From Sipunculus nudus (taxonomy: Eukaryota > Annelida > Sipuncula > Golfingiida > Sipunculidae), in contig CM049321.1 of assembly GCA_026874595.1 (NCBI GenBank), positions 12,486,979-12,550,978 on the forward strand: a stretch of DNA of 64,000 nucleotides. The letters are read 5' to 3'. The position numbers and the translations under genes were made by a program. Below the pieces are notes generated by a model. It did not search any database and was not told the origin of the DNA. It saw only the letters and a list, made by a program, of their open reading frames with translations. Of this stretch, positions 1-64,000 are shown piece after piece (the first letter of the stretch is position 1; the number at the start of each line of letters is the position of its first letter).

Positions 1-3000
1 TTCCCTGATTTATCTTATTTACTTTTCCCATATTCCAATATTGCTCTTATTTACTTTTCCCATACTTCCCTGATTACTCTTATTTACTTTTCCCATACTT
101 CCCTGATTTATCTTAATTACTTTTCCCATACTTCCCTGATTACTCTTATTTACTTTTCCCATACATCCCTGATTTATCTTATTTACCTTTCCCATATTCC
201 CTGATTGCTCTTATTTACTTTTCCCATATTCCCTGATTACTCTTATTTACTTTTCCCATACTTCCCTGATTTATCTTATTTACTTTTCCCATACTTCCCT
301 GATTTATCTTATTTACTTTTCCCATATTCCCATATTGCTCTTATTTACTTTTCCCATACTTCCCTTATTACTCTTATTTACTTTTCCCATACTTCCCTGA
401 TTTATCTTATTTACTTTTCCCATACTTCCCTGATTACTCTTATTTACTTTTCCCATACATCCCTGATTTATCTTATTTACCTTTCCCATATTCCCTGATT
501 GCTCTTATTTACTTTTCCCATATTCCCTGATTACTCTTATTTACTTTTCCCATACTTCCCTGATTACTCTTATTTACTTTTCCCATACTTCCCTGATTTA
601 TCCTATTTACTTTTCCCATACTTCCCTGATTACTCTTATTTACTTTTCCCATACTTTCCCGATTACTCTTATTTACTTTTCCTATAATTCCCTGATTTAT
701 CTTATTTACTTTTCCCATACTTCCCTGATTTATCTTATTTACTTTTCCCATACTTCCCTGATTACTCTTATTTACTTTTCCCATACTTCCCTGATTACTC
801 TTATTTACTTTTCCCATACTTCCCTGATTACTCTTATTTACTTTTCCCATACTTCCCTGATTACTCTTATTTACTTTTCCCATACTTCCCTGATTACTCT
901 TATTTACTTTTCCCATACTTCCCTGATTACTCTTATTTACTTTTCCCATACTTCCCTGATTTATCCTATTTACTTTTCCCATACTTCCCTGATTACTCTT
1001 ATTTACTTTTCCCATACTTTCCTGATTACTCTTATTTACTTTTCCTATACTTCCCTGATTTATCTTTTTTACTTTTCCCATACTTCCCTGATTTATCTTA
1101 TTTACTTTTCCCATATTCCCTGATTACTCTTATTTACTTTTCCCATACTTCCCTGATTACTCTTATTTACTTTTCCCATACTTCCCTGATTACTCTTATT
1201 TACTTTTCCCATACTTCCCTGTTTACTCTTATTTACTTTTCCCATACTTCCCTGTTTACTCTTATTTACTTTTCCCATACTTCCCTGATTTATCTTATTT
1301 ACTTTTCCCATACTTCCTTGATTACTCTTATTTACTTTTCCCATACTTCCCTGATTACTCTTATTTACTTTTCCCATACTTCCCTGATTACTCTTATTTA
1401 CTTTTCCCATACTTCCCTGATTACTCTTATTTACTTTTCTCATACATCCCTGATTTATCTTATTTACTTTTCCCATACTTCCCTGATTACTCTTATTTAC
1501 TTTTCCCATACTTCCCTGATTTATCTTGTTTACTTTTCACATACTTCCCTGATTCATTTTATTTACTTTTCCCATACTTCCCTGATTACTCTTATTTACT
1601 TTTCCCATACTTCCCTGATTTATCTTATTTACTTTTCCCATATTCCCTGATTGCTCTTATTTACTTTTCCCATACTTCCATGATTACTCTTATTTGCTTT
1701 TCCCATACTTCCCTGATTTATCTTATTTACTTTTCCCATACTTCCCTGATTGCTCTTATTTACTTTTCCCATATTCCCTGATTACTCTTATTTACTTTTC
1801 CCATACTTCCCTGATTTATCTTATTTACTTTTCCCATACTTCCCTGATTACTCTTATTTACTTTTCCCATACTTCCCTGATTTATCTTATTTACTTTTCC
1901 CATACTTCCCTGATTTATCTTATTTACTTTTCCCATATTCCAATATTGCTCTTATTTACTTTTCCCATACTTCCCTGATTACTCTTATTTACTTTTCCCA
2001 TACTTCCCTGATTTATCTTAATTACTTTTCCCATACTTCCCTGATTACTCTTATTTACTTTTCCCATACATCCCTGATTTATCTTATTTACCTTTCCCAT
2101 ATTCCCTGATTGCTCTTATTTACTTTTCCCATATTCCCTGATTACTCTTATTTACTTTTCCCATACTTCCCTGATTTATCTTATTTACTTTTCCCATACT
2201 TCCCTGATTTATCTTATTTACTTTTCCCATATTCCCATATTGCTCTTATTTACTTTTCCCATACTTCCCTCATTACTCTTATTTACTTTTCCCATACTTC
2301 CCTGATTTATCTTATTTACTTTTCCCATACTTCCCTGATTACTCTTATTTACTTTTCCCATACATCCCTGATTTATCTTATTTACCTTTCCCATATTCCC
2401 TGATTGCTCTTATTTACTTTTCCCATATTCCCTGATTACTCTTATTTACTTTTCCCATACTTCCCTGATTACTCTTATTTACTTTTCCCATACTTCCCTG
2501 ATTTATCCTATTTACTTTTCCCATACTTCCCTGATTTATCATATTTACTTTTCCCATACTTCCCTGATTACTCTTATTTACTTTTCCCATACTTCCCTGA
2601 TTTATCTTATTTACTTTTCCCATACTTCCCTGATTTATCTTATTTACTTTTCCCATACTTCCCTGATTACTCTTATTTACTTTTCCCATATTCCCTGATT
2701 ACTCTTATTTACTTTTCCCATATTTCCCTGATTTATCTTATTTACTTTTCCCATGCTTCCCTGATTACTCTTATTTACTTTTCCCATACTTCCCTGATTT
2801 ATCTTGTTTACTTTTCCCATACTTCCCTGATTCATTTTATTTACTTTTCCCATACTTCTCTGATTACTCTTATTTACTTTTCCCATACTTCCCTGATTTA
2901 TCTTATTTACTTTTCCCATATTCCCTGATTGCTCTTATTTACTTTTCCCATACTTCTCTGATTACTCTTATTTGCTTTTCCCATACTTCCCTGATTTATC

Positions 3001-5475
3001 TTATTTACTTTTCCCATACTTCCCTGATTTATCTTATTTACTTTTCCCATATTCCCATATTGCTCTTATTTACTTTTCCCATACTTCCCTGATTACTCTT
3101 ATTTACTTTTCCCATACTTCCCTGATTTATCTTATTTACTTTTCCCATACTTCCCTGATTACTCTTATTTACTTTTCCCATACATCCCTGATTTATCTTA
3201 TTTACTTTTCCCATATTCCCTGATTGCTCTTATTTACTTTTCCCATATTCCCTGATTACTCTTATTTACTTTTCCCATACTTCCCTGATTACTCTTATTT
3301 ACTTTTCCCATACTTCCCTGATTTATCTTATTTACTTTTCCCATACTTCCCTGATTTATCCTATTTACTTTTCCCATACTTCCCTGATTACTCTTATTTA
3401 CTTTTCCCATACTTTCCTGATTACTCTTATTTACTTTTTCTATACTTCCCTGATTTATCTTATTTACTTTTCCCATACTTCCCTGATTTATCTTATTTAC
3501 TTTTCCCATATTCCCTGATTACTCTTATTTACTTTTCCCATACTTCCCTGATTACTCTTATTTACTTTTCCCATACTTCCCTGATTACTCTTATTTACTT
3601 TTCCCATACTTCCCTGTTTACTCTTATTTACTTTTCCCATACTTCCCTGATTTATCTTATTTACTTTTCCCATACTTCCCTGATTACTCTTATTTACTTT
3701 TCCCATACTTCCCTGATTACTCTTATTTACTTTTCCCATACTTTCCTGATTTATCTTATTTACTTTTCCCATACTTCCCTGATTACTCTTATTTACTTTT
3801 CCCATACTTCCCTGATTACTCTTATTTACTTTTCCCATACTTCCCTGATTACTCTTATTTACTTTTCCCATACTTCCCTGATTACTCTTATTTACTTTTC
3901 CCATACTTCCCTGATTACTCTTATTTACTTTTCCCATACTTCCCTGATTACTCTTATTTACTTTTCCCATACTTCCCTGATTACTCTTATTTACTTTTCC
4001 CATACTTCCCTGATTACTCTTATTTACTTTTCCCATACTTCCCTCATTTATCTTATTTACTTTTCCCATACTTCCCTGATTACTCTTATTTACTTTTCCC
4101 ATACTTCCCTGATTTATCTTATTTACTTTTCCCATACTTCCCTGATTTATCTTATTTACTTTTCCCATATTCCCTGATTACTCTTATTTAATTTTCCCAT
4201 ACTTCCCTGGTTTATCTTATTTACTTTTCCCATACTTCCCTGATTACTCTTATTTACTTTTCCCATACTTCCCTGATTACTCTTATTTACTTTTCCCATA
4301 CTTCCCTGATTTATCTTATTTACTTTTCCCATACTTCCCTGATTACTCTTATTTACTTTTCCCATACTTCCCTGATTACTCTTATTTACTTTTCCCATAC
4401 TTCCCTGATTTATCTTATTTACTTTTCCCATACTTCCCTGATTACTCTTATTTACTTTTCCCATACTTCCCTGATTTATCTTATTTACTTTTCCCATATT
4501 CCCTGATTACTCTTATTTAATTTTCCCATACTTCCCTGGTTTATCTTATTTACTTTTCCCATACTTCCCTGATTACTCTTATTTACTTTTCCCATACTTC
4601 CCTGATTACTCTTATTTACTTTTCCCATACTTCCCTGATTTATCTTATTTACTTTTCCCATACTTCCCTGATTACTCTTATTTAATTTTCCCATATTCCC
4701 TGATTACTCTTATTTAATTTTCCCATACTTCCCTGGTTTATCTTATTTACTTTTCCCATACTTCCCTGATTACTCTTATTTACTTTTCCCATACTTCCCT
4801 GATTACTCTTATTTACTTTTCCTATACTTCCCTGATTTATCTTATTTACTTTTCCCATACTTCCCTGATTACTCTTATTTACTTTTCCCATACTTCCCTG
4901 ATTTATCTTATTTACTTTTCCCATATTCCCTGATTACTCTTATTTACTTTTCCCATGCTTCCCTGATTTATCTTATTTACTTTTCCCATACTTCCCTGAT
5001 TCATTTTATTTACTTTTCCCATACTTCCCTGATTACTCTTATTTACTTTTCCCATTCTTCCCTGATTACTCTTATTTACTTTTCCCATACTTCCCTGATT
5101 TATCTTATTTACTTTTCCCATACTTCCCTGATTTATCTTATTTACTTTTCCCATACTTCCCTGATTTATCTTATTTACTTTTCCCATATTCCCTGATTAC
5201 TCTTATTTACTTTTCCCATACTTCCCTGATTACTCTTATTTACTTTTCCCATACTTCCCTGATTTATCTTATTTATTTTTCCCATACTTCCCTGATTTAT
5301 CTTATTTACTTTTCCCATATTCCCTGATTACTCTTATTTACTTTTCCCATACTTCCCTGATTTATCTTATTTACTTTTCCCATACTTCCCTGATTTATCT
5401 TATTTACTGTTCCCATACTTCCCTGATTTATCTTATTTACTTTTCCCTTACTTCCCTGATTTATCTTATTTACTT
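1..5475. repeat. 33-bp minisatellite array with higher-order repeats
   Basis: About 165 tandem units run from the window edge to 5475. Each unit starts TTCCCTGATT and ends TTTTCCCATAC. Two main unit types differ at the centre (ATTACTC or ATTTATC). A scattered 32-bp variant lacks one base at the unit junction (CCATATTCCC). Blocks repeat at larger scale: 1 and 205 recur at 1906 and 2110 (offset 1905), and 2404 recurs at 3224 (offset 820). Because 33 is a multiple of 3, the array is open in several frames on both strands, but the 32-bp variants break those frames and no real protein is indicated. The right end lies beside the degenerate FTP2a exon of copy A, so the array sits in that gene's last intron. 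It continues off the left edge. Confidence 0.97.
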
Positions 5476-6550
5476 TCTTAGTTTGAATTACTTTTTAGAC
5501 GGTATCTGAATGCAGAACTCGAGGGAATCATCTGAAGTCAGGTTCAAGGGCAAAGCAGAGTGCATATTGCAATGCTGGACAAACCATTCGGCAACATGTC
5601 AGAATCGATTTATGCTGGATTTATTAAACAAATTTTATATACATGGGAAATGTTGATTTAAGTCGGGTGCATAAATTGTAAAAGCATCCATAATCATGAG
5701 ATATTACTTTATATTTTAGTAAATTCAATAACTGCATTGCTTCCTGTGCCATTTTAACTGACAGCTTGAAAATAAAAACGAAATGAGGTAATACATTCCA
5801 CTTTCCATACCTTCAATTTCAGTCAGACCCAACGTATTTTCAATGGAGTTACGGACTTGGAATGCTTTCGGCAAAGAACAGAATGCCTGTGTCGTTGCTT
5901 GTTGATCTGCTATTCACAACACGTGCGTGTGATACAATTAACCCCCAACTCAGGACCAATTAGGTCCATTATGCATATGAATAACCCCTGCTCTCAATGA
6001 CGAATCTGAGCAAATTTGACCTGACATTTGAATAAGTCACTGACCCGTTTGCATGGTCAGTAAATGTGAAAAACATGTGGCTCTCGATCCCTTTGAAATC
6101 TGTTTTTATGCCAGCATGCATTAATGGTTAATGCCCCATTTCATCTAGGTAATCATTTGGCATAATGTTGAAATGACCACAACAAGTGTCGCTGCACTAT
6201 CACCTCGCATTTTCATTTTCAACAATTCAGGAAACACTTAAACTCGCCTAAACTACCCAAGGAAGAACGTGCATAAGTTTCTGTTTTATATTTACAATAG
6301 CGGACAAATACCTTTTCTTGGTTATATTTTGCGTTGGTGTTTACGACGTAAAAGCGTGTTGTGCGAATGAATGTGGGCAAGAGATTTATCCTTGACATTA
6401 ATAGATAGGCATTCTATGAGAAGAATGTGACATAATGGTAACAAGGGTATTACCCTGCCAATAATCAGGTAAAAACAGGTATCCGCCACGCAGGCCTTCC
6501 CAACCTCAGCACAGGATCAAGATCCATTAAGGGAGATGATTTTCATAGAT

Positions 6551-6700
6551 AGACACTATATGTGGAGAATGAGGCCTTCCATTAAGATTTCATTTACCTT
6601 TGTACTTTTCTTAATATTCAAAATTAGACATTATATGTGGAGAATGAGGCCTTCCATTAAGATTTCATTAACCTTTTTACTTTTCTTAATATTCAAAATT
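6551..6700. repeat. 75-bp direct tandem duplication
   Basis: The block 6551-6625 is repeated at 6626-6700 with few differences, including the phrase GTGGAGAATGAGGCCTTCC in each copy. It lies in an intron of pseudogene A and looks like a simple recent duplication. Confidence 0.9.
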
Positions 6701-7669
6701 ATTTGAAAGATTTACATTTGACACAGTCTTTGGTTACGTTATAGGTTACTGATTTTCCCATAATTCTCTGTTTCTTACTTTTTGGGGTTTTCGACTTAAC
6801 ATACATCATTGATAGTCCCTACAACATACATTTTCCTTTACTTGAGTGGTTTCCCAACTTAAACGCATTATTTAGTCCCTCAAAACACATTATTTAGAAT
6901 TCCTTCAGAATTTTTATTTTCTCTCATCTACTTGAAGCATCGTATCACACAGTCAGGAGAATGGGTCGGCCTACTAACGAATCATGCATAGTTCCGTTTT
7001 TCTCTTTATTACAAACACCGTACATATGTCGCTTAAACTCGTCCTAAATAGACGATTATCGTACTAGTTTCGAATCGTTGCGGAGAAAAAACTCGACCAG
7101 AATAAGAGCAAGAGTTGTACCGATGTCTCCATTATCAATATCCTCGGTAAATTCGTGGAATTTTCAACGAGTTATAACTTGCCGTCATTTGTGGTAACGC
7201 GTGGCATTATCTTGCGACAGTGGGACCCGGCCCTTAGGAGCAGCTTCTGCTCCCTAGAATATACATTCAATTCATCTTTCATATCTTCCTTGCATCATTT
7301 ATACGTCTAACAAAAATAACATATATAACCAGCCAAATATTTTTAAAAATCTGAATGCCACCGGCGTCCCATTCTGGTTCGCAATCATAAGCATCATCAC
7401 TGAACATGTTGAACATACCCTATGCCGTACGATGTATGAATTTCTTGCCGAGAGCAGAGCGAGACAAAATAAATGTAATCAAAATATTTTTGTATACCTT
7501 AACAAGAAAGTATCCCATTGAAAAACTTTATTTTAATTTTACTTTTAGACTAAATTTAAATAAGCTAACATTCCACATATACTTTTATACACCCCCAACC
7601 CCGATCAAAAGCCCGGTTACCTGCTTAATCAACTTAAAAATATATATATACATATGTGTGTGTGTGATA

Positions 7670-8090
7670 TAGTTGAGTCCGAACCATCCGAGTTCAAGGC
7701 CGAGTCCAGACCATTCGATTCCGAGTCCAAGTCTGAGTACTTGAGGATCGAATCCAAGTCCACCATCCTCCAGTCAAGTCATTTGGAACTCGAGTCTAAG
7801 TCCGAGTTATTTGAAAATTTTATGTTAATTTTCTAGTGCCCTTTACTTCAATGTTAATTACGTTTAGCCCCTGATGCTAAATAAACAATTTATTTTATAA
7901 TATTCCACTCGTAGTGCATAATCCTTATATAGTATGTGGCAGAGTTATCTTTTCGACTGGACTCGAGATGGACTTGGGCTGATTTCTCTGGTCCTGATCT
8001 CCGAAACCAAATACCACTCCAGGTCCAGGATATTTGATTCCAAGTCAGAGTCCTTAAATAGTGGACTCGAGACGGATTTCAGTCCTACAT
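7670..8090. repeat. Degenerate GAGTCC/GACTCGAG-rich repeat
   Basis: Short words such as GAGTCC, GAGTCCAAG, GACTCGAG and their complements recur irregularly, with an AT-rich gap at about 7820-7940. A 60-codon open frame inside is compositional. I see this as a degenerate short-period repeat or the subterminal part of a transposon in an intron of pseudogene A. Confidence 0.55.
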
Positions 8091-11000
8091 CATTAATATA
8101 GGGCTAAACATTCCACGTTCCATAGACCAGCTAAATATATGGTTTTGTACGACTAGTTATGATAATTAATAATAATGGCTCAGATGTTTTTACGTAGGTC
8201 GGACTGGAAGCAACGGAATATATACATGCTTTAGACAGCGATAAAGAATGTGCATATTCCATGGGTGGAGCTTTATAATGTGTACATTCAAGTAAACGAG
8301 CCTCTGAATTTATATGCTAAACGCATGTTCTGGTTGACCAAGACACACTCATATATTTTGAATGGTTGTCAGTGATCATAAGGGGGATGAGTTGAGATAA
8401 TGTGTCACTACTCACAACTGTGGTTGAAACTAAATAAAACATTTGACTCATTCAGATCACTATAGTGTTGTTTGTTTTGACGGTGTAACAACAAAATGTA
8501 AATTTATTGATTTAATAAATATTTTTCTTGTTATACACACCCAATTATAAGAGTATATATCACCACTGTGCCAACAAAATATTAATTAGATATACCAATA
8601 GCGGTTTATATATTTCTTAAACATATCTGTCTGAGTATTGTATTCTAAAAAAAATGTAATGGTATCAATGTATATTTCGACACCGTCTCAGCAAACCATG
8701 AACTTTGTCTGTTCATAGACATAATATGCAAATCTATGTAAATATTTATTCTCAACAGGTATATTATTATTAGGGCATATTCAAGAAGAAGTTACCTTGT
8801 TGTTTACGTTTGGTCACCAGTATCACGGCGATGTAAAATGTAGTCCCAAGGTCGACTCAGATCGAGTTTTGAACTTTCAATTTCGTGAAACATCCCGATA
8901 TATGGGTTATATTGCAGGAAATATTCAGTCATTTAAAGAAAATTAAACCTAAACCGTCTGTGCAGAGAGAGGGTGGTCTGATTGAATCGTGTTTGGAGCT
9001 TGTGGTTGCGGGTTTCTTGAAGCCCATGTTTGCCCTTGAAATACCTGATGAAATACCTGCAGATAATTAAGTGGACTATTAAAATATGATTCACTTTCAG
9101 GGCTAATTGATTTGTTTTGGAGATGTTATACGGAACAAGACAGTAGACAAAACGGGGAATCGATTGACCCCTTCATGAACTAAAATTATCATTGCAAAAT
9201 ACCATAAGCATAGGTGTTGCGAGCAACCAATCATGTTATGTTTGACGATCCTCTAACATAATTTAATTGACTCTTCCACACACAAAGCTGAAGCAGCGAG
9301 TAGGAGCGTAAAATATGGTGGTCGTGCTAGGGGTCGTGTTGATTTGACATTCGTTATAAACGTTTGTAACCGGAGACTTCGGACATGACATATTTTTTTT
9401 CATTCCCAAAACCACTGTCGCACGCCGGAATATGCCCTGGGTGTGCGAAAGACCTTCAGTCCTTTAGTTTGTTTTTGGGAAGTTGCTTAATTAGGTCAAA
9501 GGGGTGTGAATAAGGGTTGTGGTGATGATGTCAATTTGAATGGATCCGGAGACATCCATATTTAAATTTACAGACCCGTCCCAAGGTGATTTATTATTTC
9601 TTTTCGCTGATTGTCTATACTTCACAATTTTATTGTTAAACATGTATTTCTATTGCACAGAGGGCATGCTCTAATACGCTTTACAGAGAAAGAGGTAAGT
9701 ATTAGATGAAATTAGGTAAATATAAGATTTATATATTACACGGACACACGCACACATAAACTCGGCAGATTACATAACCCTTTACGTATTTCGGTGGAAA
9801 AGGAGAACAACATAGCCGTATTCTATTCAAGGTTTGTTTGCATGTTTTTCTATATATATACATAAAATGAGAAAAAGAGAGAGATATAGATATAGATATA
9901 TAGATAAAAACCTGACTGTCATGTGAGCATGGCAAATTTTACACAAAGAAATGTAGTAATCTATTATTATCAATCACTAATCTTTTGTGATTATGTACAA
10001 TGAAAGGGTGAATTCAGTAGTCAAAGATTTTACTACCCCTGAGCTTCCTGTTACAAAGAACCTACCTTGGTCATGGGAGGAACGATATGGGTGATCACAG
10101 ACAAGGCTTTGTTAACACCTATAGGGGATCAGAGTTTGGGTGTAACAATGGACAACATGATTGATATGTACTTCCAGTCAATTAAGGCTGATCACAGATA
10201 ATTCGAGCTAAGATTATTATTCTCCAATGAATCTAAGTAATGGCCAATTTTGGTTGAAACATTTCTGTAAGGGCACTTATATCTTGTTAAGAAATAGAGT
10301 ATTAAGACTAAAATCACCCGTTGGGGTATCCAGTCTCCCAAGGTGACGGCAAAAGAAACTGACGTTGGCGAAATCAAAAGTACTATAAGTTTCATTTCCA
10401 TGGCTACCGCCTTCTTGTAGAAAAAGATTAATCAATACATTTACACAGTATAATAAATAAAGTGTACAGTACCTGAATACCACTACTGTCACAGCGACAA
10501 CAGGTCCTTTAAAACGAATAATCCACGTAAACAATTCAAATAGTCCAAAGTAAAGCTCTTGTAATAATCCCGAAAGCAAACTGGAGAGGCCGCACTAAAT
10601 CTGCACTGAGTTCGTAGAATCCCTGAAACTACTACATTTATCGGATAGGTCATAAACTGACTCACACTCTTCCGTGTCCGCTGGAATATTTCACTCTCTA
10701 CTCTCGGCTCTAAAACACAGCCTCTTATTTATAACTTTTCACCTCAAGCCGAGAACTTTCCATTTCACGAAAAATCCAAAAGAACCCAACAATATATAAT
10801 ACACACGCTGGAACAAAGAACGCGTGTTTCAACACGACGGACCCAACCCGTGGGCCGGGCCAGCTCTCGCGTCTCCCATGCCAACGAACAATGCTAGAGC
10901 TGCACAGACACATTTAAGACTGCTGCACACAATAAAAGAGACATCTGAAACAATTTATATTCTCTCACTCGTTAGATTCCAATGGTCCGCTTTGAGTGAA

Positions 11001-11929
11001 GGTTTTCATTATGCTGCTGCCATTTTTATTGTCCCCTCGACATCTTCACCAGTGTAAGCGTGTGGGTAACCTGCCGATTTTACGGCAATAAGGTACCTGT
11101 CTCCAAAAGAAAATGTTGAATTAATTGTAAGTCTTTTGCAAAATTTTCTTTTTAATACCTATTCACAATGTCCTACTCAAGTGCGTTATATTCATTTACA
11201 TTTTAAAATGTATCGTACCTACAAAAGAAGTTACTAAAAGACCACGTTCTTCGAAGCCATCGTGCTGAACGTCTAAAAAGGCACGTGAGTTCTATAAGAG
11301 AAGTCTATAGTAGATTCTTGATTAAGAAGGGATTCGACTTCACCACGTCTCTTTAAATTTTTGACTGATTTTGAGAATTAAACAGAAAGCGGTAATTAAA
11401 AAAAATCAGTCAAGTTTGAAAACGGAAAAAAGAATTGTAGATTTGCCTCTTTACCTCTAACAGGCTTCGGGTACCATTGTTGCCATTCGAGTGGTCTTTC
11501 CTTTGCCGTTCAACTGTCGTGGCGAAGCAACAGTGACACAACCCTGCTGTGACAGCTAACGTTAACATATATAAAATATCCTTTTTCTGAAATGTATTCT
11601 AAAGTCTCCTCTATACTATCAAGTGTATCATAATCGCATTGCAATTCAATTTATTACGAACCTGTGAGCTTATGCGATTGCGCAGCGTCGTTGGACCTTC
11701 ATCGTCCGTCCTTATGTAAACCCATGTAATCTCCAAAACGATGAGCTAACAGCACCAAAATTTAGGAAAGAATCAATCATATGGCAGACTCTGTCAGATT
11801 GAGTTCATTTTTATTGTATTGCATTTACTAAGGATTTACAGTGAAGGCTAATATAGCTTTTAAATCTACTTCTCTGAAACCATCAGGCCAAATTGTTCTC
11901 ATCACCAAATTTATGCAATTATTGGTTAC

Positions 11930-12540
11930 ATTACTCATTTTGAAATTGAGGTAAATTGAGGTGCCACCTGGATCGACCTTCTATGTTCAGGGGTCATCAG
12001 TCATCGTTACATCAACCCATAATTTCTCTGGAACAGCAAAAGCTAGCATCACAAAATGTTATGCAAAAATCAGTCACATGTCAAATGTTGTGGAATTGAG
12101 CTTGCTATGGCGCTAGCTTCAACTTAAATTTTACTTTTTTCTTCAATATCCTTCGGCCTAATTGTTCAATATCTCACAGAAATAATACCAGAAATAAGCT
12201 GTCTCGGGTTTTTTTAATTGGTTTGGGTTCGATGAGTTTTTTAGCCGAGTTAGAGGATATTGAACTTAGTAATTTGTCCAAGTAAGCTTAAAAACATAAC
12301 AGTGTCAGAAACTACTGAAGCTGTTATATCTATGTTTTGTGCAAATGATGGTCACATCACACATATTTGAAATTGAGGTTTTTGAAACGCCACCTACATT
12401 GACTTATTTTAGGGGGGGGGGAGGGTAAACTAGTATTTTCAGTTTCTCAATTAACCATGTTTCATGATAAAACTGTCAAGCGGGTAAGTATAATTTTTCA
12501 CAAGAGGTAACCTAGGGTAAGGTCATCTCCATTGTAAAAT
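11930..12540. repeat. Diverged duplicated block with GCCACCT motif
   Basis: The phrase TTTGAAATTGAGG, followed shortly by GCCACCT, occurs at about 11938-11970 and again at about 12366-12394. Similar flanking words suggest an old tandem duplication of roughly 430 bp. The GCCACCTACA word also occurs in the minisatellite at 13265-13800. No gene is seen from 11500 to 14200. Confidence 0.4.
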
Positions 12541-13264
12541 AATACTAAGTATTTCCAGTTTATTGAATTTTAGTAGAGTCATTGAAAGCTGAAGTTGGTT
12601 TTGTGGCCAAGTAAGCTGTATCGAACTGATGGCTGTAAAGTTTTCTTCTGCAAAACCTTTGTTTAAAACTATGTGGCATTGCACAAACATTTGTCTTAGT
12701 TGGCCTTTATTCAAGTTTATTTTAATAATTTTCGGCTGAATTATGGGACAGTCAAAGGACTGTGAGTTACTTTGTTTACTTTACTTTACATAAATAATTG
12801 ATGTCTATATCCAATTTATGTGTAAGCTAAATCCGTGAATAAAAGATATCTGTATTCTTATTTTGTTTTAACAGGCATCTGTTATTTATCAAAACATAAA
12901 AATCTTATGATTATGTAAGCATGAAAAAATAATTGTATCTAAAGTTCTTCAGTATGGGGAAACAGATTTGGCAACAGGCTAAGATTTTGTCTGTATATAT
13001 AAATAGCCCGGCAGACTGCCAACTATTTCAGATTTGGAAACCGGCCAGTTTTCAGTATGTATCTATTTATAGCTTTGGCAAACTTGCAACTATACGAGAT
13101 AAGGCAACAGCTGAAAAAGTTCACTCAGTGCAGAAGCTGCACCTGCAAATTAGTTTCGGCTCACTTGGGTGCAAGTGCAACGGTCTTTTGTGGTTGAGCT
13201 TGGTCATCCGAGTTCAATTGACTGTGAAGTTTGAAGTGTTAACCTGAAATTTAGCCTACCATTG

Positions 13265-13800
13265 CACCTTCGATGGCTCTCTCTTATACAAGACTTTTGT
13301 TGCCACCTACAATTAGTTTTACCGATCGTATGTTCCTGCTTATTTTTCAGGAGGGATTTTTTATATCAACCTGAACTTGTACTTGTCTACACATCTCGGA
13401 TAGCTTTGTTATAAACAAGACTGGTGGAGCAACCTATTTTTGCACAGTCTACGTCCCTGTTTATTTCTGAGGAGGGATTTGATACATCAGGCTGAAATTG
13501 TGCATATGTTTACATCTCGGATAGCTTCGGCTACACAAGACTGGCGGTGCCACCTACATTTTTTGCACAGTTTTAGTCCCTGTTTATTTCTCAGGGGTTA
13601 TTTTACCTGTTATCCTGAAATTTTGCATGTCCATACACCTCGAATAGTCTCGCTGTATACAAGACTTGTTGGACAACCTACAATTGCATGTGTTTCATGC
13701 ATCTGTGCACATAGCTCAAGAGTGGTTTGAAGTATCTACCTAAAATTTTTGCATATCCATCAATCTTCGAGGGCCTTCATATACACAAGACTGGTGATGT
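13265..13800. repeat. Minisatellite, ~121-126 bp period
   Basis: Landmarks of the type ACATCTCGGATAGCTT followed by ACAAGACTGG recur at about 13265, 13391, 13512, 13635 and 13760. Between them lie CTGTTTATTTCTCAGG-like words. About four to five diverged units lie between the 3' end of copy B and the promoter side of copy A. Confidence 0.75.
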
Positions 13801-14740
13801 CATTTACTGTGCAACTTTCTGTTTTATCCATCAATGTCAGTAATACAGGAGTAACGTTTTTGCAATTGGTGCTTGTACTCTGGTCCAAAATATTTTGATA
13901 CTTCCGTTGTACATGTACATGCCACACATTTACTTGAAAGGTAATCAAGTACTTCACAAATAATGGTTAAACAGTTATCATTTTATCAGGAAGCGTTATA
14001 TCTGATGTATATCCCATTGCACAATTGCGCAATTGTAGGCCTTGTTTTGCGATTTATTGCCCAGCTTTCCACTCACTAGGTTTCTGAATTTTCAGTTATT
14101 TTGAATGACATATTTTTTCAGAATTATGGTTTTACCTGGTCTTTCGAAAACGCAATATTTGGATTTATATTTTCTCAGTACAGATGTTATCCTTTCACAT
14201 ACTTAGAATGCTGAAAAGCACTATTACATGACTTTCTTTACTCCTTAGCTCTCTATACAACGTTAGCTCTGCGTAAAGAAACATGATACCAATAGCATAA
14301 AAGTAAACGCGGATATGAAAATATCTTCTCCAGTCAGCATTTCACCCAGCGATGTATTTAATGATAAGATACATTGAGTACATGTTTCTACGGGCAATTC
14401 ATTTTATCTCGGTCACCAACATACTGTAGTTAGTGGTGTATTTAAATAATTAAGCGCATGTGCCATATAAGCTTAGCAAATTGTCCGTGGATAAAATCTT
14501 GATATTGCGAGAAGTATTATCAGGAAGTATTAAGCAAAAATGTTAAATCGTTAAAATTTTTCTTGGAGCTTCGTCAAATCGATTTGGATGCCGTACAGAA
14601 TAATAAGAGAAATAATGACTACACTGTGTAGAGGTTACGCTATGGTAACATCGCGAAAATTCAACCCCGCGAATATAGAGCCACTATAATATTGTATAAT
14701 TGGTGTTCAATTTATATGTGTTAAAATATGGTAATCCTGT

Positions 14741-15746
14741 TCATCTGAGCTTGATGTCACACAACTCTACTCCGCTTTGAGTGCGAATATAAACATATGA
14801 ACAGTTGTCATCACTGTCCTCCGGACATGCGCACTGAAATGTTCCGATATTAGGTACCAGCTCGGCTATGAATCACTGTTTATATACATGTCCTGGGGAT
14901 CCCGGGCTGTTCGGGGCATTCATTCTAACAGTCACGCGGGTTTCCAATTCTGCTTTGTTCAGTGGTGGTTGATGAGTCAGGATAACCCTCACGGTGTAAT
15001 CTGTGTGCACCAACCAGGGAATTTCGACTTTGACGAGGAACAGATGCCGTTCCATTGCATAGGGTAGCTCTACAAATATTATTTCATACTTTTCATGAAG
15101 TACCACTTACCCGGTCTAGTCTCTGAAGGTATACGGGTTGTAGAGCTAACTCGTTTAAGAAACAACAACTATTTTATGATTTACACTGCATTTGGTATTT
15201 TAAAAGTTTTTACAAAGATCAGTGCACAATGATAATTTCGTATTGCATCTTCAGTTGATTCAATTCATAGTATATTTTCAAATGCACATTTCCGAGAGAT
15301 GATTTGAATTTTTCTTTTTAAAATATGGGTTTGAATATTTCAGGACAATCTGATAGGAGCAGTTAATAACTTTTAAATTATATATTTCTATATATCAAAT
15401 AATAACAGTATACATATCCCAATACGAGAAATAAAAAACCCCTCCCTCTATGAAATGATCGAGAGCCCATAATTTTCGTCTTGAAGTGTACAGTATTCGT
15501 TTCCCGGTGTTTCTAAACCCAAATAGACATCCTGAAGAGTAGCCTTATTAACAAACGTGTAATCAATATTTGAATTTCGGAGCGTTTAACCACCAGTTTA
15601 TGGTCTGCTACTTTATTTTCATACATCATAATTACATAATGTTGACATCAATAGAATTGGAAGAAGATAAGCTACATCACAGCATATATTTTTGCTAAGA
15701 AAAGTTATGTGTATTAAATCTTTTTTATCTGTTGTTTCACCTCCAG

Positions 15747-15804
<58 letters not shown>

Positions 15805-17194
15805 ATATATATATATATATATATGAAATAAGTGGTATAGCCGTGTTAGTCTGTAGCTGAAGCGAAAGTTAAGATAAACGGTGACGCCGTTTAGATAGAC
15901 TAACCAGTTAAATTAGACACGAGCTTTCGAAGTACAAAGACTTCTTCGTCAGGTGGTAATAACATAAATCGTCAGATAATTTATGTCACATTTTTGCTTG
16001 CAGACTTTAGTTTTTTTCATTAATTTTGCAAGAATCGCATGTGTATTTAAATACGCATTTTACTTAATCCCTGGGATCGTTATTGATTATCGGTTTTCCA
16101 ATACTTCCCTGGTTTATCTCATTGACGAGAAAATTCCTTTTTTAGTTCGAAACACTCACCAGACGGTATTTGAACGCATGACTCCAAGGAATCATCTATA
16201 GTCAGGTCCCATGGGAAATCAGAGAGTAAGGCAATACTGGACACCACATTGGGCGGCATATCAGGGCCGATATATGCTGGATAATTGAGACAAATATACT
16301 TGATAAAAAATGTATAAACAATGTCAGCTGTAGAAAAAAAAGTGATATAGTGCACAATAAAGATAATAAATTTTCTATTTTAGTAATTTTATTAAATGTA
16401 TTGCTTCTTGGTTTACCTAATCTGACTACTAGAAATAAAAACTTAATGAGGTAATACATTCTTTCAATACCTTCAACTTCAGTAAGACCCAACTGGTTAT
16501 CCACAGAGCTAACGACCTGAACGATCACGAACCGGCCAGTTTCCAGTGGGTTGCAGGGGGCGATATGGGTAGTTCCAGTGGAGCTGTAGGTCGTGGAGTA
16601 AAACTGTTTACAGACACGAACACGTGACATGACCTGCACGCCATCCTGCGCCACATGGTCGTCGCTGACACCAGCGAAAATATCTGGGACATCCCCAGGG
16701 ACAGAACCTGTGCAAGATAAATAATTGCGATTTTTGTTAAAATTACTTTAAACAAATTTGTATGCATATGTAACCGGAAACATTTCCCATTTTTGAAAAT
16801 ATGAACAAGTATGCATAATACATATCAATATACATATAAACCTTCTTTCTTCTTTATATATGTATGTTTCTGCGTTTGTGTGTGTGTGTGGATAGCGGAT
16901 TTAGTGGACGATAGAGCGTATAAAATATAGACATTCTATAGACAAGCTTAACACATGAAATGGACAATTAGTTATGATAACTTATACAAGATACTCTCCT
17001 TGGCTCGTATGTTGGCGTACGGCAGTTGGTATGGAAGTTATGTATTGCTTACATTCCATGTACCGTGACACATTCCATGGGTGAAGCCTTAGAGTGTGTA
17101 TATTTAAACACACAAAACATAAAAAAGAAAGAATATAGAAAGAGAAGGCCTAAGCGTTGTTTGGCACAAGAGTATTGATATCAAGGCATATTTC

Positions 17195-17244
<50 letters not shown>

Positions 17245-17920
17245 ATGACCATGGCCCTAGAAGGAGAGTTTACCAACTCGCTGACGTTTGGTCACCACAA
17301 TCACGGCGATGTTAAAGGTAGTCCCCAGGTCAACACAGATCCAATTTTTTCGGTTGGTTTTCGCGAAACATCCCGACAAGTGGGTTATTCTTTAGGAGGA
17401 ATGTAATCATTTGAACAGAAATACTATCTCATTTATAATTCTGAATCAGCTCGATAACCTAATATTGAGCGATATTACAGAGAATGATCGAGCCACCAAA
17501 AGCACAAAACAAAGACTTGATGTCGATGAACGGTTGATGTTATCAATATAAGACGACGGAGAAGTCTTGTTTAGCCTAACATACATGGTGGGAACTGTCC
17601 ATCTACACAAATTCATTTTCTGCAACATGTTCTGCAAAAATAAATAAAATCCACAAGCATGCAACATAATCTCATGGATTTCATCGCTGTTCTGCCTGTT
17701 TAGCAAGTTAAATCAAGGGTACATCAAAACTTTCCTCCCTAGATAAAAAATTGTTTGAGGATGATTAAATTTCCTTTGTTTGTCTGAAAAAAATGCGTAT
17801 GATGAATTGAGATGCTTAAAGAACGATCTGCTTACCTGACACCGTTTGTGCAGAGAGATGGAGGTCTGTTTGAATCATATATGGAGCTTGTGGTGCCCTG
17901 TTTGTTGAAGGCCACGTTTG
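14741..17920 (-). CDS. Copy B exons 5-9: tandem FTP (F-type-lectin-like) domains
   Basis: Exons 5-7 (17836-17920, 17274-17389, 16471-16707) form FTP1. It starts NVAFNKQGTTSS, a typical FTP/galactose-binding-fold opening, continues with NWICVDLG, and ends TGRFVIVQV...GLTEVE. Exons 8-9 (16160-16276, 14741-15069) form FTP2, ending CSYVYIRTQSGVELC. In both domains the Arg of the usual RxD sugar-binding motif is not evident (FTP1 has C-V-D), so fucose binding cannot be assumed. The nonsense codon at 14875-14873 removes the final strands of FTP2. Confidence 0.65.
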
Positions 17921-19591
17921 CTGTTGTTGATGCTCACCTGCCGTTAATTAATAACTGTCAGATAGGTCAGAATGATATTTCTTTCTGAATTTTCAGTGCA
18001 TCCTCAGTTTAAACAAGTTCGATATGTATATATAACCCAGCACATCCTGTGTCGAATCCAACATTTCTGAGTTAAGTCCTCCCTCTAATCATCTGTACAA
18101 AATTAAAACGCCCGCCTGTGTATTTCATTTGCACTGCCTACCTCAAAATTAAATCAACCCATATCAAACCATTCCGATACAATTCACTGAAAATCGTTTA
18201 AAACAATAAATTATATCGTTTGTTAATATAATTTCAACACATGCCTTTTGTCCATCCATCTACCCACAAATGTTGTATAAAGATCCATTAGAGTTTTTGT
18301 TTTGTTTTTACTATCGAATAACTATATACGGTGTCTACATTTTTGTGCAGCCCAAGACTGACTAATTGTGATTTTCAGAGTGGTTAAACTGTGACGTAAT
18401 TTCAGGGATGTCGTGATTTCACCAAACGTCATACTCCCTTGATTTAACAAAATTAACCACAACATATCATTATTAGGTGATTGCTATTGCAACCAACTAT
18501 TGCCAACGTACCTATGAAGCCTATTCAAAGTCAGGTTGTCGTTTGTAATGTAAATAGTCAATCACCGGATACAGTTTGCGCTACCCCACAAAAAAGAACA
18601 CCGAAGTTGTGAATAGGGCCTGCAACTAAACAGCCGAAAACTGTGGTGTTAATGATAGTGTCGATCTGACATTTGTGTGCGGAGACTTTAAACAAGACAT
18701 TTTACTAACCACGGTCACAACCCGAGAAATGCCTAGGCAGACGGAAAGATCGAGAATGAGTTCATCATCAACAAATCAACAATAACACAGGTTTGTAGTC
18801 TGTACTGGTACTCGTGTCCACATATTTTACGGTACATTTTTTTAATACCAAGGAGACAGTATAACAAGTTCTGGCCCAAAGGCAGCCAGGAGCTTACCAT
18901 AAACTTAATTCGTATGAGACAAATAATCCAAAAACATATTCATCACAGAGGTAGAAGCGAACAATTTCGGCTGATGACTTCAGTCAATACAAAGTCACAC
19001 GCGACCGACTTTTGTCTTGTCTCCTGGACATCATTGTTGATCTCGAAATCACCGACATCAAAAACATGAAGCGTTTGTAGAAGCGTTTTTTTGGGGGGTT
19101 CATAAGCATCATTACGTCAAAGGTGATGCGTATATGGACAGTGGTGGTGAGGTCAATTCGGATGGATCGGAATCAAGATCCGTATTTTAATTTTACAGAC
19201 CTGTCACACAATTATGGTTTATTTCCTCTTTTAGCCTATTGCCTCTATTACCAGAAAAATAAGATATTACTCGGACGCTATTTGTACACACTGTTGGTAG
19301 TCATACTCTCACAAAAAATATATTATTAACTATTCTTTGCAGGTATAACTGGTATCATGAAACAATTGGGCCACCTTTCATCTGCGGTGTTGTCTACCTT
19401 GAAATATTGCGACCAAGACAAAGTTATTGGATGTCGATTATCTGAATGTGATGCACCTCTATTTATTCAGTTAAAAATTAAATTTACTTTTGTTCATTGT
19501 TTGTCTTCACGATTTCTGTTAATGATATATTCTCGTATATAATTCTGAAATATCAAAATATTATTACACTATTAAAATAGGAATATATATA

Positions 19592-19645
<54 letters not shown>

Positions 19646-21975
19646 AGAAATATATCGTATCAAAATAAAACTACTTACTCAACAGTAGTTCCACAGTATA
19701 GGAATGACGTACCCTACAGCTGTCCGACCCATTTTGCACCGGGCAATCAAACAACCATCTCTGATTGGTGTCTTCATTCAGTATCCAGCCCTTTTCAAGA
19801 ATATCATTCGTTAAACGAGTAACAGTTAAACAGTAACTCACAATACAATAATATTATTATTATAGATATTATAAATATTAAAACATATCATACGTGTTTC
19901 CGGTTCCAAGAAAAATTTTATTAATACCATATATGTTATTTAAATATTAGTTTGATTATTATTTTTATTTTATTATATTTTATATTTTTTATATAGCACG
20001 TTATCCAAAGAATAGCTCTAAGATGTTTACACCATGACAGTAGCAAAAAATACATAAAAGTCCTTCCGATGCACACTTTAAATCAACACATTATAAAAAT
20101 ATACAAAAATACAAAAATAAAATGTTACATGTAATGAAAGAGTCATATTACAAATTAAATGCTTATTTGAAAAGATGTGATTTCATTCTTTTTTTTTAAA
20201 TCTTTACTAGATAATGGATATTTAATGTCTTTAAGTAAAAAAAAATGTTCGACAGTAGTGCTTCAGATCTAATGAAACACTTTTTCCCGTGATAGTTCTT
20301 ACTGATGACACAGTCAATAGGCGGCGATGTTGTGAACTTTGCGTTCTAAGAGGTTAATACTTCTGAAGTTAATCGCTAAGATACACTGGCATTAACCATG
20401 TTCGGTCTGTATGTATACATTCACTTCTCCTGTCCTACACTGGAAGGCAGCTAAATTCATTTAATACTGAAGGTAATGTGCTCACCCACACGTGTACGGA
20501 AATAGGGCGAGGAGCACAGTTTTTTAATCGCTGTAGACGACTTATGAATAATTGTGGTATTCCATGCAGTTATGTATTTTTTAATCCAATCGTGAAGTTA
20601 CAAATAGGGCCAATTATTCTTAAGGAATATCTAACATATTAGGTTCACTGCAGAGCCGTTAGGTTGGACCCTGTTAAAATCAAGTCAGTTACCGGTTGTA
20701 GGAGCACATATCCTGTTCGGAAATTCAATTAATAATAAAACCTCACCCGTTGGGGTATCCAGTCTCCAGTGCTCAAAGAGAAAGTGACTGACGTTGGCGA
20801 AATCAAGGGTGTCGTGAGTTCCATTTTCATGGCTACCGTCCTGTTGTTGAACAAAATCGATTTGATATATGACTAATACAAATAAACAATTTTGTTATCA
20901 TTATGAATTTCCTAATTTGCATTTACATGATAAATGATACCGTGCAAGGCAAAAAAAGGTATAGTTCTCAGGCACGTTTTTCTGAAATCTTTTTGTTTGT
21001 CTCGATAAAATGTCATATGTTTAGGGAAAAACATGTATAAAAAACATATTTTCCCTAAACAAGTAAAAGCACTACATAACAAAGGAAAACGTATCAAAAT
21101 TGTATTATTTTATCTTCTTGAAAGATGAAAATAAAAATTAAAATGTTTGATGTGGGGGGTTGAAGTTGATGCGGCCAATCCAAGAACCATACCTTTTTTT
21201 GCCTAATGAACTCCGTACGGTCAAATATTATTTCTTTTTACTTAAATTGATTGCAATTTTGTTCAATTGCTTATATGGTCTTTATCATTGACTAGCTTTG
21301 ATCAATGGCCCTGGTCTAGATTTCAGACGACATTACGAAAAAAAATAACCCTACAGCCTATTATTTCGAATTTAAGTTAAAAGTATCTGTATAACTAATA
21401 AACAAACTATATTTATAATTACTCACTCGTTAAAGTTCAATGGTCCACTGAGAGTGAATGTTTTCAGTATGCTGCTGCCGTTTTTTATTGTCCCCTCGAC
21501 ATCTTCACCAGCGTAAGCGTGTTGGTTACTTGCCGATTTTACGGCAATTAGGTATCGGTCTCCTTAGGAAACGTGTGGAATTAATTGTAAGTCAGTTGCA
21601 AAATTATCTTTTAACTACACATTCACTATGTCCTACTTATGTGTGTAATATTCATTTACACTTTCAAATGTTTCGTACTTTTATAGCTAATTACTACAAG
21701 ATCACGTTCTTCGAAGCCATCAAGCTGAATGTCTAAAAGGTCGCGTGAGAGGACTTTGAAGTCTATAGTAGATTTTTTATTAAGAAGGGATTCGTCTCCA
21801 CTACGTCTCATTGAATATTTGCCTGATTTTGCGGATGAAACAAAAACCGGTAATTTAAAATATTATCAGTCTAGGTTGAACACGAAAAATAAGGAAATGT
21901 AGATTTACCTCTCACTAAACTGCACATAATCACCATTAACTGCAGAACCCCGTAGTAACAGGCTTCGGGTACCAT
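14741..21975 (-). CDS. Copy B: secreted PLAT-like + 2x F-type-lectin-like protein, nonsense in last exon
   Basis: Nine coding exons on the minus strand: 21909-21975, 21427-21562, 20747-20840, 19679-19790, 17836-17920, 17274-17389, 16471-16707, 16160-16276 and 14741-15069. Every exon has the same length and phase as in copy C, with GT donors and AG acceptors. The product would be a secreted protein: a short hydrophobic N-terminus beginning MVPEACYYG, a PLAT/LH2-like domain, then two FTP domains. FTP hallmarks are ICVDLGTTF, GRFVIVQV, GLTEVE and SGVELC. In the last exon TGA at 14875-14873 replaces the TGC (Cys) of copy C. This would cut the protein from 430 to about 386 residues, inside FTP2. 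Being in the last exon, the stop might escape nonsense-mediated decay, so a truncated secreted product is possible. Domain names are by recognition only. It may be a very young pseudogene. Confidence 0.72.
15749..15824. repeat. (TA)n microsatellite
   Basis: About 76 bp of TA dinucleotides interrupted once by ACATGT, in the last intron of copy B, directly next to the Penelope-like fragment. Confidence 0.97.
15829..15960. mobile_element. Penelope-like element fragment
   Basis: The words GCCGTGTTAGTCTGTAGC and, 60 bp on, ACGAGCTTTCGAAG...CTTCTTCGTCAGG have the layout I recall from terminal repeats of Penelope-like retroelements. Only this terminal piece is present, in the last intron of copy B beside a TA tract. 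The assignment rests on recall of motif style. Confidence 0.5.
15916..15952 (-). ncRNA. Hammerhead-ribozyme-like core (candidate)
   Basis: On the minus strand the order is CUGACGA, a GAAGU/ACUUC hairpin, GAAA, then GUC eleven positions later. This matches the CUGANGA - stem II - GAAA - GUH order of hammerhead ribozymes known in Penelope-like terminal repeats. Stem III would be very short and imperfect and stem I is weak, so activity is uncertain. Confidence 0.38.
17197..17241. repeat. (TA)n tract shared with copy C
   Basis: The tract starts about 33 bp past the FTP1b donor of copy B. Copy C has a (TA)n at the equivalent place (30902-30938), both followed by CCATG-containing sequence, so the tract predates the B/C duplication. 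Confidence 0.9.
19583..19642. repeat. (TA)n microsatellite
   Basis: About 60 bp of TA dinucleotides with one TTA slip, about 37 bp past the exon 4 donor of copy B. Confidence 0.95.
19679..21562 (-). CDS. Copy B exons 2-4: PLAT/LH2-like domain
   Basis: Three exons (21427-21562, 20747-20840, 19679-19790) of 136, 94 and 112 nt join in frame. Visible PLAT-like features are a first strand YLIAVK, a loop HAYAGED like the AGTD segment of PLAT domains, then SILKTFTLSG, TSVTFSLSTGDW, and a closing GWILNED...QRWLFDCPV, which resembles the W-L...W-F-C end of PLAT. PLAT domains usually bind lipids or membrane partners. The exon 4 donor is a canonical GTAAGT. The acceptor of exon 4 (GAAAAG before GGC) is purine-rich and weak. 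Assignment to PLAT is my inference from pattern. Confidence 0.55.
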
Positions 21976-23255
21976 TGTTGGTTCTCCAGTGGTCTATGCT
22001 TTGCCGTTCAACTGTCGTGGCGACAGTGACACCACCCGCCAGTGACGCGTAGTTTGTATGTAGATAATAGTGGTCACGTGACAATATATTCACCGCGGTC
22101 CCTCGAATTGTATCGACCGACAGGACCAACTAGCAACACAGTGCCGGGAGTCGCCCCAGAAAGAGAATTCAAAACCGTTTGCATGAGCATAGATTACATT
22201 TAATAAGACAATTTGAGATCAGCAAAGTATGGAGACCATATAAAACCATTTCACTTACATTTCTATTTCCATAAATTAACAAAGTTCTCTTATGAAATAA
22301 GAAATTGATATTAGTATTTAGTGTATGTATATTTACCAAATGTAAACTCGATACAATTCTCACAGTATAACTATGTATATGACTCATTATTTCATCATTA
22401 TATTTCGTAACCATTTCTCAAATGATGTAAAACAAATTGCTATCTTATTGCCGACAGTGATCTTTCTATTGGGTTTCTCATGACATAAAATTCCGAAATC
22501 CAGTGGGATGTTAATAGTCCTAAGCTAAGATACTGCTGCATGAATAGATGAATTTATCGCGTACTTTGTAGTATCAATATAAGTATCCCGTTTTACAATG
22601 ACTCGCACTGTAACCACTAAATGCCCAGAGCTTCAGAACACTGCTGACGTTAACATATATTCAATTTCCTTTTCTTAAACGTATCCTGTAGTCTCCTGAT
22701 TACTTATGAAGTATCTTTTATCTTTAATAAGATAATACCGCATGGTTACGTTTCAGCTGTCCTATATAAAGACTACAATTACAACTTAGGATATTTCTGT
22801 ATTCTATTGAACCACTTTATGCAGTTTTGAGCAATTTTAGTATGTATAATTGCGCATGTTATTCAAAGACTCCAAAAATTATACACAGTTTATACACTTT
22901 TTTTTACCAAAAATTGTACAAAAATAAAATTTTTTAGATCTGTCAACCATTCATCCAAATCCTCTCCAGGATGTCACGTGATTACTCCCGCTAGTGGTTA
23001 ATTTCCTATACGACCATATGCTGCTATTGACGTCGGGAAGAATCACGTGACGCTTATGAAACGCTGTTTCTACAGAGACGTTCCACTAATTAATAAATGG
23101 AACGTTGCAAATAATCTATTGCTATGCATTTTACTAAATTGGCTAAGTCTCATAATCGCATTGCTAATTACTCTTTTTGCAACTTTTTGCCGAGTGTTTC
23201 ATCGACAGGGTCCCTTGTGGTCTCTAATTTGCCCGCTTGTTCCCTCTGTTCGGCT

Positions 23256-23258
<3 letters not shown>

Positions 23259-23300
<42 letters not shown>
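23259..23300. repeat. (TC)n microsatellite
   Basis: Twenty-one TC dinucleotides upstream of copy B. Open frames across it are low complexity. Confidence 0.97.
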
Positions 23301-23302
<2 letters not shown>

Positions 23303-24389
23303 AACGATAAACAGGCCAGTTTATACCCCCCCCCTCCCTTTGGAATTACTGGAAGCACAATGACAGGGCATACACAATGAGTTATAATAATTCCTTGACA
23401 CACAGATAATGAATTCACCAACAGGAAAACTACTGGGGTCGCGTTATCACTTTCTGTATATCGATGTTGTGCTAGAGATATTATGAGTATCGGTAATCTA
23501 TGCATTTATTCATCCAGTATCACATCTTGCTGAATCAACATACTTTACCACTCAGTTGTTTTACTTTATAAGTTATTATCACCACCTGAAATTCCCTTCA
23601 AGTGCAATGGTTGGTCGAGTTTGAGGAAAATTAAAGTACAACATCGGATATAAAAAATAAAACAAAACACCGTGTGTAATACCAAACAGTATATATTCAA
23701 TTTCTAGAATGAACAAAATACTGAAATTTATGTTATATTGAATGACTCATGTTAAATTTTCTTTCGGAGTTATGGTTTCACTAGAACATTTGAAAAGGCA
23801 ATGTTGAAAATTATATTTTCTCAGTGACAGACGTTTAAGTCTTTGAAAATGAAAAAAACTGTTTTACTGCTTAAGTGTATAGTATCCTTTGTCCTTTATC
23901 TAGTGTCATAACTGCCCATTCAGGCAAGAATATACCACAGTCGGATATGCATTATTTTGCCGTAAAATGCTTGTGTTGAAAATGGAAAAAAACATAGTAT
24001 GTCATTTATTATGCTTTTCGAAAGAGCTGAAGGACGAATCTGCAGTTCAAATGATATACTTCAGTTTTTTTTCAACTAAAAAGCACCCGAGCCTGATAAA
24101 GGCGCTTGACAATTATTATATAGTTCCTGTACATTGATCCTTTTCAGCCAAATTACCCACGCATACCTGATGCCTTAACACTCATGCATCCTTTTAAGTC
24201 AGAAAATGACGCCAGCTTGTAAACATTTAAGTACCATAGCTTTGAGAAAAAAAGAACACTACGACAATTACACCTGTTGTCACGCTATAGTTTCATAAAG
24301 TCATGAGAAAAATTTTAGACACTATTTTTTATGAATTTCTTTAATAAACCAATTACACATTGGTGCAATCGCAAGAAAGGATAGAATAA

Positions 24390-24390
<1 letters not shown>

Positions 24391-24446
<56 letters not shown>
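24391..24446. repeat. (TA)n microsatellite
   Basis: A pure run of about 28 TA dinucleotides in the intergenic stretch between copies C and B (22130-25640), where I see no gene. Confidence 0.97.
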
Positions 24447-24451
<5 letters not shown>

Positions 24452-24744
24452 ATGTACATACATATATGTTACACGTCAGATCTTAATCTATTCCAGTTTC
24501 AATTTGGATCTGGTTTAGCCGTAAATATGGCTATGTGGTATTAATAGGCTACAATAATGTCCAAGTGACCAAGCTCTGTGTGGGCTCTACCTAAGGGTAC
24601 ACAAGGTTACACGAAGCTCTGGTCACACTGCCATGCTGCTTTGGTCTGCAGATATGAAGTGACCTAACTGTCACATGATTATAGTGTCTGTACACAGTGA
24701 CCCCTGGTCATTACCCTGTGTGATGTGAACCATGATATAACAAA

Positions 24745-24815
24745 CATAGTTAGCTCAACAGGAAGCACGCCACACTTGAAACCCAAAGGTCCCTGGTTCA
24801 AACCCCAGCAATTAT
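24745..24815 (+). mobile_element. tRNA-like (SINE-head) fragment
   Basis: An A-box-like TTAGCTCAACAGGAAGC is followed about 44 bases later by a B-box-like GGTTCAAACCC inside a short T-arm (CTGG/CCAG). The anticodon arm does not fold well, so this is a tRNA-derived pseudogene or SINE head and not a functional tRNA. Confidence 0.55.
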
Positions 24816-25234
24816 ATACAACTTTTTTTCTATTTTTTGTTGTTGTAAACAATAAATATGTATGTTCTGTTACAAAGTAATTATGTGCATTTACAGAAAT
24901 TATAATGAAAATAAAAAAAACTGTGAACAAAGCCGGCGAGCAATCATTTTGTATAGTGACCTTATCGGAATCTCATGTACATTAATCATGTCGAAAGATT
25001 GATATTATATATACAATAACAGATTGTTTATGTTACCCGAAAATAACAGTTTGATGGTGTTAATATAACCACATGTGTCGGTTACTGACCAGAATGTTCA
25101 CTCGGTCGATGTATCCTTTCTGCCTCATTTTTTTTAAAGATTTTGTTTTGTTTTTTTTAAATAGGACAAATGATAATATATTTATTCTGTGCAGGTGACT
25201 GTACATAGGAACAGTTGCTAAACAATACATTAGA

Positions 25235-25285
25235 TAATCTTCAAAAGTTTACCCCGCTAATATGAAACCAACCACAATATTTAAC
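25235..25285. mobile_element. Relic of the CGCGAA MITE family (one end)
   Basis: The sequence CCCCGCTAATATGAAACCAA followed by CCACAATA matches the right terminal part of the MITE copies at 27934, 48903 and 58075. No left end is visible. Confidence 0.45.
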
Positions 25286-26129
25286 AGAACTCATTCAGAG
25301 AACGTGCACAGCAATTAGCTATGTAAACTTGATGCAAAAGACTCTCTAGTCCCTTTAAAACATCAAATTGTAGCAGCCGTGTTTGCCCCTTTTTTTTGGT
25401 ATTTGTACATGGTTTAAGTACCAAGTTTTTCTATGTCAAAGGATGACTACATTAACTTACTTTTACAGTCAGACAAATTTACAATAGAATGAACCCAACC
25501 AAACAGTATTATTGACGAGTTCCGCAGAGTAATCAGTTCCACAAATGAAACACGCAAATGAGTGTGTTTTGAAAGGGAACTTTTTTCCTGCAACATCAAC
25601 GAAAGCATCAACACATGGAAGGTGAAGCTTACAAAGAACGCTGAAAAGCACTATTGTATGATTATCTTTATTCCTTAGCGCTCTATACAATGTTTGTTCT
25701 GAGTACAAAAACCTTATACCCCTAGGATAATACTTAACTCGGATATCTATTTGTCTTTTCCGGTCAGCATTTTATCAACCAATGTATTTTATAATAATAT
25801 ACAATGCACCTACTAGCAATTCATTTTATCTGGGACAACAAGTCTTTATAGTTAGTGGTGCATTTGAATAAGTAAGCAAATGTGCCATAAAAAGCAATTT
25901 GTATTATCTGAAAGTATGAAGCGAAAGAATTCGATCGTTCAATATTTTCATGGTTCTTCATAAAATCGATTTTGTAGCCGTACTGAATAATTAAATACAT
26001 AATGGATACACTGTGTATATGTTACTCTATGGTAACATCTCGATAGTTCAACCCCGCGATTGGAGAGCTAACCATAACATTGTATATTTAGTGTTCAATT
26101 TATATGTGTTATAAAATGGTTATTCCAGT

Positions 26130-29100
26130 TCATCTCAGTCTTACCTCACACAACTCTACCCCGCTTTGAGTGCGAATATAAACATGTGAACAGTGGTCCT
26201 CGCTGTCTTCCGGGCATGCGCACTGGAATGTTGCGATATAAGGTATCACCTCGCTTACGAAGCATTGTTTATACACGTGTCCTGGGGATCCAGGGGTGTT
26301 CGGGGCTTTCATTCCAACAGTCCAGTGGGTTTCCAATTCTGTTTTGTTCAATGGTGGTTGATGAGTCAGGATAACCCTAACGGTGTAATCTGTGTGCACC
26401 AACCAGGGAATTTCGTATTTGACCAGAAACAGATGCCGTGCCATTGCATAGGGTAGCTCTACAAATAAAAATAATGTCGTACATTTTATGAAGTTACACT
26501 TACCTAGTCACGTCTGCACATGTAATTTGGTTGTAGATCTAACCCGTTTTAGAAACAACCCGCCTTCATTATGATTTGAACTGCATTTAGTATTTTATTT
26601 AAGAGCTTTTCTCGAGGATAATTTTATTATTATACATTGTATGGCATCCAACATCTACAGTAAATTATATCCATGATATCATTCAGGTTTGTGCAAATCC
26701 AAAGTATGGACAAAATTTATTTGAACAGTTAATACCTTTTAATAATATATAACACTATATATCATTCATGTAAGTATACACTTCCCGATAGCTAGGCATG
26801 GAACAGAAATTAAAACCTCTTCCCGTATTGAATTTCCCCTTGTATATTCTGGAGGTGCCAATCATCCATTTTCTGGTGTTTTTCAACGCATATAGTAGGC
26901 AGACATCCGGAGATTCACTTTTTTATAGACCGTGTTCTCATATTTTAATCTTAGGAGCAAATTAGTATTATTGTATGGACTTTAACTTTATCTAATAATT
27001 TACAACTCTATACTTATGGCAGCAATAGCATTTGATGAAATTTTATTACATATTAGTTTTGCACAGGACAGTAAAGTGTTTATTCTGACGCCATTTGTGT
27101 ACCCCTGCCCCTCATTTATCCTAAAAAATAAATTCACTCTTCACAGTCGTAAACGCTTTAGTCAATTAATTTCAGCGATACCTTTGTAAAATAAGTGCAA
27201 AAGATTGGTCAAAATGGGTCTGCAAAAACATTTTTTTTTTATAAATTATATCACAATATAGAGTCTCTCAAATGAGAAAATAAGTGAACATGTATCAGCC
27301 CCTACCAATGGATTTTCAGGTAGTCTAAAACATGAACTTCATGCCACAGGCCAGAAAGTAAAAACCTATCCCCAGGGAACTTTAATCTTTTTAATTTTTT
27401 TGTGGGGGTAACCTGGAGGTAACCGCCTACATTTTTTAATGCTTACTGTAGCAGGGCGATTTCACAGACAATTTCATTTTTTTATCATAATTAAGGTACG
27501 CACGGTTGAAAACCGCGTAATCGGGTTAGTATATGCGTTCCACACGAACGGCCTTTTTCAGTTAGCTTTGAGCCAACTGTAGTAAAGACAATTCAAAGTC
27601 GGTAAAACAAACGCTTCGCATTTCAAGTTAGTGGCTCGCGGTCATCCGTCGTTAACCTTGCTCCGATGTGACTGCATAAATCGTTACAGGAGGCACGCTT
27701 TAGTATTTTGAGGGTAGTATGAGATTTTGCTACAGGTAGGCCATATAGAGTGGTACTTTACCCGGTTTAATTTAAAAAGTTTAAGCCTGTCATTCTAAAA
27801 CCATTTATAATTTTTATATTTAGGTTGAAACCAGTTTCACTGTTAAACAGTCACAGACTTAGGTTCGTTCATTGAATACCACATTGCGCCACGCTGTAAT
27901 ATTTTCTTCGTTTATTTAATTGGTGGGCATAACATACTGTGGTTGGCTTCATATTCGCGAGTCTGAAAATTTCGCGATTTCTCCATTTTAAATGTTTAGC
28001 GAGGGTTTCATTTTCGCGATCTCACCAGAACTTATATGAACCTTTGGTAAAGCCATACCTGTGTGTATTATAAAATGAGAATTAGTCATAAGTTTGTGAT
28101 ATCCTACTCCTATAAAGATGGTCCCATACAACACAGGTAGTTGAGTTCAAATTCAAGAGAACGTTTTCCCTAGACCTGCTTGGATTTAATTCATTATAAA
28201 ATTTCTCACTGTTCTAACCTATTCACATACACGTATTGGTTTCACTGATCAAGAACAACATACTCAATAACCCAATTATTCCCGAGGGTTCAATTTTCGC
28301 GATTATTTCCCATTCGCTAATATCGCAAAATTAAAACCCTCGCGAACAAAAAGGCAACCACAGTATCGAGCTTTATAAGTCAAGAACGTTGGATGTAATG
28401 TTATTTAAGTAAAACGGTGTATGTTATGTACAACATTTTGCAAGGAGTCCCGCTAGGCACGTTGCAGTCATGAGGGTTCTTGCCGTCATGGAAACAGTTC
28501 GGCCTCTATCCTCTCTTGATAGGGTATGACTTGTTTAATCTTGATTTGGAATTTTTTCCTCCAATACAGAGTTTCAGGTTTCTCTGTAAACTGTATCAAT
28601 CTGGTTTGTATATTCTGTCTTGCTATATGAGGCGTATTATTTCTACGATATTGCAATATAAGACATACTTTCTTGTATTTTGCTGCCACAATTATGATAT
28701 ATCGGTTTAATTTCCTATGTCAAGGCATAAAACGTTCATACAGAGTTTTAGGGAACTATAATTGAAACGGTCTGTTGAGCAGTAAAATGATTATAGCAAT
28801 ATACTTAACACTTTCTATTTCATGTATTTCAACAGGGTTTCCTTACTGTTTTAATAAACTGGTCGTCACACACTCTTGGCCTTTGCAGTCTGATTTTTAG
28901 GCCCATTTTTCTCTGTGGTGTTTCCCGTTACAAAACTAAGTATATGTACATCTGCAAAATTCAATTCCGCTATAGGACTACGTGACAGGGCAGTATCACA
29001 CGCTTCCTGTCTTTTTATATCTTTGTGTTAAGCAGGCCTGGTGACTATTTTACCTGCGGAACCTGGTTGCTTAACTCCCCCCATCGCTGGGTCATATCAC

Positions 29101-29277
29101 AGAGGAACCCCCGATAGACGCACTCGTTTACGAGTATAACACTGCCATGGGGCACGACCTTCCCATTTGAAAGATTTTACCCCTATGGCTGATTTGAACT
29201 CATGATCTCCCGGTTTTGAGGCCTGTGCTGTACCCCTGAGCCACAGAAGGTTTACTTTATTCATTTAGTGGTGTTTC

Positions 29278-29352
<75 letters not shown>

Positions 29353-29670
29353 CAAACACCCTAAAATTTGCCTTTATTACAGATCTTGCGTTTAATTTTC
29401 AATTCGTATGGAGTATATGGACAATGCCGCTCTTATTATAGACAAAACAGCAAACTTTTGACAATAAGTGAACTTAGAGGCCTTTAGCTACACGAGGAGT
29501 GTTTAGATTAAACTGGTTTACCAAAAATTTCTTTCTTAGTTAGAATCACTTACCAGGTGGTATCTGAAGGCATGACTCCAGGGTCTTATCTACAGTCAAG
29601 TTCCATGGTAAATCAGAGTCTATGGCAATGCTGGACACCGAGGGCGGTGACATATCATAGTCGATATATG
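26130..29670 (-). CDS. Copy C exons 8-9: FTP domain 2
   Basis: Exon 8 (29554-29670) encodes AYIDYDMSPPSVSSIA and TLESCLQIPP, resembling the A-V-D-G and C-x-Q segments of FTP domains. Exon 9 (26130-26458) encodes ELPYAMARHLFLVKYEIPW, which takes the place of the W-W-R-V-D-L-G strand but lacks the Asp. It continues with YTVRVILTH, HVYKQC, QCACPEDSEDHCSHVYIRT and SGVELCE. The final TGA is at 26132-26130. A possible donor GAG|GTAAGA lies 16 nt before the stop, but copy B lacks it, so I prefer the stop. The 3.1-kb intron between these exons carries a MITE, a SINE and a long (TA)n. Confidence 0.62.
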
Positions 29671-30898
29671 CTGGATAAATTAAACACATATATATATATA
29701 TATATTATTTGGAAATATAAACATTTAAGCCACTTATTATAATATCCATAATCAAGGGATTTGGTTTAACACAGTGGGGAGTGTACACTACCAGTTTAAT
29801 AAGACCACTTGTATATTGTCACCACCCAAAAGCATTCACGTTATAAATAACCTCTCTCATAAGATCATTCACCTTTGAGTTAAGACCTCTTTTGGCTAGT
29901 CCCTGAATTCAAATAATGGTATTGCTTTCTGTGCTATCTAACCTTTCTGCTACAAATTAAAAAAATTAATTAGGTTAACATTCCACTTTCTTTACCTTCA
30001 ACTTCAGTCAGACCCAAAGTATTTTCAATGGAGCTACGGACTTGAACGATCACGAACCGCCCGGTTTCCGTAGGGTCGCAGGGAGCAATATGGGTAGTTC
30101 CAGTGTTACTGTAGGTCGTGGAGTAAAACGTTTTACACACACGAACACGGGACATGACAAGCACGCCATCCTGTGCCACATGGTCGTCACTGACACCAAT
30201 AGATATGTCTGGGACATCTGTAGTGACAGATCCTGTTGAAGATAAAAAATATATTGATGTTAAAAATATAAATGAATATATATAAGAATTTATATAGGTA
30301 TATATATATATAAATATTATTTATTTATATTTATTATTGGTTAGCTGGGGTAGTGGACTGTCGAGCATGTAGAATATGATCGTTGGTTATTGTGACCAGT
30401 GTTTATATACATGTCCTTTAGATTTTAGCTAACTAAAAAATATCCATGAGCTGCGTTATATAATGTACTCACATTGGTGAAGCCATAGAATATGACACAT
30501 TTAGAGCCAAATAATATAGTAAATACACTCCAAAAGGCATGCTCTTTTTCCCCAAGACACTCTCTAATGTTGTGAATAGCTATTTATGGTCACTATGCGA
30601 TTAGCTGACACACTGTACGACGCTACTCATAGAAGTATTTGGAATTTCTTGCATACATAGAACGTATGACTAGTCTGTTTTACTGTAAAAACGTTACCAC
30701 AAATATAGGTAAATTGCTTTAATAATTATACTTTTTTAAGTCTTTTTCGTTATTCTTTTCGACACCCCGTTGTAAGAGTATACTTCAACACTTTTCGACA
30801 CATTTTTCCTCAACAAGGGTATTGATATCAGGTGAAAATTCTATCGGCAGCAACAAACGGTAGATATGGTATGTTGATGAATATATATTATTCAGCAA

Positions 30899-30940
<42 letters not shown>

Positions 30941-33900
30941 TATGGCCATGCCCATGAAGGAGGAGGTTACCGACTCGTTGACGCTTGGTCACCATTATCA
31001 CGGCGATGGTAAATGTAGTTCCCAGGTCTACACAGATCCAGTTTTCAACTTTGCTTTCCGTGAAACATCCTAATTCATGGCTTTTTCTGTAGGATAAATG
31101 CTGTCACATATATAAATACTCAAAAGATTATAATCAAAATGGTGAGCAACTTGACCACCATATATTGAAACATTTAAGAGAGAATAATCAAGCCATCCTC
31201 AATTATTTAGGGCTTCATACAATATTTTGCGACCTGAACCCTACTCCTTTCTGGAACAAAGGACCCTTTTAGCTTTACCTGAGTAGGACCAAAAACAAGT
31301 GCTCATGTCTGCTTGGAACATTATCAAAGTTACACGACAGAGAAGTTTTGTAAAGCATCCCATACATAGTTGGACCTACATGTGGCTAAACATGAACTGT
31401 CCATACTCACAGCTACATGTTTTGCAACATGTTTTCGAAATATGATAAAATACACAAGCATGTAACATAACCTCAGGGCTTTCAGTAAATCGTGAGTTCA
31501 TATGAACTTTTCTCACTGATAATAAATATTATAATTTTTTTTCTGGTTCCGGTCGATGTCGACTGGTCAGGACTTTTGAGCGCTCTCGCTTTCAAGGGTT
31601 ATTTCTTTGATTTGTGACTTGGTGGACTGTCGCGTGACCATTGTATCCGTGCATCGTGATTACAGGTTGTGGACTGTAATTTTGCCGGATAAAAGAGCTG
31701 AATTATTAAAAAAAAGGATGGCGGAAAATCATACACACAGTGAACAAGGACCTGCACCTAATTGATAGCTTTGCTAGCAATTACCAATCAACCAGAGTTG
31801 AACCCGTATTCATTCGGTGCAAAGATATACCGGGTTTTGAAAAGGCCGAGGCTCAAAACCAGGCTTACATTACAACAAGAGAGCTGTGCGCTGCCTGCGA
31901 GGTGGTCGCGGGATACGGGACAATGGAGGGCGCTCAGCGTATCAGGGGCGTCTGGAGGTTATATCCAAAGTCAAGTGACGCAATGGCTCACTTGCTTATT
32001 GAGGGTTTACAGTTAAGGGGCTTCACCATTACACCTCATGCTGTTAATCCTTATATGTTGTGAGCCAACAAACAGACTCTGAGGGAACAGAGGAAACCCC
32101 TCATCACTCGTGTTACGATTGGGGCCATTCCACTTTCGTACTCCAATGACGAAATAAAGCGAGCGCTAGAAAACTTAGGATGCCAACTGAGATCAAAAAT
32201 ATATGATGAATGTGACCGGTGTGACGATAATGGAAAACTAGAAGACGATTTGTTTGTATATCTAAACCAAATAAATGCCTCCCCAAGAAAATACCAATGG
32301 GAATGTTCGACGCTCAAGTGTACAACAAGGAACAAAAGAAAATGGAAAGAAGAAAAACAAATATGATAGTGACGCTCCTATAGAATGTAAAATTGTCGAA
32401 AGGATGGAAACAAGACTGGTGACCAAGAATGTGAGATACTAGGAAAAGAGGAAGTCCTATCCCACCCGTCTCAGCAACCAGAACCCGGGTCACAGACACA
32501 AGGCACCGAGAAACCTAAAACACAAACATACAAAGACAAACGCCAACCCCGAAGAGAGAGAGAACAGAAAAACACAAAGGGCTATCAGACAAAAATCGCT
32601 CAAGATCATTATCACGTTCAGTGGTAAAGAATAAAGAAGGCATTACCAACTATCTCGCCGACATCCGCTCAGACCCCCAGAAACATAAGGCCAACGCTCT
32701 CTCCCCCGTGGACAACCAAGAACAGAAAAGACAGGTGATACAGGATTCGTAAGCCTAGCGGAGGTACGCTTTGTTTCTCTGACTTTCCCTGTTGGTACGG
32801 ATTTGCTCACGGACTTTGCATTAAAGTTATACGGACTTGTTTAATACGTCGACTTCAATTGTAAAATTGATAGTTTAAATTGTCATGGTTTGAGGTCACA
32901 ATTAAGAAGAAACACAATTATTAATGAGCTTAAACGCAACAAAATAAATATCGCATGCTTACAAGAAACATACGCAGATGAAAAACAGATAGACTATTTT
33001 GAAAGCAAATGGAATGGTAAAGTTTTTTATGACAAAGGTGCTTCCTACACTAACGGCCTGGCAATTTTGCTAGATAAGAATATTTTATCAATGATCGATA
33101 ATCTGGAAGAAATAATAGAGGCAAAAGATAAAAGAATCCTAAGAATAAGCTTTAGTGTAGATGATAACAGATTTAAAATATTTAATATATATGCGCACTG
33201 TGCAAGTAAAGAAAAGGTAGAATTCTTCCGTAGAATACAGAATACAATAGCATCACATGACTCTGACTGTGATTATATGGCAGTGTTAGGAGATTTTAAC
33301 TCATTAATGGCAAACTCTCTGGGCATTGTATCAGGCAAAGATCACAATGAAAGAGTGGTCAGGGCTCTTAATGACATGGTGCGAAATTCCCTGCTAATAG
33401 ATGTATGGCCTGTTATGCATGGAAATGAAAGCGCTTTTACATGGAGTCGGAGTAATCCTTTTATTCTCAGAGAACAGACTACGTTTTCGCTAACGAAGCA
33501 TTTATGGATAAAGTTATTAACAGCTCAATTAATTATTTCCCATGTACTGATCATAGAGGCACTATCGTCACAATAAGTATAAACACGAAGACAAGAGGCC
33601 CATCGTTCTGTAAATTTAATAATTCTCTATTAAAAGAAGATATTTTCGTTAAAATGATAAATAACACAATAGACAGTTATAAAAAAGATACATCAGGTAA
33701 CTGGAAATTCATATGGGAATGTTGTAAAGCCAAAATTAAGGAATACAATGATTTATTGTCGTGGTAAATCAAAATACCGAAAAACATAGAAAGATAAATT
33801 GTTAAATACACTTAAACAGATATAAGCAAACTATGACATGAAAGATAAACAGATACAAAATCAAATCATTAAGATCAAACAAGAACTTGGTATGTTAAAC

Positions 33901-36900
33901 ATACATGAAGCAAAAGGCGTACAAACAAGAGCAAGGGCCAAATGATGAGAGCAAGGGGAAAGAAACCCGAAATATTTCCTTTGTTTAGATAAATCTAGGG
34001 CACAAAGAAGGCGCCTTTGATTCGATTAACAAAGGGTATATACTAGAGACCATGAAGATATTTGGTTTCGGTTCGCAGTTCATGCATTGGGTGTCAGTTT
34101 TATTCAATGGCAGTGAAAACTATATACAACTCAATGGCTGGCTTTCTCAGATGATTCAAGTTCAGTCTGGGGTCAGACAGGGGTGTCCATTTTTTTACCC
34201 GGTTTTTGTTCTGGGCCTGGACCTTTTGGCAATAAAAATCAGTCAAACAACTGAATTAAAAGGTATTAAACCACCGTTGACTAATTACTCGGTAAACAAT
34301 GTTAAAATTGCACTATATGCTGATGATGTTACTTTGTTCATGAGAGATCAAGCAGATATCAGATTATGTTTTAGACAAGCAATTTACAGAAATATCTGGA
34401 ACGGCGTTAAACCAAAATAAAACGGAAGCTGTATGGATAGGGAACTTTAAACATAAACAAGAAAATAATGAAGAAATCAAATGGAATATCTATCCAAACT
34501 GTGAAACTAAAAATTAAGGGGTCAAATTTAGCAGCTGTTAGCCGGCATCAGATATTAAAACCAACTGGAAGCTCCGAGGAAAAATATTATTTGAAGAAAT
34601 TAAGTAAAGGGAAAAGAGAAATCTCTCGATAATTGGGAAAATAATAATTGTGAAAACCTTTCTCATATCCCAGATGGTATACATTATGCAAGCTTTGTAT
34701 ATGCCTGAAAAGGTAATCAATACCATTAATAAAACGATTTTCAATTTTTTTTGGCAAAAAAAAATTTGTAACAAGTGAGCATATGGAAAAAGTAAAACGG
34801 AAAATAATGTCATCTGATTATGAAGATGGTGAACTCAGAGTCATTAACGTCAAAGATATACAACATGCTCTACTCCTAAAATTGGTAATATTATTGGTGA
34901 ATAACGATAAAAAACATGGAAAAACATTCCGTTATACTACTATGGGAAAATGGGAAACCATCTCTCTGTATTTCGGAGTAGTGTCAACCCCATTGATATG
35001 AAAGGGACGCATCAAATAAAATCGGATTTCCACACAAGTTTATTAAACACAAGGCTAACGTATAATAAAAATAGTACAATGGGAGAAAATACATATAGAT
35101 CGAGGGTAATATGGAATAATGAGGCATTTGCGTATAAAAAATCGGTTCTGATCTGCAGAGACTGGATAAAAGCAAATATTATCTACATGGAAGATATATT
35201 TCAAAACGGACAGATTTTATCATTTGTTGAGAGAGTGCAGAAAAAGGGGTGTGGGCCAAGAACACTACTGGAATATAATGTAGTAAAGACCGCTGTCTTG
35301 CATAGCTCACTTAGCCACCAGGTGGCGCTAAATTCAGCGATTCTATTTAGGGGTAAAGAAATCAGTAATTGGACCGCGAGATCTAATAGACTATCATTAG
35401 CGAATGATTGCGTAGGCCCCCAACAAATTCAAAAGTTCTGGAACCAGAAATATGAAAATTTTAATTTGTAAAAGTGCTATATGGAAAAAAACATATACAC
35501 TTGTACTAAAGAAACCAGGTTAAGAGTCTTACAGTGGAAAATCGTCCACAACATTTATCCTATCCATATCTTGTTGCAAAAAATTGGTGTTACTGACACA
35601 AACAGGTGTTTCTATTGCAATGAAGTAGAATTTGTCGAATATTTTTTCTTTAACTGTGTGAAACTAAAACCGTTTTGGGACACAGTAGAATCCAATATCT
35701 GTGTTAAACTATGTAAAAGGATCACACTAACAGAGAGAGAAACAATGCTAGGATACGGGAAAACAGAAACACTTACACGACATGACATAGACATTATTAA
35801 CGAATATATTTTGATAGCAAGAAAATTGTATCAGCAAGTACAAATATGGTAATTTAACAAACCCGATATACCTTTTTGAACAAGAATTGCACCATAGATC
35901 TTGAATTTGATGTACCTTTCAAATGAAATCTTATAGGACTGTACTAATGTATCACGGTATTCTCAAGAAGATAATCAAGGTTATTTAAAAAGAATAAAAA
36001 AATACATAAATATTTTCAAGATGATAAAATTTCCTCTGTTGGCCTGAGAAAAAATGCGTATGATATTAAAGAACGACCTGCTTACCTGACACCGTCTGTG
36101 CAGAGAGACGGAGGTCTGTTTGAATCATATATTGAGCTTGTAGTGACCGGTTTGTTGAAGGCCACATTCGCTGTCGAATTATTTGATGACAGCGGCTGTT
36201 CATCTGAAGTTCATTTTATAAATCGTATAAATTTTACCACTAACTTTCTTTTTAACTGCTCCCTCGAATTTAACACACAGAGATCACGCATATATCAAAT
36301 ATTTCAGCTTATCATATAAAAAAACAACTTCCATTAGCGAAATTAATGTGTTTATCTGAATGAATTATTTGAATATAAAAAAAATATTTTTTTTTCTTCA
36401 TAAGAGTACGGATAATCTTTTGCCATGAAAACAATATTGTAATTATGGTAATAATGATTTTATTTCGATTTTTGTTCAGATTTGCTTATAGGAGTAACGA
36501 ATAAGAAAATGCATTTGTTTAAGTAATTATAAAAAAAATGTTGATTTAAACTATTTCTCGGGACAATATTCATAATTAAATCTGATACATCATGCGTAAA
36601 TTAAAATAAAAAACATGATGAAAAACACAACACATTGAAAATAAATACGTATATATTTGCTAACAAAAAGAAACCACTTGCTCAGCAGGAGTTCCACGGT
36701 ATTTGTTGCGCGTACTCTACAGTTGTTCGTCCCATCATGCACCGGGCATTCAAACAACCATCTCTGATTGGTCGCTTTATTCAGTATCCAACCCTTTTAA
36801 TTAGTATCAGAAAGGGAAAAATGAATGGTGGAATGTTTCCTAATGGTTACATGCGAATGTTCTGTTTTCGGCAAGTAGATATAGGAAGGAGCATTTACAT

Positions 36901-37339
36901 TAGTACAACCTGATATTGTGAAGTCTCTAAGTGAAAATACATACCTAAGTAAATAAGAATCAAGAAAAGATAGTCTTATAATTAAAAACGTATTATTTAC
37001 TGTACAATCTCTCTCCCAAGACAGATTCTCACCTGGACGCTTTCCACTGGATACTTTCTTAGTGCATCCAGAGCAATTATCGAACTGTAACAGGTTATTT
37101 CTCCCGAATGTAATCAAAACGGCTCATATGTTCTGCCATTTTGCGTACACACTAAACCCGGGACGTTACTGGTCACATGAATGATGGGAATAGATTTAGT
37201 TTAATTTATAAACAACATTTCACCTGTTTTAGTATCCAGTCTCCAGTGCTCATTGAGAAGGAGACTGCCGTTGGCGATGCCAAATGTACCGTAAAGTTCA
37301 GTTCTATGGCCACAGTTCTGGAGTATGATGGCATCAATT

Positions 37340-37384
<45 letters not shown>

Positions 37385-39737
37385 CTGATAATAAAATATT
37401 GTCATTGCAGTTCGGACATTCCTAATTTGCAGCACAATTTCACACGGTGGATTTAATTTGTCAACATATTCCATTTAATAACCTGAAATATGCTTTTTAT
37501 AATTCACTTGACATGTCCAACTTAATTTGACTGGCTGTGATCAGGGGCATGTATCTCCACTTAAGATTACGTAATTTTTTATTTGTTTTCGTGAATTAAC
37601 ATATCGGGAAATTTAGGATATTGCCGCAACATTTTCATCTCTATACCTACACTACTCTATGCCGATCAGTTCTGATTAATGACATATTTACATTAAATAC
37701 TGATTTACGATATGTGTGTGTGTGTTTGTGTGTGTGCTGGGCCCATTCTTCCGATATCATGGGTATGACCAAATAACATATCTTAAGATGAGTCTGACCC
37801 ATTTACCGTTCCTCAATGTATGGAAATGTATTTTCAAAATACAGGCCCCAGAACAGATTTCAGTTTATTTTATTCTCTCAATGGCTCGGGGTCCGAGTAT
37901 GATAGCGCATTTGTCAGGTGGTATACACAAAAATGATTTCCGCGTTATGACCTTGCGCCGGACCGGGGACTCGGGTTGGTTTTTAGATCCCATACCATCA
38001 AAAACGTTTATGGGGCACCTATTTGACGAATGATATGGTCAGTCATTACTAAAAATGATGAACTCGTGGGCAATGGCTCTGAGCCAATCACTGACGGGTA
38101 TAACAGACGCCTTATGTATACGATTCACAGATACCAAATCTCAAGGGACGAGGATTACACCTTAAATTAACACAGATTCAGATATGATAGGAGATTCGAG
38201 AAATCGTAGTTAATCGTAGTCTATCAATCTCTTAAGATTACGGAAAGACGAAAAGGTTATTGAGAAATCTTTTACGAACATATGGGGAATGCATCGAAAA
38301 ACACACGGCGTATCTGCGAGTTATTCCTGCCAGTCACAGTCGATTTTTTAATATATGTTCTCCATCAAATGATAACTTTTATGACCAAATCGATGATTTA
38401 TGTCACATCCTCATATATAAAGAAAATGTAGTTTTTCGTGAAGTTTATGTCTCTTGCCTACAACTCGGACATCTGGCCACCAAAGGACCGCCGGGCCCGA
38501 TACGCTCAAGGGTGAACACCCCGAAATATTGGACAAATCAGACGGTCCTGGGACCGCCCGCTATATAGTGGTTTCTCTGTATGTACGTATGTATGTGTGT
38601 ATATATATATGTGTGTGTATTTATATATTTATAATATATGTACATACATAATACATAATGCATATGCTCACCTGTTACGGTAAATTGGTCCACTGACAGC
38701 GAATGTTTGCAGAATACTGCTGTCATTTTTAATCGCCGCCTCAACACTAGAGTCAGTACCTGCATGCTGCTGACTTGCAGTTTTTATGGCAATTAGGTAT
38801 AATTCTCCTGAAAAACAATGTGGACTTGTGTTAATTTGAAAAAAAAATATCTTTCAACCACGCACACTTATACAGAGACATTCCAGGTCTGTCACATTAA
38901 TAATTATTATTCCTTTAAAATAATAGTTCATTATATTACAAAATGGAATATTTATCAAGAGCTGTTATGGACCTATACTAGGTTTAGGCTTAGACCTGAT
39001 AAAATGCTATGAAACTTTCCTTGCCTGGTCTTACTTTTCATGAGCACTCTGTACTTATTGGTCAAATACCTGATGCTCGGATGACAAGCAGGGAAAAATG
39101 TGTGCTAGCACATCCGAGGTTTAAATATATAATGTAAAAAACTAAAACGATTAGAACAATGCAAATATTTTTGTTATTTCGATCCGCTCAACCGGTGTGA
39201 TGGTTTAGCGCGTTTTTACTGTGCTTATTACCTATACTCGAGAAACCTCAAGATCATTCATTTTTTTTTATTGGTTGAGGTAACCACTCTCGTTTTTTTA
39301 AATGGTGACTTAAGTAACTACTTTTTAGATATACAGAATTCCATTCCGGTTTGGGACTGCGTGACAGGGAGTGGATGCAGGATCAACCTGGCGTCAGCCA
39401 GGCTCTTTGTCCTGAACCTACCGATCATGGGTGTGTAACACCAAGGAAACCCCGAAAGGCGCACTCGTTTGTGAGTGAAACAGGATTGTTGGATTAGTTT
39501 TCCCATTAAGCCTGCGTCGGGCCAATAGTAAAATTCCTCACCGCTCCTCGTCTAAATTTCAAATTTCCGACCTCCTGACTTTGAGCTTTGTGCTCTATTG
39601 GTGGACTAGGAAGCAGGTATGAAAATTCTGTATTATTCCATTTAATATTTCTTTGGTTCTTGTGTTTTACCTCTCACTAAACTGCAGAGAATCGGCATAA
39701 ACTGCACAACCCCGGAGTAACACGAGCTAGGCACCAT
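26130..39737 (-). CDS. Copy C: intact secreted PLAT-like + 2x F-type-lectin-like protein (430 aa)
   Basis: Nine exons: 39671-39737, 38672-38807, 37224-37317, 36682-36793, 36086-36170, 30971-31086, 29996-30232, 29554-29670 and 26130-26458. They total 1293 nt with all phases matching and no internal stop. Residues 1-22 look like a short signal peptide (starts MVPSSCYSG, with a hydrophobic core). Residues about 23-136 are PLAT-like (AIKTASQQHAGTD, GWILNKATNQRW). Residues about 137-282 are FTP1 and about 283-430 FTP2, ending SGVELCEVRLR then TGA. That stop is shared with copy B, which supports it as the true C-terminus. The protein is cysteine-containing, has no membrane segment and is predicted to be secreted. 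The exon 4 donor reads GA|GCAAGT, a GC-type donor. Introns contain a LINE (31531-36005), a MITE and SINEs. The known FTP family includes fucose-binding defence lectins; binding here is unproven. Confidence 0.78.
27934..28366. mobile_element. MITE, 433 bp, TA-flanked, in last intron of copy C
   Basis: Inverted termini CTGTGGTTGGCTT and AAGGCAACCACAG are bounded by TA on each side. Internal arms carry mirrored TTCGCGA/TCGCGAA words. There is no coding capacity. The TA boundary suggests a Tc1/mariner-mobilised non-autonomous element. Relatives are at 48903-49852 and 58075-58493. Confidence 0.75.
28955..29252 (-). mobile_element. tRNA-derived SINE, family 1
   Basis: On the minus strand the head reads GTGGCTCAGGGGTACAGC (A-box-like) and then GAGTTCAAATC (B-box-like). 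The body holds a block AAACGAGTGCG followed by TCGGGGGTTCC, and the tail contains ACGTAGTCC-like sequence. Body and tail also occur in the SINE at 39337-39617, whose head has diverged. It lies in the last intron of copy C. Confidence 0.7.
29280..29350. repeat. (TA)n microsatellite
   Basis: About 71 bp of pure TA just outside the SINE head, in the last intron of copy C. Confidence 0.97.
29996..36170 (-). CDS. Copy C exons 5-7: FTP domain 1, intron split by a LINE
   Basis: Exons 36086-36170, 30971-31086 and 29996-30232 encode residues about 137-282. Motifs are TNVAFNKPVTTSS, NWICVDLGTTFTIAVIMVT, VCKTFYSTTY, GRFVIVQV and LGLTEVE. These follow the usual order of an F-type lectin fold: N-terminal strand, conserved V-D-L-G, C-terminal L-x-E-V-E. 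The intron between exons 5 and 6 is about 5 kb because a LINE has inserted; the same intron in copy B is 446 bp. The intron-6 donor, close to a (TA)n tract, is shared with copy B. Confidence 0.68.
30902..30938. repeat. (TA)n tract shared with copy B
   Basis: This lies about 32 bp past the FTP1b donor of copy C, at the place equivalent to 17197-17241 in copy B. Confidence 0.92.
31740..32366 (+). pseudogene. LINE ORF1 (interrupted by one stop)
   Basis: The open frame 31740-32063 reads on in the same frame after a single TGA (32061-32063) to about 32366. It includes ITRVTIGAIPLSYSNDEI, an RRM-like first strand and helix seen in ORF1 proteins of Tx1-like LINEs, where it would bind element RNA. 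No zinc knuckle is seen before the frame ends. Confidence 0.6.
32845..35852 (+). pseudogene. LINE ORF2 remnant: endonuclease + reverse transcriptase
   Basis: The endonuclease runs about 32852-33600. Motifs are LNCHGLRS, ACLQETY (catalytic Glu), NIYAH, LGDFN and, after a frameshift near 33477, CTDHRG (the catalytic DH). The fingers of the reverse transcriptase are missing: sequence jumps at about 33765-34000 to motif A (GAFDSIN, about 34008). Motif B (SGVRQGCP, about 34172) and motif C (YADD, about 34317) follow. After more frameshifts comes a C-terminal CFYCNEVEF...FFNCVKLKPFW zinc-finger-like region at about 35600-35690, as in Tx1-like LINEs. Confidence 0.85.
36682..38807 (-). CDS. Copy C exons 2-4: PLAT/LH2-like domain
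   Basis: Exons 38672-38807, 37224-37317 and 36682-36793 (136, 94, 112 nt) join as residues about 23-136. The loop HAGTDSSVEAAI matches the A-G-T-D-A-N-V type signature of PLAT domains better than in copy B. The end GWILNK...QRWLFECPV fits the last PLAT strands. Two NxS/T sites (NDS, NFT) suggest glycosylation if secreted. A (TA)n tract lies 24 bp outside the 37317 exon edge. The exon 4 donor is GCAAGT where copy B has GTAAGT. Confidence 0.55.
37342..37382. repeat. (TA)n microsatellite
   Basis: A pure TA run starting 24 bp upstream of the exon 3 acceptor of copy C. Confidence 0.96.
39337..39617 (-). mobile_element. tRNA-derived SINE, same family as 28955-29252
   Basis: On the minus strand, a diverged tRNA-like head (AATAGAGCACAAAGCTC) is followed by the AAACGAGTGCG...TCGGGGTTTCC block and a tail ending GGAATGGAATTCTG. 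It lies in intron 1 of copy C and was copied along with the segmental duplication. Confidence 0.65.
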
Positions 39738-40798
39738 GTTTGTTTGCTGCCCCGGTAGTCGTCGCCTTGCTGATAACTGAGTAAGCTCCGCGATAATGCT
39801 TGAATAAAACCCTGCTTGTTTGGCTCGAACACACAACATGCGTTAAAATACATTTAAATAAATCCATATGCAGACCATTACGGTGAGGTATATTGGCAAT
39901 AAAATAACGGAAACGTTTGAAGTTGGTTCAACAAAAACGACAAATAGGTTTCCGGTCAGGGTAAATGGAATCACTAACAGAATAGCAAAGAAAATAAACA
40001 GTTGAAGGTTATATGATTTTTACGAAAAGCAATACAGATCTGTAATGATAAATGGGTCACATTATTTTCAATTGACCAATAAGTAGAAATACGAACACTT
40101 AACAAATGGTAACCATGCTACAAACGTCAGCGACACTTACAGGCGCAGACAGTTTATAAATTATTTAAAGAACAAGTGTTTTCTTATACTTCTGATACTT
40201 GCACTGAGTGGGATCTATGGTGCAAAACACACACACACACACACACACATATATATGTCCTAATCAATGACTTAATCAAGATTTTTCAAGGTTGTACCTG
40301 ATTTTCTCTGGTTCTTGTTTCATGATTCTCCTTCTTGCTTGGGAGTTAGAAAACATGAGCTAGATCATACCTCCTGTCAGGCAATGGTTTTTATGGTAAA
40401 CAACATACATGTATTTTCTCACTAAAGGAACCATAACAACCTACAAAAATGTGCTGATGGATAAAAGATGGTAAATTCTTGTGCCGTATGGTGGCTCGGA
40501 CACTTTAATATTCTGCCTAGATAAACTAAGCGGAGGAGATAATACACATTTTTTGGAAATATTTGTGTACCTTGTATTAAATTTAACAATAACACATGAA
40601 AGTTTTCAAACAACTGAAATATTTGGCTTCTTAATTTTATTTTTAAGTAAAACTGATAATACTTAAATAAATGAATGATAAATGATAAATGATTTATCAT
40701 TGAAAGAAAAATTCAATTGTCTTCTATTTTCAGTCCAAAATATGGCAAAGAAAACTGGTATCTCACTTAACTAAAGGTAGTCAGATGCTGCAACATGC

Positions 40799-40802
<4 letters not shown>

Positions 40803-40849
<47 letters not shown>
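40803..40849. repeat. (TA)n microsatellite, short allele
   Basis: About 47 bp, against about 82 bp at the equivalent position (63665-63747) in the other duplication copy. Confidence 0.96.
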
Positions 40850-40852
<3 letters not shown>

Positions 40853-41100
40853 GCCCGAGATTGAATTTGGGTGTATCAATTGGCAGGTCCAGTTATGTTA
40901 TACAATATCTCGTGTTATTTTCCTGAATTTACATTCTCTTGTCATTACTCTACTTTTTATGTTTTGTTTAATATGGATCCATGTAAAAATTTGCTTAATT
41001 GTCCATAATGGACGATAATACAAGCTAATTAATCTAATAATTCTTTGGAGAGAGACGGGGATTAAGTGTAACCAATGCTTGGTCCATTTTGTGCCAATGA

Positions 41101-43967
41101 AGCATACTATTGAAAACCATGTGTATTATTGACTAACCCATCAGGGTAATTAAGTTAGAGATATTCTCACCAGGTGGCATTTTTGTAGAGAGTCTTACAG
41201 TGAACAAATAGTGTATAATATTAGAATCTTCCTGAGAGCCAGGGCACTGGCTCGGTAGAGCGGATACCTAGCCTGGCAACACCTTGACTTATTAACCCGA
41301 CATTTAAGCTTATCATGTGGCTCCCGTGCGACCCGTCTAAGAATCGGGGATAACCACATATATAAGAGATGAACTTAGGATTACTTTATCGAACATCCGA
41401 ACAATTATATTAAGGCTTGTGTACCTGGTGAGTTTCCAGTGCATGTGTTCTTGATTATTAGCCCTGTGAACAGTTTTGATTTTTAAGTGCTGTTGGTAAT
41501 TGGCCATTAAGAATTTGGCTCCATTAAATGGGCGTTTTTTTTCAAAATAAATGATATAGCAGACTAGGAGATCCGCTCAAACAAGGTCCCCGGCAGCCGG
41601 GCAAGACACCCTAACTCTGTTTTCAGAATTCTGCAGGAACTTTTGGTTTTGGGTATCATTAGCAACTTTATTTGGGTTTTAAGAATTATTCATGGGACCG
41701 AATGGCAGACATGTATCCTAAATCAGGTCATTCATGGATTTTCCCCCAGCAATTTCACGCCAGTTGCTTGTGAACATTGCCCGGCAGGTAATGCAAAATA
41801 CTTCAACATCGAATTTTGTATGTGTTTTGTCCGGGGCCTATTATCTATTTGATTGAAAAGTGAACCAATAACAATTGTAAGGTGGTTGCCATTTTTCAAG
41901 ATGACCAGCACTGGCCAATTTTGGATCAGGCGTTTGGTCACAAACCATGATTCATTTGTCCGATATTAATGATGATTTTTATATAAATTCCTAGGATTTA
42001 GGGCAGTTCCAACAAAATAAAGGATCAAACATACCTGCATTTGCCAATTTTTGTTATTAATATATCATAATCAATTAAATCAACCTTTGGTCTGTTTGAT
42101 GAGTAATTAACTAGACTTGGTCAATATACTCTAGAACACTCATTTAATGATTTTTATATAAAGTCTTGGGATTTAGCGCATGCCGAGTCCAATTCCAACC
42201 AAACCAAAACTCAACATGCCTGCATTTATCAATAATATATGTGTTTGTGTGTGCGCGCGCGTGTCAAAACCAATTGGATAATGTCTTGGTTCGTTTACAG
42301 ATTCATTAAATATAGTAGGTCAGTATACTCTTGGTGATTTTATCGTAAGCCGGTGCTGCTGCAGTGCTTCTGATGTTTGAGTAATGCAGGAGTGGAAGAC
42401 CTAATAGTCACAACCTATGATGAGTTAATCAGTGGTGAAAAAAATGTGAAAATGTGAAAAAAATCACTGACTTTTGTGTTTTGCTGAACAGGGGTAGCTA
42501 GATTTTAAATGCCACAAGATTTAGGGATGCACATGTATGACAATGGAAGCAAATGTGATATTTAAATTAATCAAAACACAAGCTCGTCACATGAAAGGAA
42601 GATTTTCTCTCAGAAATCCTTTATAAAACAATCAAACTGACGCCAACGACCTCGTAAATGTTTAATTGATTGTAGTACCAAATGCTACATGTAAACAGTG
42701 TTAAGAACTAGAACTTATTTTGAGTAAATAATTAACACTGGCTGTTATGCATTCTAATTCATAGTTTGTTTCATCTATTATTGGTGTATTGGCACATAAA
42801 CTTCATCTTTTCTAACTTTCGGATTGACCAAAGTAAACGTTTTATCTACGCCTCATTCCAAATTTAGATTAAGATAAAAGTATTTTGGTTCATGTGCAAT
42901 AACTTAATAGCCATAATACCAATTAACATAATAGTTTAATTGTATACTTGTATACTTCTTTCCTTGAGTGAAAGATGAATAATAAGAAGGTTGAAGGTCA
43001 TGGGATGAATGTTAAGCAGATTGTATAGTAAGTCGAAGTAAAGTGATAAAGCAATTATCACAGATTGTTGATATCACCAGAGAAGTGTGACTTGTTTTAT
43101 TTTACTACCTTGATATTGCAAATTTAAGTATGGATAAAATATTCTGATGATTGTTTCTATTGATTAATATACATCAATATGTAATATCATGTATCGATGT
43201 CGGAACTCAGTTTCAGGGAACCCAAATGTTTTATTTGATGTTGGTTTCATTTCAGTTGTAATGCTGTGAGAATTATTTCTTGTCAGTTTCGCCAGCGTAA
43301 GTCTAGACGGTTTTCTGTAATGACATTGTTTACAGTTGACTTCAAACGCAAAGCACCAGCATTTTTTTCACATACTTTTGTCTCTGGAGGCGTGTCCGTT
43401 TAAATATTCATGCATTAAATGACAGGTCTCATATTATGGTAAGGCGACAGGCCGAGAGCAATTATAGAATGACAGGAATGTTGGTATCAAAAGCGTCTCT
43501 TAAGTCTGCTGCAAAGCACCACAATAAAAAGGGAGCTGGCAAGTGCGTGTAATGTTCTGGCATGTTTTGGTATTATAATATTAACACACTTATTGCAGAT
43601 CTGATTTGGATTAGGCATTTCCAATTCCGGGCGACCACTCGTTTTCAGTTCATTAAAGTCCGTACCGACTCCGCTCTTCGGTATCAGTAACTAAACGGAT
43701 TTCCAATGTATATATGTAATAAGTGAAGCTGCATATCCAGGCATACAACCTGTATAACCTACATATCTTATATACAAGGATATGTTTTTGATAGTTTAGC
43801 GAGATATGCGAGACTGACTAAACTGCAAAGGGCTTAATTTGAATGCCTTTGATATGAGTGTTTATAATGACAAGAATTTCAGAAATTTGCATGATTAAAA
43901 TCCCAAAGGTTATACTGGTTACGAGTTATCAGTATTGATACCTTCATGTTCCAGGAGTCTTCTCTAA
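41101..43967. other. Intergenic stretch with a ~177-bp duplication
   Basis: I see no gene. GATTTTTATATAAA followed by GGATTTA occurs at about 41973 and again at about 42150, with ACATACCTGCATTTG-type words downstream in each, giving two diverged units of about 177 bp (41969-42350). A short GT/GC dinucleotide run lies near 42240-42262. Confidence 0.55.
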
Positions 43968-45123
43968 TCAGGTAAACAATACTAACTTCACAGACACAAA
44001 AATGTAGAGAACGCATGCGATCAAAATAAATATAACTAAAGTTTTAATGTTTTCTAGTTCTGTCTTCTGTGTTATCATTATATCTGATAGACGCTTGGAG
44101 ACTTTTTGAGTTAAGCATAACTTCATGCAGCAAAACATGTGAGAGAAAATAAATATCTTCTGATTTGCTCGTATATTCCTGCATCTTCAGCTGTAGACCT
44201 TCTGGTGCCTGTTGGCGATTTAATTGGATGTTACTCAATTCTTTCTGCATACCATCTAATTTTCGTTGACATTCAAGAAAAGCCTCATGAATAACTTCCG
44301 ACTCACGTTGACTTCTTTCCGGAGAGAGTCTAAGTTGCGGTCAAATTTCTGTATGTATTGCTTGACCCTCTGTATATTATCAGCCGCTTCACCGACACAT
44401 GAACGCACGTCAGATTTTTGGATATTCGTCATTTCGAAATCCTTATGCAGCCCTTGTATTTCGTCTGAAACTTTATGGTTAAACTCCCGAAGGTTCTTGG
44501 ACTCTTCTTATTGTTTTAAACGAATCTGAAAGTTCCAGCTGCTTTCCTCTGATAAGGTTTATATTATTCTTCAAATGATAATAATCGCCTTTAAATGTAG
44601 TAAATTCTTTCGCCAGCGGTGACTTTTTGTGCCTCCTATGTCTAGCCTTGGGCCCAAAAACACAAAGTGGACAAAGGTATTTGGAACAGGTACGACAGAA
44701 ATATATGGATGTCTGTTCGTGACCCTTGCATTTCTCGTGCTTTCCTCTTATTGGCCCGGATGTGTGTGACGTAAACGTGTCATTATGGATCGCCATGCAG
44801 CTCTCACATAAATGTATATCACAGTCCAAACAGCGATAAAACGCACCTTGAGCCTTACCCCTACAGCGGCAAACATAACATTGACAGTCATCCAAGATAT
44901 CTTTCACTTCCTGTGGGACCAAATTCAACTGTAGTTTGCTGACAGCCCCATCCAGTAGTGGAGTCTCGTCTCTGCAAATGGGGCACGTGACCGTATCTTT
45001 TCTATCACCGGCAATTCCTTTTAGGCATGTCTCACAGACTGTGTGATGGCACTTCAAAAACCGTGGCCGGTTTAGAACAATTTCCTCATTACAGACCGGA
45101 CATTCCAGTAAACCAAGCTCCAT
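43968..45123 (-). pseudogene. RING/B-box/coiled-coil protein with C-terminal anchor, frameshifted
   Basis: From ATG at 45123, the first frame encodes a RING finger (CPVCNEEI ... CHHTVCETC ... CPICR), B-box 1 (CYVCRCRG ... CLDCDIHLCESC) and B-box 2 (CKGHEQTSIYFCRTCSKYLC). It ends at 44479. Homology continues in a second frame (ESKNLREFNHKVSDEIQGL, about 44518-44310), then a third (QRESEVIHEAFLECQRKL) to 44044. A fourth change restores a hydrophobic segment TLVIFILIACVLYIFV ending at 43968. An acceptor lies at 45153, so one coding exon follows an unseen 5' exon, as at 54976. Three small frame changes argue for a recent pseudogene or base-call indels. RING proteins of this type are usually E3 ubiquitin ligases. 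Confidence 0.8.
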
Positions 45124-46849
45124 GTTCTTCGTACTAATTACCCACTCCCAGTCTGCAAAGAGAAATAATGTTTATAGGCTCTAAGTACATGTCATCATAA
45201 GCTTTACATGAGCACAGTAAGTAAATTAGGCAGCAGATTAATAGATTGATTTTTTTTGGATAGACATTAAAATTATGCTTTGAAATACATTTATGCATCG
45301 AATATTCATTTATTTTAATTATAGGAAATAAAAAATAAATCCTGCGACATTTAGTTTATCAGGTAAATCACTTCAGCTGGTACTGATAAACGTTCATATG
45401 AGGTTTTGGTTTTATAAGTTCCATTTCAATAGTACATTTCTTTATACCTATATGTACAAGCGATATGTATAAAAGAAATTTCAAACTTTGAAAACTTAAA
45501 TAGGATGCATATGTTTTATTTGACATGCAAGCATTTACACTTCTCAAGGAGTTTTAACGGTGAAATTGAAATTATTATCCTTCTCAAATGCAGTACTAGC
45601 ATTGTTCGTGTTTGCCCGTATCTACATACGTTGCACTCTGCTTTTATGGCATGTTATGGTATGGTAACTAATTACTGCGTATTTATCTAAAACATGTTCA
45701 ATGACAGAATAAACGGCTCATTGAGACAAGCTCGGGATCAGGATAACAGTCTAATTTACAAAACGCATTGGCGCCACAGAGTGCAGATAGTCTAAGTGAA
45801 ACAATATGACCTTGTCTGTATTGTTGCCCTATAGCCTGTGGCTAAACCTTGTACGGATAACTAAATTATTTATTCTATTATGCAGACATTTAATGAGACG
45901 CTGACATTAATTTAAAATCTAAAAAGGTTAATAATCTAAAATTTGTTCTTAAAAGGAGTTATAGGTCCTTCACTGTAAACATAGCTTGTTTTGTTAATTA
46001 CCGCCCATTTCCCGTGGACCAAACATGATGAACTATAAATTGTTGTTCTCCTTAGACAAGAATTAAAGTAAAAATGCATTGGTAGCGATTTCATTTATAT
46101 TAATTCCATTGTTAAGCTAAGCAGTCATGTGTGGTCGGATATGTATATTAAAATGCCACACTTGTTAAACTGATTTTAACATCACACAAAAAACGAGACT
46201 AACGACTTACTGTAGCCTAATGTCAATGGTTTCGTTGAAAATGTCGGTGTTGGTCTACTGTGTGAATTCACTGACATGATCCGTGTGTATTCTCATCTGA
46301 CAGTCATTTTAAATTTGTTATACCAGTAAATACCGGCACTCTGTCTGGCCAGTGTTGGTACAAATGAATATTTGTCCTCTTGAAAAAAAAGGGAGCTCAA
46401 TTTTTTAATACTTCACGTGGATTTTATTAATATTGTCCGAGTGAAACGAATCAGTCATGATTCTTATGAACAGTCATGAAAGTTCCAATGTGACACCCAT
46501 GTGTCAGGTTATTTGTTAAATATCATCATTTACTTGTTTACTTATTTACATACACATACAAACATGCATACGCGTGTATGAAATTTACCAAGAACCATTC
46601 TGTTTTCTGACGTGTAATAATGAAACCGATCTCGAGAACAAATTTTGTGTGAAAGTCGGCGAAAAGAGCTGATCCCAATCTGCCCATATTTTCCGTTTGT
46701 TTATATACATGTACTGGTAACATTTTTGGCCCCCGCTAAAATGGCCGCCGATCGTAATGCAAGCATGTCCAACGCAATTTCTGGCGGCATATCAGATGAG
46801 TTCCCGGAAAGCCTCAGAGCAAAAGTTATTATATCAAATTTAATCATTG

Positions 46850-47150
46850 AACAAGTATACGAACCAAAACGTCCCACCTGCCAGTGGTTTACAACAAGTC
46901 GATATCGTCCTCGTCGTCACCCGTCAGAAACAACGAACAAGTGACAAGAAAGCTCTGTGTATAATGAAAACAGCACATTTAACCTCTGATTTCTGATTGG
47001 CAGCTGCGATATCGCCTTATTAGTTTCAACAGTATATGATTGTGTATGCCCGACCTCCAGTGGGCGGGAACGTCCTTCACCTTCCCAGTGTCAACACTCT
47101 TGTAAGTTTCCCAGATATAGCAATGTCCCCATTATTGACACGTGACCTGT
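46850..47150. repeat. Duplicated block, also at 50455-50720
   Basis: CGTCCCACCTGCCAGTGGT and later GTGTATGC...GAACGTC...TAGTTTCCCAGA-like words appear in the same order at 50455-50720. Neither copy shows coding potential. This is further evidence of local segmental duplication around the RING/B-box genes. Confidence 0.6.
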
Positions 47151-47249
47151 CTTTCCCCAATAAACTAACATATCAACCACGACAGAAGAAGTCTCTTAAA
47201 TAAACCATTTGGTCGCTCAACAAACATAAAAGCGAAAAACATAACAATG

Positions 47250-47515
47250 GCAATCATCCAAGATATCTTTCACTTCCTGTGTGAAGACAAAGTTAAACTG
47301 TAGTTTGCAGACATCACCATACAGAAGTGGAGTCTCGTCTGCAAATGAGGCACGTGACCAGTTTTTTTCTGTTGAACTACTTAAGGTATGTCTCATAAAC
47401 GCCGTAGTCGGTTTAGAACAATTTCTTTATAAAAGACCGGACATTCCAGTGAACCAAGCTCCATAGTCTGCGTACTACATACAGACTTTCAGTATGCAAA
47501 GAGAAATTATGTTCA
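47250..47515 (-). pseudogene. 5' fragment of a RING/B-box gene
   Basis: This aligns with 44890-45170 of the neighbour, including the acceptor side and the start MELGSLECPV. The RING cysteines are then lost and a stop follows after about 23 codons. Homology continues upstream on the same strand to about 48700, matching 45170-46340, so a block of about 1.5 kb was duplicated and decayed. No coiled coil or anchor is present. Confidence 0.7.
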
Positions 47516-48902
47516 TAGGCATTAAGGACCTCATCGAAAGCTTGACATGAATTCAGTAATTAATTTAGGTAGCAGATAAATGGATTAATTACAATTGATA
47601 GACATTTAAATGATGCTTTTCAACATATTTATCCATGGAATATTCATTTTTAAGCATATGCAATATGAAATAATCATTGGGCATTGAATGTATAAGCCAG
47701 ATCTTTTCAGTCGGTTCTGATACAAGTTCCTTTACGGTTTTGGTTATAATAATTACATTTCAAAAGGACGTTCATTTATACCTAAAAGTACAAGTATTAT
47801 GTATACAAAATATAACAGAATTTTCAAAGTTTGAAATCTGAAGCATGATCTATATGTTCTGTATGACATGCAACCACTGAAGGATTTTAAGGTGCTATTA
47901 AAATTGTTATCCTTCTCAATTGGATTATTGTTTATGTCTGCCCATATCCACATAAGATATTATGTTACTATTTTCTATGACATTCCCTGTGTATTTAATT
48001 ATAAATCGATAGTTAGCTAGTAACCAGGTTTATTCCTGTAATTTTCGCTTATTTTTATCTTTCTGATAGTATCCTAAGCACTAATTGTTAATGCAAAATA
48101 TATTTAAACAGTTGAATGACTCGCTGAGACCAGATTATAATTATAATATCAATCTAATTTTCAAGGCCCATAGGCGCAAAAGAGGGCAAACAGTCCAAAT
48201 GAAAAAAGACCATATCTGATTTGTTTACATAAAGCCTGTGGCTTAGAATATTGTAATGCAGACACTATTTGCATAAAAGATAAGACGTAAACAATGATTT
48301 AAGATCTGGAAGAGAATTTATGGGTCTTCACTGAAAATAACGTAAACAGACCTTGAATGGTTAACTTCCAACCATTATATGTGATCTAAACAAGATGAAC
48401 TACAATCTTGCTTTTCCTTGGATAAGTCTGAAAGAAAAAATGTATCACTAACGATTTCATTTATGTTACTTTAACGTTTTACCTGTGTTATCATATGTGG
48501 TCATATATGTAGATCACAATGCCACACTGGTTTATTGATCTTAAATATGGAATGGTCACAGTAACGGCTAACGGTAGCCACATGCATACGGTTTCATAAA
48601 AAATGCCGGTGTAGGCCTACTGTATGAATCTACTGATTTCATCAATGTATATTCTCATATGACTGTCTTCTTTAAAATGTTACCCCTGTAAATAACGTCA
48701 AGCTTTCAGACCTGAACTGATATAAATAATGTCGGGTATTCAAGCAAGAACAGAACACATTTTTTTCATACATCACTTTTTTGTATCAATCGTAGGCGCC
48801 GATCCCACACTGCACATAATCTCTGGTTGTTTATATCCATATACTGATAACATTTTAGCCGTCGATCATAAAAAAACACGTCCACTACAACCCCTGGCGG
48901 TA

Positions 48903-49852
48903 TACTGTGGTTGGCTTAATATCCGCGGTGGTTTAAAATTCGCTATATTCGCGGTCAGGGCCATACCGTGAAATTAAAACCACGCAGATTTAAACCCTTG
49001 CTGTCATGGGAAAGTAGTTTCTGTAGTCGTCACCAGATAGCGATCGTGGGCATTAGTGGAAAATAAATATAATCCAAATGACGATCATGTCGATGACTGA
49101 CTTCACGATTATTCTCCCCGCTTGTAATGCTTTGTCGACTGTCGGTCGATCTGATCATTTGCCACTTGGAACAACTCTACTCTTTTTTCACATCCAGACT
49201 CGCGGGGATCAGGCAGACCTTTTGTGCGCGGCCGCTTCAGGGATGGCCCCTTCCGTAACTAACTTATATCCATGGAACGATGTTTCATTAACGTAATCCG
49301 AACTTAATATGATCAAGGTAATGTGTAGGGCCCTGTTTATATTGATATGTTATGGCCAAGCTATGAAACCAGTGCCCCTTTGAAGCGGCATCGCAAGCTC
49401 CCGGCAGTGACGGTCTTTGTAATTTGAGCAAAACATGAGCATCAATGTGTACTCATTCCAAGTAAAAATACCCTCAACATAGGGTGCTAGTTTAAACAAG
49501 ACAGGGCCAGTCTTCCTGTGATAACTAACACGGTTTCTTGACCAAAGCATTATTATTTATCACACCTGCACTGACAGGTGAACTGTGGGGAGGTCCTTAT
49601 GGTAGGCCTAATTAACTCTGTCCCGAGCCGGGAAACCCTCGTTAATTAGCTACCAAAAAACAGTCGGCGAGCGTGGTTAATGAGGCGATAAGCAGATACT
49701 AATAACTTGATTAATAGAGAATTGATAACTATTTTGTCGTATATATCAAATTATTACTATATCCCCCATCGCGAAAATTAAATCCCGTGAAATTATGAAA
49801 AATTGCCAGAGCGCGAAAATTGAGCCCCGTATATTCAAAGCCAACCACAGTA
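48903..49852. mobile_element. MITE of the CGCGAA family, 950 bp composite
   Basis: TA-flanked termini CTGTGGTTGGCTT and AAAGCCAACCACAG match the element at 27934, but this one is about twice as long. The middle (about 49080-49700) has no counterpart in the short copy, so it is either a longer family member or carries an insertion. Confidence 0.62.
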
Positions 49853-50299
49853 TCTGATGAGCGAAGTTTGCAAATAACAATGTCCTTTCTTACAACTAAT
49901 CTTTTAATTTATGTTTATGAGAAATCAATCTACCTCTTGTCATTTGGTTATTCATTCAGTCAGCATGGGCATGTGTACCGTGCTTTGGGTACATCATATT
50001 CACAAATTCTGTGGCATACATCTGAACGAGAGATTCCTAAAACTGGATGGGGTACTTTGTCTAATGCTTATTAATTGTGAGTTAAACGAAAATTCCATTA
50101 AGGAGGAACAATCTGAGTTAGTCTTTAAATACCCGATTCTCCTGAGTCATGTTATACCCAAGTACTTATTGAGTACTTTTACAGTCAGAACTCAACCGGT
50201 TTTGGGTCAAAGGATCAAGCATATAGGATGTAATTACAGTTACGTAACTGCTTTGCATTTTTGCCAATTGGACAACCTTCAAAGTTCAGGTAATTAAAA

Positions 50300-53200
50300 C
50301 GCCTTTCTTAATCTATTCAAAACGTTAGAGTAAAAATAAAGCACACTCTTAATCTTAAAATGAACCATTCAGAATGGGGAAGTCTCGTTAGTGGCCAAAG
50401 CTGAATAATACATTCCATCGGAATAATATACGGCCAATAATTATTATAACAACTGTAGTCTTTTACAAGTATACAAACCAAGACGTCCCACCTGCCAGTG
50501 GTACACTGCTAGTCGATATTTAAGAAGAGTGTATGCACGATCTCTAGAGGGCGAGAACGTCGTTTGTAACCCTAGTTTGATATTGTGCACACTTTTGTTA
50601 GTTTCCCAGAAATATCGTCTGCGTTCTCCAACCGTGACCTTTGCCTTTCTTCACTAAACCAATGTATCATCAATGCTTGTTGTAGTCTCTTACACAAACG
50701 AACTGGGTGCTCCATCACCTATTCTTTCATAGTTTGGGTGATCCTTCCTCAAATTAATAAGGGTGTATCAAGGAGAGATTAAATATTTTCAAAGTTATTT
50801 AAAACAAAAAGAATTGAAGCTGGCGCCACCCGCCAAATACGACATGATCAGTATCATCATAAAACATGGAACTAATAATTGCAGCCGTTCTGTAGATATT
50901 TGATAACAGACATTATGTTTGTCTGCATGCACACAGATAATTTCACTGAATATCGAATGAATTAACTCAGAGCCCAGAGAATATGACATAGAAACGTAGC
51001 TTGCTGTTTGTCGTTAAGGTGTCGACGAGGCACATTGATTCAAACATTGATTCTTTTATGATTTCCCTATTCTTAATTTCTCAACTCAAGGCCTTCTAAT
51101 TCTTGAGAGTTTTCCTTTTTACTGTGTTTATTAAGGTATGGATAATATGTGGAATTAATCGTGTATAAGAACTCTTATTTTCAGTTACCTTCCCTACTTT
51201 AAGTGATTAATATGCTGCCCCTGGTGATTGCATTGGTTAATATACCATTTCAACTGTAGAAGGTGTGAGACAAGTGTAGACATTGGACCCGCCAGGTCCT
51301 GCTTATATCATCCGGGTTACATTGTCACATCGGAAGCCCCACCCATATATAACTTAAATATTATACAAAAATATCAAGACGTTAATTTTGCATGGGCCCC
51401 TTAAAATTTGAGACGGACTATTGGGACGGTTCAAATACCAGTTTTTGTGACAATCTCTATACTTCTGTTATGAAAGTCAAGCATTCTCTAATTGATTGCT
51501 GTGCAAATTTATAACCCTTCAAATATTTTACCCTATTCCAAAGCAAAGAAAAGCCATTTGAAACATAAAAATTATTGAGCATAAATCAACACCCTTGAGA
51601 CAAAACCATAAAAAACAACAAAAAACATTTCCCCAAATTAATCATTCATGAAGTATAATAAAACTGAACGAAATTTTTTTTATAAATGCATTTTTTCACA
51701 ATTTCATGAAAAGATATGCTCGTATATAGATTGAAGGCAACAGATGTACTGTATTTTCTAAATATTAAGTTTTATCCGGGTAGACATATATGTGAGGTTT
51801 GATCCCTAACTCAAACCATATATAGTAAAACTATGTTTTATTAATTTGTTCACTTCGCAAAGCGCATGAAAAATTACTTGCAAACACACAAAGGATATGC
51901 AAAAATTCAAACTTATTTGAGAAATCAAGAAGACATTTATGAATTTTATGTTGATAAACATACAGAAACAGCTTTCTCTCAGTTATAAGATTTTATTGGC
52001 CAATGACTTCTTCAAAACTATAGGGTTATATATATTTACCGGCAGTCTTCATGAAAAGTAATAAAGCGTGACGTAAACATTCTTCGCCTGGTGTGATCAT
52101 CCGTGAACACACCTTGATCTATGTTCGCACTTTGTTTTACCTAGTGCCTTTTTATGTTAGTGATGTAAAGCAGTAGTTTGGGCCCGATCCTCTGCTTTGC
52201 CTGGCAAGGCTATGTTTTCTCTGTTATTTAGTCGCATAATTGAAGTTCATGTCATGCGTCGGGGTGCACGCTATTCCAAGGTTTATTAATATATGTTGAG
52301 CGGAAAAATTGGTACCTTAACAAAGTGGTCGTTATTTCGAGGTGACCGCTTTGCTGAAGTCTGTTAGGCGAGGTTTTACTTTATACTGTTATTAAAACCA
52401 AATCGAGTTGTTTTGATATTTACATTTGTTTGGACAGAGCGTATTTGATGGTATTCACTTTAAGCCGCACGTTTTAGTCAGTTGTCCGTATTGGTAGTGA
52501 ATGATGTTATATAGCGTAAAGAACCTCACTCACTGTTATAAAATAGGACAGCTCTCTCTACAAAAAGAAACGAAGTCGCTCAGTAAATAGCTCAAAGGTG
52601 AGATTTTTTATAATCCCTAAGTAAAATAAGACACTTAAAACATAATTACAAAATAAATTACAGTGCATCTGGTTTAAGATATTTAGCGGAATTAGGGAAG
52701 GAAGTGACAGGTTTTAGTCAGCGACCGACGGCTCTTCCTGTTCAAGGTCTCTAAGCATTAATGTGTCTGTTTGGTTGACACCTGACATGATATAACATCG
52801 CTCATTTCAGAGGAACACATGTTTCAAATTTTACCATATGCACGTACATATATACGATCCTGTCACCAAGCTCGGGCTTAGTATGCTTTGATCGTAAAGC
52901 ACTGTTGCGAAATGGGAACCTACATTTTGTCATTCTGTCATCTTTAATAATTACATTGTTCTAGCTAACAGGCTTTATGAAACAAACGCCCGCGTTATCA
53001 GTTATACATTACCCTGCTTTGTAACGTGCATTGTGTAGATGGCCTACTTCTAAGCCACAATACACCACTGAATACTGACGTTCAATAATTGACTTCGTCT
53101 TATACTACACACAATAAACACAGGAAGATTCTAGATTTACGAACGGTCTTTCCACTGTGGCAGAGCCAAGCGCGTTATCAGTGAAAACCCAGTAATAAAT

Positions 53201-53990
53201 ATTTGCTTAATGGTGTATACAGGATGTGAACTCCGTAGGTTTTACTTCGTTTGCATGTGTGCTTGCCAATACACACTGTTTCTCCGGGAAAAAAATTAAT
53301 TTTATGCACATTTATTAATCCCACATCTGTAACAGGAGACTGGCATTCTTTGATATTAATAGAAATGATAACATCCTTTGTTGGAAAAAAATCTATTTGG
53401 AACTAAACACTTTGACAGTCATTATACAAACATTCGGCGAACACTTGTTGAACAACTTTTTTAGTTAAATTTTCCAGACAAAATAATATTTTTAGGGGAG
53501 ACAATAGAAGAAAGCACAAGCATCAAGAACCTAATTGCATCATCAACGTCTTTTTATAATTTGATTGATTGATTTTATTTAGGTAGTCAGATACATGCAT
53601 ATAAAAGAACATTCATAATAAAATACAGTATTATGCCATAACAAAGGATAACGCTAAAAAGTTTAAAAGTATAAACTTATTTCCACAGTGGTCCTTGTGG
53701 TCAAGATTTATGCAAGAGAAAAAGGCCATGCAAGGAATACCTGATATATAAATTAAATTTTATGTACTAATTTACAATCAATAGTATTAAAAATAGATGT
53801 GAATAATGATTAAGAACTGTAAAACATAAAACTATTGCTACATTTTTTAGAAATAGTGTGTGAATAAGACTAATTATACCAAACATAAATAAAAAACAGA
53901 ATATCAAGGGATACATAAAGATATAAATCATGATTAGGCACAGTGTCCATCATAAAGAAAAGAAAAGAGAAAAAAACTCATCAAATTAAG
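50300..53990. other. Intergenic, no gene seen
   Basis: Apart from the duplicated block at 50455-50720, only short, unsupported open frames occur. A GATTGATTGATTTTATTT word near 53563 may be the end of an old repeat. Nothing else is supportable. Confidence 0.5.
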
Positions 53991-54004
53991 ATAATTAACA
54001 ATAG

Positions 54005-54340
54005 AAGTATAGTTTTAAATGTCTAGAGACCAATGGAGCATATCACAGAGTATATAATTTAAATGACTAGAAACCAATGTGGCATATGACAGAGTATAGC
54101 ATATTTTAAATGACTAGAAAACAATTGGTATATCACAGACTGTAGTTTAATTAAAATGACTAGAAAACATTGTTGCATATCACAGAATTGTATAGTTTAA
54201 TTTAAATGACTAGAAACCAAATTGGCATATCACAGACTATGGCATAATTTAATGACTAGAAACCAGTGTGGCATATTTCAGAGTATAGCATAATTAAAAT
54301 GACGAGAAACCGATGTGGTATATCACAGAGTAATTTATAA
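54005..54340. repeat. Degenerate ~47-bp minisatellite
   Basis: ATGACTAGAAACCA followed by GGCATATCACAGA recurs about every 43-50 bp at 54022, 54065, 54112, 54158, 54208, 54253 and 54301. A related word (CTAGACAAAAGCAC) occurs at about 54346 and 54728, suggesting a larger repeat unit of about 380 bp. Confidence 0.8.
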
Positions 54341-54415
54341 ATGTGTCTAGACAAAAGCACTATTAGTATTAACCCTAAATCTGTTTAACAAAGGCCAAAG
54401 AATGTAAAGATATAA

Positions 54416-54418
<3 letters not shown>

Positions 54419-54462
<44 letters not shown>
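54419..54462. repeat. (TA)n microsatellite
   Basis: A TA run of about 44 bp inside the larger degenerate repeat region upstream of the intact RING/B-box gene. Confidence 0.95.
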
Positions 54463-54464
<2 letters not shown>

Positions 54465-54975
54465 TAGACAGTTAAATATTTATCAATTGTCATATAAGTA
54501 ACAAATAACGTTGCCTATCACAGAACATGTTTACTATTTGTCTAAATAAAAAGGACAAATAGTAGTAGATATACCTAAAATAATATGCAGTGGCCAAAGT
54601 GACTGTAAATATGTATATGAAAAGAGAATCCTTCTATATGGCATCTACATATATTATAAAAAAACTAAAATAAACTATAATTTTAAATGGCCAAATATGG
54701 CTTATCGCAGATGATTCACCGTATGACTAGACAAAAGCACCTTTAAGAGTTATTATAGCTGAAACATTATATGCAATGGCAACAAAATCCATATACACAT
54801 ACGAATTATTTGCAAAAGTAATTGATATCAGCAATATACCACAGTTACAGGAGTTTACATTTCACACCCAACAGCCCCATCAGTTCTGAAGGAGGTTATT
54901 TAAATGATACTTTATATAATACATAATTTAAATATTATTGTTGTCTCTCTCTGCAGATACGACCAGATATCCAGC

Positions 54976-56049
54976 ATGGCAGCAAGTAAGGAGCACAGTA
55001 TACTAGACTGCCCAATCTGTTTTGATAATTTGATTCACAGCCAGCCACGGTTTCTGTCTTGCCACCATACTTTCTGTGAAGCTTGCCTTAAGGGTTTAGT
55101 AAACAATAGTAGGCGAGGGACTGTGACCTGTCCAACATGTAGACATAAAACTCATATCCCCGACGGAGATGTTAAAAAACTGAAATTAAATTTCTTTTTA
55201 GAAGGCTTTCAAGAAGAACTCCTTAAGGTAAGGGGTCGCTGTGAGGTATGTATGTGTAATGGAATAAATGCTACTGCATCTTGCCGCTGTTTAGACTGCA
55301 ACGTATATTTCTGTAGAGCTTGTGTTTTGCTTCATGTAGACATATTTAATGCTCATACAACCGAGCCATTTACCAATAAACGGATACAATGCGACGATCA
55401 TAAACAGGAGGCCAAGTACTTATGTCGCACATGCTCCAAAGATTTATGCGCATTCTGTGTCTTCGACCTGTCTTCTTTACACCGTGGCCACAACGTGTCG
55501 CCTATGTCGCAAGAATTCAGTCATTTAACATCATATTATGACAACCTTTGCAGAGGTATGGACGCCCTTAAACAAAATATGCAGCAATGTAATAACAATA
55601 CCCAGCAGAGTCCTAGGGACGAAGCCCTTGGTACACAGATTCTTACGGATACCATAAATGAATCTATTAACAAAGCCAGAAACTACATGGACCGACGGGC
55701 AAATAAAAATAAAGAGGAAATTATACGAAAAATGCAAGAATGCAACCGAAAAATAACGGAATCTTTAGAAGAAGGTTTCTTTGAGTGCAACCGTAGTGTA
55801 AGCCATTGTACTGGTGCTCTTGTTGGAGGTTTTGAAGAGTGCTTCCGAAAACTGTCATATCGTCTCCCTGACGGAAAAGCCATGAAGATCACACATATTG
55901 TTATGCCGGACGGGAGCAAAATTTACCTGACGCCCGAGGACGCAGGAATGTTTGACAACGAAAGTAAAGTTCTCTTCTTGCTACTTGTTATAATCGTTAT
56001 TCTTGTACTCTCTCACATATATGTTTCACATCCCTATGTTACTATTTGA
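54976..56049 (+). CDS. RING, double B-box, coiled-coil protein with C-terminal membrane anchor (intact)
   Basis: This is a single 357-residue coding exon. I chose ATG 54976 because an acceptor (CTCTCTCTGCAG, ends 54956) lies just upstream, making the earlier ATG at 54904 intronic; the relatives also start just before the RING. Residues about 12-57 are a C3HC4 RING (CPICFDNL ... CHHTFCEAC ... CPTCR). B-box 1 follows (CEVCMCNG ... CLDCNVYFCRAC), then B-box 2 (CDDHKQEAKYLCRTCSKDLCAFC), a helical region rich in Glu, Lys and Gln, and a hydrophobic stretch VLFLLLVIIVILVL near residues 330-345 with a short tail. It is probably a tail-anchored E3 ubiquitin ligase of the TRIM class, lacking SPRY or NHL domains. 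It shares layout with the copies at 45.1 and 58.8 kb. Confidence 0.9.
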   Translation: MAASKEHSILDCPICFDNLIHSQPRFLSCHHTFCEACLKGLVNNSRRGTVTCPTCRHKTHIPDGDVKKLKLNFFLEGFQEELLKVRGRCEVCMCNGINATASCRCLDCNVYFCRACVLLHVDIFNAHTTEPFTNKRIQCDDHKQEAKYLCRTCSKDLCAFCVFDLSSLHRGHNVSPMSQEFSHLTSYYDNLCRGMDALKQNMQQCNNNTQQSPRDEALGTQILTDTINESINKARNYMDRRANKNKEEIIRKMQECNRKITESLEEGFFECNRSVSHCTGALVGGFEECFRKLSYRLPDGKAMKITHIVMPDGSKIYLTPEDAGMFDNESKVLFLLLVIIVILVLSHIYVSHPYVTI

Positions 56050-58070
56050 CTATATCTCAATCAGTCAACCAATACTTTATCTTCAGAACAAAGAATTTCA
56101 TAACATGGGGCCACCAAAGGTCTGGTGTATACCGTTTTTTCCAGGCCAACGTATTCTCAGGCGGATCTGATATGTAAAATTAGTATTGAACCTAGTATTG
56201 ATCATGGGCTGAATTGAAAAGCTTGTAATATAAAATTTTATAGTATTTTCCGAAACATTCGATGCTGCCATTTTAAAATAGTACTCTTTTGTTTGGTTTA
56301 AATTCGTGCGACTAACGTCACTGACGTCGCTGTAGGTGTTTAAAGCAATTGCTGCAAGCAATTGTTTATAAAACTTATATATAGTCAGTACAAATTAATC
56401 AGTCGCTGAGGAAGTTTCTGGATTCAGACAAACTGAGTTTCTATTACAGACTAAGTGTGTCTTGATGATCACACAAGAGAAATCAGAAAGTAACAGTAGG
56501 TCAGAACGTTGGCTGCTTATTTATAAGAAAAACTGTTAGTGCCCTGATGTGATCTTAATTTGTCGCTAATGTACGATACTGATTATTCTGTTACTGTCAA
56601 CCCATACAATGCATTTTTGCTTTCTCATGCAGGTCTAAAACGTGAAATGTTGAAAACATCCTTCAATAAAACAGGTTGTTCAGGTATTAATAAATTCGAG
56701 AATATTCTATATTGTGTAACCGCTAAGTAAAAGGCTTGAACAACTGTGAACGTTAATAAAAACAATAGGGGCCGCTGATAATCTTGGTTCATCTGTCATA
56801 ATCCGCACTACCAATTGTTTCTCCTGCTAATCAATGTAATAAACGGTTGATGCATCATCTGCATGCTGGAGATGAAGATAAGTCTACAACCATGGAACAC
56901 ACATTGGCTAAAGGTATTATGACTTGGGGAAAATTGGGATATTTAATATCTTCTAGAAATTCCCCTTAATAAACTTTAGGGAAACTGAAGAGATTAATAT
57001 CTTATTTTAATGAAATAAAATGATATCACTATTATTATTATAACATTTCTCCGCTTTCTATATGTGATTTTACCCACCGTAGAAAAAAAGATGTATCTCT
57101 TCCTCAGTCTATACACACTCTTGCCAAAGACAATCCATATAGCGGGATGCGTACATCTGTGTCTGAGAAGGTTGATTAACCGTGCATGTTAGCCCCATGT
57201 TTCCATTAGTAGTGAATCTAATGCCAAAACGGATCGCACACGAGTATGACAACAGTAAACTTATCTCATACATAGGAACGGACGGTAATTAGCTCCTAGA
57301 TATCTACGCGTGAGGGCGTGTATCAAGGTAGTTTTATTTGTAGTTCTCACCTACAACAAGACACTCTACCATTTCGCGTATCATATTTAGTTACAAAACA
57401 TTGCACGTAGTTGCTAGTAATTAGGTTTTTAGGCTCCCAGACAGCTCTTCATGAAGCGATGACTCGCAGGCTACTATCAACGACCGTAATGCATATCTGC
57501 GTTTTGACTATTGGCACAGGTGTTGTCTGTGAGCTAGTCTTGACGGATATGACATGCTTTAGCTCTCTTTTCACCATGCTTTCAAAAGGAAATTTTTTTA
57601 TATAATTTCTAATTGTTATATACTATTCAAAATCAGAAAATTAAATATTAGGAACCTATCGATCCACTAAACATTTATGCGTGCCAAGACATTTGTTACA
57701 AATTGTCGACCTTTGCATATAAAGAGTATTGTGCGGCAGGTATCCGTTTAAACACACGCCCACGCAATGAGACCCAGATAGACCTCCAAGTATTAATGCA
57801 TATACAACCTATACCCTATATACACTGATCAAAGCAACCGTGTTATCAGTGACAACCTATAATTCATCAGTATATGATCTCGGTGGCATATTCAATATAT
57901 GAACTCCGTTATTATGATCTCCGTCTGTCTGTGTGGCAGGCCATGAAGTAGTTGGCCGGGAAAAATGTCATATACTGATAGTCACTTCCACTTCTGTGGA
58001 AGAGAGAGATTGTTTTCCTTTTCTTAACTGTGACTTAGATTAAAGTGGCATGCAAATTATGTTTAAAATA
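56050..58070. other. Intergenic, no gene seen
   Basis: This is AT-rich sequence downstream of the intact RING/B-box gene. Open frames here are short and show no recognisable domain. Confidence 0.5.
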
Positions 58071-58074
58071 CATG

Positions 58075-58493
58075 CAGTGGTTGGCTTTAAATCGAAAGGC
58101 TAAAATTTCGCCATTGTTTCATTTTGAACATTTCGCGAGGGTTCCATTTTTGCGATTGCATCAGAACCTATAAATCTACCTACAGCAGAATTTGTATTTA
58201 TTTAAAATCTACCATAAATCCTACTATACCTCACTCATTTCTGGTTCACTCATTAAATTGTGACCTCTGTCACAGTCCGCTGTGATTATTGCACGTTTTA
58301 TAACAAATAATGCCTTTACGCGCAGGCCAGTTTGGATACCATGTACACATTTTTTGCTGGTTAGGTTGTTTCCTTCCTGTTCATCTTAGTTGATGGGACA
58401 TCTTTTTCCCGAAATTTTAATATTCGCAATTATTTTACGCTCGCGAATATCGCCAAATTGAAACCCTTGCAAATAATAAGGCTACTACAGTGT
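58075..58493. mobile_element. MITE of the CGCGAA family, diverged copy
   Basis: Termini CAGTGGTTGGCTTT and AAGGCTACTACAGTG, with mirrored TTTCGCGAGG and CTCGCGAATATCGCC words, match the 27934-28366 element. It ends about 300 bp before the decayed RING/B-box gene. Confidence 0.62.
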
Positions 58494-58790
58494 GTTACTA
58501 CTACTATTTAAGGTGCCTCTCCCCTCTGTGTTCCCATTGTTAGTCCACAAACGTTAAGTACTGGAAATGCCCCAGCTTTCTTTTGCTCATGTTAAGAATA
58601 CCTGTCAAATGTTTAGACTGAAATGTTATACTATGCTCGCATTTAAAGCTTATTGGTACCATCTAAAAAAATACCTGAAAAATTAAATTTTCCGGCTCCT
58701 ACTCTTTTTTTTTATCAGATTTGACTGTTTCTAGAATGATACATATAATACTAAATATACTTTGTGTAAATATGGATTTGTTAAAGATTT

Positions 58791-60042
58791 AATGAGGTAT
58801 CAAATACATAACACTATACAAGACTGTCCGATCTGTTTTGATACGATAGTTCACAAACAGCTAAACCTTCTAATTTGTCACCCTACATTTTGCGAAGCTT
58901 GCTTTCGGCATTAGCTGGACAATGATAGGCGAGGAACAGTAATTTTCCCGACGGTATGATATAAAACCCACATTCATCGTGGAAATGTTAAAGGGGCCAA
59001 ATCACCTTTAAAGCATGTTGAATTAACAAAAAAAAATAGCTTCTTCCCTTTTTAATAAATTTTTACTTGCCAAAACATTGCCCAGAAACCGTTTGCTTAC
59101 TCCTGTAAACGATTGTTAAAAACAGTGAACCGTGCGCGATCAAAAGTGTCAACATAAACATAGCGCGTGGGACTCTGTGCATCGCCGAGCCACAACACTT
59201 GCCAATTACGAGATCCCCTTTCTGACTGGGAACAAAAATGTAATACACGTTCCACCAGGCTGAAAATTCGTGTGTTGCGGCTCACAATCGGATCTCCTGT
59301 CAAGCGGCCTTGATAAACAGATATATGTGGACTGTGTTTACAAACACGCAGAGCCATGACAAGGTGTTAAACAGCCCTATGTGAGGTACTGAGACTGTGT
59401 GCTGGAATGTTATTGCTGTAAAACTTTAGTATAAAGCAAAAGTGAACTGATAGTGTGAAAGAATAGGCATAATATTGCTCCTGATTATGTCCCTTTAAAA
59501 AGCTCACTTTAAACTTTACCCTGCAAGGTTTTCAAGAAGATCTCAATAAGACCGGGAATTGTACTGACGTATGCCTCTGTAAGGGATTAAATATCAATGT
59601 ATCTCACCTCTCCTTAGAATGTAATCTGCATTTCCGTGATGACTGTCTTCTTGCTACATATAGATATATTTCATTATCATGATACCGAAACCAACACCGG
59701 AAGGAATATAATGTTCCGATCATTAATAAAAAGTCAAGTACCTTTTGTAGCTCATGCAGCAGAAATGTTTATTCTTTGTGTGTCACGATTTGCCGTCACA
59801 GCACCATGACTAATATGACGTTCTTTGAAACTGATAACATAAAATCTCATTTTGGTATTAACTCAATGATGGTTTTACCCGAGCACGTCTTTTTAGGTAT
59901 AAATGCGCTAAAGCGAGTTGTAGTTGGAGTTGGAGTTGATGGTCTTGCTGCTGATCACTTTATTCGTGCTAGTAACATATTTTGTTTACTTATCCCTTCT
60001 ATTTACTTTTTCATTTTTGCTTCATGGGTATTTGCTTGTTAA
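58791..60042 (+). pseudogene. RING/B-box pseudogene interrupted by a MITE
   Basis: Homology to 54976-56049 starts with QDCPICFDTIVHKQ and CHPTFCEAC, then a TAG stop and lost RING cysteines. At 58988 the gene is split by a 503-bp TTAA-flanked insertion; past it the same frame resumes at 59495 with LQGFQEDLNKTGNC. B-box 1 is degraded (VCLCKGLN...), followed by stops and a B-box 2 relic (FCSSCSRNVYSLC). The coiled coil is almost entirely missing, and the end (from about 59868) keeps a hydrophobic segment LLIPSIYFFIFASWVFA. It is clearly non-functional. Confidence 0.82.
58992..59494. mobile_element. 503-bp TTAA-target MITE (piggyBac-like)
   Basis: Inverted ends AGGGGCCAAATCA and, reversed, AGGGACATAATCA are flanked by TTAA at 58988-58991 and 59495-59498. 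Removing the element and one TTAA restores the reading frame of the surrounding pseudogene, which matches the intact paralog (GTTAAAAA at 55169). TTAA targets are typical of piggyBac-type transposition. It has no coding capacity. Confidence 0.85.
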
Positions 60043-60521
60043 GTTTATGCATTCTGCTCTTGTACCTTTGATTAAAACGTCTGGTGACTGTAGCAAGAAG
60101 ATTAACTACAGGCGTATAACGCTAGTTATTGCCTGCTCGAGACTTTTTATTATGTAATTTTGCTTGAATGTAATAACCCTTTATGGTAACGTCTGACTAT
60201 CAATTTGGAAAAAGCCGATCTACTGATATGTGTTTTTATACCCTAAGGAAGTGTCACTCAGCTTTCACAAAGTAAAGACTACCTTGCGCTCTTGATCCCT
60301 ATCAAGATGGTCATAAAACATATAATTCCACAATAGCAGTTCTAAGATAAGACTCTATGTAGATACTTATGCTGACCTAATGCTGTAGATTTTCAAAAAT
60401 ACATGAATCACCCAAGATTATATTGCAGTCTATATTCTACATATATATTATATTGTCTATATACTATTGCAGTTTATATAAACACAAATAAGTGCCAAAT
60501 ATTCAACATTGAAATGTCCAA

Positions 60522-60523
<2 letters not shown>

Positions 60524-60568
<45 letters not shown>

Positions 60569-60720
60569 CATGGGGCAATCGTAACCAGGGATCGTAATCG
60601 ATTACAATCGATTGCATTTTTTTAAAGTAATCGTAATCGTAATCGATTACATTTTTTTAAAGGAAAGTAATTGTAATCGTAATCAATTACTTTCCCAATG
60701 TAATCGTAATCATGATAATT
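60524..60720. repeat. (TA)n followed by TAATCGATTAC-type repeat
   Basis: A TA run (60524-60564) is followed from about 60585 by repeated GTAATCGTAATCGATTAC-like words and their complements to about 60715. The words are self-complementary, as in subterminal repeats of some DNA transposons. No element body was recognised. Confidence 0.75.
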
Positions 60721-61736
60721 AGATATTAACTTTTATAATTTTTATATATAACTTTTGTGTTTCCAATTTTAAAAAAAAGATACAGTTAATGTTTCCTAAA
60801 TCATTTATCTTTCATGTTTAGCACTGATTAAAAACCTCATTTAGAGTGAAGTATGCAGCTGTTATGACACCTGACAGCCATCATATCATACTTAGGTAGT
60901 ATATGTATCCAATGGAAGCTAGGTGGATTGTTTGTGTGAGCATTTTGAGATGAAATAAGGAGGAATCAATAAAATCAGCATTTTATATTTAATTTCTATC
61001 ATATTTAATATAGTCATCATAGCTTTGTTAAAGACCATGATGAAGTGGTCAACTGAGCAGTTATAGAAAGGCAGGTAATATTCACCTGCCAATTACCTCT
61101 TGAGCAAATCACCTTATTAGTATATGAGCAAAGACTTTATTTATTACCTAGTCATTATTAATTGCTTAGCTAATTAGCTGAGAAGGGGGAAGGGTATGGT
61201 ACTTCCATGGAGAAAGAATTAGATTTTCCATGGAACTACAGAGGGAGTCCAGCTCTTATCCAGGAGGTGTACACAGAGAAAGATATCAAAAGCGCATGGC
61301 TTCCTTGTTGTATGCAGTGTTTGCCAATGTAGTGCTCTAAACCAGCCGCTGGTCTTCGGCAGATCCTTGTGTAGAACACCTCAGCCTTTGTGGGTAAAGC
61401 AAAGCTATATCCAGCTGGTGACAAAATCAGATGCAACCGCCCCTGTAGTGGCTTATATTAGGTCACAGGTTATCATGCTTGTGCTCTCCTCTACGCCTTG
61501 TTATGTTATATGTGAGACTGCCCACAAGTTTAAGCATACATTACCGAACAGTCTTAACATACAACATTATGGCCAGTTACATTTGTACATCATCATGCCC
61601 AGTGGGGCCTGCAAACACGAATCTGTCTACAAATAGAGAAATAAGATTTCATGGGCATTTTATATCCAAAAAAAAACTCAGAAAATGGAAAAATGGAAGG
61701 AGCATGAACAGACATGGACATTATATTCTGGTTAAG
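60721..61736. other. Intergenic, no gene seen
   Basis: No supported gene. One imperfect inverted repeat (TTCCATGGA ... TCCATGGAA) lies at about 61203-61236. The stretch ends at the sharp left edge of the segmental duplication. Confidence 0.5.
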
Positions 61737-63686
61737 GTCTATCACATTAATAATTATTATTCCTTTAAAATAATAATGTTTCATTATATTACAAAATAGA
61801 AGATTTATCAAGAGCTGTTATGGACCTATACAAGGTTTAGGCTTAGACCTGATAAAATGCTATGAAACTTTCCTTGCCTGGTCTGACTTTTCATGAGCAC
61901 TCTGTACTTATTGGTCAAATACCTGATGCTCGGATGACAAGCTGGGAAAAATATGTGCTAGCACATCCGAGGTTTAAATATATAATGTAAAGAACTTAAA
62001 CGATTGGAACAATGCAAATAGTTTTGTTATTTCGAACCGCTCAACCGGTGTAATGGTTAAGCGCGTTTTTACTGTGCTTATTACCTATACTCGATACAAA
62101 TTTAAGATCATTCATTTTTTTTGGTTGAGGTAACTACTGTCATTTTTAAAATGCTGACTTAAGAAACTACTTTTTAGATATACAGAATTCCACTCCGGTT
62201 TGGGACTGCGTAACAGGGAGTGGATGCAGGATCAACCTGGCGTCAGCCAGGCTCTTTGTCCTGAACCTACCGATCATTGGTGTGTAATACCAAGGAAACC
62301 CCGAAGGGCGCACTCGTTTGTGAGTGAAACAGGATTGTTGGATATAGTTTTCCCATTAAGCCTACGTCGGGCCAACAGTAAAATTCCGTACCGCTCCTCG
62401 TCTAAATTTCAAATTTCCGACCTCCTGACTTTGAGCCCTGTGCTCTATTGGTGGACTAGGAAGCAGGTATGAAAATTAAATTCTGTATTATTTCTTTTAA
62501 TATTTCTTTGGTTCTTGTAATGAAGCCGAGGTGGACATTGTAAGGGTAGTTTTTTTTATACTGAACTCGGAAAAACAAAAATGATTATGTTTTACCTCTC
62601 ACTAAACTGCAGAGAATCGGCATAAACTGCACAACCCCGGAGTATTACGAGCCAGGCACCATGTTTGTTTGCTGTCCCGGTAGTCGTCGGCTTGCTGATT
62701 ACTGAGTAAGCTCCGCGATAATGCTTGAATAAAACCCTGCTTGTTTGGCTCGAACACACAACTGGCGTTAAAATACATTTAAATAAATCCATATGCAGAC
62801 CATTACGGTGAGGTATATTGGCAATAAAATAACGGAAATGTTTGAAGTTGGTTAAAAAAAACGAAAATAGGTTTCCGGTCAGGGTAAATGGAATCACTAA
62901 CAGAATAGCAAAGAAAATAAACAGTGAAAGGTTATATGATTTTTACGAAAAGCAATGCAGATCTGTAATGATAAATGGGTCACTTTATTTTCAATTGACC
63001 AATAAATAGAAATACAAACACTTAACAAATGGTGACCATGCTACAAACGTCAGCGACACTTACAGGCGCAGACAGTTTATAAATTATTTAAAGAACTAGT
63101 TTTTTTTCTTATACTTCTGATACTTGCACTGAGTGCGATCAATGGTGCAAAACACACACACACACACATATATATATATAATGTCCTAATCAATGACTTA
63201 TTCAAGATTTTTCAAGGTTCCACCTGATTTTCTCTGGTTCTTGTTTCATAATTCTCCTTCTTGCTTGGGAGTTAGGAAACATGAGCTAGATCATACCTCC
63301 TGGCAGCAATGGTTTTTATGGTAAACAACAAACATGTATTTTCTCACTAAAATTCTTGTGCCGTATGGTGGCTCGGACACTTTAATACTCTGCCTAGATA
63401 AACTAAGCGGAGAAGATAATACACATATTTTCCAAATATTTGTGTACCTTTAATTAAATTTAACAATAACACATGAAAGTATTCAAACAACTGAAATATT
63501 TGACTTCTAAATTTCATTTTTAAGTAAAACTGATAATACTTTATAAATAAATGATTTATCATTGAAAGAAAAATTCAATTGATTTCTATTTTCGGTCCAA
63601 AATATGGCAAAGAAAACTGGTATCTCACTTAACTAAAGGTAGTCAGATGCTGCAACATGCAAATTATATATATATATATATATATC

Positions 63687-63750
<64 letters not shown>

Positions 63751-64000
63751 GCCCGAGATTGAATTAGGGTGTATCGATTGGCATGTCCAGTTATGTTATA
63801 CAATATCTCTTGTGTTATTTTCCTGAATTTACATTCTCTTGTCATTACTCTTCTTTTTATGGTTTGTTTTATATGGATCCATGTCAAAGTTTGCTTAATT
63901 GTCCATAATGGACGAAAATACAAGCTAATTAATCTAATAATTCTTTGGAGAGAGACGGGGATTAAGTGTAACCAATGCTTGGTCCATTTTGTGCCAATGA
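61737..64000. repeat. Segmental duplication, right copy (continues past window)
   Basis: This is a direct copy of 38888-41100, at least 2.26 kb, including the SINE (about 62197-62466), exon 1 of the PLAT/FTP gene and a (TA)n expanded to about 82 bp (63665-63747). No PLAT or FTP exons lie to the left of it. Confidence 0.93.
62596..62662 (-). pseudogene. Orphan exon 1 of the PLAT/FTP gene family
   Basis: The start at 62662 begins MVPGS and then meets TAA in place of the TGT (Cys) codon of copy C. The rest of the exon and its GTAAAA donor are kept. It was carried here by the segmental duplication and has no downstream exons. The upstream region is preserved, so transcripts could still start here. 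Confidence 0.75.

Follow-up and report, generated by a model that had tools for sequence, protein, structure and literature searches.

An apparently intact Sipunculus nudus gene for a PLAT-like and diverged F-type lectin-like protein, and its broken copies

The window (the whole 64,000-nt stretch of Sipunculus nudus DNA that was analysed; positions are counted from its first letter) contains a single apparently intact gene, designated copy C, together with broken copies. Copy C lies at 26130..39737 on the minus strand, and its nine-exon model runs from position 39737 to position 26130, where exon 9 ends. The exons (39671-39737, 38672-38807, 37224-37317, 36682-36793, 36086-36170, 30971-31086, 29996-30232, 29554-29670, and 26130-26458) are 67, 136, 94, 112, 85, 116, 237, 117, and 329 nt long, and the frame formed by their 1293 nt is open for 430 codons. 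Exons 2-4 (36682..38807) encode a candidate PLAT-like domain, exons 5-7 (29996..36170) a diverged F-type lectin domain, and exons 8-9 (26130..29670) a C-terminal domain, possibly with a second F-type-lectin-like fold. In copies B and C, all splice acceptors are AG and 15 of 16 donors are GT; the remaining donor, located after exon 4 of copy C, is GC. Intron 5 of copy C harbors remains of a LINE-type retrotransposon (31710..35852, plus strand, antisense to the gene), in which Pfam matches to endonuclease, reverse transcriptase, and zf-RVT were found in three of five scanned frames. An Rfam scan of the whole window produced no matches at the gathering score.

Copy B (14741..21975, minus strand; exons 21909-21975, 21427-21562, 20747-20840, 19679-19790, 17836-17920, 17274-17389, 16471-16707, 16160-16276, and 14741-15069) has the same nine exons as copy C, and, just as a preliminary description of the locus had stated, all lengths and phases are identical in the two copies. 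Its exon 9 is interrupted by an in-frame TGA at codon 387 (placed by alignment with copy C). Copy A (5497..11477, minus strand) is a decayed relict that is truncated in places, has breaks in its frame, and contains a stop; seven of nine exons are recognisable. Exon 1 is reduced to six residues and is weak when taken alone (E 0.57), but lies within a conserved block shared by copies A and B. Exons 2 and 8 are each split over two frames, exons 3 and 5 remain as traces, exon 6 contains an in-frame stop, and only the last 16 residues of exon 7 are left; exons 4 and 9 of copy A were searched for and not found. Position 5496, from which the family had been taken to start, is merely the end of the exon 8 remnant of this copy. 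A 33-nt satellite occupies positions 1-5476, past that exon.

A segmental duplication carries, near its boundary and within it, a fragment of exon 1 with an in-frame stop, D (62597..62662, minus strand), and no other exons were found alongside this fragment. Eight neighbouring loci (L013-L017 and L038-L040) were also searched. None of them, including the adjoining upstream loci L013 (9,479 bases) and L017 (10,000 bases), contained a convincing exon, the best matches being at chance level (E 0.65 and 0.75), and an additional nearby gene copy was rejected. Since copy A is decayed and copy B carries an in-frame TGA, the locus holds one intact gene and broken copies rather than three working genes, and the possibility of three intact copies was likewise dismissed. 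The family of three same-strand copies with nine common exons originally proposed is thus borne out for copies B and C, but not for copy A; "three" was an overstatement, and both the TGA in exon 9 of copy B and fragment D had been overlooked. The locus has turned over through duplication and decay, which left copy B with a premature stop, copy A as a relict, and D as a fragment.

Comparison of copies B and C revealed a match and a constraint of the exons that are far beyond chance. All nine exons are located inside conserved B-C blocks, where three gap openings were counted in 1292 exon columns and 54 in 1805 columns of the flanks (Fisher p = 8e-10). Two of the three exonic gaps are in exon 2 and cancel in length, while the third is at the edge of exon 1. 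The overall dN/dS value was 0.40 (synonymous versus nonsynonymous differences, Fisher p = 3.6e-10), and by region it was lowest in the middle domain (0.27) and higher in the PLAT-like part (0.45), the C-terminal part (0.46), and the short first exon (0.73). The comparison supports protein coding. In no domain did dN exceed dS, in a comparison of two sequences that does not extend to single sites, and positive selection of the kind seen in oyster bindin was rejected on this ground.

The middle domain (residues 138-283) is, as judged by sequence comparison, a true relative of F-type lectins, as had been proposed. The isolated copy C domain matched Pfam F5_F8_type_C with an E value of 4.8e-6 (27.2 bits, 1 bit under the cut-off of 28.2), and the first eight exons of copy B matched the same profile with an E value of 0.0012. 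An alignment with eel agglutinin (AAA, PDB 1k12) spans domain positions 4-147, end to end, and a Smith-Waterman comparison with the same protein gave a z score of 11.3, with none of 500 shuffles attaining the score. The central intron of the domain, at the junction of exons 6 and 7, is in phase 1 within a Gly codon; the central intron of L018, a canonical F-type lectin gene of the same genome, occupies the homologous place and is likewise in phase 1 in a Gly codon (the phase was derived for L018 alone). The fucose-binding motif of F-type lectins consists of H followed by R-x-D-x4-R/K, with the H-to-R spacing written as x24 in the portion of the review cited here (PMC5712786). Four genes of the same genome (L018, L022, L023, and L024) have H-x26-RxDx4-R over two exons. 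In the alignment of residues 138-283 of copy C with 1k12 this motif is absent, in agreement with the preliminary description: eel His52, Arg79, and Arg86 face Phe, Arg, and Thr, so that only Arg79 is kept, and the Asp of RxD faces Arg. By this alignment, the fucose motif has been lost. The cation motif of F-type lectins (two small hydrophobic residues, DG, and a small hydrophilic residue) is also incomplete, with copy C retaining DG but not its flanks (CTDGV); copy B has CTNGV at this site.

Assignment of residues 24-137 to the PLAT fold can be made with moderate confidence. All Pfam scores obtained here, for PLAT as well as for F5_F8_type_C, fall below the curated cut-offs, and the isolated N-terminal domain of copy C matched PLAT with 18.6 bits against a gathering score of 23 (E 0.0032), over profile positions 1-100 of 117. 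Comparison with PLAT domains of the same genome gave z scores of up to 4.1. No Pfam match was obtained with exons 3-4 of copy C scanned alone, and the first eight exons of copy B had no PLAT match. The proposed PLAT-like domain was therefore recovered, below the cut-off, in copy C, but not in copy B.

Pfam profiles, which had been suggested as a check, matched the first two domains of copy C below their cut-offs but left the C-terminal domain (residues 284-430) unmatched; a PDB search also returned no match for it. This domain is a candidate for a second, more diverged F-type-lectin-like jelly roll. Likeness to an F-type lectin is confined to the final 42 residues, which give an ungapped alignment with the end of 1k12 (p 0.032); the intervals between cysteines 387, 403, and 425, 16 and 22 residues, recur in the aligned part of eel agglutinin. 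The best profile match was collinear with the end of F-type lectins of this genome and was marginal, as one of 60 column shuffles scored higher. A 24-residue likeness of the C-terminal part to a stretch of L022 (E 0.021) was dropped, since the frame that contains this stretch is 33 residues long and has stops on both sides. The product of copy C is probably secreted, judging from a hydrophobic N-terminal window with a KD value, by hydropathy only, of 2.17 (2.54 in copy B). No basic residue precedes the hydrophobic stretch, no 19-residue window beyond residue 30 exceeds a KD of 1.47, and the product contains five N-glycosylation sequons.

Our preferred reading, which we consider slightly better than an even bet, is that copy C encodes a probably secreted, soluble recognition protein of three parts, with an altered ligand. 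A PLAT-like beta-sandwich would be followed by an F-type lectin domain with a replaced fucose triad and by a C-terminal domain that is probably another jelly roll. The lectin domain, or pair of domains, may bind a ligand that is not canonical fucose and could be a different glycan or a protein. The PLAT-like domain could tether the product to a membrane lipid or a protein partner, and the product would then serve in recognition or adhesion outside the cell. F-type lectins are known to recombine with other domains, and isoforms without the fucose triad are known. Unlike in canonical members, the first half of the lectin domain of copy C is interrupted by an additional intron, and a PLAT-like domain stands in front of the lectin domain. 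The possible pair of F-type domains in one polypeptide resembles the tandem lectin MsaFBP32, but the second domain of copy C is only putative, and PLAT is not among the domain combinations named in the cited part of the review (PMC5712786). Secreted PLAT/LH2 proteins share the weakly matching N-terminal domain and differ by the sub-threshold score of copy C and by its fusion to a lectin-type domain. PfCCp3/PbLAP1, apicomplexan LCCL proteins that combine several domains, function in adhesion, and have an LH2 domain at the N-terminus, offer a functional analogy only; they contain four LCCL domains and scavenger-receptor domains, and the portion of the source used names no F-type lectin domain.

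Several observations weigh against the preferred reading, namely the marginal C-terminal comparisons and the missing database match of that domain, the missing PLAT match in copy B and in exons 3-4 of copy C, the sub-threshold Pfam scores, the N-terminus devoid of a basic residue ahead of its hydrophobic stretch, and the GC donor and large intron 5 insertion of copy C. That residues 284-430 represent a different secreted domain fused behind a single F-type domain is a serious contender, if short of an even chance: the domain resembles neither any Pfam or PDB entry nor the middle domain and has no intron where the canonical central one would fall, yet the ungapped 42-residue match with three cysteines in register and the collinear profile match argue for a jelly roll. 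It appears unlikely that the N-terminal domain is an unrelated, family-specific one whose likeness to PLAT arose by chance or convergence. When copy B was compared with eight PLAT domains from this genome, no z score exceeded 1.17, and a profile built from these eight matched copy C weakly, at residues 27-52 only, which, with the score below the cut-off, would fit such an origin. However, copy C covers most of the PLAT profile at an E value of 0.0032, its z scores are higher, and, as copies B and C are 61% identical in this region, a common fold is expected.

Because two of three copies are broken, copy C could also be on its way out. A dying family, in which the B-C constraint is historical and copy C is now as functionless as copies A and B, would agree with the stop in fragment D, the GC donor, and the LINE insertion, but we regard it as improbable given the frame open over 430 codons, the usable-looking splice sites, the dN/dS of 0.40, and the avoidance of gaps in exons; neither the TGA, which comes late in copy B, nor an insertion within an intron is necessarily of consequence. 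By analogy, copy C might be a bindin-like F-type lectin of gamete recognition instead of a protein that serves immunity or some other kind of extracellular recognition. Oyster sperm bindins are F-type lectins with a mid-domain intron, as in copy C, and some isoforms also lack the His-Arg-Arg triad (PMC5712786, in part). This is nevertheless the least probable of the alternatives, since dN is above dS in no domain, and oyster bindins contain one to five tandem F-type lectin domains, with PLAT unmentioned in the part of the review drawn upon (PMC5712786).

The preferred reading can be widened to an undescribed secreted family that combines PLAT with two triad-less F-type-lectin-type domains, is tethered to the membrane, binds a non-fucose ligand, and has been shaped by tandem duplication and loss; in this full form we consider it rather doubtful. 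The combination of PLAT-like and F-type-lectin-like domains is unusual, and in the literature searched a single paper contained both "F-type lectin" and "PLAT", though not in reference to the same protein. A PLAT-headed, triad-less F-type lectin would add a new partner domain to this lectin family and would provide a concrete test of whether the F-type fold was retargeted to another ligand, at a locus that displays the copying and loss of such genes.

The window is contig C16, positions 12486979-12550978, of a 1.43 Gb genome (153 contigs). Exons of each copy of the PLAT/F-lectin gene were sought there by the lengths and phases proposed in a preliminary description, and the models were completed by translated comparison. 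Copy C consists of nine minus-strand exons running from 39737 to 26130, and its 1293 nt encode 430 residues and a stop. Copy B (21975 to 14741) also has nine exons, whose lengths are the same as those of C, as had been proposed, but there is an in-frame TGA within exon 9, at codon 387 in the alignment with C. Splice donors in the two copies are GT at 15 of 16 positions, the remaining one, after exon 4 of C, being GC. The expectation of three nine-exon copies held for B and C but not for A, in which just seven of the nine exons (1, 2, 3, 5, 6, 7, and 8) are recognisable as traces. Exons 2 and 8 of this copy are frame-broken, exon 6 contains a stop, exons 1 and 7 are partial (the exon 1 trace amounts to six residues, and is weak taken alone), and no trace of exon 4 or exon 9 was detected. 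No further convincing exon was detected in two upstream and six downstream loci neighbouring the window.

A comparison of B with C points clearly to an exon model that codes for protein. Differences between the two copies affect ~148 of 990 nonsynonymous sites and 96 of 298 synonymous ones (Fisher p 3.6e-10), corresponding to a dN of 0.167, a dS of 0.420, and a ratio of 0.40. In the 9 of 12 B-C blocks that contain an exon, to which the count was limited, 3 gap openings were observed in 1292 exon columns versus 54 in 1805 flanking columns (p 8e-10); two of the three cancel inside exon 2, and the third lies at an edge. The block containing exon 9 extends over 1.5 kb (14200-15712 in B, 25630-27079 in C), far past the 329-nt exon, while the dS of the C-terminal part, at 0.29, is below the overall value; given both, there has perhaps been gene conversion around this exon. 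Intron 5 is 446 nt long in B, and in C contains a degraded plus-strand LINE (31710-35852) in which endonuclease, reverse transcriptase, and zf-RVT were matched.

The middle domain (exons 5-7) narrowly missed the Pfam F5_F8_type_C cut-off of 28.2 bits in copy C (27.2 bits, E 4.8e-6), and the same family was matched in a scan of the first eight exons of B at E 0.0012. When a profile built from the two sequences C and B was compared with six PDB sequences, the top matches, both weak, were fucolectin-related 2j1r (E 0.08) and eel agglutinin, 1k12 (E 0.11), the latter aligned across nearly the whole domain. The local alignment with 1k12 scored 11.3 SD over shuffles, and none of 500 shuffles scored as high. 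In L018, a canonical F-lectin gene elsewhere in the genome, the central intron splits the Gly codon following the cysteine pair, in phase 1; the exon 6/7 intron of copy C likewise splits a Gly codon in phase 1, no more than one residue from that place. Because of this match, we take the central intron as reflecting shared ancestry of the two domains. L018 has no counterpart of the exon 5/6 intron of copy C.

Further loci elsewhere in the genome also hold canonical F-lectin exons. The fucose motif H-x26-RxDx4-R is intact across two exons in L018, L022, L023, and L024 (spacing counted by eye), while only the first half of an F-lectin was seen in L020 and only the second half in L033 and L034. 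In the profile alignment of copy C with eel agglutinin (His52, Arg79, Arg86, and Cys82-Cys83 numbered as in the F-lectin review, PMC5712786), Arg79 is matched by Arg, but His52 is replaced by Phe, Asp81 by Arg, and Arg86 by Thr, and the cysteine pair faces Val-Gly. This bears out the earlier remark that the RxD signature is not evident. With motif residues other than Arg79 replaced, the usual fucose site of the middle domain is, as judged from this alignment, gone. Such a loss is not unique, since triad-less isoforms, similar to copy C in this respect, occur among oyster bindins, as that review notes in its coverage of them (PMC5712786).

Support for a PLAT-like domain in exons 2-4 is moderate. 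The isolated region of copy C matched positions 1-100 of the 117-position Pfam PLAT profile at E 0.0032, and in comparisons with eight of the genome's PLAT domains it scored up to 4.1 SD (above 2.7 for six of them), so that the PLAT-like domain put forward initially is upheld in part; on the other side, the 18.6 bits fall below the cut-off of 23, and copy B, 61% identical to C across the region, reached at most 1.17 SD, with all eight comparisons below 1.2. The whole copy C protein matched at E 0.049, exons 3-4 alone gave no Pfam match, and a profile built from the eight genomic domains weakly matched residues 27-52 of C alone. At least 41 Pfam PLAT matches at E 0.001 or better were found genome-wide, and the window copies are not among the matches listed. 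Clusters of PLAT matches are located on C4 (70.29-70.37 Mb), C10 (40.57-40.65 Mb), and C14 (59.94-60.02 Mb).

The product of exons 8-9 had no Pfam or PDB match and no detectable likeness to the middle domain. An ungapped alignment pairs its last 42 residues with the final part of 1k12, three cysteines being in register; 3.2% of 500 shuffles scored as high. In a comparison with a profile made from the second halves of six F-lectins, its best match again lies end to end and scores 17.5, beaten by 1 of 60 column shuffles, though the test has little power, the accepted middle domain scoring just 21.2 and the PLAT-like domain 11.6. Exons 8-9 likely encode a second jelly roll. The protein is probably secreted: as judged from hydropathy, there is a hydrophobic stretch near the N-terminus (KD 2.17 in C, 2.54 in B) and no transmembrane-like stretch after it, and there are five N-glycosylation sequons.

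A 33-nt satellite (1-5476, ~167 units) adjoins the copy A remnant directly beyond the end of exon 8. Its strand skew is extreme (GC skew -0.79 across 1-4000), and its long open frames, in which FPDYSYLLFPY-like repeats occur, seem artefactual, the period being a multiple of three. A segmental tandem duplication (38885-60563 and 61735 to ~88.65 kb in window coordinates; L014, L015, and L016), with long pieces mostly 89-96% identical and some lower, includes at its edge no more of the PLAT/F-lectin gene than exon 1 and the sequence upstream of it. It carries TRIM-like genes with RING and B-box frames at 44482-45171 (minus strand) and 54904-56046 (plus strand), the second being long and uninterrupted with a hydrophobic stretch at the end and having upstream of it a tandem array of ~46-nt units (54014-54329, 6.8 copies). 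DNA resembling these regions is found again downstream, in L038-L040.

Among 5.39 million papers, a whole-word search found a single one that mentions both F-type lectin and PLAT, the latter in the legend of a figure belonging to a section about a different lectin family; within that collection and those words, the two are not described for one protein. The domain-organisation section of the F-lectin review includes C-type lectin, pentraxin, CCP, and F5/8C among the partners, and does not name PLAT (PMC5712786). The history of the locus, in which a lectin-type gene was duplicated and copies of it decayed, is an ordinary type of event, while the domain order in the single intact copy of the locus is unusual.
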